In this document: piece by piece, positions 1 to 64,000 of the stretch
How the letters are laid out: the number at the start of each line of letters is the position of its first letter
How positions within the stretch are numbered: the first letter of the stretch is position 1
IMG/VR virus record: IMGVR_UViG_3300034198_018992
Span: 43,637 to 107,636 of that record
From: a virus
Length of the DNA stretch: 64,000 nucleotides
Strand: one strand, 5' to 3'
Notes under the pieces: model-generated
The model's input: the letters and a program-made list of their open reading frames with translations, nothing else
The model's database searches: none
Told to the model about the DNA's origin: nothing
Made by a program: the position numbers and the translations under genes

Positions 1-2
1 GC

Positions 3-62
3 GTTCCCCCCTCCGTGAAAACCGTCGAGGTTCGCGCCGAAGACATGGACTACCGCTGGTGA
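3..62 (+). CDS. C-terminus of a protein starting left of the window
   Basis: An open plus-strand frame runs from the window edge to a TGA at 60-62 and encodes 19 residues ending in EDMDYRW. It is convergent with the RNA ligase gene that ends 6 nt further on. Too little is visible to assign a function, and it could be a chance frame. Confidence 0.45.
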   Translation, partial: VPPSVKTVEVRAEDMDYRW

Positions 63-67
63 TTCAC

Positions 68-703
68 TCATTCAGCATATTGTTCCCACTTTTCCTTGAA
101 ACGCGAGCGCAATCTCTCGAAATAGTCGTGCGTCTTTATTTTGCACATCCAGATTTTCCCGACACAATCGCCTCTAGTTAGGGTGCCCTTGCATATAACA
201 CCCTCATTGACGTTATATTTGCCTGCACGAACGTCCTCAATGAGTTGGTCGTTCATGTTCCCGACGTAAATCACCGCAGGAGTCGGAACGATTTTGTTAA
301 ACGTATTGTGGAAATCGAAAGGTTTGACAAACCATTTATTTTTGTGGCCTACGAGAATATCGAATACGACCAACTTCTTTGGGTCTTCGGGCTCGTGCCA
401 TCCAGCGAAACTTTTAGCGCCGAAAAACTCAGAGAATACAACAATTTCTCTTTCGTTTCTGAACTCTTTATCCTTCCTGAAGAAGTCGTCCAGCGGCTTT
501 GCATGCGTTGACTTAAAAATCGACACGGCGTCCCCTAAATGCGGGTGCGTTTCTTCAATGAGGGTATGGCGACTGCCGAATAGCTCAAAACCCCGTTTTT
601 GTGTCCACTTTGCTCTGATATTTGAGCCATCTAGCTTATCGAAGGCTACGCATGGTGCTCGTGGAGCTTTTGATGCACTGATAATTGATGGATATTCTAT
701 CAT
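68..703 (-). CDS. RNA ligase, Rnl2-like nucleotidyltransferase
   Basis: This 211-aa protein has the covalent nucleotidyltransferase signature. Motif I is KLDGSNIRAKW at about residue 23, where the Lys would be adenylylated. A late motif reads EGVICKG, followed by a basic MCKIKTHDYFERLR segment typical of motif V. The length fits a bare catalytic domain (phage RNA_ligase family). The likely role is sealing nicked or cleaved RNA, probably tRNA given the array next door. It is the first of three RNA ligases in the window. A small DNA ligase is less likely because no OB domain follows. Confidence 0.8.
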   Translation of the reverse strand: MIEYPSIISASKAPRAPCVAFDKLDGSNIRAKWTQKRGFELFGSRHTLIEETHPHLGDAVSIFKSTHAKPLDDFFRKDKEFRNEREIVVFSEFFGAKSFAGWHEPEDPKKLVVFDILVGHKNKWFVKPFDFHNTFNKIVPTPAVIYVGNMNDQLIEDVRAGKYNVNEGVICKGTLTRGDCVGKIWMCKIKTHDYFERLRSRFKEKWEQYAE

Positions 704-741
704 AGAGAAGTGCGTTGTATGGAGACATTAATTCAGATGGA

Positions 742-815
742 TGGAGCCTCGTGCTGGTTACGCTCCAGCGAACCCTTTTTACCAAAAAGGCGGTTTACTA
801 TTAAATTAACGAGGC
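742..815 (-). tRNA. tRNA-Thr(GGU)
   Basis: Acceptor GCCTCGT/ACGAGGC pairs fully and CCA is encoded. Anticodon loop is TTGGTAA, D-loop AATAGTA (A18 G19), T-loop AGCGTAA (G55 C56). The discriminator is U, as in the other two Thr tRNAs here. The D-stem is weak. Confidence 0.85.
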
Positions 816-824
816 GTTAAAATT

Positions 825-898
825 TGGTCGAAACAGAAGGTTACGCTCCTTCGTCTTTTGAATGTCAATCAAAAATTCTACTATTGAACTATGTCTCG
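825..898 (-). tRNA. tRNA-Val(GAC)
   Basis: Acceptor pairs with one wobble. The anticodon stem TTTGA/TCAAA encloses TTGACAT. D-stem GTTC/GAAT with loop AATAGTA, T-loop AGCGTAA, CCA encoded. Confidence 0.85.
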
Positions 899-945
899 AA
901 ATGACTGCGCGATTTGAGTTTTGTGTATAGGCTTGCACAGTCTGT

Positions 946-1025
946 TGGTTGCGGCGTTACGAATCGCACGTAATTTATCTGCTTATGAGACAGACCAGAA
1001 GAAACTTCTCCTATGCCCGACCGCG
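946..1025 (-). tRNA. tRNA-Met(CAU)-like, initiator type, degenerate 5' half
   Basis: T-arm TTACG/CGTAA with loop TGCGATT and anticodon loop CTCATAA are clear, and CCA is encoded. The 5' end CGCGG would pair with the 3' strand leaving a C1xA72 mismatch, as in bacterial initiators. The D-arm region is several nt too long, so this may be a decayed copy. Confidence 0.5.
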
Positions 1026-1116
1026 TGGAGGTTCGGATTCCGACTTTACGGCCCCAGATATTATCGCCATCGCTGGCAACCTCCCCTTAACCGAGGGAGA
1101 CGGGGTTTTACTAACA

Positions 1117-1190
1117 TGGTCGCTAATGCTGGTAACGCTCCAGCGTCCTGCGCTTATGAAACGCGAGTCCTGCTTTTGAACGAATTAGCG
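1117..1190 (-). tRNA. tRNA with CAU anticodon (elongator Met or Ile2)
   Basis: Seven perfect acceptor pairs including C1-G72, so not an initiator. Anticodon loop TTCATAA, D-stem GTTC/GGAC with loop AAAAGCA, T-loop AGCGTTA. The sequence alone does not tell Met from lysidine-type Ile. Confidence 0.85.
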
Positions 1191-1196
1191 ATAAAA

Positions 1197-1421
1197 TTAT
1201 GAACGCGTGTCCTCGAAACAATGGATGTCAGCTTCTTCGAGAGCTTCGCGCCCTTTACTAGTGATTTCCCATCCAAAAAATCTTTTTCTCAAATGTCCCG
1301 AATCAACCAAATCTCTCATAACGCGTCCTTCGATAGAGGCCACGAAAATATCCATTCGATTGATTGAGCCTCCAAACCAGTGTAGTGTGACATTGAGAGC
1401 GTCAAGATATGTTCCATTCAT
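1197..1421 (-). CDS. small winged-helix-like protein
   Basis: A 74-aa ORF tucked between two tRNA genes. The segment GRVMRDLVDSGHLRKRFFGWE followed by ITSKGREALEE matches the recognition helix and wing pattern of small winged-helix proteins (PadR/MarR style), where LTxxGxxAL is common. It is probably a DNA-binding regulator. Both gene ends sit within about 10 nt of flanking tRNAs, so transcription is probably shared with the array. The family assignment is an inference. Confidence 0.6.
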   Translation of the reverse strand: MNGTYLDALNVTLHWFGGSINRMDIFVASIEGRVMRDLVDSGHLRKRFFGWEITSKGREALEEADIHCFEDTRS

Positions 1422-1428
1422 TGTAATT

Positions 1429-1512
1429 TGGTATCGGTGACAGGACTTGCACCTGCAAAAGTATCCGTTTTAAGCGGAGAGGCTGTGCTATTCGCCATTA
1501 ACTCACACCGAC
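1429..1512 (-). tRNA. tRNA-Leu(UAA), unusual layout
   Basis: Acceptor GTCGGTG/CACCGAT, anticodon loop CTTAAAA, T-loop TGCAAGT, D-arm GGC/GCC with an AATAGCA core. The variable loop is only about 6 nt although bacterial Leu tRNAs have a long arm, and about 8 extra nt lie between acceptor and D-arm. Confidence 0.65.
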
Positions 1513-1530
1513 ATTTTGACTAAACTTCTC

Positions 1531-1917
1531 TTAGCGCGTCCTAACTTCGACATCTGGGATAATCGTGGTAGGACGGAAGATGACACGATAATGAAAAGGC
1601 GACGCTGGAACGGATTCGATTTGTTCGCAGAACCAAGTCACGTTATCAGAAACACCAAGATAGTGCTTCTTATACTGATTCGGCCCAGTCTTTACGATAA
1701 CCGAGAGGCGCTTATCTTCTGGCGTCACAGATAGAAGACCCTCGATGGTGAGTATGTAATCTCCTGTGATGCCGTTGTAGAACACGACTCGTCTGTTGAC
1801 TTCAAAATTATGCGCGGCCTGCGAAACATTATAGGCGGCTACGTCTGATTCTGGCTGGCACCCAGCGATTGATAGTGACGCGACGGCGATGATTGCAAGT
1901 TTTAGGAATGATTTCAT
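1531..1917 (-). CDS. secreted lipoprotein
   Basis: The 128-aa product begins with a charged n-region (MKSFLK), a hydrophobic core and a lipobox ending SIAGC at about residue 19, so it should be lipidated at Cys19 and exported. No conserved domain was recognised in the rest. Phage lipoproteins of this size include Rz1-type spanins and superinfection-exclusion proteins. It is too long for Rz1, and its place among early genes fits a host-envelope or exclusion role better. That role is inferred. Confidence 0.75.
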   Translation of the reverse strand: MKSFLKLAIIAVASLSIAGCQPESDVAAYNVSQAAHNFEVNRRVVFYNGITGDYILTIEGLLSVTPEDKRLSVIVKTGPNQYKKHYLGVSDNVTWFCEQIESVPASPFHYRVIFRPTTIIPDVEVRTR

Positions 1918-1929
1918 GTTTGATTTTTA

Positions 1930-2430
1930 CTAGTCTACTCGTTTTTGCGACGGAGTCAAGAGCCCAATCTCATATTTGAAGATATACTCCTCGATAGAAA
2001 GCCCCGCCTCTTTGGCTGCGGCTTTGATTTCGCGATATTCCTCAAAAGGAATTCTCTTCTTTCCTACCCGATAAAACCACTTCTGGGTGTCGCCCCACAC
2101 AAACATCGTCGTGTAAACCGGACCAGAGATGATGGTGTTGATTTTATGAAATTTAGATTTGTTACAGTAAGTGACTGTGAACGGGCTCTTTATCTTTAAG
2201 CCTGTGCAGAAACTTCCATCTGCTGTATCGTAAGCGTTCTCTTCGAGATAACAGCCCTTCAAGATTAGTGACAGAAAATTCCAAGGATAGGAATGTAAAT
2301 GGTCCCTGTCTGCCTTGTGTATTCTGTGGATATACCACGAGAGCCACTTTGACTCGAAAATCGCCCAGCGCTCGAAGTGCAGCTCGCCCTCTTTGGAGGT
2401 AATGGTTTTGACTTTCTTGAAAAATTTCAT
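1930..2430 (-). CDS. conserved phage protein, possibly cupin-like
   Basis: A 166-aa soluble protein. The segment HLHSYPWNFLSLILKGCYLEE, then a beta-rich stretch including HKINTIISGPVYTTMFVWG, resembles the two histidine-bearing strands of small cupins. I could not confirm the full metal-binding set. The C-terminal third is basic and helical. It lies between the lipoprotein gene and a tRNA. No specific function is assigned. Confidence 0.65.
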   Translation of the reverse strand: MKFFKKVKTITSKEGELHFERWAIFESKWLSWYIHRIHKADRDHLHSYPWNFLSLILKGCYLEENAYDTADGSFCTGLKIKSPFTVTYCNKSKFHKINTIISGPVYTTMFVWGDTQKWFYRVGKKRIPFEEYREIKAAAKEAGLSIEEYIFKYEIGLLTPSQKRVD

Positions 2431-2535
2431 CGAATACGGCGGCTAGTTAAGATTAGTAACGCGGACATCACTACCGAAAGAGTTAAGATATTGAGTGGCA
2501 TTTATGTTTTCTTTGTGTTTCCGACGTAAAAATTG

Positions 2536-2610
2536 TGGTGGATACATGAGGGAGTCGCACCCTCGACTACGCATTGCGAGTGCGTCGTGATTCTATTTCA
2601 CCAATGACCC
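2536..2610 (-). tRNA. tRNA-Ala(CGC) with bulged acceptor
   Basis: Anticodon loop CTCGCAA, D-loop AATAGAA, T-loop TGCGACT, CCA encoded. G3-U70, the alanine identity pair, is present. The 3' acceptor strand ATGTATCC has 8 nt against 7 on the 5' side, leaving one bulged U. The same bulge occurs in tRNA-Ala(GGC). Confidence 0.85.
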
Positions 2611-2764
2611 ATTTCTCAAGGGGCTAACTCCCCGTCCAGCAACTAACAAGCGCGGATATTATTACCTCCGTCCTGCCAATCTACTAAGCTCAGAGCAACC
2701 CGAACTCTTTAATTCGCGACCCAATGGGCCGCAGCCAAACTAGCGTAATACGCTACTGATGAGA

Positions 2765-2841
2765 TGGAGGTCAGCCAAGGAATCTCACCTTGCTATAGAA
2801 GTTTTGCAAACGACTGCGTTCAAATAGCTCGCCCGCTGACC
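2765..2841 (-). tRNA. tRNA-Cys(GCA) copy 1, weak anticodon stem
   Basis: Acceptor GGTCAGC/GCTGACC is perfect, with U73. Anticodon loop TTGCAAA but only 2-3 stem pairs. D-loop AGCTATTTGAA (A18 U19) and T-loop TGAGATT (G55 A56) show the covaried U19-A56 pair. The gene may be decaying. Confidence 0.7.
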
Positions 2842-3630
2842 AAATTATCAAAGCTGAGACTATGCTTCGATTCGAGAACCTTTACAAGACGTATGTGTTA
2901 TCTTGTTATCCAGCGACCTTTCGACCGCTATTTCTCACAGATGCTTTTGAATGGTAGCATATCCATTAACCGTCGCGCTACTCAGCGTTTTTTCGTCTCA
3001 GCTAACCCCGCTAAAGGCCAACCAATCTTACTCTGACGCCAAACGTTATTCCCTTGAGAGGTTTAACGCTCGCTGTTGCCCGAAGGCCAGCGACTTAATC
3101 TGCTTATCGCGCTAACGTGGACAGAACTTTTTCTTGTAAGTTCCAAATACTTATCCCTATTATGTTGCGTCTGTCCAGTCGCTAGATGACCTTTCGACCA
3201 CCCAATACAACACAACATGATATCTTTCGCCAGCGGCGATTTCGACGGCTTTCTCGGTCATAAACTCTCACGAGTCCACTCCCGTTTGGGCTGCTGTTCG
3301 CGTCTTGCTTGCTAGGCTCGACATAAACAACTACGCTTCGTTCTCGACTATTTAAGTTTGAACCCGTTTACCAGAGTTTCACGTCTGGAAACGCCCCTTT
3401 CGGGACGCCGGAACCTCGATAGTCTAGTCCACAATGTTTGGCATTGTAAACCGAGGAACTACGGTTGCATAAGTGACCGTAAACGGCGGCTGAAAATGTA
3501 GGGCTTTCAGCCTTTCTTCGCCTTGCGGCGCGTTATCTAAGAGGTCATGCCCCCTTTTGTTGCTTTCGAGAGAGTTTCCTGTCTCAATCGCATGGTTACA
3601 TTCTAGGCTCTTTTGCTAAAACGTCAACAC
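2842..3630 (-). ncRNA. candidate large structured non-coding RNA (about 0.78 kb)
   Basis: No plausible ORF or cloverleaf was found, but the stretch is packed with perfect helices. They include 3070-3093 (TCGCTG/CAGCGA capping GCC-CGAA-GGC), 3119-3125 with 3170-3176 (GGACAGA/TCTGTCC), 3371-3388, 3392-3407, 3431-3447, 3460-3481 and 3488-3512 (8 bp). On the minus strand three hairpins close with GAAA tetraloops, which favours that strand. Size, phage context and tRNA neighbourhood recall the GOLLD and ROOL RNA classes. Family membership is unproven and the boundaries are approximate. Confidence 0.6.
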
Positions 3631-3632
3631 TT

Positions 3633-3977
3633 TTAATCTTCTGTCCAAAGTCCAAGAGCTTTTAGAAAAGCTTCGGCGCGCTGCGCAGCCGTGGAATTTA
3701 GAGCCACGAATGCCATATATTTGTTCTTATTGAAGTAACAGCCCCCGTTGTCCAGAACTATCTCACCCAAAAGCTCGACATAAAGTTTCGCTTGCTTTAC
3801 TGACAACATCCTCTCCGCCTCGCGCATCGCGTTCAAATCCGTCAAAGGGTCGTGGACGTTAAACATCCGCTCGTCTCGAATCACTGCTAAAGTCATTAAA
3901 CGATAGCGGCAGCTATCGGAGATGTCTTTCCAGCCACAGAACTTAATGATAGCTTTTCTTTGCGCTTCGGGTTTCAT
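3633..3977 (-). CDS. phage hypothetical protein, ABA-sandwich-like
   Basis: A 114-aa protein with the pattern DPLTDLNAMREAERML in the middle, followed by KQAKLYVELLGEIV and a C-terminal ALNSTAAQRAEAFLKALG helix. That arrangement is common in small phage proteins annotated as ABA-sandwich domain proteins. Those have no established biochemical role. Its stop codon lies right beside the structured RNA region. Confidence 0.7.
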   Translation of the reverse strand: MKPEAQRKAIIKFCGWKDISDSCRYRLMTLAVIRDERMFNVHDPLTDLNAMREAERMLSVKQAKLYVELLGEIVLDNGGCYFNKNKYMAFVALNSTAAQRAEAFLKALGLWTED

Positions 3978-3979
3978 AT

Positions 3980-4056
3980 TGGAGTCCTGTCACGGTATCG
4001 CGCCGTGCAACAACAATTTTGCAGATTGTGGGGTTCAACTTGCTCCCTCACAGGAC
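3980..4056 (-). tRNA. tRNA-Cys(GCA) copy 2
   Basis: Acceptor GTCCTGT/ACAGGAC, U73, anticodon stem ACAAT/ATTGT with loop CTGCAAA, T-stem CACGG/CCGTG with loop CGCGATA. The D-loop AGCAAGTTGAA aligns with copy 1 but has A18 G19 facing G55 C56. Confidence 0.88.
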
Positions 4057-4198
4057 ATAATTCGTTATCGAATTACTATAATTCCTATCTCGTTTTCAAA
4101 ACGAGCATCCAACTCGATTATTTTCCCATATTTACATCCTCCGCCGAGGCGGCATCGAGACTGAAGTAAAAAATCGTTGGAATAAGGTATAAAGAGCA

Positions 4199-4615
4199 TC
4201 AAAGAGGATATTGTGTCTCGAATTCAGCTCGGCTCAGCCAGTGCTCGGACTTTCCTAACATAGAGTCTAGGTTTTTCAGCGGTATGTTAAATTTTTCATG
4301 GAAATATGCCCGCTGAGCGTTCGCATCTGACCATGTGACGACATAGTGCGACGCGCCACTATCGACGGCCCGCCTAACTAAGAGAGCCAGCGCTCTATCG
4401 GCGACTTCCGTTCGTCCGTTAGCAAGATACTTACTGTAAAAGCTCACGCTTCCGATTCTCTTGTTTGTCGTTACCTCTGTCGCTGTAAGGAAAACCTTTG
4501 AAGCGGTTGGCTCGCTAGTTGGATTAACGATTTTTGCAACGGCTTTTGGTAAAAACGGAGCCAAAAGCGGGGCGACAAAAATAGCAAAGAAGGACTTACG
4601 GGAGATTGGTTTCAT
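4199..4615 (-). CDS. exported or membrane-anchored hypothetical protein
   Basis: A 138-aa protein with a basic N-terminus (MKPISRKSF) and a hydrophobic stretch to about residue 25, consistent with a signal peptide or anchor. The rest is soluble and unrecognised. It contains a region rich in Ala, Asp and His near DSGASHYVVTWSD. A strong promoter with a 6-nt gap from -10 to ATG precedes it, so the mRNA is probably leaderless. Confidence 0.65.
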   Translation of the reverse strand: MKPISRKSFFAIFVAPLLAPFLPKAVAKIVNPTSEPTASKVFLTATEVTTNKRIGSVSFYSKYLANGRTEVADRALALLVRRAVDSGASHYVVTWSDANAQRAYFHEKFNIPLKNLDSMLGKSEHWLSRAEFETQYPL

Positions 4616-4649
4616 GCTTTTATGATATCGAAACTTTCTGAGCTGTCAA
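4616..4649 (-). promoter_or_regulatory. sigma70-type promoter, leaderless layout
   Basis: TTGACA, a 16-bp spacer and TATCAT, then exactly 6 nt (AAAAGC) to the ATG at 4615. Transcription would start at or next to the start codon. Confidence 0.75.
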
Positions 4650-4903
4650 ACTTTTACTGTGCCCCTGCGGTAGTCTTCTGGATTCTTTACGCTGTCTGCG
4701 TACCAAAATTTGCCGCATCGGTTACACGTCAGTTCTGCCCAATACGAGTTGTCCTGCTCGCACCAGTTGCCAGTGTCCGCTTTGTAAACTTTATCGAGCG
4801 TCGCGTCAGGGTGTGAGCATTTCGCTTGAACCTTGGCAATTATGCTTCTAGCCTCTTCTATCTGCTTGTTCGCCTTTATGACACTGCGGAGCATGCTTTT
4901 CAT
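4646..4903 (-). CDS. small zinc-ribbon-like protein
   Basis: An 85-aa protein with an N-terminal helix and four potential metal ligands: CSH at about residue 29, a Cys near 48 and CNRC at about 60. The second pair forms a CxxC knuckle before GKFWYAD. It is probably a small zinc-binding protein. Its start overlaps the stop of the upstream gene by 4 nt, so the pair is likely co-translated. Function unknown. Confidence 0.65.
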   Translation of the reverse strand: MKSMLRSVIKANKQIEEARSIIAKVQAKCSHPDATLDKVYKADTGNWCEQDNSYWAELTCNRCGKFWYADSVKNPEDYRRGTVKV

Positions 4904-5106
4904 AATTCAATCTCGACTCTCGCATCGTTTCTTATGACTCGCATTTCTTCCAGAGTCTTATTCGTATACCAAGTGACGCGGCCATAGTCGTCAACGAGAC
5001 AAAACGCGCCACCTTGCTTCAACACAGTCCTATTGAACTGGTCTAAGGCGACCGCCGCGCCTCTTTCGAGTAGGAACGCGACTTTCTTTTCTTTGATACT
5101 AGGCAT
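4900..5106 (-). CDS. hypothetical protein, 68 aa
   Basis: The frame is open to 5133, but the first nine codons would lie inside tRNA-Gln(CUG). I therefore take the ATG at 5106 (MPSIKEKK), 4 nt downstream of the tRNA CCA. The product has no recognised domain; it contains GGAFCLVDDYGRVTWYTNK, which looks like a beta hairpin. It overlaps the downstream zinc-ribbon gene by 4 nt. Confidence 0.6.
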   Translation of the reverse strand: MPSIKEKKVAFLLERGAAVALDQFNRTVLKQGGAFCLVDDYGRVTWYTNKTLEEMRVIRNDARVEIEL

Positions 5107-5109
5107 AAT

Positions 5110-5184
5110 TGGAAGCCCCGCAACGACTTGCACGTTGAGTCTGCTGGGTCAGAACCAGATATGTTTCTATTACACCACAGGGCT
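5110..5184 (-). tRNA. tRNA-Gln(CUG)
   Basis: Acceptor AGCCCTG/CGGGGCT, anticodon loop TTCTGAC, D-stem GTGT/ACAT with loop AATAGAA, T-stem CAACG/CGTTG with loop TGCAAGT, CCA encoded. Confidence 0.88.
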
Positions 5185-5186
5185 AA

Positions 5187-5206
5187 AAGCAGCTCATTTT
5201 GAGCTG
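5187..5206 (-). other. 8-bp hairpin between two tRNA genes
   Basis: GCAGCTCA and TGAGCTGC pair around a three-T loop (TTT on the plus strand) in the 24-nt spacer between tRNA-Gln and tRNA-Ser. There is no U-tract, so a processing signal is more likely than a terminator. Confidence 0.5.
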
Positions 5207-5208
5207 CG

Positions 5209-5299
5209 TGGCGGTAAGCAGAGAACTCGCATCCCACACCTTTTTTAAGGGTGCCACTAAGTTTCCAGCTTAGGTCATCACTTTGATGATTTACTTACC
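5209..5299 (-). tRNA. tRNA-Ser(GGA)
   Basis: Class II tRNA. Anticodon stem CTAAG/CTTAG with loop CTGGAAA, long variable arm with GGCACC/GGTGT pairing, T-loop TGCGAGT, G73 and CCA encoded. Confidence 0.82.
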
Positions 5300-5302
5300 A
5301 AA

Positions 5303-5391
5303 TGGCAGCAGATTGAGGTAGCGCGCCCCACACCCTTTTGGGGTGCCCTTCGCTTTCGAGGCGAGGCCGAATCTTATTCGGGTAATCTGCT
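5303..5391 (-). tRNA. tRNA-Ser(CGA)
   Basis: Class II. Acceptor AGCAGAT/ATCTGCT, anticodon loop CTCGAAA, variable-arm hairpin CACCC/GGGTG, T-loop CGCGCTA, G73. Confidence 0.85.
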
Positions 5392-5443
5392 AAGCAGCGA
5401 TACAAATACTAGAAAAAATGTGACGCGACGTGTAAAATCATGT

Positions 5444-6016
5444 ATGAAACAAAAAATCCTTGATTGTAAAACCTCCAACCCAACATGGGGGTATAAAAAC
5501 ATAGCGAAATTTTTAGGTTGCGCTTATAGTACTGTCGCTTACTATTTGAATCCTGAAGGTAAAAAACGAAGCTTCGCACGAACGAGAAAGCATCGGGCGA
5601 ATTTCAACGGAATTTTGAAACGCAAAAAGGATAATTTCCAATGTATAGCGGGGCGGCGATGCACTAAGGCCGGATTAGCGGGCGGACGAAATCGTGCAGC
5701 TTCTCTGTTCTCTGCTCAAGAACTTAAAGACAAGCTCTTGTCTCAGCCTATCTGCTATCTTACGGGACTACCGATAAATCTACTAGAGCCGAAAACCTAT
5801 GAGCTTGACCATATTCAACCTATTGCGAAAGGAGGAGATAATTCTCTTTCAAATTGCGGCTTGACGCTAAAAGCGGTAAATCGCGCAAAATCAGACTCCA
5901 CATTAGAAGAGTTCGAGGAAATCTGTAAGTTAGTTTTGATACACCGTGGATACTCAGTATCCAAAATGGCGGAAGCTGTCGGTACTGCCCCGACCTCACC
6001 TGTTACAGTGAACTAG
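5444..6016 (+). CDS. HNH endonuclease (homing type)
   Basis: A 190-aa protein from the ATG at 5444. An upstream in-frame GTG at 5420 exists, but the paralogue at 6839 also begins MKQK. The N-terminal 35 residues form a helix-turn-helix (PTWGYKNIAKFLG). The HNH core is CYLTGLPINLL, then ELDHIQPIAKGGDNSLSN, then NRAKSD. It is antisense to the surrounding tRNAs. Its last 17 codons run through tRNA-Ser(UGA), where it finds its stop. That suggests insertion beside the tRNA with the tail supplied by tRNA sequence. Confidence 0.85.
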   Translation: MKQKILDCKTSNPTWGYKNIAKFLGCAYSTVAYYLNPEGKKRSFARTRKHRANFNGILKRKKDNFQCIAGRRCTKAGLAGGRNRAASLFSAQELKDKLLSQPICYLTGLPINLLEPKTYELDHIQPIAKGGDNSLSNCGLTLKAVNRAKSDSTLEEFEEICKLVLIHRGYSVSKMAEAVGTAPTSPVTVN

Positions 6017-6058
6017 TTTTCAAGACTAGCGCGACCAACTTATATTCGCCTAGCTTCC
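5967..6058 (-). tRNA. tRNA-Ser(UGA)
   Basis: Class II. Acceptor GGAAGCT/AGCTTCC, anticodon stem CTAGT/ACTAG with loop CTTGAAA, variable arm TCAC/GTGA, T-loop GGCAGTA, G73. It overlaps the 3' end of the antisense HNH gene by 50 nt. Confidence 0.88.
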
Positions 6059-6060
6059 AA

Positions 6061-6135
6061 TGGTGGACACATTCGGGATTCGCACCCGAAAATCAATTCT
6101 GCCAGAATTGCATGATACTATTTCATCAATGGCCC
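6061..6135 (-). tRNA. tRNA-Ala(GGC) with bulged acceptor
   Basis: Anticodon stem CAATT/AATTG with loop CTGGCAG, D-stem ATGA/TCAT with loop AATAGTA, T-loop TGCGAAT. G3-U70 is present. The 3' acceptor strand ATGTGTCC leaves one bulged U against GGGCCAT. Confidence 0.87.
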
Positions 6136-6145
6136 ATATTTACAA

Positions 6146-6221
6146 TGGTTGCGGAAATGGGATTTGCACCCATGCATGGAGGCTTATGAAACCCCTGACT
6201 TAACTACTTGTCTATCCCGCT
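6146..6221 (-). tRNA. tRNA-Met(CAU), initiator-like
   Basis: 5' AGCGGGA against 3' TTCCGCA leaves an A1xA72 mismatch and six pairs, the hallmark of initiators. Anticodon loop TTCATAA, T-loop TGCAAAT, D-loop AGTAGTTA. Nucleotide 1 is shared with the final A of the next tRNA's CCA. Confidence 0.8.
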
Positions 6222-6294
6222 GGTGAGCCGTCACGGTAATTCTCCGTGTTCCTGAGTTTAAGAGACTCGTGACTTAATTTTAGTCGAACAGCCC
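6221..6294 (-). tRNA. tRNA-Lys(CUU) copy 1
   Basis: Anticodon loop CTCTTAA, D-stem GACT/AGTC with loop AAAATTA (U19), T-stem CACGG/CCGTG with loop AGAATTA (G55 A56). The Levitt pair is thus U19-A56. Confidence 0.85.
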
Positions 6295-6298
6295 AAAG

Positions 6299-6382
6299 TG
6301 GCACACCCTTGCCGTAACGCTCGGCTTAGTCTGATGACTCTCGTTTTGGAGACGAGTTCCAATCCTTCTTGGGAGAGGGTGT
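6299..6382 (-). tRNA. tRNA with CCA anticodon (Trp codon) but a long variable arm
   Basis: Acceptor ACACCCT/AGGGTGT, anticodon stem CTCGT/ACGAG with loop CTCCAAA, T-loop AGCGTTA, G73. The variable region is 13 nt and pairs AGTC/GACT, a class II feature not expected for Trp. Confidence 0.75.
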
Positions 6383-6529
6383 ATGTGTTATATCTTACAG
6401 TCTTTCTCGCTAAACGCAAGAAGAAAATTTTCAACGGCTACGCGGTTAGAACTTAAACTTCCGCTTACTGCGCCCTGATTAAGTTGCTGTCAGGGTGCCG
6501 TCCCCTATTGGTTCTCAATAGGGTTGAAA
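6383..6529. other. tRNA spacer with hairpins
   Basis: No cloverleaf or ORF was found. Two clear inverted repeats occur: CCCTGA/TCAGGG near 6472-6495, and CCCTATTG/CAATAGGG near 6503-6523. They may be remnants of tRNAs or processing elements. Confidence 0.4.
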
Positions 6530-6611
6530 TGGCTCCTAGTCTTCGAGTCGCACGAAGCTCGTTATTTCACGGTTTAACAGACCGCCGGTTACACTCGTTT
6601 CCTTACTAGGA
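6530..6611 (-). tRNA. tRNA-Asn(GUU) copy 1, extended variable region
   Basis: Acceptor TCCTAGT/ACTAGGA, anticodon loop CTGTTAA with stem CGGT/ACCG, T-stem CTTCG/CGAAG with loop TGCGACT, G73. The variable region is about 10-12 nt and the D-region is long. Confidence 0.75.
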
Positions 6612-6621
6612 ATCTAAATTC

Positions 6622-6697
6622 TGGTCGCTCCTGTCGTACTTGCAACGACACTTTCGCGGTTTCTGAGACCACGCTCTCTGCATTGGAGTAAGGAGCG
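6622..6697 (-). tRNA. tRNA-Leu(CAG), short variable loop
   Basis: Acceptor CGCTCCT/AGGAGCG, anticodon stem GTGGT/ACCGC with loop CTCAGAA, D-arm CTC/GAG with loop CAATGCAGA, T-loop TGCAAGT, A73. Only a 6-nt variable loop. Confidence 0.82.
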
Positions 6698-6700
6698 AAA

Positions 6701-6792
6701 TGGTAGTTCTGCTCAGACTTGCACTGAGACCCGGCACCAATCAAGTGCGCCACGTTTATAAGACGTGCGATGCTACTTTACATTACAGAACC
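6701..6792 (-). tRNA. tRNA with UAU anticodon (Ile AUA codon) and a long variable arm
   Basis: Anticodon stem CACGT/ACGTG with loop CTTATAA, D-stem ATGT/GCAT with loop AAAGTA, T-stem CTCAG/CTGAG with loop TGCAAGT, A73. The variable arm pairs GCAC/GTGC, which is class II. Confidence 0.8.
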
Positions 6793-6838
6793 ATGTATCT
6801 AAATTTCCCAAAATTCTTAGCAACGTGTAAACAATCAC

Positions 6839-7333
6839 ATGAAACAAAAAGTCCTTGACTGTAAACTACAAAACCCAACTTGGGGTTACAGAAAAATCGC
6901 TAAACATCTATCGGTTTCTATTGCTTGTGTTCGATATTATCTTAGCCCAACTGCTAGAGATTACGCGTTAAGGAAAGCCAAAGAGTACGATTCTAAAGCC
7001 CATCCTTTAAGACGGAAGCTGCAAAGATTTTATGGTAAATTTTTCAGTATGGGCGGAAAATTGAAAGGGCAGGCGGAACCTGCAATCTCCTTCAAGGATG
7101 CGTTAGCGTTTATTGGCGAAAATCCGACCTGCTACCTAACAGGCGAAAAGATTGACTTATTAAAAGCGGATAGCTACTCACTAGACCATAAAGTACCAAG
7201 AAGTAAAGGCGGCGCTTGTGACTTGTCTAATATGGGTTTGACTACCAAAAACGCAAACGTTGCTAAAAATGATTTGGCGTTAGACGACTTCTTAAAATTG
7301 TGCCGTAGTGTTGTGTCTATTCATGGTAATTAG
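6839..7333 (+). CDS. HNH endonuclease (homing type), paralogue of the 5444 gene
   Basis: A 164-aa protein on the strand opposite the tRNAs. It has the same layout as the gene at 5444: N-terminal MKQKVLDCK plus helix-turn-helix (PTWGYRKIAKHLS), then CYLTGEKIDLL, SLDHKVPRSKGGACDLSN and NVAKND. The HNH residues are visible, so it is probably active. It likely nicks tRNA-linked or intergenic DNA to spread copies of itself. Unlike its relative it ends in its own stop (SIHGN) before any tRNA. Confidence 0.87.
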   Translation: MKQKVLDCKLQNPTWGYRKIAKHLSVSIACVRYYLSPTARDYALRKAKEYDSKAHPLRRKLQRFYGKFFSMGGKLKGQAEPAISFKDALAFIGENPTCYLTGEKIDLLKADSYSLDHKVPRSKGGACDLSNMGLTTKNANVAKNDLALDDFLKLCRSVVSIHGN

Positions 7334-7356
7334 ACGCGCTATCAACACCGTAATTA

Positions 7357-7548
7357 CTAAAATCCTGCCAGCGCAAAACCCGCCTCTTTGTGGGGCTGAA
7401 CTTTTTGTCCCGCTCTGAGCTGTCTGAAAACGTAGTCCAAGTAACCCTCCGAAACTTTAATGTAAGTCTCGTTATTGTAGTCACAACACAATGAGCGCCG
7501 CAGCAGAGATATAGCGTTTCTAATTGAGGACTCTTCTTCGGCTGTCAT
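7357..7548 (-). CDS. hypothetical protein, 63 aa
   Basis: A short helical protein beginning MTAEEESSIRNAISLLRR with no recognised domain. Its start codon shares a base with the stop of the upstream 7548-7949 gene, so the two are likely translated together. Confidence 0.55.
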   Translation of the reverse strand: MTAEEESSIRNAISLLRRSLCCDYNNETYIKVSEGYLDYVFRQLRAGQKVQPHKEAGFALAGF

Positions 7549-7949
7549 TACCAGTTAATATCTATGGTATAGTCTCCCGCCTCAATTTTGCCGCGTTTGT
7601 GCAAATCATTAGCAACAACCTGAAACGCTGGATAGAAATTGCGCGACCACCACAAATCAATGGCCCAGTCCTCTTTTCGGCAAGAGCCGTCTTCGGCATT
7701 GAGTTCCTGCTTCGGGTCTCTCGCTAACCACTTATCGAATTTGACGCACATCTTTTCGTCGTTGACGACTTCCGGTATCTCGTCGTGCGCGTAGTCATCT
7801 TCGTCAGTTTCCTCTGGAACTGTGAAGCGAAAAAAGCCTCGGTCGTGACAGCCTCTCTGTTGTTGAAGCGTGTAAGGCTTGCCGTAAGTCTCTTTGACCA
7901 GCTTGTCCCAATCGTTGCAGTCGATTACTTTTTCGGTTCTGATTTTCAT
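7548..7949 (-). CDS. hypothetical acidic protein, 133 aa
   Basis: I start at the ATG at 7949 (MKIRTEK), because the longer frame begins inside tRNA-Arg(UCU). The protein is acidic (a DEDDYAHDEIPE stretch) with a Trp-rich C-terminal part (WAIDLWWSRNFYPAFQVV). No known family was recognised. It is followed directly by the 63-aa gene. Confidence 0.62.
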   Translation of the reverse strand: MKIRTEKVIDCNDWDKLVKETYGKPYTLQQQRGCHDRGFFRFTVPEETDEDDYAHDEIPEVVNDEKMCVKFDKWLARDPKQELNAEDGSCRKEDWAIDLWWSRNFYPAFQVVANDLHKRGKIEAGDYTIDINW

Positions 7950-7956
7950 TTTAGAG

Positions 7957-8027
7957 TGGTGTCCCCGCACGGTATCGCGCCGCGTTTCTCAGAGTTAGAA
8001 GCTCCAGAAGTATCTATTACCGAGGAC
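7957..8027 (-). tRNA. tRNA-Arg(UCU)
   Basis: Acceptor GTCCTCG/CGGGGAC, anticodon stem GGAG/CTCT with loop CTTCTAA, T-loop CGCGATA, CCA encoded. The D-arm is short (AATAGAT core). Confidence 0.82.
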
Positions 8028-8060
8028 GTGAATTAAGAATATGGCTTTTTTGACCCAAAG

Positions 8061-8615
8061 TCAACAACTCTCTTCGTTCAGCGAGCGTAAAAATGCGCTT
8101 TTCGTCTCCACTTGCCGTTCTGTTGGCGGGGTGGCCAGTTGCGATTTTAACGCTCGCTCTCTTTCGCTCAAAAAGGGGGAACTTTGCAGGGGTTTAATTA
8201 CGAAATCTCGTCCTACGATACGACGAAAACGCGAAATGCTTCCAGACTTAATCATCTGGAGGGCTAGACTCTCAAAAGCCTTCGCGAGGACGTTGACACG
8301 ATGGCTGTATGTGTCGATAAGAGTGACTGCGGCTAATTGCTGAGAGTCTGAGTCTAACGCTCTAAACTCTCTTCTGAAGAGTTTTTCGTATTGTGGTCGT
8401 GTTGATAGTTGCTTTGCGAGAGACTCTTCGTATTCTAAATCGAAAGCCGAAGGTTTTTCATACTCGCCTGAGCGACCTGAATAATGATGGTGGCACATCC
8501 GACAGATGTAATAATCATTTGAGGCGTCCCGCTCGTGCGTCGAGTCTCTCACGATTTGTTCTGTATCAGTCTGGCAGTTAAAACAATACCGTCTATCTAA
8601 CTTAAAGTTGCTCAT
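8061..8615 (-). CDS. zinc-ribbon protein, 184 aa
   Basis: The N-terminal 45 residues carry two CxxC knuckles (YCFNCQTDTEQ and YYICRMCHHHY), which should bind one zinc. The remaining 140 residues are helical and charged without a recognised domain. It could be a nucleic-acid-binding protein. It sits between tRNA-Arg and tRNA-His and is transcribed in the same direction. Confidence 0.65.
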   Translation of the reverse strand: MSNFKLDRRYCFNCQTDTEQIVRDSTHERDASNDYYICRMCHHHYSGRSGEYEKPSAFDLEYEESLAKQLSTRPQYEKLFRREFRALDSDSQQLAAVTLIDTYSHRVNVLAKAFESLALQMIKSGSISRFRRIVGRDFVIKPLQSSPFLSERERALKSQLATPPTERQVETKSAFLRSLNEESC

Positions 8616-8619
8616 AAAG

Positions 8620-8694
8620 TGGTCAGGTGCATACGAGTTCCACGTATCCGGCGATTTTCACAGAATCGAATGCTGAGTGCTACATCATCACCTG
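8620..8694 (-). tRNA. tRNA-His(GUG) copy 1
   Basis: Anticodon stem CGATT/AATCG with loop CTGTGAA. The T-loop TGGAACT has G56 and the D-loop AGCACTCA has C19, a flipped Levitt pair. A73 faces U-1 instead of the usual C73/G-1. Confidence 0.83.
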
Positions 8695-8759
8695 ATTCGA
8701 TAATCATACCCACTTTTCAAGCGGCGGCAAGATTAAACTCCAATTTGAGAAAGAAAAGA

Positions 8760-8834
8760 TGGGGTCACGTATGGGTTTCGCTCCCATTCTGGAATTTTCA
8801 CAAAATTCAGTGCGGCTATCACACTCACGTAACC
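8760..8834 (-). tRNA. tRNA-His(GUG) copy 2
   Basis: Anticodon stem GAATT/AATTC with loop TTGTGAA. C73 and G-1 (8834) give the normal histidine identity pair. T-loop AGCGAAA, D-loop GATAGCC. Confidence 0.87.
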
Positions 8835-8844
8835 ATCTAAAAAT

Positions 8845-8926
8845 TGGACGCCAAGGCGGGAGTTGCACTTGCACCCTTCCCAAGTCTCTCACAGCACAGG
8901 GAGATTTGCACCATACCTGCTTGGCT
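8845..8926 (-). tRNA. degenerate tRNA-like sequence
   Basis: Acceptor AGCCAAG/CTTGGCG and CCA are present. The T-arm contains a duplicated TGCAA unit, so its loop is about 13 nt, and no normal anticodon loop forms. Deleting one repeat would restore a GGG/CCC-closed T-arm. Probably a tRNA pseudogene. Confidence 0.4.
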
Positions 8927-8971
8927 GCGCCCTCGGTGAGACTTGGGTTTGGTTGCAATGGTCGTAGCGAT

Positions 8972-9046
8972 TGGTGTCCCACCCAAGATTTGCACTCGGA
9001 ATTATGCGGTCGAAACGCATTGTTATATCTGTTTCACTAATGGGAC
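8972..9046 (-). tRNA. tRNA-Arg(UCG)
   Basis: Acceptor GTCCCAT/GTGGGAC, anticodon stem ATGCG/CGCAT with loop TTTCGAC, T-loop TGCAAAT, D-loop core AACAGAT, CCA encoded. Confidence 0.86.
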
Positions 9047-9157
9047 AAAATGATGGTCTAGTTGGGACTTTTACCCCTGTGTTTCGCACGGCAAGCCGCA
9101 CCCTGATTTTCACAACACCCCTTTGACCATAGGTGCATCAGTTTTCTTTTTGCAAAA

Positions 9158-9232
9158 TGGAGCCACATTAGGGAGACGCACCCTACTATCTAGTTTACGA
9201 AACTAGCACATCGCTGACTATGTTTATGCGGC
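9158..9232 (-). tRNA. tRNA-Thr(CGU)
   Basis: Acceptor GCCGCAT/ATGTGGC, anticodon stem CTAGT/ACTAG with loop TTCGTAA, D-stem ACAT/ATGT with loop AGTCAGCG, T-loop TGCGTCT, U73. Confidence 0.87.
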
Positions 9233-9236
9233 AAAA

Positions 9237-9313
9237 TGGTCGAGAGGGGAGTTCCTATGCCTCACCTTCGCCCTCTTGTGAAGGGCTGTTTTTCTAGGAT
9301 AAACTACTACTCG
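9237..9313 (-). tRNA. degenerate tRNA-like sequence, possibly class II
   Basis: CCA and a partly paired acceptor (CGAGTAG/CCTCTCG) frame a strong GCCCT/AGGGC hairpin that may be a variable arm. No convincing T-arm or anticodon loop was found. Confidence 0.3.
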
Positions 9314-9379
9314 AAAAATTTTCTCCCTACTCCAAGACTTTGTGCCTTTGCAATTTCTCGGCGCTTGTTTCAAGAGAAC

Positions 9380-9454
9380 TGGTGCTGCCGGAAAGAGTTG
9401 CACTTTCATAAACCAGTTTAGGAGACTGGCGCATATCTATTCTGCCACGGCGGC
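9380..9454 (-). tRNA. tRNA-Arg(CCU)
   Basis: Anticodon stem CCAGT/ACTGG with loop CTCCTAA, T-stem GAAAG/CTTTC with loop TGCAACT, D-loop AATAGAT. One acceptor mismatch (3-70). Confidence 0.85.
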
Positions 9455-9508
9455 GTAAAGAACAGCCCTGAGATTACGCTTTTTTCAAGAGGCGTCAAGG
9501 CTCTAATT

Positions 9509-9582
9509 GGTCGGAAGTGCAAGTGCTGCCCTTGCGAATTTTGGGTGTAGGCCAAATATGATACTGTTTCATCAACCTCCGA
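9509..9582 (-). tRNA. tRNA-Val(UAC)
   Basis: Acceptor CGGAGGT/ACTTCCG, D-stem ATGA/TCAT with loop AACAGTA, anticodon stem TTTGG/CCAAA with loop CCTACAC (C33 in place of U33), T-loop GGCAGCA. Confidence 0.86.
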
Positions 9583-9588
9583 TTAAAT

Positions 9589-9664
9589 GGAGTTCACCCC
9601 CGAACTTGCATCGGGAACCTCTACCTTCGCAAAGTAGTGCTCTATCTATTGAGCTAGGCGAACA
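9589..9664 (-). tRNA. tRNA-Arg(GCG) copy 1
   Basis: A textbook cloverleaf and the best reference for the altered elbow: acceptor GTTCGCC/GGTGAAC, D-stem GCTC/GAGC with loop AATAGATA, anticodon loop TTGCGAA, 5-nt variable loop, T-stem CCCGA/TCGGG with loop TGCAAGT. Confidence 0.92.
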
Positions 9665-9734
9665 TAAGCAGTAAGGAGTTCTATTGCCGACGAACATCTC
9701 GTGACTCCATTAACGGGTTTTCTGCACTGCAAAA

Positions 9735-9923
9735 TCAGATACCTTGACTTGAACGATACTCGGCCCACATATCCTCCCAATACTTATCGTTTCCGATTTG
9801 GCAAGGCGGGCAGAGCGTCGCAAAGTTGCGCTCTTCGTCCGCGTATTGAGTCATTTGGTGGCGTCTGGTCGCTCCTCGCTTTTTACAGCACTGACAGCGC
9901 CTAAACCATTTCAGGATGTTCAT
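9735..9923 (-). CDS. small zinc-binding protein, 62 aa
   Basis: The frame is open to 9983, but that part lies inside tRNA-Ser(GCU), so I use the ATG at 9923 (MNILKWF). Two cysteine knuckles, CQCC and CPPC, flank a basic helix (RRHQMTQYADEERNFAT), as in HNH-like or treble-clef folds. There is no HNH catalytic histidine pair. Probably a small nucleic-acid-binding zinc protein. Confidence 0.6.
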   Translation of the reverse strand: MNILKWFRRCQCCKKRGATRRHQMTQYADEERNFATLCPPCQIGNDKYWEDMWAEYRSSQGI

Positions 9924-9930
9924 TATTATA

Positions 9931-10023
9931 TGGCGGCTAGCTAACGTCCCGCCCGCTACACCTTGTTTAAGGGTGCCTTTCAATTAGCAATTGAAGGTGG
10001 CCACTCGACCACTTAACTAGCCA
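9931..10023 (-). tRNA. tRNA-Ser(GCU)
   Basis: Class II. Acceptor GGCTAGT/GCTAGCC, anticodon stem TTCAA/TTGAA with loop TTGCTAA, variable hairpin CACCC/GGTG, T-loop GGCGGGA, G73. Confidence 0.86.
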
Positions 10024-10027
10024 TAAA

Positions 10028-10103
10028 TGGTGTTCCTACCAGAACTCGCATCTGGAACAGGGGCTTCGCAAGCCTCTATGATTTCTGATTTCACCATAGG
10101 AAC
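10028..10103 (-). tRNA. tRNA-Arg(GCG) copy 2
   Basis: Acceptor GTTCCTA/TAGGAAC, anticodon loop TTGCGAA with one stem mismatch, D-loop AATCAGAAA, T-stem CCAGA/TCTGG with loop TGCGAGT. Confidence 0.83.
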
Positions 10104-10108
10104 AAAAT

Positions 10109-10183
10109 TGGTAGCCTATCTCGGTAACGCTCCGAGGTTTACTGATTGAGAATCAGTCGTGCTTACTTTTACACTAATAGGCC
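10109..10183 (-). tRNA. tRNA-Glu(CUC)
   Basis: Acceptor GGCCTAT/ATAGGCT, anticodon stem ACTGA/TCAGT with loop TTCTCAA, T-stem CTCGG/CCGAG with loop AGCGTTA, D-loop AAAAGTAA. Confidence 0.88.
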
Positions 10184-10188
10184 ATGTA

Positions 10189-10276
10189 TGGTGGGCTAAT
10201 CCGGTATTGCGCCGAAATGTGCATTTAAGCAACCAAGGTTACAGCTTGGCCGACCTCTTTAGTCGTCTATTAACCC
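10189..10276 (-). tRNA. tRNA-Tyr(GUA) copy 1
   Basis: Class II as expected for bacterial Tyr. Anticodon stem CCAAG/CTTGG with loop CTGTAAC, acceptor GGGTTAA/TTAGCCC, T-loop CGCAATA. Confidence 0.86.
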
Positions 10277-10280
10277 AAAT

Positions 10281-10354
10281 TGGTGCTCGACCTCGGACTC
10301 AAACCGAGATACGACCTTTTAGAGAGGCTTGCTTTATCATTAAGCTAGCCGAGC
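10281..10354 (-). tRNA. amber suppressor tRNA (CUA anticodon)
   Basis: Acceptor GCTCGGC/GTCGAGC and D-stem GCTT/AAGC are complete. The anticodon loop CTCTAAA (U33, A37) gives CUA, which reads UAG. Unlike nearly all others it has G18 (loop AATGATA) with U55 (T-loop TTTGAGT) and a covaried A19-U56 pair. Discriminator A, short variable loop. Which amino acid it carries cannot be read from the sequence. Confidence 0.82.
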
Positions 10355-10407
10355 AGTTGAGGGCTTTTTACGGCCCTCGGGGAATTGTTTACTAAGTCTA
10401 ACGCATT

Positions 10408-10590
10408 TTAATCACCTCCTTCGATTGGGGAGATTGTGATTACTCCGTTCTCAAGCACTATAGAGACGTTTTTGAACTTTAGCGAGCCTTTTGTGTGCTC
10501 ATTTTCTGGCGTCTCTTTGGTGGAGAAAGGCGCGTTGCTGACTACGTGGGACACGTAGTATGACTGGCCTTTCGCTTTCACGACCCACAT
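10408..10590 (-). CDS. small conserved phage-type protein
   Basis: A 60-aa protein from the ATG at 10590 (MWVVKAKGQSYYV). An in-frame GTG at 10635 would add 15 residues. The pattern KAKGQSYYVSHV, then HTKGSLKFKN and ENGVITI, recurs in small phage proteins of unknown function as I recall them. It probably forms a compact beta fold. Confidence 0.6.
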   Translation of the reverse strand: MWVVKAKGQSYYVSHVVSNAPFSTKETPENEHTKGSLKFKNVSIVLENGVITISPIEGGD

Positions 10591-10673
10591 GGGGATGTTG
10601 GGATTCGCGAGGTGTCCTTTGTTGAAGTGGAACACTACTTCTTTGCAGTTTTGTTTTTGCTATGTATTCATAA

Positions 10674-10748
10674 TGGAGGTTTGTCCACGAATCCAACGTG
10701 GCATCTCCCGCTTTGCAGGCGGGCGGATTGACGGTTTCCCAACAAACC
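10674..10748 (-). tRNA. tRNA-Cys(GCA) copy 3
   Basis: Acceptor GGTTTGT/ACAAACC, anticodon stem CCCGC/GCGGG with loop CTGCAAA, U73. One of the few with U55 (T-loop TTGGATT) and a G18-type D-loop (AACCGTCAA). Confidence 0.86.
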
Positions 10749-10871
10749 AAAATTCTTTACGCAGACCAGTTAAGGCTGGCTCGAATATCGTCGTAAAACG
10801 ATATCGTTTCTATTCCGGCATCACCGTTAGGATATACCGCGTGTCAATGTTCCACGCCGCTGCATAAAAAA
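10749..10871. other. tRNA spacer without a recognised gene
   Basis: Contains a 7-bp hairpin (ATATCGT/ACGATAT near 10783-10803) but no acceptable cloverleaf or ORF. Possibly a decayed tRNA. Confidence 0.35.
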
Positions 10872-10940
10872 TGGAGCCCCATACGATATCGCAATCGTCA
10901 TGCCTCGTTACAAGGGAGGTCTAGGTGCTTACATGGGGCA
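10872..10940 (-). tRNA. tRNA-Thr(UGU)
   Basis: Acceptor GCCCCAT/ATGGGGC, anticodon loop CTTGTAA with stem CCTC/GAGG, T-stem ACGAT/ATCGT with a 6-nt loop TGCGAT, U73. The D-arm is poorly defined. Confidence 0.72.
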
Positions 10941-11149
10941 TTTCGGTCTAGTAACATCGTCGCGAACAATGCATTCAACTTGCTGGTGATTCCGCAGCAC
11001 TATTCCAACACTAGGCTTGAGATATTTGACGTATTCTCCCTATCTTTTTGTTGGTAATCAAACCTTTATAGCCTCCATCACGTCCTTAATTGTAACGTGA
11101 CTACGGCGTCTAGTTGGTTCGTCTCGGACTTATCCCTCCGAGGGGCAAA
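10941..11149. other. tRNA spacer without a recognised gene
   Basis: About 210 nt between tRNA-Thr and tRNA-Leu. I found no cloverleaf, no ORF and no strong promoter. Confidence 0.4.
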
Positions 11150-11225
11150 TGGTAGCCGCTGAGAGATTCGCACTCTCGCTTTACGGATTTTGAGTTCGTC
11201 GCCTCTGCTGTTGGGCTAAGCGGCC
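11150..11225 (-). tRNA. tRNA-Leu(CAA), short variable loop
   Basis: Acceptor GGCCGCT/AGCGGCT (G1-U72), D-arm GCC/GGC with loop containing AACAGCA, anticodon loop CTCAAAA, T-stem GAGAG/CTCTC with loop TGCGAAT, A73. The variable loop is about 6 nt. Confidence 0.83.
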
Positions 11226-11360
11226 ATTTTTACTTTGTTCGAGGAAACTCACATGATTTCCTTATGACCTAAGTGTATGCCGATTTGTGGCGGCGTCAAT
11301 AAATTTTCAGGACTATTCAAACGCGCCCCTTGGTGGGTAGGCTGTCCATTACGTCGAATC

Positions 11361-11434
11361 TGGTCGGCGCGGGGAGATTCGCACTCCCAATATCTCACTT
11401 CCAAGGCGAGAAGGTTACTTACACTCACGCACCG
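11361..11434 (-). tRNA. tRNA-Pro(UGG) copy 1
   Basis: Acceptor CGGTGCG/CGCGCCG, anticodon stem CTCGC/GTGAG with loop CTTGGAA, T-stem GGGAG/CTCCC with loop TGCGAAT, CCA encoded. Confidence 0.86.
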
Positions 11435-11642
11435 CACGGAAAGTATTTTGAAAGGATACTTACGAAGAGAACCTTATGAAATTAAACTCTCGGATTTCAC
11501 GGACGTTCCGGCCTACTTAACGCGTATGTTCAGCCGTCTATCGAGCTTACCCCGCTATCTATCATCGCGGCCAGATGCCGCATCTTTTGGTTAGACCAGC
11601 CGTGCTTTCGAGGGCGCGGCGATATTCTGTAGGTTATTTAAT
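11435..11642. other. tRNA spacer sharing a repeat with 13950
   Basis: No gene was recognised. It contains GGATTTCACGGACGTTCC near 11492, which recurs identically near 13949 just downstream of a decayed tRNA, so part of this spacer may be a tRNA remnant. Confidence 0.4.
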
Positions 11643-11716
11643 TGGTCGCCCCTGTCGGTAACGCTCCGACTTATGTGGGTTCAAAGTCCACGGCATTGCT
11701 TCTATGCTAAGGGGCA
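11643..11716 (-). tRNA. tRNA-Gln(UUG)
   Basis: Acceptor TGCCCCT/AGGGGCG with a weak U1-G72 pair (Gln-like), D-stem GCAT/ATGC with loop AGAAGCA, anticodon loop CTTTGAA, T-stem GTCGG/CCGAC with loop AGCGTTA. Confidence 0.87.
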
Positions 11717-11724
11717 ATATAAAA

Positions 11725-11809
11725 TGGTCGCTCCGACAAGATTTGCACTTGCACGCCTTTCGGCACAGGTATCTAAAGCCTGCATGTATTCTGATTTCAT
11801 CACAGAGCG
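11725..11809 (-). tRNA. tRNA-Leu(UAG), long variable arm
   Basis: Acceptor CGCTCTG/CGGAGCG, anticodon stem CAGG/CCTG with loop TTTAGAT, variable hairpin GCC/GGC, T-loop TGCAAAT, A73. The only Leu tRNA here with a normal class II arm. Confidence 0.8.
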
Positions 11810-11820
11810 AATTTGTTAAA

Positions 11821-11893
11821 TGGAGGACAACCACGGTAACGCTCCGTATTTATTCGGGTAAGGGCCGAACGCATTACTTTTATGCTAGTAGTC
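11821..11893 (-). tRNA. tRNA-Lys(CUU) copy 2
   Basis: D-stem GCAT/ATGC with loop AAAAGTA, anticodon stem TTCGG/CCGAA with loop CCCTTAC (C33), T-loop AGCGTTA. One acceptor mismatch; U73 is unusual for Lys. Confidence 0.78.
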
Positions 11894-11897
11894 CGAT

Positions 11898-12314
11898 TTA
11901 TACTATCAGGATGTATCCTCTATGAACTTTTCTGTGGCAATTAGCACACAGAATCAAACACTTGTCTATCTCTTCGCGAATCCTTTCGTCGGAAGCTTTA
12001 TTGACTATCATTTGTGATATGTCGTGTTCTTTATTGGAGGCGCTTACGTGATGAAACTCTAAACAGCTAGGATTTTCTTCGCCACAAACTATACAGCCAA
12101 CAGATTGTTTAAGCTCGTCAACCCAAACTCTTTTCCGTCCTTTTTGCAACTTAGTTTTATCGTTCCATGCTGAAACGTCATCCCTATAGACTTGTATCAT
12201 CGTTTTCGACATACACTCGTTGCAGCGACTCTGCAACCCGTCTTTAGCCGCTTTCTTCTTGGCGAACTTTTCGACTGGTTTCGGAAGCTTACACATATAA
12301 CAGATTTTAGTCAT
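11898..12314 (-). CDS. HNH endonuclease with zinc knuckles
   Basis: A 138-aa protein. The N-terminal CYMCKLPKPVEKF plus RCNECM forms a zinc ribbon. The C-terminal HNH has CIVCGEENPSCLEFHHV and ILCANCHRKVH, giving the double histidine and the two CxxC pairs of treble-clef HNH nucleases. It is probably a homing or tRNA-associated endonuclease. It lies in the direction of the tRNAs, immediately upstream of tRNA-Lys(CUU). Confidence 0.85.
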   Translation of the reverse strand: MTKICYMCKLPKPVEKFAKKKAAKDGLQSRCNECMSKTMIQVYRDDVSAWNDKTKLQKGRKRVWVDELKQSVGCIVCGEENPSCLEFHHVSASNKEHDISQMIVNKASDERIREEIDKCLILCANCHRKVHRGYILIV

Positions 12315-12362
12315 ACTGTATATTACACGTCTGGATTAAAAGTTTCCAGAAAAACTTTGAAG

Positions 12363-12436
12363 TGGAGAGTCGCCACGGTAATGCTCCGTGTTAGGTGGGG
12401 TAAAAATCCACGGCTTTACTTTTAAGCTAGCAACCC
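12363..12436 (-). tRNA. tRNA-Lys(UUU)
   Basis: Acceptor GGGTTGC/GCGACTC, D-stem GCTT/AAGC with loop AAAAGTA, anticodon loop TTTTTAC with stem GTGG/CCAC, T-stem CACGG/CCGTG with loop AGCATTA. Confidence 0.86.
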
Positions 12437-12445
12437 ATTTGAAAT

Positions 12446-12519
12446 TGGAGTCCCATGTCGGTGCCGCCCCGACATGTTCTGCTTGGAAGGCAGAGGCATT
12501 ACTGTTATGCTAATGAGAC
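12446..12519 (-). tRNA. tRNA-Gly(UCC) copy 1
   Basis: Acceptor GTCTCAT/ATGGGAC, D-stem GCAT/ATGC with loop AACAGTA, anticodon stem TCTGC/GCAGA with loop CTTCCAA, T-loop GGCGGCA, U73 as usual for Gly. Confidence 0.89.
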
Positions 12520-12524
12520 ATTTC

Positions 12525-12695
12525 TTAAATTCGATGATTAAAGTCTTTCGACTCAAGAGTCTTTAATTTTTCTTTTTCTTCGCTGGAGAGTTTACTTATC
12601 CATGCGCCTACTTTTGCGTATTTTGAATTTCTCGGACTCAAAACTTCGCTCATTGAGAGCGATAACAATTTTTCGACTAGGTGAGACTTTCTCAT
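12525..12695 (-). CDS. small helical protein, 56 aa
   Basis: An ATG at 12695 opens 56 codons ending TAA, exactly filling the gap between tRNA-Gly and tRNA-Phe. The product starts MRKSHLVEKLLSLSMSE and contains AKVGAWISKLSSEEKEKLKTLE, a charged two-helix pattern with good codon use. No family was recognised. Confidence 0.6.
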   Translation of the reverse strand: MRKSHLVEKLLSLSMSEVLSPRNSKYAKVGAWISKLSSEEKEKLKTLESKDFNHRI

Positions 12696-12702
12696 TTTAA
12701 GA

Positions 12703-12778
12703 TGGCCGCTGTTGTCGGTATCGCGCCGACCTCATCCCGTCTTCAGCGGGTCGCAATCTCTTGATTTGCTAAACAGCG
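12703..12778 (-). tRNA. tRNA-Phe(GAA)
   Basis: Acceptor CGCTGTT/AACAGCG, D-stem GCAA/TTGC, anticodon stem CCCG/CGGG with loop CTGAAGA, T-stem GTCGG/CCGAC with loop CGCGATA. Confidence 0.88.
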
Positions 12779-12812
12779 ATGTTTTAGACAGTAGCGCGTT
12801 TTACAGCGAACG

Positions 12813-13340
12813 TCAATGTTTTTTATCCTTTCGGGCTTTATTAAAAACCCTCTCTACTAAATCCTGAAATTCCTGATAAGAAAGCTCATGCTTCATTACG
12901 TTTACTTGGCGATGAACCCATTGAACGTTGTCCTCCGTGTATCCCTTGCTGGAGTCTATTCTATCTAGGGAGGCCGTTCTGAACAGTCCTCTTTTACCCC
13001 TGCCGAAATCTAATGGTAGGTCGCTAAGCGCGCATTTTCTTTCCTGTTTTAGGAAAAGCTGCCACAAAAATTTCGGAGAGACATCGAAAACTATGCGCCG
13101 CCGCTTGGCGGCGAATCTCATACCAGAGAATAACGAACCATATATCTCTCCTTCTCCTTTGATGTTTTTGCTTCTCCTTTGACATCCGCAACTTTTTGTT
13201 TTCCCTAGATATCGAGAGGGCTGAAGGCACAGCTTGCCGCAGCAGCACTCGCATTTCCAAATCTTGTGGCCTAGTTTATCTGTGTGAGAAAACTCTAAAA
13301 CTTTTAGAGAATTGTAGAGATGTCCTATCTGGATTGTCAT
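12813..13340 (-). CDS. HNH endonuclease with N-terminal zinc DNA-binding domain
   Basis: A 175-aa protein. Residues 1-60 carry WKCECCCG and KSCGCQR, the zinc-binding pattern that precedes many phage HNH homing nucleases. The catalytic part reads CALSDLPLDF, then ASLDRIDSSKGYTEDNVQWV and a final VNVMK helix, the arrangement of His-Asn-His enzymes using a DRIDs motif. It is probably a mobile endonuclease inserted among the tRNAs. Confidence 0.85.
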   Translation of the reverse strand: MTIQIGHLYNSLKVLEFSHTDKLGHKIWKCECCCGKLCLQPSRYLGKTKSCGCQRRSKNIKGEGEIYGSLFSGMRFAAKRRRIVFDVSPKFLWQLFLKQERKCALSDLPLDFGRGKRGLFRTASLDRIDSSKGYTEDNVQWVHRQVNVMKHELSYQEFQDLVERVFNKARKDKKH

Positions 13341-13384
13341 ACAATAGTTTACACAAGAAACCCGGATTTAGACAATTTAATTTT

Positions 13385-13459
13385 TGGCCCGCCCAACGAG
13401 TAACGCTCTCGTTCTAATACTGTGACAGAGTATCGTGCTATCTTTCACACTCTGAGCGG
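13385..13459 (-). tRNA. tRNA-Asp(GUC) copy 1
   Basis: Acceptor CCGCTCA/TGGGCGG, anticodon stem ATACT/AGTAT with loop CTGTCAC, T-stem ACGAG/CTCGT with loop AGCGTTA, D-loop GAAAGATA, G73. Confidence 0.87.
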
Positions 13460-13471
13460 AGTATTTGAAAT

Positions 13472-13546
13472 TGGTGCTGACGATAGGACTCGCACCTACA
13501 CTAATGAAGTTCTCGACCTCATGCCTCTGCATTGGGCTACGTCAGC
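13472..13546 (-). tRNA. tRNA-Leu(GAG), short variable loop
   Basis: Acceptor CGTCAGC/GCTGACG, D-arm GCC/GGC with loop CAATGCAGA (same as Leu(CAG)), anticodon loop TCGAGAA (C33), 5-nt variable loop, T-loop TGCGAGT, A73. Confidence 0.8.
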
Positions 13547-13597
13547 GAAACTAACCATCGGTTCATGCTCGCGCAGAGGAATAGCCGACGGACTGTA

Positions 13598-13672
13598 TGG
13601 TTGCAGGAGCCGTAAATTGCAACGGCGTCTTCAGCTTATGAGACTGATATGCTACTCTTACACTATCCCGCT
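13598..13672 (-). tRNA. tRNA-Met(CAU), initiator-like copy
   Basis: 5' AGCGGGA, identical to the copy at 6146, against TCCTGCA leaves A1xA72. Anticodon stem TCAGT/GCTGA with loop CTCATAA. The T-loop is 8 nt (TGCAATTT). Nucleotide 1 again overlaps the CCA of the next tRNA. Confidence 0.78.
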
Positions 13673-13748
13673 GGTCGTAGTGGCAAGTGCTGCCCTTGCT
13701 TTGGTCCGCCTATCAAGCGGGTGTCGATGCTGTTCGAGCCTCACTACG
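13672..13748 (-). tRNA. tRNA-Ile(GAU)
   Basis: Acceptor CGTAGTG/CACTACG, anticodon loop TTGATAG, 5-nt variable loop, T-stem GCAAG/CTTGC with loop GGCAGCA, D-loop core AACAGCA. Confidence 0.84.
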
Positions 13749-13858
13749 ATTAAAAATTCTTCAATGAGCGACGGGTTATTCCACGGAGTTTGCAACCTCC
13801 GCTATGTTTCGGCTCCGATTTCGTCGCTAATACAGTATAGCCTCTGTTTTATTGAAAA

Positions 13859-13931
13859 TGGCACCCCATACGGGACTTACACCCGTTACTCAACCGTGAC
13901 AGGGTTGTGTGATATTCATTCACCAATGAGG
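13859..13931 (-). tRNA. tRNA-Asp(GUC) copy 2
   Basis: D-stem GTGA/TCAC with loop ATGAATA (A18 A19), anticodon stem CAACC/GGTTG with loop CTGTCAC, T-stem ACGGG/CCCGT with loop TGTAAGT (G55 U56). The Levitt pair is A19-U56. G73. Confidence 0.88.
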
Positions 13932-14090
13932 TATCAAAATTATCGAGGATTTCACGGACGTTCCAACTCGCGGGATTTGCACCACGTTAAGGCCCGAATT
14001 AGGGGCCTGCATTACTAGATATGCTACTGTGTCTCTCTCGTTTCGGTCGTGCCTAAACCTCGGCCAAGGTTATCAGCTACCGTTTATAAA
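13932..14090. other. decayed tRNA and spacer
   Basis: A D-arm (GCAT/ATGC, loop ATCTAGTA) and a GGCCC/GGGCC anticodon-like stem with loop CTAATTC are visible near 13990-14025. The T-stem is broken and no matching acceptor or CCA was found. The GGATTTCACGGACGTTCC repeat lies next to it. Confidence 0.4.
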
Positions 14091-14165
14091 TGGTATCCCA
14101 TCGCGGTAACGCTCCGCGTTCTGCAACTTGAAAGGCTGCGGTCTTAACTTATGGACGAATGGGAC
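14091..14165 (-). tRNA. tRNA-Glu(UUC)
   Basis: Acceptor GTCCCAT/ATGGGAT, anticodon stem GCAGC/GTTGC with loop CTTTCAA, D-arm GTC/GAC, T-stem CGCGG/CCGCG with loop AGCGTTA. Confidence 0.86.
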
Positions 14166-14171
14166 ATAAAA

Positions 14172-14258
14172 TGGTGGGCAATGTAGGAGTCGCACCTACC
14201 AGTCCATTACAGAGGCGGGTTTACAATCCGCCCTCGCACTCTACGAGTCTAACTACCC
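14172..14258 (-). tRNA. tRNA-Tyr(GUA) copy 2
   Basis: Class II. Acceptor GGGTAGT/ATTGCCC, anticodon stem GCGG/CCGC with loop TTGTAAA, T-stem GTAGG/CCTAC with loop TGCGACT, A73. Confidence 0.84.
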
Positions 14259-14261
14259 AAA

Positions 14262-14337
14262 TGGTCGGAACGGCAGGTGCTGCCCCCGCCTCGTCCTGTT
14301 CCCAAAACAGGTGCCTGAACTGCTAGGCTACGTTCCG
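14262..14337 (-). tRNA. tRNA-Pro(UGG) copy 2
   Basis: Acceptor CGGAACG/CGTTCCG, D-stem GCCT/AGGC with loop AGCAGTTC, anticodon stem CCTGT/ACAGG with loop TTTGGGA, T-loop GGCAGCA. Confidence 0.88.
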
Positions 14338-14349
14338 ATGTTCAACTAA

Positions 14350-14425
14350 TGGTGGAGCATGACGGTATCGCGCCGTCTCTTGGAAGGTGCAAGCTTCCTG
14401 TGCTAACTTCTCTCACTAATGCCCC
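14350..14425 (-). tRNA. tRNA-Ala(UGC)
   Basis: Acceptor GGGGCAT/ATGCTCC with the G3-U70 alanine pair and no bulge. Anticodon stem GGAAG/CTTCC with loop CTTGCAC, T-stem GACGG/CCGTC with loop CGCGATA. Confidence 0.88.
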
Positions 14426-14587
14426 GAAATTGAATTCTAGCGGTTGAGAAACGCATTTCTTTATCCCGTTACTATGACGGGCCACGTTCAACGCTTTGGC
14501 AGTGTCGCTACTAGAAATAGGCTCTAATTCCAAGATAACCCTCACATCACACCACTAATGGTGTAAATTAACATAATCTGTTAATAT
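14426..14587. promoter_or_regulatory. spacer upstream of the plus-strand HNH gene, with palindrome
   Basis: The perfect palindrome ACACCA-CTAA-TGGTGT lies near 14551-14566, followed by an AT-rich stretch leading to the ATG at 14588. It could be an operator, or the remnant of a tRNA end. No clear -35/-10 pair was found. Confidence 0.35.
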
Positions 14588-15154
14588 ATGAGCAAAAATT
14601 CTAATCATGTCAAAATGTGGCGCAAAAATACCAAAATCCGTATCATCGAATCTATGGGAGGATGCTGCCAAATCTGCAATTACAAAAAATGTAACGCGGC
14701 GCTCGAACTTCATCATTTAGACCCATCTATTAAAGAGTTTTCGTTTGGTAAAACTATGTCGTCACCTAAAGCTTGGAGCAAGATTTGTGCCGAACTAAAA
14801 AAGTGTATTTTGTTATGTTCCAACTGTCATCGAGAAGTGCATAACGGAGTTGCAAATGTTCCCGAAACCTTTCGGGCGTTTAATGAGTCGTTCGTCAACT
14901 ATAGACCGGAAACAGTGATAGAAATGAATTCGTGCCCTATCTGCGGCGCAGATAAACCAGTAGGTTACAAAGTTTGTTCGAGGTCTTGTGCGTGCAAACT
15001 TCGGGAGAAGTTTGATTGGTCGTCAATAGACCTGTATGATATGATGGTCGTGCAAAAACTCAGCCCGAATTCGATATCGGAATTAATAAACATTAGCCCA
15101 ACAGGAATTCGCAAAAGAGCTAAAAAACTTGGTATTATTACTTCCAAATGTTAA
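14588..15154 (+). CDS. HNH endonuclease with zinc finger and C-terminal HTH
   Basis: A 188-aa protein antisense to the tRNAs. The HNH core is CCQICNYKKCNAALELHHLD, then ILLCSNCHREVH. A second zinc site (CPICGADK and VCSRSC) follows at about residues 119-138. The last 45 residues form a helix-turn-helix (SPNSISELINISPTGIRKRA). The layout is typical of homing endonucleases, with the DNA-binding module placed at the C-terminus. Confidence 0.85.
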   Translation: MSKNSNHVKMWRKNTKIRIIESMGGCCQICNYKKCNAALELHHLDPSIKEFSFGKTMSSPKAWSKICAELKKCILLCSNCHREVHNGVANVPETFRAFNESFVNYRPETVIEMNSCPICGADKPVGYKVCSRSCACKLREKFDWSSIDLYDMMVVQKLSPNSISELINISPTGIRKRAKKLGIITSKC

Positions 15155-15155
15155 G

Positions 15156-15249
15156 TGGCTCCAAAGCTAGGATTCGGACCTAGATACCACGCAGGGGTGG
15201 GATGCACGAAGTTAACAGCTTCGCCACTTTCCAGTTAGTGTACTTTGGA
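15156..15249 (-). tRNA. tRNA-Asn(GUU) copy 2, long variable arm
   Basis: Acceptor TCCAAAG/CTTTGGA, anticodon stem CGAAG/CTTCG with loop CTGTTAA, a CCAC/GGTGG variable arm, G73. D-loop AACTGGAA has normal G18 G19 and the T-loop TCCGAAT has C55, so the 18-55 pair is G-C. Confidence 0.83.
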
Positions 15250-15258
15250 AGTAAAGAA

Positions 15259-15336
15259 TGGTGCGGTATGTCGGCTTTGCTCCGACGTTATTCCTATTTG
15301 GAAGACAGGTGCCATAACTAACTAGGCGAATACCGC
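15259..15336 (-). tRNA. tRNA-Gly(UCC) copy 2
   Basis: Acceptor GCGGTAT/ATACCGC, anticodon stem CCTGT/ATAGG with loop CTTCCAA, T-stem GTCGG/CCGAC with loop AGCAAAG, D-loop AGTTAGTT. Confidence 0.84.
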
Positions 15337-15496
15337 ATAATAACTACCACTGCAAATAACAAACATCTTTAAGCTTTTTACAAGCTATCCGACAGGGGCG
15401 CTAGCTGGCCGATTTTAATGCTAGACTCTCTATGGTCGTTTTCGCCGTTTGCGTTTAGGGCGGCTTCCCTTTACTTCACTCACTCTACTGCCTTTT

Positions 15497-15526
15497 TTGA
15501 AAAGGTCAACAGGTTTTTGAAAAACT
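15497..15526 (-). promoter_or_regulatory. possible promoter upstream region of the tRNA array
   Basis: TTGACC on the minus strand, followed about 16 nt later by TAGAGT, lies between tRNA-Gly(GCC) and the rest of the array. The match is modest. Confidence 0.3.
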
Positions 15527-15600
15527 TGGAGCGCGCAGCGGGACTTGCAACCGCTTTCCCTGAATGGCAATCAGGAGTAATACTCATATACGATGCGCGC
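15527..15600 (-). tRNA. tRNA-Gly(GCC)
   Basis: Acceptor GCGCGCA/TGCGCGC, anticodon stem CCTGA/TCAGG with loop TTGCCAT, D-arm GTA/TAC, T-loop TGCAAGT with one T-stem mismatch, U73. Confidence 0.85.
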
Positions 15601-15606
15601 ATTCGG

Positions 15607-16458
15607 CTAACCCGCCGTGGGAGAATTTCTTTTCGCTTCCGCGTTCAAAATTCCTAGTTCTTTCTCTAATTCACTCCTGCACTCTGGAGTGAGGACTTCT
15701 CGGGCTAGACGCTTCAAAATCGCGTCCTGACTCTTTCTGAGTTGCCTTGTTTTAGCTCGTTTGTCGAGATAAACTTGGCGTTCTTTATTGAGGTCGTTTT
15801 GTCTTTTTTGTCCCCAAATCGTTTTTTCTCTAGCAAAAAACCTAAGAATTTCGCGCCGCGACATCTTCTTGATTTTATCACCGAGATTTCGCAATAAGGA
15901 TTCTTTATAGTTTAGCCAGTCCTCAGTATCGAAGTCTCTAAAACTAGCTACGGAGTGCTTATTAACGTCCATGAGCCTCTTTCCGTCAGGCAAATTGTTT
16001 CTCATTAAGAACAGGATTTTCTGCGCACTGAAATAGTGCCATTTTCTGTTTTTTTGAAAACAAATGTCTTCCGGTCTGATTCTTAGGATACCTGCGATAG
16101 CTCTTTGAGTCGCGACGTTACAATCTAGAATTTGATTGACGACACCTTCTTTCACCAAAAAGGGTTTCTTCGAGCGCTCAAACTCCATCTTTAATACTGA
16201 CAAATCAGAAATCTTCACCAACTCTTCGTGGCGGTGAATACGATTATGACAATTGCGGCACACACCTATCAAATCTGTTTCTAGGTTCTCGAAACCTACT
16301 CTTTCGTAGGTCAGATGATGAGTGTCGCAACTCTCTTTTCTTTCGCAAACTCGACAAACCTTGTCTCTATCTAAAATTAAACGGCTTTTCTGCTTCCAAT
16401 CGTCGGAAGCAAGGTAGTCCTGTCGGTATTCATTGCGTGAATAATGGATTTTTTCCAT
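15607..16458 (-). CDS. HNH endonuclease, long form
   Basis: A 283-aa protein. The N-terminal 85 residues hold the HNH domain: CRVCERKESCDTHHLTY, then LIGVCRNCHNRIHRHEE, with both CxxC pairs and the catalytic HH. The remaining 200 residues are basic and helical, with ATQRAIAGILRIRPEDICFQ resembling a helix-turn-helix and a Lys/Arg-rich C-terminus. It probably binds DNA through this long tail. It stands at the right edge of the tRNA region. Confidence 0.82.
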   Translation of the reverse strand: MEKIHYSRNEYRQDYLASDDWKQKSRLILDRDKVCRVCERKESCDTHHLTYERVGFENLETDLIGVCRNCHNRIHRHEELVKISDLSVLKMEFERSKKPFLVKEGVVNQILDCNVATQRAIAGILRIRPEDICFQKNRKWHYFSAQKILFLMRNNLPDGKRLMDVNKHSVASFRDFDTEDWLNYKESLLRNLGDKIKKMSRREILRFFAREKTIWGQKRQNDLNKERQVYLDKRAKTRQLRKSQDAILKRLAREVLTPECRSELEKELGILNAEAKRNSPTAG

Positions 16459-16849
16459 AATCGTCTTTTACATGCGCGAGTTAAGTCATCTGTCGTTAAA
16501 CAGAGCCGGAATTTCTGCCGCGTCCTCACCGGAGTTTACCAATTTTTTCGGGGACATTGGCTATCCCTTAAACTTTTCTGCTAAAATTGAAAACCCGCCT
16601 TCGTTTTCTGCGAGCGGCGGGTTGTCTTCTGACCTGTTTTCTTTTATCGCTCGCAGTTCTATGTTTCTTTCGGTTCTGAGGCACAGGTTGCCTGTAGACG
16701 CTGATTCGTGGGGAGATTATACCCCACCAAATCGGCGGAACCGTGTTTAATACTAAAGGTGACTGCTTTCATTACTGATGATGTTTACACTACTTTCTTC
16801 GGATTGTCCAGAACTTTTTCGTTTTTTTTTTGAGGGAACGATTTCCGAA
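16459..16849. other. non-coding stretch with terminator and hairpin
   Basis: No convincing gene in 390 nt. It contains the terminator at 16592-16623 and a 6-bp hairpin near 16711-16730 (GTGGGG/CCCCAC). A plus-strand frame of 92 codons spans the terminator and looks spurious. Confidence 0.5.
16592..16623 (-). terminator. intrinsic terminator of the minus-strand operons
   Basis: An 8-bp stem (AACCCGCC/GGCGGGTT). On the minus strand it is followed by TTTTCAATTTT. It would end transcription coming from the 17-19 kb genes before the tRNA region. Confidence 0.65.
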
Positions 16850-17140
16850 TTACTTCGGGCTGACAAAAACGTAACAAGATTTAGGCCCGCGCTCATCGGC
16901 TGGATACCACTCATCCTCTACTTCATATCCTTTAGCCTCTAGTTCGGCACGGAGAGCTGGCTCGCACGGACCATCGAACCCGTAAGACAACGAGCCACCT
17001 AGAGCTGCGCCTACGGCTAGGACTGTCTCGGCTGTCTCGGCTGTCTCGGCTGTCTCCTGTTGCTTATGGCTAGGAGAATCATATCGAGGCGCTCCTGTTA
17101 CGATATTGCGCTGGAGTTCGTCAGATGTGGGAATTTGCAT
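16850..17140 (-). CDS. hypothetical protein with Ala-Glu-Thr repeats
   Basis: A 96-aa protein. Residues 27-40 contain tandem AET units encoded by a 9-bp direct repeat at about 17026-17056, a site prone to length change. The C-terminal half (ELEAKGYEVEDEWYPADE) is soluble. It is preceded by TTGCAA-16-TAGTAT with only 7 nt to the ATG, so the mRNA is probably leaderless. No family was recognised. Confidence 0.6.
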   Translation of the reverse strand: MQIPTSDELQRNIVTGAPRYDSPSHKQQETAETAETAETVLAVGAALGGSLSYGFDGPCEPALRAELEAKGYEVEDEWYPADERGPKSCYVFVSPK

Positions 17141-17175
17141 ATATCCTATACTAGCTCTCTTTTTCGCCTTTGCAA
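17141..17175 (-). promoter_or_regulatory. promoter with leaderless layout
   Basis: TTGCAA, 16-bp spacer, TAGTAT, 7 nt, then ATG at 17140. Confidence 0.6.
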
Positions 17176-17182
17176 GAGCTTT

Positions 17183-17914
17183 TTACTTTTTCGGAGGCTT
17201 GCAGAATTTCCTTTCAGGGAAAGCTTGAGGGAAAGCTACCTTCGGGGACTTATCAATGACGCCCATCTTCTCTAGCTCGGAGAAAGACGCGTAGTAAATC
17301 TCATCAATTCCAATGAGCGACCCCTTAGTAAAGGACACTGTGGTAACGGTGTCGGTAATTGCCTCATCGGCAAACTTGGTGCCCAAATCAAAAGAGCCTA
17401 CCTCATTAAGCGAGGCGCAGGAGGTCAGACAAGACCTATACTGTGCATCGTGCGCGCCTCTCATTGTTGATAAATCCCAGTCTGGCGACAGAGATTTCTT
17501 GCGCATCATGTAAGTCGGTTCGGGACGATATTCCTGAAATAGCTTAACCGCAATAACTCCACAATTACGGTCACTGGAACCTTCGGTATCGGTTTTCGCG
17601 GCGTAGCTTTTATCCTTGTCGCTGAACAGGAACGGGTGGACTTCGCTTTCCGAAGTGCGGAACCCTTTAATCTCAGCCTTGGAGAACGGCTCAATCACGT
17701 AACCCTCATCACCATCGCCGCCGAGATTGCCGCTGATGACGTTGATTCCGTCTACCGTAATGACGGCCAAAACCCTGCGGATACGGTCATTGGTAATCCT
17801 GATAGAGTATTCGGACCCTTTGCGGCCTTCAATGAAGACCCTTCCATCTTTTCCATAGGTCTTGCAGTTACGACCGTTTACTAGAACGGACAAAGCGTTT
17901 GCTTTATTTGACAT
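17183..17914 (-). CDS. conserved hypothetical protein, 243 aa
   Basis: The N-terminal half (VLVNGRNCKTYGKDGRVFIEG, ending in VIEPFSKAEIKGF) is beta-rich with many glycines, like small jelly-roll or OB-type domains. The C-terminal half includes two cysteines (RSCLTSCASL) and a helical tail. I recognise the opening pattern from uncharacterised phage and bacterial proteins only. No enzymatic motif is visible. Confidence 0.6.
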   Translation of the reverse strand: MSNKANALSVLVNGRNCKTYGKDGRVFIEGRKGSEYSIRITNDRIRRVLAVITVDGINVISGNLGGDGDEGYVIEPFSKAEIKGFRTSESEVHPFLFSDKDKSYAAKTDTEGSSDRNCGVIAVKLFQEYRPEPTYMMRKKSLSPDWDLSTMRGAHDAQYRSCLTSCASLNEVGSFDLGTKFADEAITDTVTTVSFTKGSLIGIDEIYYASFSELEKMGVIDKSPKVAFPQAFPERKFCKPPKK

Positions 17915-17958
17915 TTTTTTTGTTTTCGCCCCACTAATGAGGACTTGTTCTGCCGAGG

Positions 17959-18564
17959 CTAATTCCTAGGCGCTGTTATATTACACTGATTTTCAGATTT
18001 GTCAATAAAAAACTTGGAGAAAGGAGAGAGAAGATTTACAACTTGCATAAATGGTGTTTGGCACGTCCAACGATGTCCGCAAGTCTTACAATTACCGCAA
18101 CCACAGGCAGCGCAGCTAGTCTGCGATACCCTTCCACAAGATGGGCACCACTTCACTTCACCATGTCCGTTATTTATTGCGTCGTAACGACCTCGTAAAA
18201 CACTCTCTTCAATCTGCTCGTCGGTTAATAAACCGGCGACCTGAGCTTTGAACTCTCCTATTTGTAGTTTCTTGTCGCCGACTGTGATGGAGTCGTGACC
18301 ACTTCCGAAGAATGTCAATCCTTTCCTAATCTCCGCCAACAATCCCTCTATAGTCCCGTCGTATGACCTAGCGATGAACTTATTACTGGCTAGCGCCATC
18401 AAATCTAATCTTCCGAAAGACATGCGACGAAACACTTCAAAAACAATTGAAGTGTCCGCGCCGTTAGTTTTAGAGTTTTGAATCTTTCCTAGGTATTCCA
18501 TTTCTTCCGGCTCAGAAAAAACTCGTAGAGTATAGACTTCGTTAATCTTGTATTTGTCGCTCAT
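17959..18564 (-). CDS. hypothetical protein with C-terminal zinc ribbon
   Basis: A 201-aa protein. Residues 1-135 show no known fold. Residues 138-170 carry a dense cysteine cluster (WCPSCGRVSQTSCAACGCGN, then CKTCGHRWTC) able to bind two zinc ions. It leads the gene group just right of 17914. Confidence 0.6.
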   Translation of the reverse strand: MSDKYKINEVYTLRVFSEPEEMEYLGKIQNSKTNGADTSIVFEVFRRMSFGRLDLMALASNKFIARSYDGTIEGLLAEIRKGLTFFGSGHDSITVGDKKLQIGEFKAQVAGLLTDEQIEESVLRGRYDAINNGHGEVKWCPSCGRVSQTSCAACGCGNCKTCGHRWTCQTPFMQVVNLLSPFSKFFIDKSENQCNITAPRN

Positions 18565-18570
18565 CTTTTG

Positions 18571-18975
18571 TTATTCACAAGGGTAAGGTGTATTGAATAC
18601 GTTTCCAATTATCGTCAAGCCACAGCCGCAGCAGTTACAAGTGACATAATCGTTAAGATACGCCGCGCCTATAAACTCTTGACAGACTTTGAACGAGGAG
18701 TTAAACCAACGGACTTCCCCATGCGTATATTCAGAAACGTCACACAAAGAGACGGTGATATGCTTCGGGTCTGTTTTAACAATGTCACCTTCGTAAATAT
18801 CCACGCCGACGCTATCTTTGACGCCAGTAAACCGCTGAATAATGAATCTGTCCGATACGTCTCTCGTATAATCACGAATAGAGAAAACCTTGCCTAGCGG
18901 CGACACGCAAATAGAATCATCGTTTGTGAACGATTTATTCTTGATGTCCCAAACTCGATATCTGATATTGTTCAT
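18571..18975 (-). CDS. YopX family protein
   Basis: A 134-aa protein with the family signature RFTGVKDSVGVDIYEGDIV at about residues 48-66, preceded by the RVWD opening and followed by a GEVRWF strand. YopX proteins are common in phages and prophages and have no defined activity. A C-terminal CNCCGCG suggests an added metal site. It overlaps the next gene by 4 nt. Confidence 0.8.
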   Translation of the reverse strand: MNNIRYRVWDIKNKSFTNDDSICVSPLGKVFSIRDYTRDVSDRFIIQRFTGVKDSVGVDIYEGDIVKTDPKHITVSLCDVSEYTHGEVRWFNSSFKVCQEFIGAAYLNDYVTCNCCGCGLTIIGNVFNTPYPCE

Positions 18976-19220
18976 ACTATCGACATCACTACGAACCCCT
19001 CTTTTTCAAAGAACTCGGAAATATAAGAGACACGCTTGTACACGCCAAGACCCGTGAATCTGTTCTCTGGGTACGGCAAATACTGCCTTAGCCAAAGAAT
19101 GTCGCCTACTTGAAAGTCTCTATCCCTCTTCTCGCGAATCTCAAACGTTTTCGCGCCTGAGATTACCGCTACGAAGTATTTCGGAAGGATTTTTAATTCA
19201 TGAGTTTTGGCTGGGCGCAT
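18972..19220 (-). CDS. DUF3850 / ASCH-like protein
   Basis: An 82-aa protein matching DUF3850 along its length: THELKILPKYFVAVISGAKT, FEIREKRDRDFQVGDILWL and a final GFVVMSIV strand. These are ASCH/PUA-like beta barrels that probably bind RNA. It sits between YopX and MazG-like genes with 4-nt and 2-nt junctions, so it is part of an operon. Confidence 0.8.
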   Translation of the reverse strand: MRPAKTHELKILPKYFVAVISGAKTFEIREKRDRDFQVGDILWLRQYLPYPENRFTGLGVYKRVSYISEFFEKEGFVVMSIV

Positions 19221-19222
19221 TT

Positions 19223-19513
19223 TTAATCAGGGTCAACGATTCCTAGCGATTGAGAATACTTTGTATACTCCTCCAGCTTCATCCTCTTCTTTTCCAAATC
19301 TTCTGGTGATGGCGTCTTCAGTAGTCCCAAATCCACCAAACAGCGATACACGGCCAATAGGTCGGCAAACTCGTAAGTGAGCCTCTCATCGTTTGGCGGG
19401 TGAAGCTCGCTCTGCTGCTCTTTTAGACCAAAGCGGAGCGCTTTACTAGCCCGCTGCGAGACTTCCGCGCATTCTTCCATGAGAATTGTCAATAGGTGTT
19501 GGGTCTTATCCAT
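19223..19513 (-). CDS. MazG-like nucleotide pyrophosphohydrolase
   Basis: A 96-aa all-alpha protein with EECAEVSQRASKALRFG and ERLTYEFADLLAVYRCL, the two metal-binding helices of MazG-type NTP pyrophosphatases (EExxE and ExxD). The likely substrate is a (deoxy)nucleoside triphosphate or an alarmone. It is one of three MazG-type genes in the window. A promoter (TTGACT-16-TAACAT, 9 nt to ATG) precedes it. Confidence 0.8.
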   Translation of the reverse strand: MDKTQHLLTILMEECAEVSQRASKALRFGLKEQQSELHPPNDERLTYEFADLLAVYRCLVDLGLLKTPSPEDLEKKRMKLEEYTKYSQSLGIVDPD

Positions 19514-19550
19514 ATTCTCTGTATGTTACTCTTTATGCCAGTAGAGTCAA
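19514..19550 (-). promoter_or_regulatory. promoter with leaderless layout
   Basis: TTGACT, 16-bp spacer, TAACAT, 9 nt, then ATG at 19513. Confidence 0.55.
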
Positions 19551-20668
19551 CGTATTCTGCATCCTTTCAGCGCGGGAGCCAATTCCTCTGCTAAGCTTAG
19601 TATTTGTGAAACGTCAGCCTCGCTATAATCTAGGCAGGGGACGTTTTCTTTTTGCCTACACGCCAAATCAAAGTGAGACTGTGCGTCAGGCAATCTGAGT
19701 GAAAATTCTTTCGGACCACCATTAAAGAACTGCCAATTCTCTCTCGGGCGATTGGCGCTGTCGCCATATATTCTTGCGAGCATCTCTTCCCTTCCGGCCT
19801 GACACATCCTATCGCAGCTTATTTTGTAGGACTTGTAGAGTTTTACGGCATCCCAATAATGCTTAGGTATTAAGCGCTCGTAAGAGACCCTACTCTCCAG
19901 CCACACTACAGGTATTTTGAGCGCCATCGCAATCCACGCCCAACCACAATCGGTCGCTATTACCAAATCCGAATCTGCGACAGCCTTGAATTTCCACTGA
20001 ATCGACGCGTAGTCTTTTCTGGAGTCGCAGCGATAATCAAGATTTATGTCTCGGCTCGCACATATCTCTTGTATAGGCAATCTAGGATAATCTTTCTCCG
20101 CTCCTATTACTGCGGCGTTTATGTGTGAATACCTAGAAAGTATTTTTTGAACAGCGCCGACCGGCAGAGTCCTTAATTTTTCCGCTGACGAGCACAGCGC
20201 GATACTCGGCGTAATTCGGTAGCCTTCCGTGTCTTCTGTCGTGGAACATTCAAACTCGTATCTACCTCCGTCCCAATCTGTATATTTCAAAAGCAGCAAA
20301 TCGCTGCGGCACATATTCTTTCCGTCCACGATACTGACTGGGAATGAACTTTTCTTTATTTGCCCTCCAGCTATTACATCACCGTCTAACAGCGGGACTA
20401 TCCACAAGTCGCCTCGGACGGTAGCCTCGAAAAAAGACTCGGATATGTTTAAGTCGGTCTTACCTTGAGGGTTTTTGCTTATTACGTTTTGCCCCTTAAT
20501 TTCCTCGTAATAGATAGTGCTAACATCGCGCAGCATTATCGCGGGATGATGCCAGCGCTTAGCCACAAGCGTCACGGAATACGTTTTGGTGAGCTGACGA
20601 ATCATCGGAGATGCCATGATGATGTCGCCCATTCCTCCTGTGCAAAATATGACAAGCCTCCTCTTCAT
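19547..20668 (-). CDS. GT9-type glycosyltransferase (heptosyltransferase-like)
   Basis: The ATG at 20668 (MKRRLVIF) overlaps the stop of the upstream gene; a longer frame to 20701 is less likely. The N-terminal FCTGGMGDIIMASPMIRQL matches the glycine loop of ADP-heptose:LPS heptosyltransferases (GDxxxxxP). The later ATDCGWAWIAMALKIPVVWL matches the donor-binding T-D/H-G-W region. It probably transfers a sugar to a surface glycan or to modified phage DNA. Donor and acceptor cannot be read from the sequence. Confidence 0.78.
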   Translation of the reverse strand: MKRRLVIFCTGGMGDIIMASPMIRQLTKTYSVTLVAKRWHHPAIMLRDVSTIYYEEIKGQNVISKNPQGKTDLNISESFFEATVRGDLWIVPLLDGDVIAGGQIKKSSFPVSIVDGKNMCRSDLLLLKYTDWDGGRYEFECSTTEDTEGYRITPSIALCSSAEKLRTLPVGAVQKILSRYSHINAAVIGAEKDYPRLPIQEICASRDINLDYRCDSRKDYASIQWKFKAVADSDLVIATDCGWAWIAMALKIPVVWLESRVSYERLIPKHYWDAVKLYKSYKISCDRMCQAGREEMLARIYGDSANRPRENWQFFNGGPKEFSLRLPDAQSHFDLACRQKENVPCLDYSEADVSQILSLAEELAPALKGCRIR

Positions 20669-20889
20669 TAAACGTATGGATGGGCTATACCTGAACAACA
20701 AAAGATTTCTCCAGTGAAAACGGGATATGCCCTAGAGTAACAGCCCGTGGTCATAATTGGATGTGGCTGTTTTGGGCGGTTATACGAGTCGATAAAAAAC
20801 GAACCACAATACCCGCACCGCGCATCGCTCGGCGCGGATGAAGCGCCGCAGTTAGGACAACTGGATGTTTTTCTGACGTGTAGACTCAT
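20668..20889 (-). CDS. small zinc-ribbon protein, 73 aa
   Basis: CPNCGASSAPSDARCGYCGS is a complete zinc ribbon at residues 11-30. The remaining 40 residues are uncharacterised. The 3' end overlaps the glycosyltransferase start codon, and the 5' end overlaps the upstream DUF4326 gene by 38 nt, so all three are likely co-transcribed. Confidence 0.6.
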   Translation of the reverse strand: MSLHVRKTSSCPNCGASSAPSDARCGYCGSFFIDSYNRPKQPHPIMTTGCYSRAYPVFTGEIFCCSGIAHPYV

Positions 20890-21676
20890 AGTGTTCCTCT
20901 AGGAATGAAACAATATACTCGTATTTGTAATCCAAGGAAAGGTCTAAACACGGCAATCCTAAACTTTCGCTTACCCTCCACGCCTGTCCGGTTCCGCCAA
21001 AGCCGACTTTGTTGTGATTCAGCACTGCCAAGACCACATTGGCACGAGAGACAATTCCCACGTTTCTTCCCATCATTTTCTTACCACCTTGGCCTAAAGC
21101 GTCCCATTTGCCGTGGTGTTCTTTCGCTATTTCGAGCCATTCAGGCTTTATCACCGCCGATTTCCAGTTACCTTTTACTATATGTTCCTCGTTGTAAGCT
21201 AGCCAAGGAAGATAAAGCACAACGCGGGTAGGGTCTACCTCATTCGCGCCAGAGGCATAAGCTATATCGCTTCCCAACGCATTCCCAGAAGACAGCCACC
21301 AATTCCTCGCTGCGATATGCTTTCCAACTCGTGAAAGCAAAAGCCGCTTCTCTTCTGAAATCTCCCGACTGCCCACGCACGCCACTCGAAATTTTGGACA
21401 CTCTTCCAAGAACTCAACGAAGACATCGCCGTGGCACGGTACTTCCTTATTTGGGTCTTTGCAAAAGCATCCAAGGGTTTTGCCTTTTAAGGCTTTGACC
21501 TCTTCTCTGAATTTCAAATCTGAGCCGACCCTTTCGTAAAACGCGGCTTTGTAAGCGGCGATTACCTGCTCACGGGTTCCGTGAATACCGATTACATCAG
21601 GATTGCCAAACAAAGACGGACGACCGATGAATACGTCGAAGTCTTTGGTGAATTTCTTATTAACTACTCTTGTCAT
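20852..21676 (-). CDS. DUF4326-SLOG (DprA-like Rossmann) fusion
   Basis: A 274-aa protein with two modules. Residues 1-90 match DUF4326: GNPDVIGIHGTREQVI, ALKGKTLGCFCK, PCHGDVFVEFL. Residues 95-270 form a Rossmann domain of the SLOG/DprA class: VACVGSREISEEKRLLL, LSSGNALGSDIAYASGA, FGGTGQAWRVSESLGLPCL. SLOG domains bind nucleotides or nucleotide signals. The fusion may sense or process an NAD- or nucleotide-derived ligand; that is inference. Confidence 0.78.
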   Translation of the reverse strand: MTRVVNKKFTKDFDVFIGRPSLFGNPDVIGIHGTREQVIAAYKAAFYERVGSDLKFREEVKALKGKTLGCFCKDPNKEVPCHGDVFVEFLEECPKFRVACVGSREISEEKRLLLSRVGKHIAARNWWLSSGNALGSDIAYASGANEVDPTRVVLYLPWLAYNEEHIVKGNWKSAVIKPEWLEIAKEHHGKWDALGQGGKKMMGRNVGIVSRANVVLAVLNHNKVGFGGTGQAWRVSESLGLPCLDLSLDYKYEYIVSFLEEHYESTRQKNIQLS

Positions 21677-21859
21677 TTATGAGCGTCTGCCCTTGGGATA
21701 ACCTGCTAGCAGTATGCTTAATGCCAGCATTGCTCCTTCGACTGTAGATTCCTGCTCTGCCGCGTCTTTAGCCGCTTCTCGCCTGTAGGCGGCGTCTCTC
21801 GCGTCAGCGACATGCTGAGTCTTCTTAATCAATGCTCTGACTTTGTTTTTATCGCTCAT
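21677..21859 (-). CDS. hypothetical protein, 60 aa
   Basis: Start at MSDKNKVRALIKK (21859), giving a 4-nt overlap with the upstream gene. Basic and alanine-rich helices (DARDAAYRREAAKDAAEQE) precede a short hydrophobic C-terminal segment (AMLALSILLAGYPKGRRS) that may associate with the membrane. No family recognised. Confidence 0.55.
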   Translation of the reverse strand: MSDKNKVRALIKKTQHVADARDAAYRREAAKDAAEQESTVEGAMLALSILLAGYPKGRRS

Positions 21860-22323
21860 AGTAGCCAACTCGGTGTTGCGCGGTTTTTCCAATTGAATAG
21901 ATGGCTCTTGCCGACCTTGTAATATGAGCGGTAATCGTCGTAGACGCTGGTAGTGATATTGATTTGGTCTTTGAATGCCCCAAAACAACGCGGTGGCTCT
22001 GTCAATTCTCCGTTAGGAATTGTGGGAGGATTTTGTTTATACCAGTTGGCGACCCTTTCTCCGGCATGGACGCGGCCATATCGGTAAGTGTATTCGTAAC
22101 AGAGAGCTAGGCAGTATTCAACCGTCCAGTTAAAATTCGCAAGGTTCGTGCGGACCCAAACGGTCATCGGGTGGTTAGTGTAAGAGTGGCGGTAAGGTGC
22201 GACGCCTTTGGGATAGGCGCACGCCATACACTGATTAGCCTCAGTGATGATTTTGACAACGTGTCGGTCAACGTGGGCTTCCGCGCAGCGTTGCAAGTCA
22301 GGGTCTAAAAAAAAGAGGTTCAT
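21856..22323 (-). CDS. conserved phage/large-virus protein, 155 aa
   Basis: The pattern MNLFFLDPDLQRCAEAHVD, DRHVVKIITEANQ and YRHSYTNHPMTVWVR, plus a late YYKVGKSHLFNW, recurs in uncharacterised proteins of phages and large DNA viruses as I recall them. It has many conserved His, Trp and Tyr residues, suggesting an enzyme, but no named catalytic motif. Its own promoter (TTGCGA-17-TATAAC) lies 6 nt from the ATG. Confidence 0.65.
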   Translation of the reverse strand: MNLFFLDPDLQRCAEAHVDRHVVKIITEANQCMACAYPKGVAPYRHSYTNHPMTVWVRTNLANFNWTVEYCLALCYEYTYRYGRVHAGERVANWYKQNPPTIPNGELTEPPRCFGAFKDQINITTSVYDDYRSYYKVGKSHLFNWKNRATPSWLL

Positions 22324-22358
22324 CTTGATGTTATACGATATGTTTTTAAGAATCGCAA
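22324..22358 (-). promoter_or_regulatory. promoter with exact leaderless layout
   Basis: TTGCGA, 17-bp spacer, TATAAC, 6 nt, then ATG at 22323. Confidence 0.65.
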
Positions 22359-22362
22359 CGGC

Positions 22363-23331
22363 TTATATTGCAACCTCGTATCTAATCGGCTCGCTATGTT
22401 GATAATCTAATAGCGACGTATCGCTATATGTCCAGTCGAATATCGAACTAAAATTCTTTGTCTGAACTCTCGGAAGGTTGTGAGTTTTTTGAGATAGTTG
22501 TTTTTGTATACCGTCTAAATGGTTTTTGTAGATATGACAATCCATCAAAAATCCTATCAACTTTCCTTCTTGCAGATTCGCTTCTTTAGCTAAAAGATGC
22601 AACAGGAGACCGTAAGTTGTAATGCTCTGATTGCAACAAACATCAACTGAGCGCTGTGTCCAAGCTAAGTTTAGCTTGTTATTCACGACGGAGATTCTGA
22701 ACCCATCATGACAGCTAGGAAGCGCCGCATGAGGTATAGCTAGCGGGTTCCAAGCCGAGACAAGCATTCTCCTGTCGAGCGGATTAGTTTTGAGTTTATT
22801 AACGGCTTCTTTGAGTTGGTCGATACCACTTCCGTCTGGCATGCTTGGGTCACGGAAATCTCTCCATTGCGTTCCGTAAATAAGACCTAAATCGTCCTCT
22901 TCTGCCATCCTGCGCTTAGTCTCTTCGTCATGGGCGTATGCCACTTTTTGTGGATTGCACCACCCGTCCCAATAATGACACCCTCGGTCCTGAAGCCACT
23001 TCTTGCTTCTGAGGCCCTTAATGAAGAACTCTAGCTCGACCGTAGTGCTTTTGAACGGCAACTTACGGCTGGTGAGTAGAGGGAAGCCCTCGCTCATATC
23101 ATGTTCAAACATGAATCCCGCAATCGCTAGACAATCTACACCCGTCCTGTTGCCTTTCCATTCTCCTTCGGCTAGTATTTTATTGACTAGCTCGAAATAT
23201 CTTTTATCGGCGTTGTTTTGCACTAGGTTGGCTCGTTCCCACTCGGTGATTTCTTTTTCGAGTTCTTCTTCAATTCTGTTGAAGGCTTGCCACATCGACT
23301 CTTGTGGTCTGTTTGCGAGGTCTTTTTCCAT
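22363..23331 (-). CDS. thymidylate synthase family enzyme
   Basis: A 322-aa protein. The catalytic Cys is in LPSCHDGF, with the folate and phosphate motifs GNRTGVDCLAIAG, GLIYGTQWRDF, RRMLVSAWNP and DCHIYKNHLDGI. The loop that normally reads DVxLGLPFN is DVCCNQSITT and two residues shorter, so the Asn that selects dUMP is not at its usual place. A dCMP or dUMP hydroxymethylase role is therefore possible. It probably makes dTMP, or a modified base, for phage DNA. The first 40 residues are an extra helical segment. Confidence 0.85.
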   Translation of the reverse strand: MEKDLANRPQESMWQAFNRIEEELEKEITEWERANLVQNNADKRYFELVNKILAEGEWKGNRTGVDCLAIAGFMFEHDMSEGFPLLTSRKLPFKSTTVELEFFIKGLRSKKWLQDRGCHYWDGWCNPQKVAYAHDEETKRRMAEEDDLGLIYGTQWRDFRDPSMPDGSGIDQLKEAVNKLKTNPLDRRMLVSAWNPLAIPHAALPSCHDGFRISVVNNKLNLAWTQRSVDVCCNQSITTYGLLLHLLAKEANLQEGKLIGFLMDCHIYKNHLDGIQKQLSQKTHNLPRVQTKNFSSIFDWTYSDTSLLDYQHSEPIRYEVAI

Positions 23332-23402
23332 TTAATCAAGTCGTAGTTCTTCTTGAAGTTCGGGCCTAGATTTCTAGGCTTGTCTCCCTTTCCGGCGCTC
23401 AT
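23223..23402 (-). CDS. small GKGDKPR-type phage protein, 59 aa
   Basis: The ATG at 23402 overlaps the stop of the NAMPT gene as ATGA, a strong sign of coupled translation. The product opens MSAGKGDKPRNLGPNF and continues KKNYDLIKWKK, a pattern I know from many very short phage proteins of unknown role. The frame then runs about 109 nt into the thymidylate synthase gene before a TAG. A 7-bp palindrome (GCCTAGA/TCTAGGC, 23364-23379) lies inside it. Confidence 0.55.
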   Translation of the reverse strand: MSAGKGDKPRNLGPNFKKNYDLIKWKKTSQTDHKSRCGKPSTELKKNSKKKSPSGNEPT

Positions 23403-24829
23403 TCTATTTCTCCGTTGATGCGGCGTCTGATTTGCGCGAAGTTTTCCACGTTCATCATGTTGCCGTTCTTGAACACCGTAACCATCTGGTCGGGCTTGTC
23501 CACTTCAAACGGAACCGTTTCAAAGTCTCCATATTCGTTCTTGATGAGCTTGAGCCGCCCTTTCTTGGAAACCTTCGTCTTATCCAGCGGCTCTTTACAG
23601 ATATCGCGCCACTCGCCGTCGTGCATGAGGGCGCTGCACTTGAAAGCTTGACGCTGAGTATCGCGGTGCATCCGCTGGATTAAATAACCACCACATCCGA
23701 AAACGCTCGCCAACGCGCTATAACCGTTTTGTTCTAGCAGACTAAGCGTGTCCTCAATATTGTCCTCTGTAAGGCTATCTCCGTAGATAGTTCCGACATG
23801 AGGGTCCAAATCTTTATAGCCCTTAGTGTTTACGCGGTGGCCGTAACCCTTGTCCCACTGTTGGGTAATCCAAAGAATCTGGTCTTGCGGCGTGTCCTGC
23901 TCAAAGCGTGGACTATCGGGTCTAGCTACGAATTTACCATCCCTCGCCAAGATAAGTCGGCGGAACTCGGGGTCTTCGTTATACATCCTGATTGCCTCAG
24001 TGATGTTATAGCTATCCGAAACATGCGACAATATGCCCTTCGGAAAAAGCTGCAAGAGCCTCTTGGCTACCGCAAATTCTCCAGCTTTACCTAGCGACGT
24101 GGCAATCAGGTGCTCACTAGCAGGAACCGAATATGCCAAATCTTTAGGGCTTGCGTCATATTCGTCAATAGCATAAGCCATACCCATAAGAGTGTCCGTG
24201 CCCTTGCTGTTGAGTAGATGCGACATTCCCCCTAGGCCAGCCGCCTCCATACACGTCGCGGCCCTCTGCCCGAAGTCGTGCAAATAATAATCCGCAAGCC
24301 ACTGCAAATCGTCATCAACAGTTCTCTTGAAGTAAGCCTTGATGATGTCGATGATGCATCGACTACGCGTCGCAACCGTAGAAGGATACCACATTTGCTG
24401 CAATACCGTTTCAACGCCACCGACGAGCCACGCGCAGTTTTTGTCGCTAGTCTCTACACTGACCATCATGTTAGCGGTAGGCACTTTCGTTCCTTCACGA
24501 ACGGCGCGAATTGTCAACGGAAGTCGCCCGTTATACTCTCTCAGAATGTATTCCCAGATGCGGGCGTCATAAACATCACCGCAGAATTTGAAATGCTCAG
24601 TCAGAAGCTCGTTCGCTTGAGCGATTTTTTCAGGAGTAACTCGCGGCCCAGCCAAATGAGTTTGCAGGATATATCTAAGACCGAAAAGCGCAGTATAGGG
24701 GTAACGAGCGCCTTTACGCGATTCGCCATAAGAAAATGCGCCAGTTGTTCCTTCGGGCAACATTTTAGGATGCGCGATTTTGTAAGAATCAAGTAGGAAT
24801 ACCGTGTTGTCTTTCATTTTTGGCTTCAT
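23399..24829 (-). CDS. nampt: nicotinamide phosphoribosyltransferase
   Basis: A 476-aa protein, the normal length for NAMPT (type II phosphoribosyltransferase). Visible landmarks are DNTVFLLDSYKIAHP at the start, HDFGQRAATCMEAAG in the PRPP region, the catalytic His in VPASEHLIA, and GDSLTEDNIEDTL with FGCGGYL in the phosphate-binding half. It makes NMN from nicotinamide and PRPP. The next gene encodes the enzyme for the following step, so the pair is an NAD+ salvage route. Spacing of 10 nt to that gene supports an operon, with a possible own promoter (TTGTCG-17-TATAAA). Confidence 0.92.
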   Translation of the reverse strand: MKPKMKDNTVFLLDSYKIAHPKMLPEGTTGAFSYGESRKGARYPYTALFGLRYILQTHLAGPRVTPEKIAQANELLTEHFKFCGDVYDARIWEYILREYNGRLPLTIRAVREGTKVPTANMMVSVETSDKNCAWLVGGVETVLQQMWYPSTVATRSRCIIDIIKAYFKRTVDDDLQWLADYYLHDFGQRAATCMEAAGLGGMSHLLNSKGTDTLMGMAYAIDEYDASPKDLAYSVPASEHLIATSLGKAGEFAVAKRLLQLFPKGILSHVSDSYNITEAIRMYNEDPEFRRLILARDGKFVARPDSPRFEQDTPQDQILWITQQWDKGYGHRVNTKGYKDLDPHVGTIYGDSLTEDNIEDTLSLLEQNGYSALASVFGCGGYLIQRMHRDTQRQAFKCSALMHDGEWRDICKEPLDKTKVSKKGRLKLIKNEYGDFETVPFEVDKPDQMVTVFKNGNMMNVENFAQIRRRINGEIE

Positions 24830-24839
24830 GATGGGTCTT

Positions 24840-25784
24840 TTATACTACGCTTTGTGCAGGACGACAACTCTTATCTTCGAGATGTCTTTTGAGCATTTCC
24901 CATAGCGGCCTATGGCCTTCAACAATCATGTCGAGTGTCACGTCCTTGATGTTAAACCACCGCACGCGGCTAACGTCATCGCCCGCTACCGCAGCTCCAA
25001 AGACGTAATCTACCGTAAATAGCGCGGTCTTGATTTTGTCCTTTTCCCAACGATATCTCCAGTCGCCAGTTAGAAGGCTACCTACATATTTGGGATTTGC
25101 GACCTCAAGCCCCGCTTCTTCACGCGCCTCTTTCAGAGCGTCGTGCTCTAGCGACGGTGAGCTAGGCTCGGAAAAACCCCCCACAAATCTCCACAGATGC
25201 GGCGGGTCCGTCGGCTTTCCGGCCAACAAGATTTGTCCGCTCTTATCAAGTATCGCCACGTCTACTGTCTGATAGGCTGTAGGTGGGCGCGAATTAGCCG
25301 CCGAAATTGCGCCAGCTCGGAACGACGCATTTCTCTCCGAAATGGGAGTGAATATAGCCTCTCTTCTTTGGTCGGTTGCAGAATCAAGAATCTCTTCTGG
25401 AGCTTTTAATACGTTCACGCTTATACTCCCCGAATAGTACTTGTTAAAACCTTCTCTGCCACAATACAACAGCGCCTTTACTCCGAAAGGTATTGCTCTA
25501 GCTATTTTCCTATCCAAGTTCAGACTCCACTCGTGGTCAGACTGATGATTCTCCAACTCATGAATTTCCAAGTCAGGATATACTTCGCGTATCATCTTTT
25601 CGCGTTCCGCATAGGAGAGCGTATTATTTCCGGTCGCCTTCAGTACTCCTGTAGCGAGGAAGACAATGACGCGGCTATGTTTTCGTATAACCTCATCGAA
25701 AATGAAACGGTGCCCAGCGTGTAAATTCACGCATTGAAAGCGCCCGACGATAACTCCGACAGATAGGTCTTTATTAGTACTCAT
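24840..25784 (-). CDS. nadM: bifunctional NMN adenylyltransferase / Nudix hydrolase
   Basis: Residues 1-170 form an HxGH nucleotidyltransferase: GVIVGRFQCVNLHAGH with the second motif around ISERNASFRAG. Residues 175-300 form a Nudix domain: GGFSEP, then the box KEAREEAGLEV, where Lys replaces the usual Arg. The first domain should convert NMN to NAD+; the second may hydrolyse ADP-ribose or a related dinucleotide. With NAMPT it matches the two-step NARP2 route described for phages that restore NAD+ after host defence depletes it. Confidence 0.9.
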   Translation of the reverse strand: MSTNKDLSVGVIVGRFQCVNLHAGHRFIFDEVIRKHSRVIVFLATGVLKATGNNTLSYAEREKMIREVYPDLEIHELENHQSDHEWSLNLDRKIARAIPFGVKALLYCGREGFNKYYSGSISVNVLKAPEEILDSATDQRREAIFTPISERNASFRAGAISAANSRPPTAYQTVDVAILDKSGQILLAGKPTDPPHLWRFVGGFSEPSSPSLEHDALKEAREEAGLEVANPKYVGSLLTGDWRYRWEKDKIKTALFTVDYVFGAAVAGDDVSRVRWFNIKDVTLDMIVEGHRPLWEMLKRHLEDKSCRPAQSVV

Positions 25785-25785
25785 G

Positions 25786-26442
25786 TTATGTGGTTTTTCT
25801 ATTGTGATGGTCTAACGCGACCACCGTTCGGTTTTTGAGTTTCTCAGAAACTTCCGCGAAGCTTATCGGGCCGGAGAAGTTATCAATGCCGCAATCGAGG
25901 CACTTGCCCTCGGTGTGGTCAGGGTTTCTTTCTTTGTCGTTGCTGTGGCTATGACCGCTCAGATTCCAAGACCCGTGGTGACAGTGTTCCCAGATTCTAA
26001 ATGGGAAATGAGAGCACACGATGAACTGACCATCGACAACAACATTCGCTACAGAGCCCAAGAATACAACTTTATTGTTCCACTTCAAGGGATAAATCTC
26101 GAAATTCGCGTGGCCGAACTCTTTGTTGAGTTCCTCTTTGTAAATCCTCGTAGCGTAGCTTTCGTGATTTCCCCAAATGTAGTAAATCGTTCCATGCAGA
26201 AGATTCAGAAGCTCTTTTGTCCGCTCTACACTCGAACGCAGGCTGAAGTCCCCTAGGAATACGACAGCGTCGGAGGGTTTCACGCGCTCGTTCCAAGCTT
26301 TTATGATAGCGGCATCGTGTTCCTGAATGGAATTGAAACCCCTTGGCTTGATAATGAATTCCTTATCATGCCCGAAGTGGGTATCAGAGCAGAACCAGAC
26401 GTTGCTGCCGTTTTTTGTGGTTAAGTGGATATTTTTTAACAT
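25786..26442 (-). CDS. calcineurin-like metallophosphoesterase
   Basis: A 218-aa protein with the full metal-ligand set: CSDTHFGH, VVFLGDFSL, WGNHESYA, CSHFPFRIW and SGHSHSN. Compact enzymes like this often act on phosphodiesters or 2',3'-cyclic phosphates. It sits between the NAD+ genes and the PNK-like gene with 1-2 nt gaps, so a role in trimming RNA ends or nucleotide by-products is plausible. The substrate is unknown. Confidence 0.85.
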   Translation of the reverse strand: MLKNIHLTTKNGSNVWFCSDTHFGHDKEFIIKPRGFNSIQEHDAAIIKAWNERVKPSDAVVFLGDFSLRSSVERTKELLNLLHGTIYYIWGNHESYATRIYKEELNKEFGHANFEIYPLKWNNKVVFLGSVANVVVDGQFIVCSHFPFRIWEHCHHGSWNLSGHSHSNDKERNPDHTEGKCLDCGIDNFSGPISFAEVSEKLKNRTVVALDHHNRKTT

Positions 26443-26444
26443 TG

Positions 26445-26909
26445 TTATCTCATTTCTATGCGCGAAAAGCCCTCAGATAGGGTGGGGCGCTCGTACGAGT
26501 TGACAAATCTGTCGATAACCCATTCGGGCACTTGGCGCGCCCTTTCGGAATTTCGTTTCTTCAGCTCTTCGACGGGCACCTCAAAGCATACAGCGACCGC
26601 TGACACATTAAGTTCCGTGGCTATGCGGAGATAGTCCGCTCTGTTTTTCTTATTGATGTTCGTGGCGTCTACGATGACGGAAAACCCTCCGCGCAGAAAG
26701 TATTTGACAGCGGCCTTAATAAAGTCAAAAACTTTGCCCGTAACGGTTTGGTCTTCTTCGTTTTTACCAATCGTGGCACGCAGCTCGTCGCTGCTGAGTC
26801 GGATGGCTCTTTTCTTCTCGGCATCGAGAATGGAAAAAGTGCTCTTTCCTGAAGCTGGAGCCCCGACCATTAAATACAAACTGTTTGCGTTCGCTTTCAT
26901 TTCTGCCAT
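26445..26909 (-). CDS. P-loop kinase, polynucleotide-kinase-like
   Basis: A 154-aa protein with Walker A GAPASGKST at residues 17-25, an RLSSDELR segment and VIVDATNINKKNRADYL, the pattern of the T4 Pnk kinase domain and related AAA_33 kinases. No phosphatase domain is fused. It probably adds a 5' phosphate to cleaved RNA or DNA. Its stop and the next start overlap, and RNA and DNA ligase genes follow upstream, which supports an end-healing role. Confidence 0.82.
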   Translation of the reverse strand: MAEMKANANSLYLMVGAPASGKSTFSILDAEKKRAIRLSSDELRATIGKNEEDQTVTGKVFDFIKAAVKYFLRGGFSVIVDATNINKKNRADYLRIATELNVSAVAVCFEVPVEELKKRNSERARQVPEWVIDRFVNSYERPTLSEGFSRIEMR

Positions 26910-27316
26910 TATCTTCGCTTTTTGGAATCAGTCAAATCTTCAAATCGAGAAACTACTCGGCAGGTCTTCGCGAAAATCATTTCAGTGAAAGTCGCGACAA
27001 GCTCTTCTTTATCAAAGGCATCGCCTTTGAATTCAAAGTAGCCCCCATGAACGATATAATGTGCAGCGTGGCACGCTTCATGAACGACCAGACGCACATT
27101 GAATAAGTCTCTTCTAAAGATAATCCGGCCCACAGAATTAGTAGCCCTTGGAGTTATTTGCCCAGAGATACATAAAGCTTCGGGCTTTATTTCACAAGGA
27201 CCAGATAAAAACGATTCCAGTTCAGTCAGGTTGTCTACAAATTCTATCGAATAATAGAACTTGCTTGACGGAAAAATGAAAACTTTGCCAACTTTTGTTG
27301 TTTTTGCTTCCGGCAT
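26909..27316 (-). CDS. HExxH putative zinc protease
   Basis: I use the ATG at 27316 (MPEAKTTK), which overlaps the DNA ligase stop; a longer frame to 27331 also exists. The helix VVHEACHAAHYIV holds an HExxH zinc motif and EELVATFTEMIF could supply the third ligand. The layout resembles SprT- or ImmA/IrrE-like minimal proteases. The target is unknown. Confidence 0.65.
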   Translation of the reverse strand: MPEAKTTKVGKVFIFPSSKFYYSIEFVDNLTELESFLSGPCEIKPEALCISGQITPRATNSVGRIIFRRDLFNVRLVVHEACHAAHYIVHGGYFEFKGDAFDKEELVATFTEMIFAKTCRVVSRFEDLTDSKKRR

Positions 27317-28437
27317 TACGATTTGAAACAATTGTCGGGGTCAAGCTGCGCGAAATTGGGAGTATTCAGCCCAGTGAGTCCGTTGTAGCTCACTGTTACG
27401 ACTTTGCCGACATATTTCTCTGGGTGCTCCCAAGCGTCTTTCGCCTGCTCAAACTTTCCCTTAAAGTTGCCGCCGAACACTTCGCCGTTCTTCATTTTGA
27501 AATCAACGCGCCTAGCCGTGCCAGCCCAGTCTCCGGTGCCTTCATGTAAGGCTACAACCAAAAATTCATCATCGTCCGTAGGCTTGAGCTTGATAAGCTT
27601 CTGTGTGCGTTTGTGTTCGTAGATGTTGTCTTCGTAGCGGACGATAGCCCCTTCGTGCCCATCGTCTATGTAACTTTGATAAAGCGCCCAAACTTCTTTT
27701 TGCGTCAAGCATTTCGCTGTAGGAACTTGAAATAAATATTTAGGATGCCCAGCGATAATGTTGTCAATCGCAGCCTTGCGGTCCTTGTATGGCGTCTCCT
27801 CTTCCATTCCCTCAAACCCATAACCGTCATAAATATAAAAACGGACGAGCTGTTCGCTACGCTGTAACACTTCCGAGGTGACATTCACAGTTCTGCGTAG
27901 AATCTTCATTATCTCATTAAGATGCTGGCGTAACCCTTCGTTAAACGCCTCGCCGTGAAGGACCGCGTTTGGATATTTGTCGAATATAGGCTTCAATGCC
28001 TGCTGAATGTGAGGTATCGACAGATACTCTTCGCCTTTGCGAGAAAACAGACCTTTACGGGTCGCAATAACGCAGCCGCCGTTATACTTACACTGCACCA
28101 AACACGGTGTAACTAGACCAGCCTTAACTTTATCAAGCGCTACTGCTAATTGGGGCTCTACAAAGTAGAAGTTATCAATGTGCGCCACATCCTCGAAGTG
28201 GCCGGTCTTGAGTTTCTTATCAAACTTACTACGCGCCTCGCTCGCGGCTTGTTGGGCTGCGGTGGTCTCGTTCTTTTTCCCGAGATTTTTACCTACGCAC
28301 GCGACCTTGCCGTGCTGCGTTATGACGCCGTCAACTCTTCCGCTTTCCGTCCAATACCCATCTTCATCATAAAAGATAGTCCACTGCTGGACGGAGCCGT
28401 CTTGATTACGGGAGTATAATGTGGGCAGGTTGTTCAT
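27316..28437 (-). CDS. ATP-dependent DNA ligase
   Basis: A 373-aa protein. Motif I is CKYNGGCVIATRKG, with Asn replacing the usual Asp after the nucleophile Lys. LHGEAFNEG is motif III-like. EGAIVRYEDNIYEHKRTQK and LIKLKP are motifs IV-V. A C-terminal OB-type region follows (GKVVTVSYNGLTG). The N-terminal 60 residues (VQQWTIFYDEDGYWTESGRVDG) look like a small WGR-like module, unusual in phage ligases. It seals nicks during replication or repair. Confidence 0.85.
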   Translation of the reverse strand: MNNLPTLYSRNQDGSVQQWTIFYDEDGYWTESGRVDGVITQHGKVACVGKNLGKKNETTAAQQAASEARSKFDKKLKTGHFEDVAHIDNFYFVEPQLAVALDKVKAGLVTPCLVQCKYNGGCVIATRKGLFSRKGEEYLSIPHIQQALKPIFDKYPNAVLHGEAFNEGLRQHLNEIMKILRRTVNVTSEVLQRSEQLVRFYIYDGYGFEGMEEETPYKDRKAAIDNIIAGHPKYLFQVPTAKCLTQKEVWALYQSYIDDGHEGAIVRYEDNIYEHKRTQKLIKLKPTDDDEFLVVALHEGTGDWAGTARRVDFKMKNGEVFGGNFKGKFEQAKDAWEHPEKYVGKVVTVSYNGLTGLNTPNFAQLDPDNCFKS

Positions 28438-29468
28438 TATCGCAGAAGGTATTCGGAAGAAATCGCCTTGAAGGACATCCAGCCTACGTCTTCGTCTCTG
28501 ACTGGAGAAATCGCCCTGACGACGATTCCTTCGCGGAGAACATCGGCAAGCTGACTTCTTCCGTTAGCAAAAGAAACCCACTCTTCCAGAGTTTTGTCGG
28601 ACAGATTTATACGGTGATATACGATTGGCACCAAATACAGCTCAAGAACTGAGCTGGCGAGGCACAAGTCACCATAATCGACCGGACACTGTTTGTCAAT
28701 ATCCCAAACATTGAAAAGACGAAATTCTGGAGCCGTTAATCCATAGTGATTGCCCTGAATTTTAGGGCCAATCAGCTCGCCTTGGATAGCAATATTTTTG
28801 GTATTCTTGCTGAACTTAGCAAGTGTATTGAGTCCCTGTTCTATGGAGTTCTTTTTCGCTACGGACCAGAAGGCGTTAGATTCGCTCTCTTTAAGTTCTC
28901 TCGTCCTTGAACAGACCCCAAAGACGCCATCATTCAAGTAATACGTCGCGGAACTTCCTTCCAATTTTTCAGACACATAGACTTCACGGTTTTCGTGCCT
29001 GTTAAGAAGCTCTGGCACTGACTGGATTCTCATTTCATCGGTCTGAGGAATGAATGAAGGAAATAGCCCCTTGATATCGGAAGAAAGGGATAGGCTAACA
29101 TACGGCTCGAACTTCTTGATTCCTAGCGCTTCTGTCACATCTTCACCGACAGACCAGTTGACGTTTGTGTTGCCGAGATTTGCGGCGACCTGTTTCGCCT
29201 CGCTTAGAGGGATACAGAGTCCCAAAGACACCTGACCGCGCAGCCTGCACGGCTTAATCCTAAACTTATTCTTGCGAAGAAACTCGAACTCCGTAACCTC
29301 TGGAAGAACCGCATCCGCTTCGATGTATACGACCTCTTCTCCCTCTGAGAAGGCTCCGGCTTTTGTTACTACTGACCACCCCAGAATGTTGCCCTTCTGT
29401 AGGGTGTCGGCACCCTCGATTTTTTGAAGATTCGTCAGGACATTTACTGAGGCCAGTTTTCTTTTCAT
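28437..29468 (-). CDS. RNA ligase, DRB0094 type
   Basis: A 343-aa protein. The N-terminal 110 residues form an OB-like module (KIEGADTLQKGNILGWSVV, RGQVSLGLCIPL) placed before the ligase domain, the arrangement of the Deinococcus DRB0094 (Rnl5) family. Motif I is VSEKLEGSSATYYL. QGELIGPKIQGNHYG and GIVVRAI follow, and SFKAISSEYLL is motif V. It seals RNA nicks. It is operonic with DNA ligase, HExxH protein and PNK-like kinase. Confidence 0.85.
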   Translation of the reverse strand: MKRKLASVNVLTNLQKIEGADTLQKGNILGWSVVTKAGAFSEGEEVVYIEADAVLPEVTEFEFLRKNKFRIKPCRLRGQVSLGLCIPLSEAKQVAANLGNTNVNWSVGEDVTEALGIKKFEPYVSLSLSSDIKGLFPSFIPQTDEMRIQSVPELLNRHENREVYVSEKLEGSSATYYLNDGVFGVCSRTRELKESESNAFWSVAKKNSIEQGLNTLAKFSKNTKNIAIQGELIGPKIQGNHYGLTAPEFRLFNVWDIDKQCPVDYGDLCLASSVLELYLVPIVYHRINLSDKTLEEWVSFANGRSQLADVLREGIVVRAISPVRDEDVGWMSFKAISSEYLLR

Positions 29469-29538
29469 AGCGCGATTATCTACGTTTTTCGAGAAGAATC
29501 AATAAAAATTGTTGCCACCATAAGCCTGTCTCTAATAT

Positions 29539-29977
29539 TTAACAAAAAGAGCTTCTGTTTTCTTCTCGGACCTGCGCGATTATTTTCCCGAGTTTATTCT
29601 GGCCGACGCCTTTGCAAACTCCCCAATAGATGTCTCCCCAAGTGTTAGTCTCTTCGAGATATGCGTCCCCTGTAGCTTCGAGTTTATCTACCAAGTCGGG
29701 GGTTCGCACTAGAGAACTTTATCCTAATAAGGTCCAGCATTATTTGGTCCCTAACGGCGAGCCAGTCATCGCGAAGCCGAAGTTTCTTACTTTCTCTCTT
29801 CGCTTCGGCGGCGGTCATGGAAGAAAACCTTTCTTTATCCTCTTGTGAGTTGCTTTTATTGCCCTGAAAAGCCGCCTCCGTATTCTGGTAAGAATAGCCG
29901 CAGTATTCTATTACGCACGGCCAAAAGTTAGATAGGACACGGAAGTCTCCAAAGAATCCAAGTATCGGTTGTTTCAT
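29539..29977 (-). CDS. NADAR family protein interrupted by a frameshift
   Basis: The ATG at 29977 (MKQPILGFFGDF) overlaps the previous stop. The first part shows the NADAR signature: FRVLSNFWPC, NTEAAFQGNK, RDQIMLDLIRIKF. At a run of five C (29698-29702) the frame shifts: in-frame reading stops at about 29684, but the next frame continues ETNTWGDIYWGVCKGVGQN to 29539, the rest of the family. NADAR enzymes remove ADP-ribose from nucleic-acid guanines or act on NAD derivatives. The break is a real mutation, slippage or a sequencing error. Confidence 0.8.
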
Positions 29978-30558
29978 TATCGCTTGTCTTTGAATTTCCT
30001 TATTACTTGGGATAGCCTCGGCTCGGCAACGCCAGTCCCATAAATCCATTCCAGAAAGTCGCAACTACGAATACCGTAGCTTCCTAACTCGACGCCTCTA
30101 TAACAAATGTCGTAAGACGTTGGCGAGCCTTCTTTATTTGTCTTTATTATTTTAAGCTGCTCCTCCGCGTCTGAAAAATACGAAGAGAAGAAAGCGTGAG
30201 CGTTCGCGAGAATATCATTTAGAGTCGCCTCGGAGACGGCTTTCGTTTCTATTAGTTCGTTTTTTATGAAGTATTTCGTATGCAGGGAGTCAAAATTCTC
30301 AAACCTAAAACACGGCGTCACAGTCTGGAACCTTCCAAGCGGTAGGAAACCCTTCAAGTAAAGATATAGAAACGATTGCTCTCCAGAGGCTACAAGACCC
30401 TTACCGTTCTTATGTAATAGCCGGAACGAGTCAACGGCACTATCAGGCTTAGTGATATCCAGCACTTCTTGAGTCACTGTCCACGGACTCTCTATTCTCT
30501 GAAATCCGCGTTTTTCATAGTGCTTAATCGAATCATCTATTACCTTAAAGTTTATCAT
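29977..30558 (-). CDS. stand-alone class II aaRS-like catalytic domain
   Basis: A 193-aa protein. GEQSFLYLYLKG then TPCFRFENFD contains the motif 2 signature fRxE, KNELIETKAV follows it, and GVELGSYGIRS plus WIYGTGVAEPRLS fits motif 3 (GxGxxxxR). There is no anticodon-binding or editing domain, so it resembles minimal paralogues (AsnA, HisZ, EpmA types). It could charge or modify a tRNA, or use amino-acyl adenylate for something else. The neighbours are NADAR, MazG and RNA ligase genes. The assignment rests on motifs read by eye. Confidence 0.65.
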   Translation of the reverse strand: MINFKVIDDSIKHYEKRGFQRIESPWTVTQEVLDITKPDSAVDSFRLLHKNGKGLVASGEQSFLYLYLKGFLPLGRFQTVTPCFRFENFDSLHTKYFIKNELIETKAVSEATLNDILANAHAFFSSYFSDAEEQLKIIKTNKEGSPTSYDICYRGVELGSYGIRSCDFLEWIYGTGVAEPRLSQVIRKFKDKR

Positions 30559-30818
30559 TACCGGTCTCCTTTTTTGAAAGCTCTTGCGGTAGCTTTAGAC
30601 ATTTTGTGCAAATCCTCAAGTGTTAAATTGAAAGTCTTGAGAGCGTAAGCTTCTATAGCTCCTAGCATATCAGCTAACTCGCAGATAACAAGCACCTTAT
30701 TTCCTTGCTCTAATCCATCGAGCATCTCTTGATACTCTTCTGTTATTTTGGACGCTTCTCCTAGTTTGCCTTTAGGTATTTTTCTTCGATGATATCCCAT
30801 AATCTTAGCGGTCAGCAT
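30558..30818 (-). CDS. MazG-like protein, 86 aa
   Basis: HRRKIPKGKLGEASKITEEYQE and ICELADMLGAIEAYALK give the ExxE and ExxD pairs of MazG-type pyrophosphohydrolases. The start overlaps the upstream gene by 7 nt; an alternative ATG lies at 30800. Likely a (d)NTP or alarmone hydrolase. Confidence 0.75.
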   Translation of the reverse strand: MLTAKIMGYHRRKIPKGKLGEASKITEEYQEMLDGLEQGNKVLVICELADMLGAIEAYALKTFNLTLEDLHKMSKATARAFKKGDR

Positions 30819-31945
30819 TTCTGCCAGAAGATATTATCAGCCCCTTCTGTAGCGGGCTCTCCAGTATATTCAAAAGCGTAGCAGAATCTAGGGCTAACGA
30901 ACCAATTTCTTTTTTGCATTGACTCGTTGGAAGGATTACGAGCTTGACGGCTATGGGAGGTCTCTTTCCATTTACCAGATTTCAAACGGTGAGCGATGAG
31001 GGCTGGATGAATAGTCTTTGAATAATATACTCCACCGCCAGCTTTGACTAATGAACCCATATAGTCTGACAACTTAACTCCGATGCCCAAACCTTGATAG
31101 TCAGGTAATACTACTGTGCGTGAGGCTCTCCAGCAATTCTTCTTGTATGGATTAGGCATTGCGAGGATAGCACAAAAAGCTACCGGCACGTCATTCCACG
31201 TAGCCATGAAACATCGAGCGGCCTTGTTTAGGTCTCCACTCAGATAGTGATATTTGCTGAATAGGTGCCACGCCTCATATTTTGTTCTGAATACTTTGAG
31301 ATGAACGTCGGGGCGTTGAAGGCTCCCACGAGCATACTCGTGGGTCACAGCCTCCGAAGGGTCATAGCTCCAGTCAGGGCAAAGCCAAGGAATTATATCC
31401 GAATGACACGAGGCCAGAATAATTTTTTTGCCGGTCTTGCGTATTAGTTTTGAAAGCGCCACGCAGGCTGAGCGAGCGACGTTCCTATCGACTACAGAAG
31501 TAAACTCATCGACTAAAATGATAGTATCATCGCTTGCCACGGCTCTAGCCAAATCGCACCTGAACCTTTCCCCGACACTCAAGCAATGATACGGACGGAG
31601 CCAAGCAGGAACCGTAGAAAATCCTACCGAAGAAAGCAGCGCCGCTGCTTCTTCTGGAGACACGTTGTCAAAGTGGCTTATCACGGATTTCTGAGCGTCC
31701 CACGCGAAAGTCTTGGGATTCCCGAATTGGCGAAGAAGAGTAGACTTTCCTGCACCGCTCGGACCATGAATAAGCCCGATGTTCCAATCGGAAGTCGGCA
31801 TCGTCAGCTCGTTTTGAATAACTGTAACGCTTTCCTCGGCGTGAGGCACGTCAAACATCTGCTGCGCGGCCTGTGTATATTTATCGTGAACTATCGGATG
31901 CCGCAATACGATTAGGTCCGCTCTATCAGAAAGTGACGGTGTCAT
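30812..31945 (-). CDS. ABC-type ATPase fused to GNAT acetyltransferase (COG2401-like)
   Basis: A 377-aa protein. The N-terminal ATPase shows Walker A GPSGAGKST, the ABC signature LSVGERFRCDLARA and Walker B IILVDEFTSVVD, with no membrane segments. From about residue 220, the region HYLSGDLNKAARCFMATW and VVLPDYQGLGIGVKLSDYMG reads as a GNAT fold with its acetyl-CoA loop. The fusion is known from COG2401, whose substrate is unclear. It is soluble; a nucleic-acid or translation-linked target is possible. Confidence 0.82.
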   Translation of the reverse strand: MTPSLSDRADLIVLRHPIVHDKYTQAAQQMFDVPHAEESVTVIQNELTMPTSDWNIGLIHGPSGAGKSTLLRQFGNPKTFAWDAQKSVISHFDNVSPEEAAALLSSVGFSTVPAWLRPYHCLSVGERFRCDLARAVASDDTIILVDEFTSVVDRNVARSACVALSKLIRKTGKKIILASCHSDIIPWLCPDWSYDPSEAVTHEYARGSLQRPDVHLKVFRTKYEAWHLFSKYHYLSGDLNKAARCFMATWNDVPVAFCAILAMPNPYKKNCWRASRTVVLPDYQGLGIGVKLSDYMGSLVKAGGGVYYSKTIHPALIAHRLKSGKWKETSHSRQARNPSNESMQKRNWFVSPRFCYAFEYTGEPATEGADNIFWQKC

Positions 31946-31954
31946 TGAGCGATA

Positions 31955-32326
31955 CTAACTGCTCTTGTTAAAAGAATCCAGCTCTTTTTGCAGCTCCGCT
32001 ATCCGCGCCTCGGCTTCACGTCTCAATTCGTGAGGAGTAAGACCTGAGCCTTTCTGAACTAAGACAGTGACCCATATCTTTCCGTCCTCGTGGTCGGAGA
32101 CAACATCGAATTTCATTTCTGTGTAATTCGGAGATTCCGCGACGATTGCCGCTAAAGAGCGACAAAGATGACGATGAAGCGCCGGAGATTTCGCCTTTAA
32201 CTCAAGCTCGGCGTAATTTCCTGACATGGCTAGCTTTTCTAGCGTCGCGATGTTTTCTGTAGCCTCAAGCTCTTTCTTCCATGCCCATCTCGTTAGCCAT
32301 CTAACGAACCTTGTAATTATTTTCAT
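31955..32326 (-). CDS. hypothetical protein, 123 aa
   Basis: A basic amphipathic N-terminus (MKIITRFVRWLTRWAWKKE) that could associate with membrane, followed by helices and a short beta stretch (GKIWVTVLVQKGSGLT) and a coiled-coil-like C-terminus (REAEARIAELQKELD). No family recognised. Confidence 0.55.
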   Translation of the reverse strand: MKIITRFVRWLTRWAWKKELEATENIATLEKLAMSGNYAELELKAKSPALHRHLCRSLAAIVAESPNYTEMKFDVVSDHEDGKIWVTVLVQKGSGLTPHELRREAEARIAELQKELDSFNKSS

Positions 32327-32342
32327 GATATTGTGCGCTAAC

Positions 32343-32882
32343 TTATTTGGATTCTTTGTGTTCGCGGCTGTCGTCTTGCTTATCGCAGACTTTAACCTTT
32401 TTGAAGGGCTTATTTAGAAGTACGTCGAGAAAAAACTTCATCCTTTTCGCGGTCTTGGTATTAGGCCCAATCTTATGATGACGGAAAAAGTCAGTAAAAA
32501 TGTATTCCTTGACATCGCTACCAAATTCCTGCGCCCTTGCGTATAGGTCGCAAATCATTTCGGCCACGGATAATCTCGGCATAAACTCGGGGTCGCCCCA
32601 GAATTCAATATGATGCTCGTTACTTGCGTGGTGCTGCTCTATGGCTAACGACAGATTCTTTTTGTCGTCGTCCGTAGTGGCAGGCTCGGAAGAGTGCAGA
32701 AACTTCCATTCGATGCCTCTGAGTTTCGATACATCGTGCATCAGCCCTCTAGCAATTAGCGCCCTTCCGAATTCCTCCTCACCGGACTCTATCAGTCTCT
32801 TTCCTAAGAGCTGGGTCGCATCTTGCACTAGCTTGATGTGGCGAAGGACGTTTTCTAGCTTTTTTATTGAGTCCGTAGGCAT
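32343..32882 (-). CDS. HD-like DUF5662 family protein
   Basis: A 179-aa protein with LMHDVSKLRGIEWKF, AIEQHHASNEHHIEFWG and VAEMICDLYARAQEFG. These histidine and aspartate clusters match DUF5662 and suggest an HD-type metal phosphohydrolase, perhaps acting on nucleotides. It follows a 57-aa gene and shares its operon. Confidence 0.75.
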   Translation of the reverse strand: MPTDSIKKLENVLRHIKLVQDATQLLGKRLIESGEEEFGRALIARGLMHDVSKLRGIEWKFLHSSEPATTDDDKKNLSLAIEQHHASNEHHIEFWGDPEFMPRLSVAEMICDLYARAQEFGSDVKEYIFTDFFRHHKIGPNTKTAKRMKFFLDVLLNKPFKKVKVCDKQDDSREHKESK

Positions 32883-32883
32883 A

Positions 32884-33057
32884 TCACGATGTAACGAGAA
32901 GCTCTCGTTTTGGCTCTGGAGGCTTTTGTGCCGAGCTTTCTTTTTTAGCTTTTATAACTTCCTCTACAGCCGCAACACTTTGCTCCAAGTTTCTCTTCAT
33001 ACTCTCAAGCTCGGTGAGAGTAGACTCTTTCAGAAGGCTTAAATAAAGGTAGTGCAT
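32884..33057 (-). CDS. small coiled-coil protein, 57 aa
   Basis: An ATG at 33057 opens 57 codons ending TGA, one base before the DUF5662 start codon. The product starts MHYLYLSLLKESTLTELES and continues as a charged helix (MKRNLEQSVAAVEEVIKAKK) with a proline-rich tail. Tight spacing on both sides supports a real gene. Function unknown. Confidence 0.6.
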   Translation of the reverse strand: MHYLYLSLLKESTLTELESMKRNLEQSVAAVEEVIKAKKESSAQKPPEPKRELLVTS

Positions 33058-33070
33058 CTATATTCAGATG

Positions 33071-33724
33071 CTAGCATTCTTTTAGAGTAATGCAATCTGA
33101 AACTTCAATAAAATGGCACGGGTCTTCACAGAAAGAGCCACTATTGAGGTAACGCACGCCATCTATCATCTTATCGTCTGCAAAATGACTATGGCCCAAA
33201 ATAGCGGTATCGTAACCGTGCTTGCTAGCGTAGCGACACGCTTTATTTGCCATATTTGAGTCTGTCTTTATGAGCTTCTTGCTCAGGCGTTTAATAAACC
33301 TCGACATCCGGCGACTCTTACTGTCAATTCTTTGGACGTAATAGTAAAGCCCAGAAAAGAAATCGGACACGCCTCGGAGGCTCATCCAGAGGTCAAACTT
33401 ATCTCCGTGAGTAACATAGGCATTAAAGTTATCGGTTTTGATATCCATACTCTGACGGAAATCCAAACCGAGCATATCAGAAACCTGCCCTAAGTCTCCG
33501 TCATGGTTCCCTCCGATAAGGTGCGTTGGAATCTTCTTCGTCAACTTTCTCAACTTTGACAAAATCTCCCAATGCTTAGAGCGAAACCGTGTGAGGTTCT
33601 TGCTGTCTATTAAATCACCATTAATGATTAATTCATCCATATCGGAGTTCAAAATGTCCAGAACCTTGTCGGCCCGACAGACGGGACTGCCCAAATGGAT
33701 ATCAGAGATGATAATAGTCTTCAT
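33071..33724 (-). CDS. metallophosphoesterase, LpxH-like
   Basis: A 217-aa protein starting at the ATG at 33724; a TTG sits one codon upstream. Ligand motifs are IISDIHLGSP, LIINGDLID, LIGGNHDGDL, VTHGDKFDLW and ILGHSHFADD. The VTHGDKFD signature places it with UDP-2,3-diacylglucosamine pyrophosphatase-like enzymes, though phage members may use other substrates. It lies next to the Rnl1-type ligase. Confidence 0.8.
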   Translation of the reverse strand: MKTIIISDIHLGSPVCRADKVLDILNSDMDELIINGDLIDSKNLTRFRSKHWEILSKLRKLTKKIPTHLIGGNHDGDLGQVSDMLGLDFRQSMDIKTDNFNAYVTHGDKFDLWMSLRGVSDFFSGLYYYVQRIDSKSRRMSRFIKRLSKKLIKTDSNMANKACRYASKHGYDTAILGHSHFADDKMIDGVRYLNSGSFCEDPCHFIEVSDCITLKEC

Positions 33725-33742
33725 CAAGAAGATTACACCGGA

Positions 33743-34918
33743 TTACTTTTTAATGACTTGCCAATAGAGCTTTCTCTTTTGGTCGATTGTTAAGTCTTTT
33801 CCGTCAAGTATAGCGAACACGAAGCTGGCTCGGTTTGTGTTTGAGTAGGCGCTTTGGATAGCTAGAGCCTGCTCCTTTCTAGAAGACAGATGGCGAAGGC
33901 GTGTCTCGACGAAGCGAGACATCCCTGCGATGATACCATCTACCTGCTTGGCCGCGTCAGCCACCTTGCTCATGTCTGGTTTGGCCATTTCGGCAATCTC
34001 AAAGTCAAGATTCGTGCAGACGTAAGAATAGAAATCGTTGAAGTTCTTGCTATCGCTTATCAACCACAAATCCAAAACCTTGTCAAACGACGACAGTTCC
34101 GACTTCATGCGGTGCAGGCACAAGTACGTGGCGCTCTTTACTTTGGCTATTTTCTGGCCATTTCGTGAGTAAACACAGAAGCCTTCCATTCCCGCGAAGC
34201 CTTCCAGAGGAGCCGCGTCAGGAGGGGCTTCCGCGTCTTTCGTGGACCTCATCGCCTGAGTTTGCTGATAGTCCAAAGCTCCGATGGCCCTTTTCATTTC
34301 GGCCAGCGTGTCGAACTTGTATCTTTTGGGCCTCCTCACTCCTAGCTCTGCGGCTATAGCGTCTAACTGGGATTGAGTGTATAGGCTGTAATCTTCGTGA
34401 GAAACGCAACCAATCAGGAATAGCTCAGGTTCATCGCCGTAGGATATGACGATTTTGTTGGACGGAGAATACCACTCAAAAATCAAGGAATAGTCGCAAG
34501 TCCCACTTGGGTAAGCGGCCATTTCAAAAGCTTTCGGATATCGAAGCTGCAAAGCTGAGATGTCCGCCGCGTTCGGCATGCCGAATGCGGATAATGTTCC
34601 TCGTGTACGAATAATCGTTTCACCTTTATACTTCGATACACACAGTAAGGAACCGTCAATTTTTTCAATAATCTCGCAAAAACGCAAATCTTCAGATGCG
34701 TCATAAATATCAGGACGTTCGCCTAGGTTAAAGAATTTCTTCAATGACAACGAGACGGGTTTTCCGTCTTTAGTCCAGACTGAAGACCTAAAAATCAAGT
34801 CGTCTTTTGTGAACTTCGCGCCGATACCCTTTGGAGTCACAAGAAATACCTCGTCTCCGGCTATTCTGCCAGCGACGACATTGAAATTTTCATTGTTAAT
34901 AGGCAAGCTAATTGTCAT
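33743..34918 (-). CDS. rnlA: RNA ligase 1 (T4 Rnl1 family)
   Basis: A 391-aa protein, close to the size of T4 Rnl1. KKFFNLGE precedes motif I EKIDGSLLCVSKYKGE, followed by TIIRTRGTLSAFG, FEWYSPSNKIVISY and the late motifs MEGFCVYSRNG and KVKSATYLCLHR. The C-terminal 130 residues are helical, as in Rnl1, where they give tRNA specificity. With the PNK-like kinase it could repair tRNAs cut in the anticodon loop, as T4 does against PrrC. Its promoter (TTGATG-16-TAGCAT, 6 nt to ATG) is the leftward early promoter. Confidence 0.87.
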   Translation of the reverse strand: MTISLPINNENFNVVAGRIAGDEVFLVTPKGIGAKFTKDDLIFRSSVWTKDGKPVSLSLKKFFNLGERPDIYDASEDLRFCEIIEKIDGSLLCVSKYKGETIIRTRGTLSAFGMPNAADISALQLRYPKAFEMAAYPSGTCDYSLIFEWYSPSNKIVISYGDEPELFLIGCVSHEDYSLYTQSQLDAIAAELGVRRPKRYKFDTLAEMKRAIGALDYQQTQAMRSTKDAEAPPDAAPLEGFAGMEGFCVYSRNGQKIAKVKSATYLCLHRMKSELSSFDKVLDLWLISDSKNFNDFYSYVCTNLDFEIAEMAKPDMSKVADAAKQVDGIIAGMSRFVETRLRHLSSRKEQALAIQSAYSNTNRASFVFAILDGKDLTIDQKRKLYWQVIKK

Positions 34919-34952
34919 AATTGGATGCTACTCCGTTTTTCGCGAACATCAA
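34919..34952 (-). promoter_or_regulatory. leftward promoter, leaderless layout
   Basis: TTGATG, 16-bp spacer, TAGCAT and exactly 6 nt to the ATG at 34918. It is divergent from the rightward promoter 15 bp away. Confidence 0.7.
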
Positions 34953-34966
34953 GCAGAAAAAATAGC

Positions 34967-34995
34967 TTGACAGACCTCGGCAAAACTCATAAAAT
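34967..34995 (+). promoter_or_regulatory. strong rightward sigma70 promoter
   Basis: Consensus TTGACA, 17-bp spacer and TAAAAT. It should start near 35002 and transcribe the small-RNA candidate and perhaps the rightward genes. Confidence 0.8.
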
Positions 34996-35001
34996 AGAGT
35001 A

Positions 35002-35093
35002 CGCTCTAGCTGCCGCTCTCCGCTTAAGTGGTCGCTCACCGCCGAAGCGGAAGCTGTCTAGCGACAGCTAGAAGCCTATCGGCTTCTTATTTG
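35002..35093 (+). ncRNA. candidate small RNA, about 92 nt
   Basis: It begins about 7 nt after the strong -10 box and ends at an intrinsic terminator. Inside are two hairpins (CGCTT/AAGCG and AGCTGTC/GACAGCT). No ORF fits. An 11-nt segment (AGCTGCCGCTC, 35007-35018 region) is complementary to GAGCGGCAGCT at about 35106-35117. Confidence 0.55.
35070..35092 (+). terminator. intrinsic terminator after the small RNA
   Basis: A 7-bp stem AGAAGCC/GGCTTCT with loop TATC followed by TATTTGT. The U-tract is short. Confidence 0.6.
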
Positions 35094-35225
35094 TACTAAT
35101 TGTACGAGCGGCAGCTCTAGTGTACACAGATAACAACTGGTGTACTGTACAAGTACGCTTATTTTTTCGACAATCAAGCTTTTTCTCTTGCTTCGTGAAG
35201 AAATTCGTAGAAGATTCTAATAAGA

Positions 35226-35465
35226 ATGCCCAGCGCAGCCTCAAAAAGGGGAAGACCCTCTCGACGAATCAAATGGCCAGCAGAAACGTTCACCATTGAA
35301 CAACTGATGTCATTAAACGGATTCAGCGAGACCGCCGCTAGGTATAGAATTAAAACAGGAATTAAAAGCAAAGCAATAGAGTTCGCAGGAATTGTGCCGA
35401 TAGTAGAGAACGGACGCCCTCCGACTTTATACCGGAAAACGCCAAAAGAAGAAAAACTAACTTGA
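35226..35465 (+). CDS. small DNA-binding-like protein, 79 aa
   Basis: The first rightward gene. The N-terminus SKRGRPSRRIKW resembles an AT-hook, and FTIEQLMSLNGFSETAARYRI reads as a helix-turn-helix. It is likely a transcriptional regulator acting near the control region. The stop TGA overlaps the ATG of the next gene. Confidence 0.65.
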   Translation: MPSAASKRGRPSRRIKWPAETFTIEQLMSLNGFSETAARYRIKTGIKSKAIEFAGIVPIVENGRPPTLYRKTPKEEKLT

Positions 35466-35926
35466 TGAAAGTATTTTTAGCCGAGAAAAAAAGAATTGGA
35501 TGGGGAAGACACGCTATGAATCTAGCAGTCGCCGCGACGTTCAGGTCAGAAGACCCATACGTTAAAGTTGGCGCATGCGCGCTGCGTTGGGACTATTCCG
35601 TGGCAGGAGTAGGTTACAATGGACCGCCAAGCGGTGTAGAAGTCGACTGGTCCGATAGGGACAAGAGGTTAGCAAGGGTTATCCACGCTGAGCGTAACGC
35701 TCTAGGTTACGCAAGAATAGGGGAAATCAAGCTCATCGCCTGCACGATGCTTCCGTGCCCAGATTGCCTCACGGAAATCGCGAAATACAGAATACCATTG
35801 GTGGTATATGATGAGATTTACAAAAGGAATCCACTCTCTTTGGAATTGGCCAAAGAATTCAAAATTAAACTAATTCAGGTAAACTCACCCGAGCTTGAGT
35901 CCATCATTTTACAAAAGACATGCTAA
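35465..35926 (+). CDS. deoxycytidylate deaminase
   Basis: A 153-aa zinc deaminase from the ATG at 35465. HAERNALGYA and LPCPDCLTEIAKY supply the catalytic HAE and PCxxC. The N-terminal MNLAVAATFRSEDPYVKVGA matches dCMP deaminases. It makes dUMP for the thymidylate synthase family enzyme. It overlaps the next gene by 7 nt. Confidence 0.9.
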   Translation: MKVFLAEKKRIGWGRHAMNLAVAATFRSEDPYVKVGACALRWDYSVAGVGYNGPPSGVEVDWSDRDKRLARVIHAERNALGYARIGEIKLIACTMLPCPDCLTEIAKYRIPLVVYDEIYKRNPLSLELAKEFKIKLIQVNSPELESIILQKTC

Positions 35927-36540
35927 AAACCAAACACTATAAACCACTTGCGCTTTCTGGCGTAGCTACCGCAGGCAAAGACACATTTTGCCGACTCCTG
36001 ATTAGAGAGTTTGCCTCTCGCGGAATCGTTGCGAAAAGATTCGCTCTAGCCGACGAACTAAAAAAGAAAACCGCGCCATTCATTTCTGAGCTTTGTTCAT
36101 TTGATATCTTCAACTGCACGGCTGAACAAAAAGAACTCGTTAGAGACTTAATGGTAGCTGTAGGTAAGATTAAACGCGCCGTTTCTCAAGGCCAGTATTG
36201 GACGAGCCTCGTCAGCAAGCAAATACAGAAGGCGGCGAACGAAGCCGACCAGCCATTCGTTCCAGTCATCACTGACGTAAGATTCGATGAATACGAAAAC
36301 GATGAAGTTTCGTGGGTCAAAAGCCAAGGCGGATTGCTTGTCCATATTTCCAGATTTGATTGTGACGGGAACTTGGTTCCACCAGCCAATCAGTCCGAAG
36401 AACTGAACAATCCTAAAGTCATCTCAGCCGCCGATATAAGAATCGTCGCTCAAAACGTAAACACTGACGAAAGAATGAATCTCGCGGAGCTGTCTCCGCA
36501 AGTAAACAGAATCGTCGATTACTACCTATCACATGAATAG
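35920..36540 (+). CDS. deoxynucleoside monophosphate kinase
   Basis: A 206-aa P-loop kinase. LSGVATAGKDTFCRLLI is the Walker A, and VITDVRFDEYENDEVSWV is typical of T4 gp1-type dNMP kinases (DVRFxxE). It phosphorylates dNMPs to dNDPs. It ends in TAG and overlaps the sigma factor gene by 8 nt. Confidence 0.85.
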   Translation: MLKTKHYKPLALSGVATAGKDTFCRLLIREFASRGIVAKRFALADELKKKTAPFISELCSFDIFNCTAEQKELVRDLMVAVGKIKRAVSQGQYWTSLVSKQIQKAANEADQPFVPVITDVRFDEYENDEVSWVKSQGGLLVHISRFDCDGNLVPPANQSEELNNPKVISAADIRIVAQNVNTDERMNLAELSPQVNRIVDYYLSHE

Positions 36541-37120
36541 CACTGTTTCTGATGAGGAACTGGCCGAAAAGGTCAGACTTGAAGGCGATAACAGCGCTAT
36601 TAAAGAGCTTTATACTAGGCATTTAGCCATATTCCGCTCAGAGAGAAGGAAGCTCCCTGACGAACTTCAGCGAGATATACTAGACGAAGACTTCTATCTT
36701 ATTATTTGGAAATCTTGCGATTCGTTCAGGCCCGATAGGAAGGTTAAGTTTTCAACTTGGTTGTTTGCGCAGACTAAATTTGCGAGAATGACCTCCTTCA
36801 AGAAATTCGAGTCTAGAACTCATAATTTAGTTCACGTTGACGACGATTTCTTGGGAGGCGTCCCATTAGAAAGAAGCGAAGAAGCTCACGAAGAAGCTCT
36901 AGCTATTGTGAAAAAAGAGCTTTCGGCTGAAAGTGATAACCGCTTAACTAGGCGAGCTAATAAAGTTCTCAAGCTGAGATATCTCTCTGGCGGAAAGAAG
37001 CCGATGACCTTCGAGAAAATAGCAAAAAACGTCGGCCTTTCCATATGGGGGACGGTAATTGTTCATAACAAAGCTTTGGAAGTCCTCAAAGATAAAGTGA
37101 AAAAAGGCTTGCAATCCTAA
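36533..37120 (+). CDS. small sigma70-family (ECF-like) sigma factor
   Basis: A 195-aa protein. The region 2 pattern is FYLIIWKSCDSFRPDRKVKF followed by STWLFAQTKFARM. The region 4 pattern is LKLRYLSGGKKPMTFEKIA then KNVGLSIWGTVIVHNKALEVL, a helix-turn-helix. Regions 1 and 3 are absent, as in ECF factors. It could redirect host RNA polymerase to middle or late phage promoters. Confidence 0.82.
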   Translation: MNSTVSDEELAEKVRLEGDNSAIKELYTRHLAIFRSERRKLPDELQRDILDEDFYLIIWKSCDSFRPDRKVKFSTWLFAQTKFARMTSFKKFESRTHNLVHVDDDFLGGVPLERSEEAHEEALAIVKKELSAESDNRLTRRANKVLKLRYLSGGKKPMTFEKIAKNVGLSIWGTVIVHNKALEVLKDKVKKGLQS

Positions 37121-37142
37121 CAAAAAAAGATAAACATAAGCT

Positions 37143-37484
37143 ATGTCACAATCAGACCGCGTATTCGCAGATGGCCTTTTCTATACTGAAAAGGAAAACT
37201 CTTATGGAAAAATCGGCAAGCTCGCAATCAGCGTCGATAAATTCATTGAATTTCTCAACGAGCATAAGGACGAGAGGGGATACGTCCGCGTAGACATCCT
37301 TGAGCGCAGGGAGCCTACAGAAGATAAGACCCATTATGGAATTCTGAATACTTACAAGCCTAAGCAGGAGTCTTCGGAAAGACCAAGAACTCAGGCTCCG
37401 AAAGCGGCAGCAAAGAAACCCGCTCAGCCGCGTTCAAAAGCTCCCGTCACTTCTGAGGAAGACCCCTTTGACACAGGCTTCTAA
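37143..37484 (+). CDS. hypothetical protein with acidic SSB-like C-tip
   Basis: A 113-aa protein with a folded N-terminal part (DGLFYTEKENSYGKIGKLA) and a disordered Pro/Ala/Lys linker ending EEDPFDTGF. The acidic, Phe-terminated tip resembles the protein-interaction tails of single-strand binding proteins. It may be a replication accessory protein. That is inference. Confidence 0.55.
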   Translation: MSQSDRVFADGLFYTEKENSYGKIGKLAISVDKFIEFLNEHKDERGYVRVDILERREPTEDKTHYGILNTYKPKQESSERPRTQAPKAAAKKPAQPRSKAPVTSEEDPFDTGF

Positions 37485-37489
37485 GAAGA

Positions 37490-38581
37490 ATGAAGCTCAA
37501 CTTCTCAGCCCCATTCAATACCGTAAGCTTCGGGTTCTGCGCGTATAACATCGCCAGAGTCCTAATGGAGCGCGACAATCTGTTGTCCGTCTACCCTATT
37601 GGCGGTCAAGCCGATTTGTCTGCTTACAATAAGCTAACTGGGGATTTTCGCCAGAAGCTATCTGACGGAATAGCGAGAGGAGCATCAAAAATAGACCGAG
37701 ATATACCGGAGTTGCGTCTCTGGCATATCGCGGGAAGCGAAGCTCGAATCAGCAAGCACTCAAACCTGATTACGTTTTACGAGTTGGACTCCCCGACACA
37801 GCAAGAGCTGGCTATCTTATCGTCATACGATAATGTTGTAGTAACCTCGCGCTCGGCTAAGTCTAAATTCGAGGAATTTGGTCTGAAAAACATCAATTAC
37901 GTTCCTCTAGGCTTCGACAATAAACATTTTTTCGAGACTGGAAAAGACTACTATCCAAAAGAGGTAACGGTGTTCTCTATATTTGGAAAATTCGAGTATC
38001 GAAAGCGTCACGCGAAAGCAATCAAGGCTTGGATTAAGAAATACAAAAACCGTAGAGATGTAATCCTACATACCCACGTTGCGAACCCTCATTTCTCGGC
38101 AGAGAACCATCAGATGATTTATGCCGATTTATTTGGCGGCGCTAAGCCGTTCAATGTGAATGTTCTTCCTTTTTCAAGGACTCTGGGAGAACTTAACGAG
38201 GCTTACAACGCAACGGACATCGTTATTGATATGTCTGGCGCAGAGGGATTCTCTCTTCCGTCTTTTCACTGTCTTGCCCTAGGAAAGCACGGTGTCATTC
38301 ATAATTGCACCGCAATGAAGGACTGGGCAAATGACGAAAACGCCGTTCTTGTACAGCCGAGCAAGAAGATTCCTGCGTACGACGGTGTGTTTTTTCAGCA
38401 AGGAGCGCCTTTCAACCAAGGCAACATCTTTGACTGGGAAGAAGAGGCATTCATCGAAGCTTGTGAAAAAGCCCTAGCAAGAAAGCTGAACAATAAGGAA
38501 AACGCTGCTGGTAAAAAGCTCCAGAGCGAGTTTTCTTGGGAAAAGACAGCGGACTCTCTGACCAGCATCATCGCCAACTAA
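37490..38581 (+). CDS. glycosyltransferase, GT4 family
   Basis: A 363-aa GT-B protein. Clues include VVVTSRSAKSKFEEFG then INYVPLGFDNKHF, VFSIFGKFEYRKRHAKAI in the donor half, and DMSGAEGFSLPSFHCLALG, the E-x7-E sugar-nucleotide motif. It may glycosylate phage DNA or a host surface polymer. The donor is unknown. Confidence 0.83.
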   Translation: MKLNFSAPFNTVSFGFCAYNIARVLMERDNLLSVYPIGGQADLSAYNKLTGDFRQKLSDGIARGASKIDRDIPELRLWHIAGSEARISKHSNLITFYELDSPTQQELAILSSYDNVVVTSRSAKSKFEEFGLKNINYVPLGFDNKHFFETGKDYYPKEVTVFSIFGKFEYRKRHAKAIKAWIKKYKNRRDVILHTHVANPHFSAENHQMIYADLFGGAKPFNVNVLPFSRTLGELNEAYNATDIVIDMSGAEGFSLPSFHCLALGKHGVIHNCTAMKDWANDENAVLVQPSKKIPAYDGVFFQQGAPFNQGNIFDWEEEAFIEACEKALARKLNNKENAAGKKLQSEFSWEKTADSLTSIIAN

Positions 38582-38582
38582 T

Positions 38583-38963
38583 ATGCCAATCTATCGCTTT
38601 TCGCATCCAAAAAACGAAAAAAAGACTGTTGACATTCATTTAGGTATGAATGATGAGCACCGCTTTGTAGATAAAAACGGTGTAGAATGGGACAGAGTAT
38701 GGTTCGTGCCGCAAGCCTCAGTAGATGCGGCCATCGACCCATTTAACGCGAACGCGTTTGTCGATAAAACCGGCAAAGACAAAGGAAGTATCGGAGACCT
38801 TTGGGACCGCTCGGCAGAAATGTCTAGGAAAAGAGCCGAGAAAAGGGATGGAGTCGACCCAGTTCAAGAAAGCTATTTTAAGAAAGCCCGCGAAAAAAGA
38901 AAAGGCAAGCCGAGCTTTCTAGAACTCAAAAAGCGAGCCGAATCAGCTTCGGCCACCTTGTAA
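38583..38963 (+). CDS. hypothetical protein, FmdB-like start
   Basis: A 126-aa protein opening MPIYRFSHPKNEKKTVDIHL, recalling FmdB-type phage proteins but without their CxxC zinc pairs. The C-terminus is highly basic and helical (KKAREKRKGKPSFLELKKRA). Possibly nucleic-acid binding. Confidence 0.55.
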   Translation: MPIYRFSHPKNEKKTVDIHLGMNDEHRFVDKNGVEWDRVWFVPQASVDAAIDPFNANAFVDKTGKDKGSIGDLWDRSAEMSRKRAEKRDGVDPVQESYFKKAREKRKGKPSFLELKKRAESASATL

Positions 38964-38976
38964 CATACAACCGAAT

Positions 38977-39138
38977 ATGAACGAAGCCATCACACTACTA
39001 CAAATCAACCTAGAAACGATGCTCAACAACGCCCCAATCAATGAATCCAGAGGGAATATCGAGCAGGCCGAGCTTGAGCGCGCTAACGCGCAGTCTTACC
39101 TGAAAGCTATTGAATTGCTGACGCAGGCGTCAGCGTAG
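38977..39138 (+). CDS. small helical protein, 53 aa
   Basis: An ATG at 38977 opens 53 codons ending TAG. The product (MNEAITLLQINLETMLNNAP, then two amphipathic helices) has good codon use and fills the space after the previous gene. No family recognised. Confidence 0.55.
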   Translation: MNEAITLLQINLETMLNNAPINESRGNIEQAELERANAQSYLKAIELLTQASA

Positions 39139-39151
39139 CCTCCTACACGAA

Positions 39152-39169
39152 ATAGCGACGAGTCGCTAT
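39152..39169. promoter_or_regulatory. perfect 8-bp palindrome, possible operator
   Basis: ATAGCGAC-GA-GTCGCTAT, followed on the plus strand by seven A. There is no U-tract on either strand, so it is not a typical terminator. It lies 65 nt upstream of the MazG-like gene. Confidence 0.4.
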
Positions 39170-39201
39170 AAAAAAAGACCAGCCTCCTGATTTTTCTGGA
39201 C

Positions 39202-39234
39202 TTGCCGTTCTATAGGCTGTAATATAGAAGGCAT
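39202..39234 (+). promoter_or_regulatory. probable promoter with leaderless layout
   Basis: TTGCCG, a short 15-bp spacer, TATAGA and 6 nt to the ATG at 39235. Spacer length makes it weaker than the others. Confidence 0.45.
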
Positions 39235-39813
39235 ATGACAAAAGGACAGACACAGGTAGCGGAATTCATGACTAAATTCGGACAAGAGGTTCCGAAAAGT
39301 CCCATTCAATTAGACGAAAAAACAGCCAAGCTGAGAGCTGCTCTTATTCTTGAAGAGGCTTTTGAAACTATCACAAAGGGGTTAGGATTAAGCGTCAGGT
39401 TGGTCGATAGCTATGAAAACCACTCTTCAGACTTCACGGTAAAGGAAGGCTCCCTGAATTGCCTAACCTTTGATTTCAAAAAAGAGAAAGAGCCAGATTT
39501 GGTGCAACTGGCGGACGGTTTGGGAGATTTGGCTTATGTGGCCGAATTTGGGACTGCGGTAGCCGCAGGGATTGACCTCGAACCTATTCAGGACGAAATA
39601 CATCGCTCCAATATGTCGAAACTATGGAGTGGCAAAGACGTCGAAACACGGCTACCCGTCCTTTCCGGTAGCCCGAGCTGCGTCATTACCGAAGTAGGGC
39701 CGGATAAGTTTTTGGTGAAAAGGCTCGACGGAAAGATTATGAAGTCTCCTTCATATAGCGAAGCGAATATTGCTCCGATTATCCTCTCTCAAAAAGAGGG
39801 AGCTTCAGCCTAA
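39235..39813 (+). CDS. MazG / PRA-PH-like pyrophosphohydrolase
   Basis: A 192-aa protein. RAALILEEAFETITKGL and LADGLGDLAYVAEFGTAVAA carry the ExxE and ExxD metal sites, and EIHRSNMSKLW is typical of phosphoribosyl-ATP-pyrophosphatase-like phage proteins. The C-terminal 50 residues (VKRLDGKIMKSPSYSEANI) also fit that group. Likely a dNTP or alarmone hydrolase, just before ribonucleotide reductase. Confidence 0.8.
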   Translation: MTKGQTQVAEFMTKFGQEVPKSPIQLDEKTAKLRAALILEEAFETITKGLGLSVRLVDSYENHSSDFTVKEGSLNCLTFDFKKEKEPDLVQLADGLGDLAYVAEFGTAVAAGIDLEPIQDEIHRSNMSKLWSGKDVETRLPVLSGSPSCVITEVGPDKFLVKRLDGKIMKSPSYSEANIAPIILSQKEGASA

Positions 39814-39821
39814 TTCTCGAT

Positions 39822-40793
39822 ATGCTATTTGAAGAACAGGTATCTCGCAAGCCGAATCTCTACCCTTGGACAGAGCAGTTTATTGAGGCGATGCATAACG
39901 GCTTTTGGACCGATAAAGAGTTCAATTTTCAGAGCGACAAGCAAGACTTTAAGACCGCCCTTACTCCACTTGAAAAGCAGGTGATAGTTAGGACGCTTTC
40001 TGCGATTGGGCAAATCGAGGTCGCGGTGAAAAAGTTTTGGGCGAAACTTGGAGACAATCTTCCGCACCCGTCCATCACCGACTTGGGCTACGTTATGGCT
40101 AACGTAGAAGTCATTCATAATAACGCTTACGAAAGGCTTCTGAAGGAGCTTGAGCTAGAAGATATTTTCGAGGAAAATCTAAAAGAAGCCGTCATATCTG
40201 GCCGCGTAAACTATCTACGCAAATACACACACCGGTTTTACGATAACTCGAAGAAGAATTACATCTATGCGTTGATTTTGTTCACGCTCTTTATCGAGAA
40301 TGTGTCTCTGTTCAGCCAGTTTTATACGGTTTTGTGGTTCGGAAGATTCAAAAATCTTCTTAAAGATACAAACCAACAAGTCCTTTATACAAAAAACGAG
40401 GAGCTTATTCACGCTCAGGTCGGTATCAAGCTGGTCAACGTGCTTCGAGAAGAGTATCCTGAGCTATTCGACGCGGAGCTGGAAGAGCGAATCAAGGCCG
40501 AGGCGGCGGACGCTTTCAAAGCCGAATCGAAGATAATTGATTGGATGATTGGAGATTACGTCGGACCCCGAATGAATCCCGACGTGCTGAAAGAGTATGT
40601 CAAGTCGCGAATCAACGATTCGCTTCAGCAGATTGGCTACTCCAAGATTTACGAAATCAACCCTGAGCTTGCTCGTGATTTTGAATGGATGGACGAAGAG
40701 GTGCTCGGCAATAACGCGACCGACTTCTTTTTCAAGCGCCCCGTGGATTATGCTAAAAAAGCAAAAGCATTTACGGCAGACGATTTGTTCTAA
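39822..40793 (+). CDS. nrdB: ribonucleotide reductase, class I small subunit
   Basis: A 323-aa ferritin-like protein. Metal ligands are visible in GQIEVAVKKFW, NVEVIHNNAY (with the radical Tyr four residues after His), FIENVSLFSQF and NEELIHAQ. The C-terminal FTADDLF is the usual large-subunit docking tail. With the next gene it makes dNDPs. Confidence 0.9.
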   Translation: MLFEEQVSRKPNLYPWTEQFIEAMHNGFWTDKEFNFQSDKQDFKTALTPLEKQVIVRTLSAIGQIEVAVKKFWAKLGDNLPHPSITDLGYVMANVEVIHNNAYERLLKELELEDIFEENLKEAVISGRVNYLRKYTHRFYDNSKKNYIYALILFTLFIENVSLFSQFYTVLWFGRFKNLLKDTNQQVLYTKNEELIHAQVGIKLVNVLREEYPELFDAELEERIKAEAADAFKAESKIIDWMIGDYVGPRMNPDVLKEYVKSRINDSLQQIGYSKIYEINPELARDFEWMDEEVLGNNATDFFFKRPVDYAKKAKAFTADDLF

Positions 40794-40799
40794 ACTTAT

Positions 40800-42953
40800 A
40801 TGAAAGATTTTTATTGGCTTAACGAAAAATCCCGCACATTTCTTGAGCGCGGATATTTGCAAAATGGACAGTCTCCAGAAGTCCGCATTCAGGAGATAGC
40901 TGACGCTGCCCAAGCGATTCTACTGAAAGACTATGAAGACTTCCGTAATGGAAAAGTCGAAAGCGGCGACACCGACTACGAAGCGCTAAAAGGCTTCGCG
41001 GAGAAGTTCGTCGGATACATGAAGAAAGGTTACTACTCTTTAGCCTCTCCGGTGTGGGCGAACTTCGGCCTCAAAAGAGGACTTCCGATTAGTTGTAATG
41101 GCTCTTATATCGGAGATGATATGGGGGAGATTCTCTATAAAGCCTCCGAGATAGGAATGATGTCGAAGCACGGCAGCGGCACTTCTGGATATTTCGGGGC
41201 ATTGCGTGAGCGCGGCGCTAAAGTTTCTGGTGGTGGACGCTCTAGCGGTCCCGTTCATTTCATGGAGATATATGACGTAATTACTGAAGTCGTATCGCAG
41301 TCTGGAGTTCGTCGTGGCAACTTTGCGGCGTATCTTCCCGTCGAACACCCAGATATTGCCGAGTTTCTACAGATTCGCAACGAGGGTCACGCTATCCAAC
41401 ATATGAGCATCGGCGTCACGGTTTCCGATGCGTGGATGGAGTCCATGATTTCAGGCGACAAAGACAAGCGCGAGCTTTGGGCGAAAATCATCAAGAAGAG
41501 ATTTGAGTCTGGCTATCCTTACATCATGTTCTCGGACACGGTGAACAACAACGCCCCGCAAGTCTACAAAGATAAAGGAATGAAGATTCACGCCTCCAAC
41601 CTGTGTCTGACCGGCGATACATTAGTCCAAATTCGTGTAGAAGGTGAAGAACTAACTGTCCGAATGAAGGATTTGGATTTTTACATGGATAAACCAGTAG
41701 AAGTAAAATCCTTTGACATCGAAACCGGCAAGGACGTTTATTCTTCGGTTAAGCTCTTCTCGCAAACGGGAGAGTCGACGGAAATTATTGAAATTGAGGA
41801 CGAGCAAGGCAACGTCATAAAATGCACGCCTGAACATAAAATCTACACACAAAACCGAGGATACGTTGAAGCGCAGGACTTAAAAGAAGACGATATTCTT
41901 AGACAAAGTGCTAACGGTAATGCTTCGGGACTATCTGAGCGGTTCATTAATACGCTAAAAATTAAAAGATACACTCACGTCGAAGCCGTTTACGATATCA
42001 CAGTAGAAAAGACTGAAAATTTCTTCGCGAACAACATCCTAGTTCATAACTGTTCTGAGATAGCCCTAGCTTCAGATAGGGACGAGTCTTTTGTTTGCGA
42101 TTTAGGTTCAATGAACCTATTGCATGCAGAAGAATGGATGCAGACGGATGCGGTAGAAGTCTTCGCGCTCTTTTTGGACGCGGTCATGTCGGAATACATC
42201 GACAAAGTTAAAGGCATCCGCTTCATGGAAGCTGCATACCGCTTTGCCGTCAATCAACGCGCCCTAGGAATGGGAACATTAGGCTGGCACTCGTTCCTTC
42301 AATCAAAAAGCATTGCTTTTGAGTCATTCGACGCAAAAATGTGGAACGTGAAAATCAGCAAGTTCTTGGCCGAAAGAAACCACGAAGCTAATAAAGTTAG
42401 GGCCGTTCTATTTGGCGAGCCACCGCTTTTGAAGGGTTATGGGCTGCGTAACGTCACGACGATGGCGATAGCCCCTACAACGTCATCCTCGTTCATTCTG
42501 GGGCAGGTCTCCCCATCAATCGAACCGCTTAACTCTAACTACTTCGTCAAAGACTTGGCCAAAGGCAAATTCACATACAAAAACCCATATTTGAAAGAAG
42601 TGCTTAAAAAGCACAGCAAGGATACTCAGGAAGTATGGCAAAACATCCTCATTCACGACGGCTCAGTGCAGCATCTCGATTTCTTGACTGACAACGAGAG
42701 GGATGTCTTCAAAACCTTCGGAGAGATTAGCCAAAAAGAAATCATCATTCAAGCCGCTCAACGCCAAAAATATATTGACCAGTCTCAGTCAATCAATCTA
42801 ATGATTCATCCAAAAGCTTCAGTAAAAGAAGTCAACGCGTTGCTGATTGAGGCTTGGAAATTAGGAGTAAAAACTTTGTATTATCAGAGAAGCACGTCTC
42901 CCGCCCAAGAGCTAGGAAGAAGCATTTTGGCCTGTAAATCATGTGAAGCTTAA
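40800..42953 (+). CDS. nrdA: ribonucleotide reductase, class I large subunit, with intein
   Basis: A 717-aa precursor, about 568 aa after splicing. Landmarks are SCNGSYIGDDMGEIL, GSGTSGYFGALRERG, the catalytic NLC-SEI (split by the intein), DLGSMNL, IAPTTSSSFILGQ and the C-terminal CKSCEA redox pair. No N-terminal ATP cone is present. The intein occupies residues 269-417 and splits the active-site motif, so the enzyme is inactive until splicing. The gene lies 6 nt after nrdB. Confidence 0.9.
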   Translation: MKDFYWLNEKSRTFLERGYLQNGQSPEVRIQEIADAAQAILLKDYEDFRNGKVESGDTDYEALKGFAEKFVGYMKKGYYSLASPVWANFGLKRGLPISCNGSYIGDDMGEILYKASEIGMMSKHGSGTSGYFGALRERGAKVSGGGRSSGPVHFMEIYDVITEVVSQSGVRRGNFAAYLPVEHPDIAEFLQIRNEGHAIQHMSIGVTVSDAWMESMISGDKDKRELWAKIIKKRFESGYPYIMFSDTVNNNAPQVYKDKGMKIHASNLCLTGDTLVQIRVEGEELTVRMKDLDFYMDKPVEVKSFDIETGKDVYSSVKLFSQTGESTEIIEIEDEQGNVIKCTPEHKIYTQNRGYVEAQDLKEDDILRQSANGNASGLSERFINTLKIKRYTHVEAVYDITVEKTENFFANNILVHNCSEIALASDRDESFVCDLGSMNLLHAEEWMQTDAVEVFALFLDAVMSEYIDKVKGIRFMEAAYRFAVNQRALGMGTLGWHSFLQSKSIAFESFDAKMWNVKISKFLAERNHEANKVRAVLFGEPPLLKGYGLRNVTTMAIAPTTSSSFILGQVSPSIEPLNSNYFVKDLAKGKFTYKNPYLKEVLKKHSKDTQEVWQNILIHDGSVQHLDFLTDNERDVFKTFGEISQKEIIIQAAQRQKYIDQSQSINLMIHPKASVKEVNALLIEAWKLGVKTLYYQRSTSPAQELGRSILACKSCEA
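41604..42050 (+). mobile_element. mini-intein in the ribonucleotide reductase large subunit
   Basis: 149 residues starting CLTGDTLVQI (block A) and ending ENFFANNILVHN before extein Cys (blocks F and G, His-Asn). CTPEHKIYTQNRG is block B with its TxxH-type His. No homing endonuclease domain fits in this length. The first C-extein residue is the catalytic Cys of NLCSEI. Confidence 0.9.
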
Positions 42954-42962
42954 AATCTTTTC

Positions 42963-42991
42963 TTGACTGCTCGGTCATAGAAAGGTAGTAT
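42963..42991 (+). promoter_or_regulatory. promoter for the glycosyltransferase cluster
   Basis: TTGACT, 17-bp spacer, TAGTAT and 9 nt to the ATG at 43001. Confidence 0.7.
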
Positions 42992-43000
42992 GACTATTTC

Positions 43001-43801
43001 ATGTTCTCGATTTATACATCAGGCTTCAACCTCATCAAGGGCGGTTTCAATTTCGGACAGGCTCTTCGCCGGTTTGCGCGGATAGCAGATGAAGTAGTTA
43101 TTGCCGTCAATAAAAGCGAAGACGACACCTTAGCAAGGGTAGAGGAGTGTGGTCGTCTGTATTGCGGTGGCAAGCTCAAAATCGTAAGCGAAAACATTCC
43201 TTATACGCATCCTGAAATGGATGGGATGCTAAAAGACGCCGCCTTACAAAGAACCTCTAGTCTATTCAAAATAGGTCTAGACCTTGACGAGTATATTCCC
43301 TATTGGCAAATAGCTAATGGACTTTGGGACACTTTGGCCGAGAAAATGCTGACTTTTGGTTTCCCAGCGGCTTTCGTTCCGGTTGTCAATCTTTATGGCG
43401 ACGAGTATCATGTTTCTGATGTGGGTCAGAAATGGTATATTCATCGCTCTGGCTATCATAGAGGGGTAGTAAATTTTGCGAAGAAGCCCGACGGAACGCA
43501 CGATATCACCAAATCTGACGGCTGCGAATTGCTAGACGGCAAAGGGGATTTAGCTCACACGCTCCCGAACATTATTCAGTCTCTATCTACGGAAGAGAGG
43601 CTAGAGATTCTCGCTAGGAAGCGTTTGCCTTTCGTCGTCCACACCGGCTACGTCAATCTAGAAAGAAGGGCTGAATTAAATAGGTCATTTTGGAATAGCC
43701 ACTGGAAAACTGAGTGTGGAGAAGAGGTATCAGTGCCGACAAAACTGGAAGAGTTGACAAAGAAAACGACGGTGAACCACCGCCTAAGTCTCCGCGATTA
43801 G
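43001..43801 (+). CDS. GT2-like glycosyltransferase
   Basis: A 266-aa protein. ADEVVIAVNKSEDDTLARVE is the GT-A nucleotide-binding start, and FKIGLDLDEYIPYW contains the DxD-type metal site (DLDE). It is the first gene of a four-gene GT2 run. The sugar and acceptor are unknown. Confidence 0.75.
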   Translation: MFSIYTSGFNLIKGGFNFGQALRRFARIADEVVIAVNKSEDDTLARVEECGRLYCGGKLKIVSENIPYTHPEMDGMLKDAALQRTSSLFKIGLDLDEYIPYWQIANGLWDTLAEKMLTFGFPAAFVPVVNLYGDEYHVSDVGQKWYIHRSGYHRGVVNFAKKPDGTHDITKSDGCELLDGKGDLAHTLPNIIQSLSTEERLEILARKRLPFVVHTGYVNLERRAELNRSFWNSHWKTECGEEVSVPTKLEELTKKTTVNHRLSLRD

Positions 43802-43803
43802 AT

Positions 43804-44610
43804 ATGAGTTTGCATCACGATATACAGGACGGGTTTAGTGTATTGATTCCTACTTGGAACAACCTGAAATACGTTCAAGCTTGCGTAAGGAGCATCAGAG
43901 ATTATAGCCGATTCCCTCATGAAATTGTGCTACACATTAACGAGGGGACTGACGGGACTTTAGAATGGGCTCAATCCGAAGGTCTTAAGTTCACATACAC
44001 CAAAAATAACGTCGGGGTTTGTGAATCTATGAACGCCGCGTTCTCGATTTCGTCTAGAAAACAAACAATCTATTTTAACGATGATATGTTTGCCCTGCCA
44101 AGCTGGGACGTGGAGCTAGCTTTATTTGCTAGTGCAAGAGACATCGGCACTAACGAGGCGTTTATTTCTTCTACAATGATAGAGCCACGGGGTGATAACC
44201 CTTGTTGTCTGGCTCCAAGAGATTATGGTCAAAGCATCGAGACTTTCAGAGAATCGGACTTAATAAAAGACCTGACCGCCCTGAGAGAGCAATCTCCAAA
44301 TAGGAAAGGTTCGACTTGGCCCCCTTGCATCGTCAGTAGGGATAACTGGATAAAAGTAGGAGGATACTCTACAGAATTCTCGCCAGGCTTCGGTAGCGAC
44401 CCCGACTTAGCAAAGAAGCTCTATGATGTAGGAATAAGAAAATTCGTTGGGGTTGGTCGAAGTTTAGTTTACCACTTTATTTGCAAAACTACAAAGGTCA
44501 AAAATTTTGTGCATAATAACGGCGACGCAACTTTTGAGCGCATACACGGAATGAGTATAGGCAAGTTCGTTCATAACGTATTACATCGCGGGGAAGAGTG
44601 CAATGACTAG
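43804..44610 (+). CDS. GT2 family glycosyltransferase
   Basis: Start at MSLHHDIQDG (43804), 2 nt after the previous stop. FSVLIPTWNNLKYVQACVRS, GTDGTLEWAQS and IYFNDDMFALPSW (the DxD position) mark a GT-A fold. SPGFGSDPDLAKKLYDVGI is the later acceptor-side motif. It overlaps the next gene by 8 nt. Confidence 0.82.
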   Translation: MSLHHDIQDGFSVLIPTWNNLKYVQACVRSIRDYSRFPHEIVLHINEGTDGTLEWAQSEGLKFTYTKNNVGVCESMNAAFSISSRKQTIYFNDDMFALPSWDVELALFASARDIGTNEAFISSTMIEPRGDNPCCLAPRDYGQSIETFRESDLIKDLTALREQSPNRKGSTWPPCIVSRDNWIKVGGYSTEFSPGFGSDPDLAKKLYDVGIRKFVGVGRSLVYHFICKTTKVKNFVHNNGDATFERIHGMSIGKFVHNVLHRGEECND

Positions 44611-45295
44611 CGGCGACGTAACCCTGACGATAACCTCTTGCAAGAGGTTGGAGCTATTTCTTAAGACGATGCGCGCGTTCTCTCAAGCGTGTTTAGATGT
44701 CACGAGTATTGGCTCCGTCATCCTGTCTGACGATAGCTCTAGCGAGGAAGAGGTTCGGATTATGAAACGCGAGCTTGATGTTTTATTTGGAAATTTCGCG
44801 ACTATCGAGGTTCTTACAGCAAAAAACGACGCGGAGAAAGGGTTGGCCGCTAGCCTTAATCGCATTTGGGACAATGTCAAGACACGATATATTTATCATC
44901 TAGAAGACGATTGGGAATACGTCAGAAAAGGCAATATCCTTGCCGAATCGTTCAGAATTATTAACGAATCCGAAGGCGTAATAAAATCCGTACTGTCGCG
45001 CCGGTTGGAGATGTATACTCCGAGAACCTTAAGCGATGGCACGGAATATTTTATATGCGAGCGCGGCATCGACCGTATCGGTCACAGACGCGGGCACGGC
45101 TATTCTCTCAATCCATCTTTACAAGATTTCGAGTTCTTTCGTTCTAATTTTCATTCTTTCAGAAGCTACGACACAGAAAATAGCTTTGGAGACAGAATGT
45201 ATGATATGGGATATAGAGTTGCTACGGTAGGTAAAGACTACGTCGTACATTCAGGTGAAATCTCAGCCTTTGACATAAATAATACAAACAGATGA
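44603..45295 (+). CDS. GT2-like glycosyltransferase
   Basis: A 230-aa protein. VTLTITSCKRLELFLKTMRA starts the GT-A fold, VILSDDSSSEEE follows, and YIYHLEDDWEYV holds the acidic metal motif (EDDW). GHGYSLNPSLQ resembles glycosyltransferases with an N-terminal catalytic domain only. It is operonic with its neighbours. Confidence 0.75.
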   Translation: MTSGDVTLTITSCKRLELFLKTMRAFSQACLDVTSIGSVILSDDSSSEEEVRIMKRELDVLFGNFATIEVLTAKNDAEKGLAASLNRIWDNVKTRYIYHLEDDWEYVRKGNILAESFRIINESEGVIKSVLSRRLEMYTPRTLSDGTEYFICERGIDRIGHRRGHGYSLNPSLQDFEFFRSNFHSFRSYDTENSFGDRMYDMGYRVATVGKDYVVHSGEISAFDINNTNR

Positions 45296-46050
45296 AAATT
45301 GGTATCATTTTTTGCGCGTATAACTGTGAAACTTTCTTGGAGAGGTCTTTGCCCGCTTGGCGGCAGGCAAGCGACGAACTTGAAGAAATCGAAGAAATCT
45401 GCGTGATAAGCTCGCAGTTTGTGGGGTTCCCCGAGAAAGATAACGGCCCGACTTTGAGAAAAGTTTCAGAAATGCTAGCCAGCTCGAAGGCCACAGTAAT
45501 AAACTCTCCGAAGCCGCTGTCAGAGCACGAGGCGAGGAACATACCGTTGCATTATTTCAAAGAAATCGGCGTAGATTACGTCTGGCTAGTCGACGCGGAC
45601 GAGCTTTATACGCTAGAACAGATAAAGGGTATAATCAGCTTTTTGAAAAACGAACCTTTCGCGGTTTGGCTTTCCATAAATTTCAAAAACTGCGTCTTTG
45701 ATGAGAAGCAATGGATTGACGGATTTTGTCCTCCGAGAATCTTCAAAACCGAGGTAGTCAACCATAATATTGACGAGTTCTATTGGGATAATGACGTCAA
45801 CTATTTGAATAGATTCGGCGAAAAGGTTTCGTATCAGTCTCTTCCGACTGTGGTAGTCCCCAAAGCGATAGCCCATGTAAAGCATCTAAGCTGGATTAAT
45901 AGCGTTGGGAAAGACAAAGTAGAATATCAGAAGAAACACTTCGGTCGCTGTTCGTTTCAATGGAACGAAGAAACCCAATCTCTCGAATTCGATTTTAACT
46001 ATTTTCTGCTGAACGCCATACCATTACCAACCGTCCACAAAGAGCAATGA
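45292..46050 (+). CDS. GT2-like glycosyltransferase
   Basis: A 252-aa protein. GIIFCAYNCETFLERSLPAW opens the fold and YVWLVDADELYTLEQI is a clear DxD motif. HEARNIPLHYFKEIG matches GT2 enzymes with long loops. It shares 4 nt with both neighbouring genes. Confidence 0.78.
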   Translation: MKIGIIFCAYNCETFLERSLPAWRQASDELEEIEEICVISSQFVGFPEKDNGPTLRKVSEMLASSKATVINSPKPLSEHEARNIPLHYFKEIGVDYVWLVDADELYTLEQIKGIISFLKNEPFAVWLSINFKNCVFDEKQWIDGFCPPRIFKTEVVNHNIDEFYWDNDVNYLNRFGEKVSYQSLPTVVVPKAIAHVKHLSWINSVGKDKVEYQKKHFGRCSFQWNEETQSLEFDFNYFLLNAIPLPTVHKEQ

Positions 46051-47006
46051 ACGATGTAGTCTTCATCACTGGTGGCGCTGGCCAAGACGGGATTCTGATG
46101 ACGGAGAAGCTTCTGTCAGAAGGTCTCACCGTTGTATTATTGATGAGGCCAAAAGATTTGAAAAACGGATGGGTTCCTCCAGAGTGTCGGAAGGGACGAG
46201 TCGTAGTCGTTGGGGTTTCAACGCTAACGAAACCTCACAGTTCTGAATTCTCTGCAAGGATAGCAGAGTTATTGCTACGTTATCGCCCCTTTTGCTTTAT
46301 AAATTTTGCTGGCAAAAGCCGCCCAAACTACGGGGACGCGGCAACAATGCTCGACTGTAACTTGGGGTTGCCTTCAAAAATCCTTGAAACGATTCAAAAG
46401 ACCGGCCTTGACATAAAGTTTGTTTCCTGCGGCTCCTGTTACGAGATGTATTTGGCAAAAGACGAGGAGCATACAATCGACACACCGATTGCGCCTCATG
46501 GGCTATACGGACTTTCTAAGGCCGCGTGCCGTGTAACGTGTGATTTTTTTAGACAGTCTGGCGTTTGGGCGTCTCACTGCGTCATGTTCAATCATGAATC
46601 CAAAGTCAGGGGAAGGGACTTCTTTTCTCGTAAAGTTTCGGACTGGCTGAAAGATTTCAAAAAGAACAACAACACGATACAGCTTGGCAATTTAGACAGT
46701 CGGAAGGATTGGTCTCACGCTAAAGACTTCATTGGATTGATTTGGTCTGTTTGTAGACAAAAGCTAGCGAGAAACTATGTTTTTTCAAGTGGAGAGACTC
46801 GAACGCCAAGACGACTGCTTATGTCTCTTGCTCAAGCTTTAGATATTGACGAAAACGACGTTATGGGTAGGGTAGTATTTGATTCTTCTTCTGGAATCGT
46901 AGAGCCTGAACGAGCGTTCGTTTCAGCCCCTAGCCGGTGTTACGAAGAGCTTGCGTTCAAAAGACAATACAGCTATAATGAACTCATTACAGATTTAGTT
47001 TCATAA
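46047..47006 (+). CDS. GDP-mannose 4,6-dehydratase-like SDR
   Basis: A 319-aa extended SDR. GGAGQDGILMTEKLLSEG is the NAD(P) loop in the GDP-mannose dehydratase form (GxxGQDG), HGLYGLSKAACRVTC gives the YxxxK pair, and LGNLDSRKDWSHAKD is a dehydratase signature. It would supply GDP-4-keto-6-deoxymannose to the adjacent glycosyltransferases. Confidence 0.85.
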   Translation: MNDVVFITGGAGQDGILMTEKLLSEGLTVVLLMRPKDLKNGWVPPECRKGRVVVVGVSTLTKPHSSEFSARIAELLLRYRPFCFINFAGKSRPNYGDAATMLDCNLGLPSKILETIQKTGLDIKFVSCGSCYEMYLAKDEEHTIDTPIAPHGLYGLSKAACRVTCDFFRQSGVWASHCVMFNHESKVRGRDFFSRKVSDWLKDFKKNNNTIQLGNLDSRKDWSHAKDFIGLIWSVCRQKLARNYVFSSGETRTPRRLLMSLAQALDIDENDVMGRVVFDSSSGIVEPERAFVSAPSRCYEELAFKRQYSYNELITDLVS

Positions 47007-47007
47007 A

Positions 47008-47259
47008 ATGGAAGAGAGCTACACAGTTTGGGTTGGTGATAAAGTAATCACAAGCGCGAGTGCCCCGAAGCAGAGCGAAGCGGCGTCTTACATGGAAATG
47101 TTCGAGACATGCGTTCACCGAACTATAGAAGAGGTCGACATAGTAATAAAAACATGCTGTAGCAGCTACACACAAAGGGGTTTTCGCTGCGAAAAGAGGG
47201 ACATTAACTTCTTAGGCCCGACGGTTTGTAGAGATTGTCCAGTATACAAAAAGAGATAA
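47008..47259 (+). CDS. hypothetical Cys-rich protein, 83 aa
   Basis: The N-terminal part (SYTVWVGDKVITSASAPKQSE) is beta-like. The C-terminal part has five cysteines (KTCCSSYTQRGFRCEKR and VCRDCPVYK) that may bind zinc. Its TAA overlaps the next ATG. Confidence 0.6.
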   Translation: MEESYTVWVGDKVITSASAPKQSEAASYMEMFETCVHRTIEEVDIVIKTCCSSYTQRGFRCEKRDINFLGPTVCRDCPVYKKR

Positions 47260-47621
47260 TGCCAGCAAAGAAAAAGAAATCCGCACCGCCAGAAGGCAAA
47301 ATCGCGAGAGCTATCGTGAAGAAATACGTGCTAGAAAAGAAGATAATCTGGCCAAGAGACATGAAATTCGCGATGGACTTAGCGACTAAGTATCCATCCG
47401 CCGAGTTTTGGGATTCGCTAGAGGTCTCCTTTCAGGGCGAGAGTATGGTGATGTTCACCACAGAATTTGCTAAAAAGTTCTTCAAAAAAAGATGGGACGT
47501 CTTTAAGCTGGACATTCCTGAAAATAAGCCTTACGCTCTTGAAACTAGCAAAGTTGGCGTGGCTTATGCTCCGTCCCAACCAATAAACAAACCCAAATCT
47601 ATAGTCGATTTTTGTAAATAA
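47259..47621 (+). CDS. hypothetical basic protein, 120 aa
   Basis: Start at MPAKKKKSAPPEG (47259), overlapping the previous stop. It is lysine-rich at the start, then a compact helical region (WPRDMKFAMDLATKYPSAEFW). It sits directly before the RecA-like gene and may be a recombination accessory protein; unproven. Confidence 0.6.
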   Translation: MPAKKKKSAPPEGKIARAIVKKYVLEKKIIWPRDMKFAMDLATKYPSAEFWDSLEVSFQGESMVMFTTEFAKKFFKKRWDVFKLDIPENKPYALETSKVGVAYAPSQPINKPKSIVDFCK

Positions 47622-47622
47622 T

Positions 47623-48843
47623 ATGCCTCCAAAAGATAAAAAAACAGTCAAAGACGAATTTAGCGAAGATGCAGAAAGCTCAAAAGTCGTTACCCCCGAT
47701 GAACAGGCTTTTGCGTTCATGTCGGACAAGGACAACGCTAAAGACCACTATAATTTCCAAGTCGGTCGTTATTATCGTGTATCCACGGGTTCTCTAAAGC
47801 TGGACATTCTTACTGGCGGAGGCATTACTCCTGGAATTCTGCGCTTAGTCGGAAGAAACTCTGGAGGAAAAACATCAGAATGTTTGGAAATTCTGCGAAA
47901 CTTCCTTCTAGAAAAGGGACGAAGGGGTTTGTATGTTCAGGCCGAAGGCAAGTTCTCAAAGGAACTGCAAGTTCGCTCTGGAGTAAAATTCGTGACGCAT
48001 CCTAAAGACTGGCAGGAGGGCACTTGCTTGATATACGAGTCGAATATCTTCGAGTCTGTATGTAATTTTGTCGAGAATCTTATCCGTAACAATCCTACCG
48101 AACAGGAATATATGTTCATCGTCGATTCTTTGGACGGCTTGATTCTGCGCGATGATTTGAGTAAGGCTTACGAAGACTCACATAAAGTCGCTGGCCCGCA
48201 AGTCTTAGGCAAGAAGATGATGCAAAAACTAGCTCTAGCTTTGGTTAAATTTGGCCATATCTTTGCGTTCACAAGTCAAGTAACCGCTCAGCCGAAAATA
48301 GACCCCTATGCTAAGCTTGAGCATAGGGACTTTGCCTCTAGCGGAGGCAACTGGGCTCTGCACTATCCAGAGAATATTTGGGAGTTCAATGCTCGATTCC
48401 AAGACGATATCATTCTTAAAGACCCGAATGCGAAATACAACGAGTCAAAAAACCCAATCATAGGACACCTAGTTCCTATTACTGTTCGCAAGAGTAACAA
48501 TGAGAAAAACAGCGTTCGCGTCAAATATCCAATTCGTTACGGAATGACCGGAGGAAAGTCTGTTTGGGTCCAAAGGGAGGTAGGAGATGCGGTAATTGCC
48601 TTCTACGCGAAGAAAAAGGGGTCATGGATAGAGTTCTCTACTCAACTGATTGAGGAGCTTGCCGCCGCTGGATTAGTCATGCCAGCCAAAATCCAAGGCA
48701 CTGACAAACTATATGAATTCCTTGAAGAGAACCAGAAGATTACCGATTTTCTATTCGAGAAATTCAGGAACGCCCTCAAACAGGAGGCCGTAGTTACAGA
48801 CTCGGAAGACCCTCTGGAAGTAGTGGCAGTAACAGAGCTTTAA
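47623..48843 (+). CDS. RecA/UvsX-like recombinase
   Basis: A 406-aa protein. Walker A is GRNSGGKTS, Walker B YMFIVDSLDGLIL, and VAGPQVLGKKMMQKLALALV then FAFTSQVTAQPK matches the RecA core around L1 and L2. The C-terminal 90 residues form a separate helical part. It catalyses strand exchange in phage recombination-dependent replication or repair. Confidence 0.87.
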   Translation: MPPKDKKTVKDEFSEDAESSKVVTPDEQAFAFMSDKDNAKDHYNFQVGRYYRVSTGSLKLDILTGGGITPGILRLVGRNSGGKTSECLEILRNFLLEKGRRGLYVQAEGKFSKELQVRSGVKFVTHPKDWQEGTCLIYESNIFESVCNFVENLIRNNPTEQEYMFIVDSLDGLILRDDLSKAYEDSHKVAGPQVLGKKMMQKLALALVKFGHIFAFTSQVTAQPKIDPYAKLEHRDFASSGGNWALHYPENIWEFNARFQDDIILKDPNAKYNESKNPIIGHLVPITVRKSNNEKNSVRVKYPIRYGMTGGKSVWVQREVGDAVIAFYAKKKGSWIEFSTQLIEELAAAGLVMPAKIQGTDKLYEFLEENQKITDFLFEKFRNALKQEAVVTDSEDPLEVVAVTEL

Positions 48844-48846
48844 TTT

Positions 48847-49419
48847 ATGTTTATATCTTGGGATACAGAAACGACAGGATTCTTTAACGCGAGCCTTCCG
48901 CTTAATCATCAGTCGCAGCCGTCAATTGTGCAATTAGCGGCGGTACTATATGACGAGCAGAAGAAAATCAAAGCTCAATTGAATGTGCTGATTAAGCCCG
49001 ACGGCTGGACAATACCGAAGAAGGTTGAAGATATCCACGGCATCTCGACCTTAGACTGTGAAAAATACGGAGTTCCTATTCTTTCCGCGCTAAGTATGTT
49101 TAACCAGCTCACGAAAGCTGAGCCGCTTTTGTTAGCTCACAATGGCGATTATGATAGATTCATGATGAATATTGAGACCGCGAGACTCGGTAAGAACAGC
49201 ATCGTGGATGGTCGTCGTCATTTTTGCACAATGAAGTCCTCCACCGACCTAGTCAAAATCCCCAGCACGAGGGGCGGATATAAATGGCCCAAGCTCATAG
49301 AGTTGTACCGTTTCTTATTTGGAAAAGAGTTCGAGAACGCCCACGACGCCTTGGCGGATTGCTCGGCCTGCGCCGAGTGCTTCTTCGAGATGCAAAAGCG
49401 GGGCCTAGTAAATGCCTAA
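48847..49419 (+). CDS. DnaQ-like 3'-5' exonuclease
   Basis: A 190-aa DEDDh exonuclease. Motif I is SWDTETTGFF, motif II LLAHNGDYDRFM, and motif III NAHDALADCSACAECF, with the catalytic His. Stand-alone size fits a proofreading or epsilon-like subunit. It overlaps the next gene by 8 nt. Confidence 0.88.
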   Translation: MFISWDTETTGFFNASLPLNHQSQPSIVQLAAVLYDEQKKIKAQLNVLIKPDGWTIPKKVEDIHGISTLDCEKYGVPILSALSMFNQLTKAEPLLLAHNGDYDRFMMNIETARLGKNSIVDGRRHFCTMKSSTDLVKIPSTRGGYKWPKLIELYRFLFGKEFENAHDALADCSACAECFFEMQKRGLVNA

Positions 49420-49840
49420 GTTCAAGAAATATCGCAGCGAGAAGCTCGTTAACATCAACACGGCCAATTACGCCGTGGATTGGGGCGGGGACTGCCGCAG
49501 CAAGTTTCAAAAGCAGGTGAAGGTGTGGCTTCATCCGTATTGGAAGATGGACATATGCTTGGAGGAGATGCCCGTTCCTGGAACCAGATACAGCTTCGAC
49601 TTGGTGAATCTATCGAAAATGATTATTGTCGAAACCAACGGAATACAGCACAGTCAGTATAATTCGTTCTTTCACGGCAAGAATCGCTTCAACTTCCATG
49701 AGCAAATAGTGAGAGACGAGGCTAAAAGGGAGTGGTCAGTAGCAAACGGATTTACGTTGGTAGAAATCGAGCCAACAGACCTACCTTTGACGCGAGAGTT
49801 CTTTTTCAAAAACTACGGAATCCAACTGACTCCGGTGTAA
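49412..49840 (+). CDS. PD-(D/E)XK-type endonuclease, VSR/DUF559-like
   Basis: A 142-aa protein. SFDLVNLSKMIIVETNGIQH gives the Asp and the ExN pair of a restriction-endonuclease-like core, followed by the helix FNFHEQIVRDEAKREWSVANG and a final strand (FTLVEIEP). It is similar to very-short-patch-repair or small phage nucleases acting on DNA or RNA junctions. Confidence 0.72.
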   Translation: MPKFKKYRSEKLVNINTANYAVDWGGDCRSKFQKQVKVWLHPYWKMDICLEEMPVPGTRYSFDLVNLSKMIIVETNGIQHSQYNSFFHGKNRFNFHEQIVRDEAKREWSVANGFTLVEIEPTDLPLTREFFFKNYGIQLTPV

Positions 49841-49846
49841 TCTATT

Positions 49847-50158
49847 ATGATTCCCCATAAGTCACATCAAAAAACCACCATGAAGGCCAAAGATACCGGA
49901 GTTCCAGCAAACTTTCTAACGCGGCTTAATGAATTCACTGGAGGTGGATTTATTTTGATTTACGCAAACGGAGACGGGCAAGTCGTTATCGAGGACTGCT
50001 CGGACAACGTCATTATTCAATCGGGCTTGGAGCGCCACGCGTTAGAGTATTTCAAAGCGCGTGAGGAAGATTTCAGCGAAAGCATCAAAGACGGAGTCGC
50101 GATGTCAAATTTCATAGCCGAAGGTGGGGACGAAGAAGCTGGGGCGGAAGAGGATTGA
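49847..50158 (+). CDS. hypothetical protein with acidic C-terminus
   Basis: The frame starts at 49847 with a second ATG at 49880 (MKAKDTGV), which may be the true start. FTGGGFILIYANGDGQVVIED looks like a beta sheet; the tail is strongly acidic (GGDEEAGAEED). It lies just before the helicase promoter. Unknown function. Confidence 0.55.
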   Translation: MIPHKSHQKTTMKAKDTGVPANFLTRLNEFTGGGFILIYANGDGQVVIEDCSDNVIIQSGLERHALEYFKAREEDFSESIKDGVAMSNFIAEGGDEEAGAEED

Positions 50159-50161
50159 GCG

Positions 50162-50190
50162 TTGACAAGGTCAAGAAATCGGGATATAGT
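50162..50190 (+). promoter_or_regulatory. strong promoter for the helicase-primase genes
   Basis: Consensus TTGACA, 17-bp spacer, TATAGT and 9 nt to the ATG at 50200. Confidence 0.78.
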
Positions 50191-50199
50191 GCCAACTAT

Positions 50200-51729
50200 A
50201 TGCCCGTTATTCACAACTTTGAGTTAGAGAGGCTCTGCCTTTCAGGACTGTTAAAATACCCAGACCTTTACGTCAAGGTCGAGGCCGTCGTCACCGATTC
50301 CGACTTCGTTAGCAAGCTGAACCGGATAGTCTACGCCGCGATAAAATCGTTTCTGTCCGTGGGAGCGGAACTCAATGATATACTTCTCGCCGAGAAGATA
50401 AAAAATCTCAACATCACCTTTTCCGAAAGCGATTTGTCTCCGATGGAGTATTTGGAGTCGCTACGTTTAATAAGCCTGACTGAACTTGCGGCGATAGAAG
50501 GGTTCAAGCAGTTGAAAAAGACGACAGTTAGACGTGAACTGTCCGAGATGGCCGGTCGGATGCAGACAAGGATGCTAGCTCTCAAAGACGCAGGCATCTC
50601 AGATATTCTGAAAGAAGCGGACGCCATCTTTTCAGAAAAGATAGCAGGATTCGAGTCGTCGACAGAAGAGTTCGTAGATATTTTCTCTAGTATCGAGCAG
50701 AAGATAGAGGAACGCGGAGAGAATCCGGTAGAAGAAATCGGGTTCATGGGGCCGTTCCCGAAAACAAACGAGTTATACGGCTCGTTGCTGCGCGACGGAG
50801 CTATTACCGTTCTTGGGGCGCGAACGGGAGTCGGTAAAACTGCCGCAGGCATGTTCTACATGACTCATGTGGCCGACAAATACGACGTTCCTGTCCTTCA
50901 CTTAGACCAAGGAGAAATGTCTATAGAGGAACTTCAGTATCGCGCTGTAAGCATGATGACAAATGGGCAAGTTTCTTACGACGCTCTTGAACATGGCTAT
51001 TGGAGGAAAAATAAGGAGACCACAGCTTTAGTTAGGTCTGTTTGGCCAAGGGTGAAAAAGCTAAAGATGTATTATCAAGACGTCTCTAGGATGTCTCCTA
51101 CTGAAATCCTTTGGTTTATCAAGAGGTTCTATCTTGCGAAAATCGGACGAGGCAATAAATTTCTGACTCACTACGACTATCTCAAAGCGTTCGATTTGGA
51201 GGACGCCAGAGGCGAGGAATGGCAAGTTATGGGCAAGTTTCTCAAAGACGTGAAGAACCTCTATAAGAACGAACTGAACAATCCGTTTTGGACGTCGGTT
51301 CAGTTGAACCGTGGAGGCATCGTTGGAAACAAAAACGCGGCCACCGTCGATGACACTGAAAACGTATTTGGTGTATCTGACCGAATCACTCAGCAAGCGA
51401 CGCACGCCCTATTGCTTCGACCAAAGATGAACGAAGAAATCGCTGCCGAAAATGGAAGATACGGCACTGTAAAAGGCGTGTTCGTTAAACATCGTCATCT
51501 TGGCAGGAACGCGCAAGCGGCCCTAACGCCAGTAAAGACACCGAATAACACGCTAGTAAAGAATTTTCTTCATTTCAAAGTCACCAGCTTTCATATCGAA
51601 GAAATGGGAGACTTCGCTACAACAGTAAGACAGAGCGCTACGGCACCTTTCAAGTCCGCAAAGCCAGCCCAAGACCACGACAACGATACACTAACTGACG
51701 ATTCACTCGATGACCGCCTCGAAGACTAA
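50200..51729 (+). CDS. replicative DNA helicase, DnaB family
   Basis: A 509-aa protein from the ATG at 50200 (MPVIHNFELERLCLSGLL). The frame extends to a TTG at 50155, but a promoter occupies that stretch. The N-terminal domain is helical. Walker A is GARTGVGKTAAGMFY, then VLHLDQGEMSIEELQYRAV, TSVQLNRGG and a late AVKRHRH-like segment (FVKHRHLGRNAQ). It unwinds DNA at the fork. It overlaps the primase gene by 20 nt. Confidence 0.9.
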   Translation: MPVIHNFELERLCLSGLLKYPDLYVKVEAVVTDSDFVSKLNRIVYAAIKSFLSVGAELNDILLAEKIKNLNITFSESDLSPMEYLESLRLISLTELAAIEGFKQLKKTTVRRELSEMAGRMQTRMLALKDAGISDILKEADAIFSEKIAGFESSTEEFVDIFSSIEQKIEERGENPVEEIGFMGPFPKTNELYGSLLRDGAITVLGARTGVGKTAAGMFYMTHVADKYDVPVLHLDQGEMSIEELQYRAVSMMTNGQVSYDALEHGYWRKNKETTALVRSVWPRVKKLKMYYQDVSRMSPTEILWFIKRFYLAKIGRGNKFLTHYDYLKAFDLEDARGEEWQVMGKFLKDVKNLYKNELNNPFWTSVQLNRGGIVGNKNAATVDDTENVFGVSDRITQQATHALLLRPKMNEEIAAENGRYGTVKGVFVKHRHLGRNAQAALTPVKTPNNTLVKNFLHFKVTSFHIEEMGDFATTVRQSATAPFKSAKPAQDHDNDTLTDDSLDDRLED

Positions 51730-52621
51730 TATATTAGAACTCCTAATCAGTAAAGGCTATGCTCCTAAAGACTACGGAGCATACTATAGAATGGCAGCGC
51801 TTTACCGTGGAGGCAAGAACGTCATAGCTTTGTGCGTCAGAAAGTCAGATGGCAACTTCAGAGACTTCGGCGCTTCAGGAAAATACCCATTAAGGGGTGA
51901 CTTGGACTTGCTATTGAAGTTGCTGAATCATGAAGGGGGTATAGATTCTGTAGAAATCAAAGAAGCGACACCGACTCAAGACTTGAAAAAGGATATCGTA
52001 TACGACGAATCTTGCCTAAAGCGCTTGATGCCGATGTGGGACTTTTTTACTTCTAGAGGAATATCCGAGGATACTATGCGGCTATTTAGAGCTGGCACCG
52101 CTTCGAGCGGTAAACTAAACCGAAGGGTTTGTTTTCCTATCTTTGATAAGGATAAAATAATAGGGTTTGCTGGTCGATGGCACCAAAAGGTTCCTCCCGA
52201 AAACACCCCCAAGTGGAAAATCATCGGTCGTAAAAAAGCATTCATTTTCCCGTCCCATCTCAACTCCGTTCATCCAGACGAGGGAATCATACTGGTAGAG
52301 AGTATTGGGTGCGTGCTAAGGCTCTATGAAGCGGGCATAACCAACGCGTTTTGTCTTTTCGGCATAGAACTGAGTGGAGCTTTATTGAAAAAGATTCTTT
52401 CAGAGAACCCAAAGAGGATAATCATTTCGACCAATAATGAAGTCGATAACGATTCTATTGGCAATATCGCCGCGCAAGATGCGAAAGACAAACTTCTAAA
52501 ATACTATGACGAAAGCAAAGTATTCATAGAGCTTCCTCCTAAAAAAGACTTCTTTGAAATGACGGTCGAAGAAGTCAAAACGTGGTATAACGCAGTCCGG
52601 TCAAAACATGAAACGTTCTAA
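51710..52621 (+). CDS. DNA primase, TOPRIM type
   Basis: A 303-aa protein. YRGGKNVIALCVRKSDGNFRDF resembles the zinc-free start of phage primases. RVCFPIFDKDKIIGFAGRW precedes the TOPRIM core: IILVESIGCVLRLYEAGI, then RIIISTNNEVDNDSIGN. It makes primers for lagging-strand synthesis. The start lies inside the helicase gene, so the two are translationally coupled. Confidence 0.83.
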   Translation: MTASKTNILELLISKGYAPKDYGAYYRMAALYRGGKNVIALCVRKSDGNFRDFGASGKYPLRGDLDLLLKLLNHEGGIDSVEIKEATPTQDLKKDIVYDESCLKRLMPMWDFFTSRGISEDTMRLFRAGTASSGKLNRRVCFPIFDKDKIIGFAGRWHQKVPPENTPKWKIIGRKKAFIFPSHLNSVHPDEGIILVESIGCVLRLYEAGITNAFCLFGIELSGALLKKILSENPKRIIISTNNEVDNDSIGNIAAQDAKDKLLKYYDESKVFIELPPKKDFFEMTVEEVKTWYNAVRSKHETF

Positions 52622-52889
52622 AATCTCAGAAATGATAAATAAAGCATGCCGCGAATACGAATCGGCCAGCTCCGGCAGGCCCGATAATGTTTTCGTATCT
52701 ACGTTAAAAGAACTTCAAGGTTTAGGATTTTTGCCCGCGACTACTACCGCGCATCTCGATGGTTCGATAGTAGTGATGCGCCTAGATAAGTCGAACGAGC
52801 TTTGGTGCTTGCGTAGAGAACAAAAAACGGCTATCAATAACAAAAAGCCAGAGCCTCTCAAGTCTTCTAATTTCTTATACTTAAAATGA
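52608..52889 (+). CDS. hypothetical protein, 93 aa
   Basis: A basic protein starting MKRSKISEMINKACREYES, with a central beta hairpin (AHLDGSIVVMRLDKSNELWCL). It overlaps primase and DHFR genes by 14 and 4 nt, which supports it being real. No family recognised. Confidence 0.6.
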   Translation: MKRSKISEMINKACREYESASSGRPDNVFVSTLKELQGLGFLPATTTAHLDGSIVVMRLDKSNELWCLRREQKTAINNKKPEPLKSSNFLYLK

Positions 52890-53362
52890 TAGCGATTGCA
52901 GCAGTATCTTCAAACGGTTACATCGGTAAGGGCAGCGCCCTTCCTTGGCCGAAAATCCCGCAAGATTTCAAGTTTTTTAGAATCGTCACTCAGTACAACG
53001 TTGATTGCGTTGTGGGAGCGCGTACTTATATTGACTTACCCAAGCTTCCGAAAAGAAAAATCACGCTCGTTAGCAATCGTGGCCAGCTTCCCACTTCACC
53101 TAACAAAAACGGACTAGAATATAGTCGCGTAATTCGACCAAGCGATATACCATCTCTCGCAAGCGAGAGATGCGTTTGTATTGGCGGCGCGAAAACCTAC
53201 GAGCTATGCTTTCCGTATTGCAGCGACCTTTTACTCACTATTGTAAAAAAAGATTACGAAGGGGATGTAGAGTTGCCCGAGTTCTCTGACTTTTTCAAAC
53301 CGTATTCTCAACTTTACACTGACGAAAATATCGACATTATTCATTATGCCAAGAAAAACTAA
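52886..53362 (+). CDS. dihydrofolate reductase
   Basis: A 158-aa protein. IAAVSSNGYIGKGSALPWP, IPQDFKFFRIVTQ, VVGARTYIDLPKLPKRK and CIGGAKTYELCFPYC are the folate- and NADPH-binding landmarks. It regenerates tetrahydrofolate used by thymidylate synthase. It overlaps the next gene by 17 nt. Confidence 0.9.
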   Translation: MIAIAAVSSNGYIGKGSALPWPKIPQDFKFFRIVTQYNVDCVVGARTYIDLPKLPKRKITLVSNRGQLPTSPNKNGLEYSRVIRPSDIPSLASERCVCIGGAKTYELCFPYCSDLLLTIVKKDYEGDVELPEFSDFFKPYSQLYTDENIDIIHYAKKN

Positions 53363-54677
53363 AATCTCAGTGCCGGTGCAAGAACCGATACAAGAACCAA
53401 GGCCAAACGTCGTCTATAATGGAGAGACTGACGTTTATATCACTACGCTTAAGAGTCTCTCTAAGCCTTTAGTGCTAAAGGGTTCCGTTCATCGTAATAT
53501 CGTAGCTCATATTTCCAACCTGTTTTCGCCGTCAAAAACCACCGAGGAAGTCGCAGCTAAATTCGGTATACCTGTGAAGATACTTGAGGAGTATAAAAAG
53601 GTTCACGGACTGACGCGTGACAGTCTGCCGCTCTCTAACGAAGAGTTAACAGAACTTCCCGTAGAGGCTTGCGCAGCGAATCTCCTAGAGAGCAAGAAGC
53701 TGGCAGTCGCGCAGAGCTACGAAAAGGAATTATGGAAAGCCACTCAAAAAAGCGCCGAAAACTGGGAAGCCTTCCAGAATGGAACGCTTGACCCTTTCGG
53801 CTTGGCTGTCGAAAACTGGAAGCCAGCAAGAGTGCCTAGACTACACATAGAAACCTCCACAAAAGAGGTAAGTGACGAGGTGTTAGTTATTGGCCTTAGT
53901 GATTTGCATTTCGGCAGCGCTAGCAATGAAAGGTATATGTTCAACCGCCCAAGCTGGACTACTGAAAAAACCGTTGCCTGCGTTAAGAAGTTCGCGGAGA
54001 AGATACTCCAAAGAGCGGCGGCAAGAACCTATAGATACAAAAAGGTAGTTATCTTAGGGCTGGGAGACCTGATTCACAGCGTCAACGGCAAAACGGGAAG
54101 GGGCACCGAGCTTCTTTATGATTGTGTGAGAGAAGAGCAATTCGATTATGCGTTGCAAAGTCTATATCAGTTCATCTCGATGATATACTCTCAGATTCCC
54201 GTCGTCGACGTGCATTCGGTCGGAGGAAATCACAACTATGAAGGTGATATGGCACTCTTCAGGGCTCTTGAAAAAGCCTTCACTCAGCAAGAGAACCTCA
54301 ACTTCTTTCATCACTCATCACGTCCCGCCGCCTTCAAGGAAGGCACTACGCTATTCCTTCTCGACCACGGTGCGGACTCTATTGAAAGGGCTTACGTTCC
54401 TACAGCAAGCGACGCGAAGCTGCAAACGCACGTTCAGAGCCTCCTGTTGCAAAACCCAGAAAATCTTATAGGCGTCAAAGAGAGGCTGTTTATCGTCGGA
54501 GACAGGCATCACTGGGAGCACGTCGAGTATAACGATTTTCAATTCGTAATGTTTTCGACCGTCATCGGAGGCGATATGCACGCGAGCGTTAATAACCTCA
54601 AGAATAGACCGCGCCAGTCTTATCTAGTCATTGATAACGACGGACTTAAAGAGACAGGTCATGTCTATTTCGATTAG
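53346..54677 (+). CDS. large metallophosphoesterase (phage, SbcD-like core)
   Basis: A 443-aa protein. The N-terminal 170 residues include a helix-turn-helix-like stretch (TTEEVAAKFGIPVKILEEYK). The catalytic part shows GLSDLHFGSAS, ILGLGDLIHS, VGGNHNYEGD, LLDHGADS and VGDRHHWEH. It is a probable DNA exonuclease or phosphodiesterase in phage recombination. It ends in TAG. Confidence 0.8.
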   Translation: MPRKTKISVPVQEPIQEPRPNVVYNGETDVYITTLKSLSKPLVLKGSVHRNIVAHISNLFSPSKTTEEVAAKFGIPVKILEEYKKVHGLTRDSLPLSNEELTELPVEACAANLLESKKLAVAQSYEKELWKATQKSAENWEAFQNGTLDPFGLAVENWKPARVPRLHIETSTKEVSDEVLVIGLSDLHFGSASNERYMFNRPSWTTEKTVACVKKFAEKILQRAAARTYRYKKVVILGLGDLIHSVNGKTGRGTELLYDCVREEQFDYALQSLYQFISMIYSQIPVVDVHSVGGNHNYEGDMALFRALEKAFTQQENLNFFHHSSRPAAFKEGTTLFLLDHGADSIERAYVPTASDAKLQTHVQSLLLQNPENLIGVKERLFIVGDRHHWEHVEYNDFQFVMFSTVIGGDMHASVNNLKNRPRQSYLVIDNDGLKETGHVYFD

Positions 54678-54678
54678 T

Positions 54679-55668
54679 ATGAAAGACTTAGTTCCTCTTT
54701 CGGCCAGCCGAATAAAGACATTTGAAAGCTGCTCTTGGATTTATCACGCGAAGTATGTGCTCAAGCTTCCTGACAAAACCAATACGGGAGCTTTGTCTGG
54801 TAGTTGTTGCCATATGATTCTTGAGCATCTGTTGAAACCCAAAAACAGACAGAAGTTTGAGTTAATAATGGCTCATCCGCGAAGCATTAAAAAGGACGCG
54901 GCAATTCATAGATACGTCAAGACTTATCTGAGCACGCACGCTGCAAGCGGTATGTGCGCAAGTGATATCGACAAAATTGACGATATGGTAATCACCGCGC
55001 TGTCTAATGACTTCTTCTGTGAGAAGGGCCGCGCCGCAAGCTTAGAGTGCGAAAAGAAGTTCGATATTGTTGACCCTCTAGGTCACTATAGGATTGCGGG
55101 TTTTATTGATAAATACGCGTTATATCCAGAAAAGGGATTAGCTAGGATTGTCGACTACAAGTCCTCCAAGAAGAAGTTCGACGGCGAAGACTTAACTGAC
55201 AATGTCCAAGCGAAAATGTATTCCCTCGCCTCGAAGAAGATTAACCCAGCGTTACAGCCCGTAGTAGAGTTTCTATTTTTGAAGTTCCCCGACGCGCCGA
55301 TTCAACGCCTTAGATTTTCCGAAGCCGAACTCGAAGAATTCGAGGAATACCTTAAGCAAACTAGCGATAAGATAGGCAGATTCTCTCCTAGAGACGCCAC
55401 TACTAATCTTGCTGCGAAAAAACCGATGCCATCTGAGGGATTTTCTGGCCCGCTGCTCTGTGGAAGATGCAAGAAGCCCAACGAGACCAAAGCGGATGGA
55501 AGCCCCAAATGGGGATGTTCTTTCAAGTTTCCTTTTGAATACTACAGCCTTTGCAACGATAAGGACGAGACTGTTTCGACCTCTCTTGAAAAAATGACGG
55601 CAGACGAAAGCAAGGGGCAGTATGTAGTCAAGAGAAGGTATGCGGGATGCCCGCATTTCAATAAATAG
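54679..55668 (+). CDS. RecB/Cas4-like PD-(D/E)XK nuclease
   Basis: A 329-aa protein from the ATG at 54679; an in-frame ATG at 54661 overlaps the previous gene. PLSASRIKTFESCSWIYHAKY and GALSGSCCHMILEHLL open the fold, RIAGFIDKYALYPE and IVDYKSSKKKFDGED hold the D and E-x-K, and QAKMYSLASKK follows. Four or more C-terminal cysteines (CGRCKKPN, a middle Cys pair and GCPHF) may bind an Fe-S cluster or zinc. Probably processes DNA ends. Confidence 0.82.
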   Translation: MKDLVPLSASRIKTFESCSWIYHAKYVLKLPDKTNTGALSGSCCHMILEHLLKPKNRQKFELIMAHPRSIKKDAAIHRYVKTYLSTHAASGMCASDIDKIDDMVITALSNDFFCEKGRAASLECEKKFDIVDPLGHYRIAGFIDKYALYPEKGLARIVDYKSSKKKFDGEDLTDNVQAKMYSLASKKINPALQPVVEFLFLKFPDAPIQRLRFSEAELEEFEEYLKQTSDKIGRFSPRDATTNLAAKKPMPSEGFSGPLLCGRCKKPNETKADGSPKWGCSFKFPFEYYSLCNDKDETVSTSLEKMTADESKGQYVVKRRYAGCPHFNK

Positions 55669-55670
55669 TC

Positions 55671-55699
55671 TTGCCCGAGTGTTCAAATTTAGGTATTCT
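55671..55699 (+). promoter_or_regulatory. promoter with near-leaderless layout
   Basis: TTGCCC, 17-bp spacer, TATTCT and 8 nt to the ATG at 55708. Confidence 0.6.
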
Positions 55700-55707
55700 G
55701 CGGGTAG

Positions 55708-56466
55708 ATGATACCTCTTTTTGTCTCAGACCACTCCCTAACCGACTCGGTTTTGACTATCGGATTTCAGAGCGAGAAAGATAGACCCGACCTAAACACG
55801 CCCGCTCCGGTAGGTATCTTTTCTATCGCGGCCAAACATAAATTGCCGAGAGTGGTCATCACAGACTCATCTATCTCCGGCTTCTGGTCGGCCTTCAAAA
55901 CCTCGAAAGAGTGCGGTGTTCCGTTCACTTTCGGACTGAAACTTTGCCTCTGTCAGAACGAAGAAGATAAAACGCCCGACTCTTTGCGCACTGAAAGCGG
56001 TATAATCGTATTCGCTAAAAACTCGCAAGGATATAAGGACTTAATCGCTATCTCCTCTCACGCGAGTCTTCATGGGTTTTATTATCGCCCAAGGATAGGC
56101 AACACAGCACTTAAGCGACTGTGGACGGATAATTTAACACTAGGAATACCATTCTACTCGTCGTTTATCGCGAGAAACACTCTCGAATACGCGCATATGG
56201 CCACACCAGAGTTCCCTGTGGTTCCTACCTTCTTTAGCGAGAGGCATGGACTGCCATTTGAAGGTTTGATTCAGCACTATTTGAACGGTTATGTAGACCA
56301 ATCTAAACAAGTAAAAGCCCATACTGTTTATTACTACTCTAAGGCTCACGCCAGAGCACATCAAGCCCTTAAATGCATCGGTAAACGCTCAACTCTCGAA
56401 TGCCCGAATCTAGAACACTACTCTTCTTCGCGATTCGGTTTTGACAACTTTTTGGAGAACTCCTAA
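55708..56466 (+). CDS. DNA polymerase III alpha, separate PHP-domain protein
   Basis: A 252-aa protein aligning by eye with the N-terminal PHP domain of bacterial DnaE: SIAAKHKLPRVVITDSSISG, AFKTSKECGVPFTFGLKLCL, SQGYKDLIAISSHASLHGFY, then YYYSKAHARAHQALKCIG. The metal motifs are degenerate (SDHS for HxHS, TDSS for TDHG), so the phosphoesterase is probably inactive. The polymerase core is a different gene 2.1 kb downstream, with an exonuclease and a helicase between. Confidence 0.78.
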   Translation: MIPLFVSDHSLTDSVLTIGFQSEKDRPDLNTPAPVGIFSIAAKHKLPRVVITDSSISGFWSAFKTSKECGVPFTFGLKLCLCQNEEDKTPDSLRTESGIIVFAKNSQGYKDLIAISSHASLHGFYYRPRIGNTALKRLWTDNLTLGIPFYSSFIARNTLEYAHMATPEFPVVPTFFSERHGLPFEGLIQHYLNGYVDQSKQVKAHTVYYYSKAHARAHQALKCIGKRSTLECPNLEHYSSSRFGFDNFLENS

Positions 56467-56467
56467 T

Positions 56468-57115
56468 ATGATAGGCGAAGAACTGATAAGATACGACAAA
56501 ACCCGCGAGTATGTTTTTTTCGACTGCGAGTCTTGTAATTTGAATTTAGCAGCTCCGGAGAACCTTCCGTGGCAGTGGGGATGGAAGCACTGCACTTTGG
56601 AACGAACTATCAGCGAAGGTTCATTTTTGGTTAAGTGGCCGAACCTTAGAGTTAGCAAAGGGGCGGCAAGAATTACAGGATTCTATCAACCCAAAGTAGA
56701 CCAATACGGCATCACTCCAGAAGAAGGTCTCGAACGTATAGAGTCTCTTCTTTCAGACCCTAAAGTCACTCTCGTCGCGCATAACGCTTTGAACTTCGAT
56801 ATCTATTTGCACCAAATCCATAGAAGGGCACTCGGTTTATCCGAAGACTACTCTTATTTGGGTCGTCTTATAGATTCTAATGCTATAGCTAAAGCGTGGA
56901 AGCTAGGCGTAAAAATTCCTAAAGACTCAATCGAGTTTCTCGCGTTTCAATACAAAATGGCTGGTTATTTTGAGAAAGGTTTGAAAACTTCTATACTCAG
57001 TCTTTGCTCCGAACTAGAGGTGCCTTATGACCCGAGCCTGGCGCACGACGCCCTTTACGATGTGCAATTATTGGAAAAAATCTGGAAAAAACTGATTTGG
57101 AAAGTCGAATTATAA
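56468..57115 (+). CDS. DEDD 3'-5' exonuclease (epsilon-like)
   Basis: A 215-aa protein from the ATG at 56468. VFFDCESCNLNL is motif I, LVAHNALNFDIYLHQI motif II and LAHDALYDVQLLEKIW motif III. Placed between the two polymerase parts, it is the likely proofreading subunit, and is the second DnaQ-type protein in the window. Confidence 0.83.
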   Translation: MIGEELIRYDKTREYVFFDCESCNLNLAAPENLPWQWGWKHCTLERTISEGSFLVKWPNLRVSKGAARITGFYQPKVDQYGITPEEGLERIESLLSDPKVTLVAHNALNFDIYLHQIHRRALGLSEDYSYLGRLIDSNAIAKAWKLGVKIPKDSIEFLAFQYKMAGYFEKGLKTSILSLCSELEVPYDPSLAHDALYDVQLLEKIWKKLIWKVEL

Positions 57116-57117
57116 TC

Positions 57118-58641
57118 ATGGAAAATACACTGAATTTAACTCAAGAGCAGAAAGATATAGTGGCGGTCAATCTTAAGCGCGGAGATTTCATGAAAATCTA
57201 CGCATTTGCCGGATGCACCAAGACGACAACGCTAAGGGAATACACTAAAGCATATCCTGACAAGTCTTTTCTTTATTTGGCCTTTAACACTTCGGTCGCC
57301 GCCGAAGCCAGAAAGGCTTTCCCTTCTAACGTCAAGTGTGCGACGACTCACTCTGTCGCGTTTAATAAGAAAGGTTTCATCTACAAGCACAAGCTTGGAT
57401 ATCTAAGACCGCACGATGTCAAAGACCAAGTCGCGGGATTGACGTATCCAGTAGCGAAATACATCGCAGATGTAATCGGAAAGTTCGCCGCAAGCTCCGA
57501 CAGAGACATCTGTGAAAAACACCTAGTGCTCGATTCCGAATCCTCAGTGGAGGAGCTTTCATGGAAGAAGAGCCCAGAGACTATAGCTTTCCTAATCAAG
57601 AAAGCCAAAGAGGTGTGGGAAAAGATGTGCGACACAAAAAACCTCAAAATGCCTATGACGCACGACGGGTATCTTAAGCTTTTTCAACTCTCGCAGCCGA
57701 AACTCGATTACGACGTAATTCTACTGGACGAGGCGCACGACACTAGCGACGTCGTCATCGACATCTTCCAGTCGCAAGACTGTGCGAGGATTGCCGTCGG
57801 AGACTCTCATCAAGCAATTTATGCATTTAGATGGGCGGAAAACGCTCTGGACAAACTGAAAGGGAATATAGAGATGAGGCTTACTGGCAGCTTCCGCTTC
57901 GGAGACAGCGTCTCAGAGGTTGCTAATACTATCCTTAAGAACATGAAAAAAGAGACTTGCGCCGTCGTCGGTCTGAATAAAGGAGACAAGCTACAAAAAG
58001 TAGAGGAGAGCAAGCCTTATACGGTAATCGCTAGAACGAATGGTTCTCTATTTCGTTTAGCCGCGCAGACATTAAAAGAACGAGGCAACTTCGCGACTTT
58101 CGGATGGGTAGGAACTAGGGAACAGGATAACTGGAGTCCATATAAGCACTACTTCTTCGACCGAATAGAGGACGTTTATCACCTTTTTGCCAGAAACAAA
58201 GCTGGAATAAAGGACTCCTACATAAAGAGGTTTGACAATTTTGAATCCTTTCTTAGGGTAATCAGGGATAAGGATGCACCTGATTTGGAATTGCAAGCGA
58301 GAACCTCTGTGGTCCTAGAATATACTCATGAAGTCCCCGACATCATCAGAAAAATAATAACGAAATCTATAGACCCGAGCGAAGCGGACATAAAATTCGT
58401 AACTGCTCACCGAAGTAAGGGCTTGGAATTCGACCAAGTGAAACTCACTGATGACTTTTCAGACATGGTCATATCTGACCCAGATACAGGAAAAGAAAGA
58501 CTCGCGGACGATAAAGATGTAGACCCGCAAGAAATGAACCTCATCTATGTCGCCGCTACCAGAGCGAAGAAAGTGCTGGAAATAAATCCACAAATTGATA
58601 AACTAAGGAGATTCCTATGCCAGCAGAAGAAAACTTCATAG
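57118..58641 (+). CDS. UvrD-like (SF1) DNA helicase
   Basis: A 507-aa protein from the ATG at 57118 (MENTLNLTQEQ). Motif I is FAGCTKTTTLREY, which lacks the usual Gly before Lys. Others are VILLDEAHDTSDVV, GDSHQAIYAFRWAEN, LTGSFRFGDSVSEVA, TAHRSKGLEFDQVKL and LIYVAATRAKK. It resembles Fbh1/UvrD repair helicases. It overlaps the polymerase gene by 25 nt. Confidence 0.85.
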   Translation: MENTLNLTQEQKDIVAVNLKRGDFMKIYAFAGCTKTTTLREYTKAYPDKSFLYLAFNTSVAAEARKAFPSNVKCATTHSVAFNKKGFIYKHKLGYLRPHDVKDQVAGLTYPVAKYIADVIGKFAASSDRDICEKHLVLDSESSVEELSWKKSPETIAFLIKKAKEVWEKMCDTKNLKMPMTHDGYLKLFQLSQPKLDYDVILLDEAHDTSDVVIDIFQSQDCARIAVGDSHQAIYAFRWAENALDKLKGNIEMRLTGSFRFGDSVSEVANTILKNMKKETCAVVGLNKGDKLQKVEESKPYTVIARTNGSLFRLAAQTLKERGNFATFGWVGTREQDNWSPYKHYFFDRIEDVYHLFARNKAGIKDSYIKRFDNFESFLRVIRDKDAPDLELQARTSVVLEYTHEVPDIIRKIITKSIDPSEADIKFVTAHRSKGLEFDQVKLTDDFSDMVISDPDTGKERLADDKDVDPQEMNLIYVAATRAKKVLEINPQIDKLRRFLCQQKKTS

Positions 58642-61600
58642 AACAGTTCACTGATTACAAGTTTGAGAATTACGGGTATGTAAGGTTGCCTTCGATTTCT
58701 ATTTCTGATGAAGAGCGCGCTGCTGCCAGCGCCCCTTTGGGAAGTTCTAATTTGGAGTTCTTGACGTGCTTAGCTCGTGCCGGATTTACAAAGAAGATAC
58801 AAAAAAGCAAGTGGGCGGAATACGCCGAGCGCGTTAAGAAAGAGTTAGCGCTCTTCGACAAGCTCGGATTTGTCGATTATGTCTTGTTAGTGTGGAAGGT
58901 CACGTCTTTTTGTGATAGGACCGGCATCGCCAGAGACTATGGACGCGGCTCGGCTGGCGGTAGTCTGGTTTTCTACCTTCTTGGGATTACGGCAAACGAC
59001 CCCATTCGCTATGGTCTATTTTTTGAAAGATTCGTTTCTGAGACACGAGCGAAGAAGAAAATAGTCGATGGAGTGACGTATATTGACGGAAGCTTGGCCC
59101 CAGACGTTGATATCGACATCGAGCAAGAGCGCAGAAAAGAGGTCGTCGCTTATTTGCATTCGTTGTATCCGAAAAAGGTATGCAAAATCAGTACCTTAAG
59201 CACTCTAAGCGGAAAGGTCTTAATCAAAGATATCGGAAAAATCGTCTGCGGCTATAGCGACGAAGAAATGAAAACCGTGTCGGACATGATTCCAAAGAAG
59301 TTCGGCGTCGTTGAGGATTTGGAAAAGGCAAAAGCTGGCAGCAAGGACTTTAATAACTGGGCTGTTAAAAACCCAGAAGCTTATGATATATCTCTACGTC
59401 TAAGAGACATCATCAGAAACAGAGGCACGCACCCATCTGGTTATGTAGTTTCTTTCGATGAAGTAGCAGAATTTCTGCCTCTAGAAAAAGCGAAGTCCTC
59501 CGAGGAAGAGGCCGACATCAATATAGCCACCTCTTTGACGATGGACGAAGTCGCTTATTTGACGCTCAAGCTGGATTTGCTTGGCGTGCGTTGCTGCTCC
59601 GTCGTTTCTCGCGTTATGAAGAGCGTCGGGATTAAGTTCGACGACGTAAATATCCATGACGACCCCGTAATTTACGATAATTTACAAAACCTGAATACGG
59701 CGCATGGTATTTTCCAGCTAGAAGCCCCTACTAACCTCAAAGTGTGTAGAGAGGTTAAACCAAAGAATTTAACGGAATTGGCCGACGTGGTTGCTATTGC
59801 TAGGCCTGGTGCGCTTAGCTATTTGGAGGGATACGCGAAAAATAACGTAAAAGCAGATAAAGTGCATCATCTTTTCGCCAAGATATTAGCGGCCACCAGA
59901 AACGTATGTCTGTATCAGGAGCAAATGATGCAGCTCGCCAACGCCATCGGGTTTAGTCTAGAGCAGGCCGAGGTTTTGCGTCGCGTGGTTGGGAAAAAGA
60001 AGATTAACGAAGTTAAAGAATGGGAGCAGAAGATTTCAGAAAAAATAAAAGAACAAGGTCTGCCAGAAGAGCTTGGCAGTATGTTGTGGAAGATTCTCGA
60101 AGAAAGCGCGAGCTATTCATTTAATAAATGCCTTTCGCCTGACACCGTTGTCGAGACTCCAAACGGAGACAAGATGCTGTTCGATATTCAAATAGGAGAC
60201 GAAGTCCTCGGTTTCGATACAGATGAGCGTGTGAATCGCTACGTCAAAGTCTTAGATAAAACGGAAGCGAAACGGGAGCTATTTGAAGTAGAGATGGAAG
60301 ATGGGAAGGTGATAAAATGCTCAATGGAACATAAACTCCTTTGCGACGACATGATAATGAGACCACTAAGGGATATTATTTCTCAAAACTTAAATATCGT
60401 GTGTAGAGACAGGCGAGTTACAAAAGTTAAATCTTATGAATCAATAGGCTTCAAAACGACGCTAGATTTAGAGGTAGCTCACAAAGACCATAATTTTTAT
60501 GCGGACGGTTTAGTCGTTTCAAATAGCCACAGCGTAGCCTATGCCAGCCTATCGGCGCTAACCACTTACTTGAAATTCAAGTATCCGAAAGAGTTCTTTT
60601 GCGCTCTTTTACAAGAAGCAAAAAATGAACCGAAGCCAGTCGAGGAAATAACCAAAATCCAAATGGAGCTTCGCAACTTTGGCATCAAGCTTTTGCCTCC
60701 TAATATTTTGAAGTCGGAGATGGATTTCACTATCGAGGGGCCTGATATCAGATTTGGACTCTCAATGATTAAAGGCATTTCCGACAAGTCCATCGCAAAG
60801 CTAAATTGTTTTCGAGATGAGTTTTCGTCCAAGTTCGAGATTTTCGAGGCCGCTAATAACGCCGGACTCACCGTAAACGTCTTGGCGGCGCTAATACAAA
60901 GCGGATGCTTTGATGGCGTGGGAGGTTCTTATGACCGCCCAAGGTTAGTCTGGGAGGCTCAAGTATGGAACCTTTTGACGGATAGAGAAAAGAAAGCCTG
61001 TATTGATAGAGGCGAGCAGTTCAAACACAGCTTATCGGCGGTAATCAACTCACTAGCTTCGGGTATCGGCGCGGACGGTAAACCCGTAATCAAGCCGTCA
61101 CGAATGGCAACGATAAAAAAGAAAAGCGAGCCATTCCGAGCTATTTGGGAAATGAACCGTAAAAACTTAGAAATGGCAAACTTCTTTTACGAAAGAATGC
61201 TGCTCGGATACAGCTACAGCCACAAGCTGTCAGAAATATTTGACTCTCCAGATGGCAGCGTCTTGTATAGCGTAGAGGAACTTAACGGTGCCAGTGAAGG
61301 TGAGCGCTGTAGCTTTGTAGCCGTCGTTTCCGACAAGCCTTACGAAGGTGTCGCACAAAACGAGAAGAAGACTAGATACGCTCGCTGGCAGCTCAGCGAT
61401 GAGACCGGAACAATTACAGCGTTAATCTTCGCTACAAAAGATGGGGACAAGATATCAGGAACGAAAGCTCTACACGACGGGTCGCTCCCAGCGAAAGACT
61501 CGATAGTCTTCTGTTCTGGAAAAAAGCACGGCGATTCAATCTTTCTAGACAGAATAAGCGACCAGTCTTTGAAAATCTACTGCAAATTCAAGGACGTGCA

Positions 61601-61652
61601 AAAAGACATGGAATCTAATAATAGAGCCTTGACTTCAGACCCAATTCCGTAA
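58617..61652 (+). CDS. dnaE: DNA polymerase III alpha core, with intein
   Basis: A 1011-aa precursor (about 879 aa spliced). It starts after the PHP domain. YGRGSAGGSLVFYLLGITAN, PDVDIDIEQERRKEVV (two catalytic Asp), LKLDLLGVRCCSVV (third Asp), LYQEQMMQLAN and YSFNK-SHSVAYASLSA are polymerase motifs, followed by an OB fold near the C-terminus. The intein occupies residues 505-636. It is the main replicative polymerase, unusual for having its PHP domain encoded apart. Confidence 0.9.
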   Translation: MPAEENFIEQFTDYKFENYGYVRLPSISISDEERAAASAPLGSSNLEFLTCLARAGFTKKIQKSKWAEYAERVKKELALFDKLGFVDYVLLVWKVTSFCDRTGIARDYGRGSAGGSLVFYLLGITANDPIRYGLFFERFVSETRAKKKIVDGVTYIDGSLAPDVDIDIEQERRKEVVAYLHSLYPKKVCKISTLSTLSGKVLIKDIGKIVCGYSDEEMKTVSDMIPKKFGVVEDLEKAKAGSKDFNNWAVKNPEAYDISLRLRDIIRNRGTHPSGYVVSFDEVAEFLPLEKAKSSEEEADINIATSLTMDEVAYLTLKLDLLGVRCCSVVSRVMKSVGIKFDDVNIHDDPVIYDNLQNLNTAHGIFQLEAPTNLKVCREVKPKNLTELADVVAIARPGALSYLEGYAKNNVKADKVHHLFAKILAATRNVCLYQEQMMQLANAIGFSLEQAEVLRRVVGKKKINEVKEWEQKISEKIKEQGLPEELGSMLWKILEESASYSFNKCLSPDTVVETPNGDKMLFDIQIGDEVLGFDTDERVNRYVKVLDKTEAKRELFEVEMEDGKVIKCSMEHKLLCDDMIMRPLRDIISQNLNIVCRDRRVTKVKSYESIGFKTTLDLEVAHKDHNFYADGLVVSNSHSVAYASLSALTTYLKFKYPKEFFCALLQEAKNEPKPVEEITKIQMELRNFGIKLLPPNILKSEMDFTIEGPDIRFGLSMIKGISDKSIAKLNCFRDEFSSKFEIFEAANNAGLTVNVLAALIQSGCFDGVGGSYDRPRLVWEAQVWNLLTDREKKACIDRGEQFKHSLSAVINSLASGIGADGKPVIKPSRMATIKKKSEPFRAIWEMNRKNLEMANFFYERMLLGYSYSHKLSEIFDSPDGSVLYSVEELNGASEGERCSFVAVVSDKPYEGVAQNEKKTRYARWQLSDETGTITALIFATKDGDKISGTKALHDGSLPAKDSIVFCSGKKHGDSIFLDRISDQSLKIYCKFKDVQKDMESNNRALTSDPIP
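60129..60524 (+). mobile_element. mini-intein in DNA polymerase III alpha
   Basis: 132 residues from CLSPDTVVETPNGDK (block A), with IKCSMEHKLL (block B) and HNFYADGLVVSN before extein Ser (blocks F and G). No endonuclease domain. It sits between FNK and SHSVAYA, three residues from the site of the cyanobacterial split DnaE intein. Confidence 0.92.
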
Positions 61653-61664
61653 TAATACATAAAT

Positions 61665-62297
61665 ATGCTACAATTCTATAAGCCTAATCGCGGTAATACT
61701 GGGGCAGCGTGCTCCTTTTCCTTCAACAGCAAAGAGCAGTGTCTTTTTGTCGAATTCGTCAAGCAGACTGGATGGAATGAGTCCGAACGAACTGGCTCTT
61801 TCAAGGGTGGCGAAAAAGCTAATGCGAAGTTCAGTCTTACTGAGATTGGTGGGCTTCTGCTCACTTGCGAAAAGTTAATTGAGTTCAGCACCTTTCACAA
61901 GAGCGCCAAGAACAATTCCCAAATCCATTTCGCTCCATTCTACGAAAAAACCGAAGGTGACCAGCGTGGTAAATTACGCGGGCTCGGGCTGCGTATAACG
62001 AGAACCAACTTGGAGGACTCATCGGACAAGCAAACCTTTTCCATTGGTCTCGCCCCGAGCGAATTCACCGTGTTGCGAGAGTTCCTGAAGTTCTCGCTCG
62101 ACCATATCTTTAGCGCTCTTTACGCCGAAGATAAAAAGAGACGCCAAGAGTTCTTCGATAGAAAGCAGAAGGAAGAAGACGAGCAAGCGGCAGCTCCGGC
62201 CAAAAAAGCATCGGGCGGCAGCAAGAAATCTGCTCCGCCAGCGCCGGAGCAGGAAGAGCAAATCGAAATTGAAGACGACCCTTTCGCTTCTGAATAA
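61665..62297 (+). CDS. probable single-stranded DNA-binding protein
   Basis: A 210-aa protein. The first 150 residues are a beta-rich fold (NTGAACSFSFNSKEQCLFVEF, FSIGLAPSEFTVLREFLKF) like phage PC4/whirly-type ssDNA binders. The tail is a charged, Ala/Lys-rich linker ending EIEDDPFASE, an SSB-like acidic tip. It directly follows the polymerase. Confidence 0.65.
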   Translation: MLQFYKPNRGNTGAACSFSFNSKEQCLFVEFVKQTGWNESERTGSFKGGEKANAKFSLTEIGGLLLTCEKLIEFSTFHKSAKNNSQIHFAPFYEKTEGDQRGKLRGLGLRITRTNLEDSSDKQTFSIGLAPSEFTVLREFLKFSLDHIFSALYAEDKKRRQEFFDRKQKEEDEQAAAPAKKASGGSKKSAPPAPEQEEQIEIEDDPFASE

Positions 62298-62308
62298 CTA
62301 GGAGTTTA

Positions 62309-64000
62309 ATGAGCGAGCTTAGAAAAAAGAGGGTCTTAATTTCGGGGAATTATTGCGGTCTGAAAACCGGCTTCGGTGGCTTCATGAGGGAGCTTCTGAC
62401 CTACCTATATAAAACCGGAAAATACGAGCTTCATCTATTAGCTGGGGCAGTAACCGAAGGTTATCCTGAATTCAGCAAGTGGCCGTGGAAGTGTCACGGA
62501 GCACTCCCCAACACACCACAAGAGCTGCAATCTCTCCAGGCTGACGAGCGCACATTCAAGCTCGCCAACTATGGAGATTATAGGGCTAATGACGTGGTTA
62601 AAGCCGTCAAGCCTGACGTTTTTATCGGTGTAGAAGATATTTGGGGACTGGCATTCTTCAAGGACAAGCCGTGGTGGAACAAAATACCTTGCGTCGTGCA
62701 TACAACTCTCGATTCAAGACCTATTTTAGAGATGGCCTTCGAGCTAGCTAAAGCTACTCCGTATTTCTTTTCTTGGGCAGATTTCGCGACAAAGGATATG
62801 AACGCTAGGGGCCAAACCCACGTAAAGACTTTGAGAGGAAGCGTTAATAGCGGAGCATTTTTCAAGCTGAATCGGAGTGTTCGTGAAGAATTGCGCCATC
62901 GTTACGGAATATCTCCAAGCGATTTCTGCGTGGGCATGTGCAGCAGAAATCAGCTAAGGAAAAGCTTTCCGCAACTCATAGAAGGATTCGCCGATTTCAA
63001 GAAAAAAAACCCAAAGAAAAACGCCAAACTCCTCCTTCACACTCATTGGGGTGAGGGGTGGGATTTGCCGCCATTAATCAAACAAAACGGACTCAATGAG
63101 TCCGACGTATTGGCTACTTATAAGTGCCGCTCTACAGGACGAATGTATATTCTTCCTTACGCTGGACAAGACTTAGATAATCCCGAGACAGGACACAAAA
63201 ACTCCTTAGTCACGGTCAATATAAAAGACGGCGTTACTGAGTCTCAACTAAATGAATGGTATAACCTGCTGGACGTTTACGCGCATGCTTTCACTAGCGG
63301 CGGACAAGAGCGAACCATTCAAGAAGCGAAGCTGGCGGAATTAGTTACTCTAGTCACGAACTATTCCTGCGGTGAAGATAACTGCGAGGAGGGGGCTGCG
63401 TCCATACCTCTTGAGTTCAGCTCTTATCGTGAGGGCGTCAGTTCGTTTATTAAAGCGAATACGAGTGTCTATTCTATATCCAGTTCCCTAAAGAAGGTCT
63501 CAGACATGGCCTTAGAAAAAAGAGAGGCGATGGGCAAAAAAGCAAGACAGTGGGTCTTGGAGAACTTCTCGATAGAAAAAATCGGACAGCAGTTTGAGCA
63601 ATTATTGGACAGCTTCCCTCTAAGTGATTACGATTTCGACTTTTCCGTAAAACCAAAAAACCCCTCCGCCGTAATAGAGGACTCGACTGACGATAGAATT
63701 TGGGTTAAAAGCCTGTATTCAAAAATCCTCAATATGGAAGTCGCGGACGACGATGAGGGCGTAAAATATTGGATGTCGGAACTTGCTAAAAACGTGCCGC
63801 GCCAGAATGTCGAAAATTATTTTCGTCACATCGCCGAGCAAGAGAACGATAAATTGAAGAAAAACTCTTCTGAGTTAGATTCGCTAGAGGGTCTACCAGA
63901 AAACAGGGTGCTCATCAATATACCAGAGTCTTTAGGAGACGCTCTTTACATTACCGCTTTGCTAGAAGACGCCAAAAATAACGTCTATGTGGGCAAGGAT
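62309..64000 (+). CDS. glycosyltransferase (GT4, then GT9-like start), runs off the window
   Basis: The ATG at 62309 follows a good ribosome site (AGGAG), rare in this window. KTGFGGFMRELLTYLYK starts the N-terminal half, GMCSRNQLRKSFPQLIEGFA and GGQERTIQEAKLAEL mark a GT4-type donor domain. After residue about 530, LINIPESLGDALYITALLED resembles the N-terminal loop of GT9 enzymes, so it may be a GT4-GT9 fusion. The reading frame is still open at the end. Confidence 0.78.
   Translation, partial: MSELRKKRVLISGNYCGLKTGFGGFMRELLTYLYKTGKYELHLLAGAVTEGYPEFSKWPWKCHGALPNTPQELQSLQADERTFKLANYGDYRANDVVKAVKPDVFIGVEDIWGLAFFKDKPWWNKIPCVVHTTLDSRPILEMAFELAKATPYFFSWADFATKDMNARGQTHVKTLRGSVNSGAFFKLNRSVREELRHRYGISPSDFCVGMCSRNQLRKSFPQLIEGFADFKKKNPKKNAKLLLHTHWGEGWDLPPLIKQNGLNESDVLATYKCRSTGRMYILPYAGQDLDNPETGHKNSLVTVNIKDGVTESQLNEWYNLLDVYAHAFTSGGQERTIQEAKLAELVTLVTNYSCGEDNCEEGAASIPLEFSSYREGVSSFIKANTSVYSISSSLKKVSDMALEKREAMGKKARQWVLENFSIEKIGQQFEQLLDSFPLSDYDFDFSVKPKNPSAVIEDSTDDRIWVKSLYSKILNMEVADDDEGVKYWMSELAKNVPRQNVENYFRHIAEQENDKLKKNSSELDSLEGLPENRVLINIPESLGDALYITALLEDAKNNVYVGKD

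What the first reader, a model, noticed from the sequence alone, without database searches (positions are those of the whole stretch)
742..15600. A whole phage tRNA set with a rebuilt elbow: A18 and G55 replace G18 and U55
Folding about 54 tRNAs by hand, 51 have G at T-loop position 55 (loops such as TGCAAGT, TGCGAAT, AGCGTTA, CGCGATA, GGCAGCA) instead of the near-universal U55, and their D-loops (AATAGTA, AACAGTA, AAAAGTA) carry A18. The three without G55 (Sup-CUA and Cys copy 3 with U55, Asn copy 2 with C55) all have G18-type D-loops. Such covariation across independent genes argues against folding error. Known fact: G18-Psi55 is one of the most conserved tRNA contacts, and TruB acts on U55. 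Inference: these tRNAs may escape host modification or host nucleases that recognise the elbow.
Basis: partly seen in the sequence, partly recalled or inferred. Interest (0 to 1): 0.93.

Follow-up and report, generated by a model that had tools for sequence, protein, structure and literature searches.

The report
tRNA arrays with a rebuilt elbow
A large phage, some other phages and clustered tRNA sets in some Verrucomicrobia carry spare transfer RNAs whose almost universal elbow contact is swapped for a different matching pair, probably so that these tRNAs still fold but are not recognised by enzymes that read the normal elbow.

Summary
Structure-based scans plus hand parsing give 53 tRNA genes on the minus strand at 742-15600, covering all 20 amino acids and an amber anticodon; 50 of 53 have G55. 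In IMG/VR stretches found by a tRNA motif (motif hits excluded, 7-nt D-loops) positions 18 and 55 switch together: A18-G55 28, G18-U55 181, A18-U55 2, G18-G55 0. G55-C56-R57 plus A18 fits a composite GNRA turn known from riboswitch T-loops. Position 19-56 also changes, mostly in matched ways. The feature is not only viral: in 20 Verrucomicrobiota loci 390 of 410 tRNAs have G55, and an HNH gene follows on the same strand in 17 of 20, with RtcB, TROVE, sigma or slipin genes in some, much like the stress-induced Anabaena trn regulon. Other arrays beside a similar HNH gene are canonical or mostly so. Best reading: a reserve tRNA set with a re-encoded elbow, for translation while tRNAs are under attack. 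The sequence evidence is strong; 3D fold, expression, charging and protection are inferred. Ten library searches showed no earlier report.

The parts
742..15600 (-). tRNA array: 53 tRNA genes, all 20 amino acids plus CUA, 50 of 53 with G55
742..815 (-). tRNA-Thr(GGT), A18 G19, T-loop AGCGTAA
825..898 (-). tRNA-Val(GAC), A18 G19, T-loop AGCGTAA
946..1025 (-). tRNA-Met(CAT), initiator-like (C1/A72), T-loop TGCGATT; anticodon read by hand, weak hit
1117..1190 (-). tRNA with CAT anticodon, A18 G19, T-loop AGCGTTA
1429..1512 (-). tRNA-Leu(TAA), T-loop TGCAAGT; 5' end set by hand, weak hit
2536..2610 (-). tRNA-Ala(CGC), T-loop TGCGACT, bulged acceptor stem
2765..2841 (-). tRNA-Cys(GCA) copy 1, T-loop TGAGATT (G55 A56), probable U19 by eye
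2851..3220 (-). GOLLD RNA inside the array
   Evidence: (150.6 bits, cut-off 150)
3980..4056 (-). tRNA-Cys(GCA) copy 2, T-loop CGCGATA
5110..5184 (-). tRNA-Gln(CTG), A18 G19, T-loop TGCAAGT
5209..5299 (-). tRNA-Ser(GGA), T-loop TGCGAGT
5303..5391 (-). tRNA-Ser(CGA), T-loop CGCGCTA
5967..6058 (-). tRNA-Ser(TGA), T-loop GGCAGTA
6061..6135 (-). tRNA-Ala(GGC), T-loop TGCGAAT, bulged acceptor stem
6146..6221 (-). tRNA-Met(CAT), initiator-like A1/A72 mismatch, T-loop TGCAAAT
6221..6294 (-). tRNA-Lys(CTT), A18 U19 with G55 A56 (AGAATTA)
6299..6382 (-). tRNA-Trp(CCA), T-loop AGCGTTA
6530..6611 (-). tRNA-Asn(GTT) copy 1, T-loop TGCGACT
6622..6697 (-). tRNA-Leu(CAG), T-loop TGCAAGT
6701..6792 (-). tRNA-Ile(TAT), T-loop TGCAAGT
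7957..8027 (-). tRNA-Arg(TCT), T-loop CGCGATA, weak D-stem
8620..8694 (-). tRNA-His(GTG), probable A18 C19 with G55 G56 (TGGAACT)
8760..8833 (-). tRNA-His(GTG), A18 G19, T-loop AGCGAAA
8972..9046 (-). tRNA-Arg(TCG), T-loop TGCAAAT
9158..9232 (-). tRNA-Thr(CGT), T-loop TGCGTCT
9380..9454 (-). tRNA-Arg(CCT), T-loop TGCAACT
9508..9581 (-). tRNA-Val(TAC), A18 G19, T-loop GGCAGCA
9588..9663 (-). tRNA-Arg(GCG), T-loop TGCAAGT
9931..10022 (-). tRNA-Ser(GCT), T-loop GGCGGGA; 5' end set by hand
10028..10103 (-). tRNA-Arg(GCG), T-loop TGCGAGT
10109..10183 (-). tRNA-Glu(CTC), T-loop AGCGTTA
10189..10276 (-). tRNA-Tyr(GTA), T-loop CGCAATA
10281..10354 (-). tRNA with CTA anticodon; exception: G18 A19 with U55 U56
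10674..10748 (-). tRNA-Cys(GCA) copy 3; exception: G18 U19 with U55 G56
11150..11225 (-). tRNA-Leu(CAA), T-loop TGCGAAT
11361..11434 (-). tRNA-Pro(TGG), T-loop TGCGAAT
11643..11716 (-). tRNA-Gln(TTG), A18 G19, T-loop AGCGTTA
11725..11809 (-). tRNA-Leu(TAG), T-loop TGCAAAT
11821..11894 (-). tRNA-Lys(CTT), A18 G19, T-loop AGCGTTA
12363..12436 (-). tRNA-Lys(TTT), A18 G19, T-loop AGCATTA
12446..12519 (-). tRNA-Gly(TCC), A18 G19, T-loop GGCGGCA
12703..12778 (-). tRNA-Phe(GAA), T-loop CGCGATA
13385..13459 (-). tRNA-Asp(GTC), T-loop AGCGTTA
13472..13546 (-). tRNA-Leu(GAG), T-loop TGCGAGT
13598..13672 (-). tRNA with CAT anticodon, A1/A72 mismatch, T-loop TGCAATTT (8 nt, read by hand)
13672..13748 (-). 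tRNA-Ile(GAT), T-loop GGCAGCA
13859..13932 (-). tRNA-Asp(GTC), A18 A19 with G55 U56 (TGTAAGT)
14091..14165 (-). tRNA-Glu(TTC), T-loop AGCGTTA
14172..14258 (-). tRNA-Tyr(GTA), T-loop TGCGACT
14262..14337 (-). tRNA-Pro(TGG), T-loop GGCAGCA
14350..14425 (-). tRNA-Ala(TGC), T-loop CGCGATA
15156..15249 (-). tRNA-Asn(GTT) copy 2; exception: G18 G19 with C55 C56
15259..15336 (-). tRNA-Gly(TCC), T-loop AGCAAAG
15527..15600 (-). tRNA-Gly(GCC), T-loop TGCAAGT
68..703 (-). RNA ligase (PF09414) beside the array
   Evidence: E 4.9e-10
28437..29468 (-). RNA ligase (PF09414)
   Evidence: E 5.3e-25
33743..34918 (-). T4 Rnl1-type RNA ligase (PF09511)
   Evidence: E 7.5e-13

Best explanation
It is a reserve set of tRNAs whose elbow has been re-encoded. 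In place of the U55 turn held by G18, the T-loop uses G55-C56-R57 and receives A18 from the D-loop, which together make a composite GNRA-type turn; 19-56 mostly stays a matched pair. The tRNA therefore keeps its L shape, anticodon and acceptor end and should still work in translation (inferred). But it no longer shows U55, and in nearly half of the G55 tRNAs no U54 either, so enzymes that need the normal T-loop (TruB for Psi55, TrmA for T54, and tRNases that read or cut there) should not act on it (inferred from established enzyme specificity). Phages carry the set, some of them with RNA ligases, to go on translating when host tRNAs are attacked; some Verrucomicrobiota keep a similar array in front of an HNH nuclease gene, in some cases with RtcB, TROVE, sigma or slipin genes, as a cellular stress or RNA-damage reserve. 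Shown: sequence, covariation, near-complete sets, gene neighbours. Inferred: 3D structure, aminoacylation, expression, protection.
For: Covariation 18x55 in viral stretches with motif hits removed, 7-nt D-loops: A-G 28, G-U 181, A-U 2, G-G 0, 3 others; 13 of 55 stretches hold both classes, with no A-U or G-G in those 13. Over all sets (motif hits included, 7-nt loops with 4-bp D-stem) 437: A-G 240, G-U 186, A-U 1, G-G 0, 10 others; 19x56 not G-C in 19, of which 10 Watson-Crick, 5 G-U, 4 mismatched. R57 in 839 of 839 G55 tRNAs (but also in 873 of 877 U55 tRNAs). The UGNRA loop plus an outside A as composite GNRA tetraloop is described for other RNAs (PMC2258182, passages). The G55 set in the window covers all 20 amino acids; of five Verrucomicrobial arrays counted two cover 20, one 19 and two 18. 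G55 tRNAs occur in all 20 isotypes and their nearest canonical tRNA has the same amino acid in 333 of 839, against 5.3% by chance and 589 of 877 among canonical ones: not one expanded gene. 20 Verrucomicrobiota loci: 390 of 410 tRNAs G55; a same-strand HNH family in 17 of 20, RtcB 8, TROVE 7, sigma 6, SPFH 5 (one to three members of each family identified). In Anabaena, genes for RtcB, a slipin and an HNH endonuclease rise with the trn operon when TrcR is lost and under translational stress (PMC10272220, passages). Three RNA ligases in the window; RtcB in two of the three other array phages. A published CDI toxin cuts a tRNA inside the T-loop at the T-Psi step (PMC9086364, passage), so T-loop attack exists.
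Against: Plasmid arrays beside a similar HNH gene are canonical in three cases (Mycolicibacterium 28 of 28, Pseudarthrobacter 31 of 31, Variovorax 10 of 10 U55) and mostly so in Nostoc (18 of 20); so are those of phages Tunturi_5 (21 of 23) and Mx1 (4 of 4). The swap is thus not needed for an array. Many phage arrays mix one or a few G55 tRNAs with canonical ones. Some G55 tRNAs have GG somewhere in the D-loop (8 of 95 viral, 49 of 494 cellular), in part because G19 is followed by G20, so the rule is clean only where the register is fixed. One array phage (G047) has neither RtcB nor PF09414. No transcription, charging or cleavage data; host of the phage unknown. The 20 Verrucomicrobial loci are related to each other and were found with an A18/G55 motif.
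Confidence: 0.5

Rival explanations
1. Modification-independent folding: the GNRA-type elbow folds well without T54 and Psi55, so tRNAs made in a burst (phage infection, sudden induction of an array) need not wait for TruB and TrmA. Evasion of an attacker is not the point.
For: The composite GNRA turn is described in riboswitch and other loops (passages), where T54 and Psi55 are not part of the motif (recalled). It would help both phage arrays and arrays that are switched on suddenly.
Against: Canonical arrays and phage tRNAs are common (676 of 775 tRNAs in the viral set are U55), so burst-made tRNAs usually manage with U55.
Confidence: 0.25
2. Neutral drift: A18/G55 is an equivalent solution fixed by chance in reserve tRNAs under weak selection and spread by duplication and transfer of arrays.
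For: Mixed arrays with one or a few G55 tRNAs; extra changes at 19-56; patchy distribution, 3 of 387 sampled genomes of the phylum, the starting genome included, match the strict motif.
Against: Near-complete replacement across the isotypes of single arrays and almost no single-step intermediates.
Confidence: 0.15
3. Self/non-self mark: the phage destroys or disables host tRNAs through their normal elbow and spares its own.
For: A set for all 20 amino acids with initiator-like tRNAs could replace the host pool.
Against: No T-loop-directed nuclease was recognised among the 29 distinct window proteins searched, of 99 ORFs of 90 aa or more; the same elbow in cellular arrays does not fit a purely viral weapon.
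Confidence: 0.05
4. Decoys or non-translational tRNAs that soak up tRNA-cutting enzymes or serve another pathway, as cell-wall tRNAs do.
For: Elbow changes are known from non-proteinogenic tRNAs (recalled).
Against: All 20 amino acids, encoded CCA, initiator-like tRNAs, long variable arms in Ser and Tyr.
Confidence: 0.05

Closest known systems
Anabaena PCC 7120 trn operon under TrcR (PMC10272220)
   Same: large tRNA set apart from housekeeping genes; RtcB, a slipin and an HNH endonuclease rise with it (passages)
   Different: I could not read its tRNAs (records not held); the array on a Nostoc PCC 7524 plasmid is 18 of 20 U55 and its HNH gene lies before the array
Phage tRNAs that evade anticodon nucleases (PMC10264068)
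   Same: phage tRNAs altered so that host tRNA attack fails
   Different: there the changes are in the anticodon loop; T-loop, D-loop, T-arm and elbow do not occur in the text (word search)
UGNRA lone-pair triloop with outside A (TPP riboswitch and others; PMC2258182)
   Same: G at second loop place, purine at fourth, outside A completing a GNRA-like turn
   Different: the passages seen do not describe it for tRNAs
Mycobacterial tRNA array units (PMC5966550, PMC12803027; listings and abstract starts only)
   Same: dense tRNA arrays on chromosomes, phages and plasmids; papers on mycobacterial tRNA and non-coding RNA mention GOLLD (listing)
   Different: the M. alvei plasmid array scanned here is canonical, 28 of 28
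Staphylococcal non-proteinogenic tRNA-Gly (recalled)
   Same: D-loop and T-loop elbow bases replaced
   Different: single isotype; here all 20 amino acids

Membership tests
tRNA genes | cloverleaf with 7-nt T-loop, U33, encoded or added CCA | tested here: met
   one T-loop (13598) is 8 nt by hand, and stem defects occur in a few
canonical tRNA elbow | G18 with U55 | tested here: not met
   50 of 53 have G55
canonical tRNA elbow | Watson-Crick pair 19-56 | tested here: met
   418 of 437 G-C; of the other 19, 10 Watson-Crick, 5 G-U, 4 mismatched
UGNRA / composite GNRA T-loop | G55, R57 and an A from outside | tested here: met
   R57 839 of 839; A18 with G55
UGNRA / composite GNRA T-loop | sheared G-A pair and intercalation in 3D | not testable with these tools
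   needs a structure
UGNRA / composite GNRA T-loop | U54-A58 closing pair | tested here: inconclusive
   U-A 461 of 839; A-U 222, G-G 77, C-A 52, others 27
reserve trn operon (Anabaena type) | array separate from a full housekeeping tRNA set | tested here: met
   Geminisphaera: 43 of 68 Rfam tRNA matches lie outside its two arrays; Chthoniobacter likewise scattered plus array; completeness of the housekeeping set not checked codon by codon
reserve trn operon (Anabaena type) | linked or co-regulated RtcB, HNH, slipin | tested here: met
   linked in 8, 17 and 5 of 20 loci; regulation not tested
reserve trn operon (Anabaena type) | silent, induced by translational stress | not testable with these tools
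   no expression data
phage anti-defence tRNAs | resist a host tRNase that cuts host tRNAs | not testable with these tools
   host and nuclease unknown

The most novel reading that the evidence does not exclude
There is a second elbow code for tRNAs: whole mobile tRNA sets in phages and bacteria have switched 18-55 from G-U to A-G (and freed 19-56 to other matched pairs), giving a translation-competent tRNA pool that elbow-reading modification enzymes and tRNA-cutting immune or toxin enzymes do not see; array, HNH, sigma, TROVE and RtcB form one exchangeable damage-response module.
Probability: 0.35. Interest if true: 0.95.

Novelty: new variant of a known kind. Interest (0 to 1): 0.87.

Why it matters
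G18-Psi55 is treated as nearly invariant; here hundreds of natural tRNA genes show a second, matched solution across all isotypes. It makes directly testable what the normal elbow contact and its modifications are for, and whether tRNA-targeting defences read the elbow. It also shows a blind spot: ARAGORN finds 24 of the 53 genes in this window, so phage and bacterial tRNA counts can be too low. Sets lie in named isolates (Geminisphaera colitermitum TAV2, Chthoniobacter flavus Ellin428), so experiments are possible.

Tried and rejected
Folding error: rejected, because scans blind to loop bases give the genes on one strand only, Rfam aligns G in the U55 column in 8 of 9 printed, and the two positions covary. 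One duplicated tRNA: rejected. A virus-only feature: rejected. A general property of this phage group: rejected; 13 regions of polymerase relatives with few tRNAs are canonical, 28 of 28 distinct with CCA and 33 of 33 with a looser scan, as is the lone Met tRNA far from the array in the longer record. Geminisphaera-type RtcB in IMG/VR: no relative found. Cas12a3 as elbow reader: the words T-loop, D-loop, T arm and elbow do not occur in the paper (word search). Host of the phage: not resolved. Prevalence: the strict motif is in 3 of 387 sampled genomes of the phylum; the motif covers only one G55 type, so true prevalence is unknown. Rows dropped: identical tRNAs, tRNAs without CCA, the tRNAs matching the search motif in the unbiased counts, and D-loops other than 7 nt in the covariation counts. 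L305 and L320 gave no G55 tRNA.

Full report
WHAT WAS CHECKED. The window is G000:C1:43637-107636 of a 107,636-base IMG/VR record. I scanned it with a cloverleaf finder that scores stems, U8, U33, variable loop and CCA but neither T-loop bases nor positions 18-19. It gave 35 tRNAs on the minus strand and 0 on the plus strand, then 40 and 0, with 0 in 3 shuffles. At lower thresholds it gave 48 and 0, with 3 hits in 5 shuffles. A covariance model built from 32 of them and hand parsing brought the list to 53. ARAGORN finds 24; Rfam at gathering score finds 16 on the whole window.

OBSERVATION. 50 of 53 have G55. Rfam's tRNA alignment puts G in the U55 column in 8 of the 9 tRNAs printed, and A in the column of position 18 in 6 of 9; two G55 tRNAs (9663, 13546) get G there by Rfam's choice of register. 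The G55 set alone covers all 20 amino acids, with CAT tRNAs whose first pair is mismatched as in initiators.

COVARIATION. To read position 18 without choosing a register I used only 7-nt D-loops. Pooled over all sets (437 loops with a 4-bp D-stem, motif hits included): A-G 240, G-U 186, A-U 1, G-G 0, others 10; at 19x56, 418 are G-C and of the other 19, 10 are Watson-Crick, 5 G-U and 4 mismatched. Examples in the window: Asp 13859 A19-U56 and Lys 6221 U19-A56. In longer D-loops the register is open: 8 of 95 viral and 49 of 494 cellular G55 tRNAs have a GG somewhere in the loop, in part because G19 is followed by G.

STRUCTURE. All 839 distinct G55 tRNAs in my sets have a purine at 57, as nearly all U55 tRNAs do (873 of 877). 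G55-C56-R57 followed in space by A18 matches the UGNRA lone-pair triloop that with an outside A makes a composite GNRA tetraloop (PMC2258182, passages). [quoted passage not shown] 54-58 is U-A in 461, A-U in 222, G-G in 77, C-A in 52, other in 27 of 839. The 3D claim is inference.

RELATIVES OF THE PHAGE. The DNA polymerase gene finds 80 loci (best 80 of 81 kept); one (L005, record of 186,105 bases) is identical in the polymerase and carries the same array, 100% identical over 15,000 bases and inverted. I searched the records of 47 of the 80 loci: three others have large arrays (G004, G039, G047); their distinct tRNAs with CCA are G55 in 70 of 94, the 94 including three canonical ones outside the array of G047. 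Thirteen regions of relatives with few tRNAs are canonical, 28 of 28. The array of G039 is followed on the same strand by an HNH gene 33-40% identical to Verrucomicrobial ones, and G047 has inside its array a relative (31%) of the unknown protein that follows the Geminisphaera arrays.

CELLULAR ARRAYS. A stricter motif over the held species genomes gave 73 stretches, 49 of them by title in Verrucomicrobiota lineages, some genomes twice (my count). In these loci, motif hits excluded, 494 of 565 distinct tRNAs are G55. Geminisphaera colitermitum TAV2 has 68 Rfam tRNA matches, 43 of them outside its two arrays; the main array reads 31 of 31 G55, and the scattered tRNAs that were fetched from it and from Chthoniobacter flavus are U55 in 27 of 27 distinct. 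From 30 genomes with handles I fetched 20 regions: 390 of 410 tRNAs are G55, and a same-strand HNH family lies at or beyond the downstream end in 17 of 20 (11 of the 17 within 400 bases, the rest up to 6.5 kb), RtcB in 8, TROVE in 7, a sigma factor in 6, an SPFH protein in 5. Domain names rest on one to three members per cluster; in Geminisphaera itself RtcB and sigma were found beside the arrays. The motif is in 3 of 387 sampled genomes of the phylum, the starting genome included, so these arrays look accessory.

CONTROLS AGAINST THE READING. A similar HNH gene sits beside canonical arrays on plasmids of Mycolicibacterium (28 of 28 U55), Pseudarthrobacter (31 of 31) and Variovorax (10 of 10), beside a mostly canonical one in Nostoc PCC 7524 (18 of 20), and in phages Tunturi_5 (21 of 23) and Mx1 (4 of 4); five of the twelve regions fetched held no tRNA and one only a doubtful one. 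So arrays with an HNH gene are a wider system, and the swapped elbow is a variant of it that is nearly complete in the Verrucomicrobial arrays seen and in a few phages, partial in others: among 52 viral stretches with five or more tRNAs (motif hits excluded) the G55 share runs from 0.95 to 0, with 23 at 0.

MECHANISM. In Anabaena, RtcB, a slipin and an HNH gene rise with the trn operon when its repressor TrcR is lost and under translational stress (PMC10272220, passages); jumbo phages combine tRNAs with RNA ligases against attack on translation (PMC7824862, passages); phage tRNAs with altered anticodon loops are proposed to evade nucleases (PMC10264068, passages); a CDI toxin that cuts in the T-loop is on record (PMC9086364, passage). 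The window has three RNA ligases, G004 and G039 have RtcB, G047 has neither family, and of nine few-tRNA relatives tested none has RtcB and one has PF09414. I therefore take the set to be a reserve pool whose elbow is hidden from elbow-reading enzymes. The main rival, a fold that needs no modification, predicts the same anatomy and differs only in experiments.

NOVELTY. Ten searches of the held library (open-licence papers only; listings read, passages of eight papers opened) showed no report of A18/G55 tRNA sets or of tRNA arrays in Verrucomicrobiota. Papers outside that library, and listed papers that I did not open, were not seen.

Noticed in passing
L263, L264, L273, L276, L281, L283, L290, L297, L301, L303, L304, L312, L319, L322: Alphaproteobacterial MAGs carry an isolated tRNA-Val(GAC) with A18/G55 that is almost identical between samples; a similar one is in L280 (Thalassotalea). 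It may be a normal chromosomal gene with the swapped elbow.
   Followed up: partly
2536-2610 and 6061-6135: Two tRNA-Ala genes share an acceptor stem with an extra base on the 3' side while keeping G3-U70 (by eye).
   Followed up: no
L372:9291-9364: Cultured Pseudomonas phage KIL2 has an unannotated Ile-GAT tRNA with G55 between annotated tRNAs; Rhizobium phage RHph_I1_18 has an unannotated G55 candidate (L368:15788-15861).
   Followed up: partly
L003:11649-12062: ARAGORN calls a tmRNA with a long tag in the phage record outside the window; not verified.
   Followed up: no
23399-25784: Nicotinamide phosphoribosyltransferase beside a nucleotidyltransferase-Nudix protein: an NAD-restoring pair of the kind described in jumbo phages.
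   Followed up: no
1531-1917: Protein of the family Mycobacterium phage VG64 (PF25682, E 8e-48) inside the array.
   Followed up: no
5420-6016, 6839-7333, 14588-15154: ORFs inside the array but on the opposite strand to the tRNAs; 5420-6016 has an HNH domain and, like 6839-7333, weakly matches the array HNH.
   Followed up: partly
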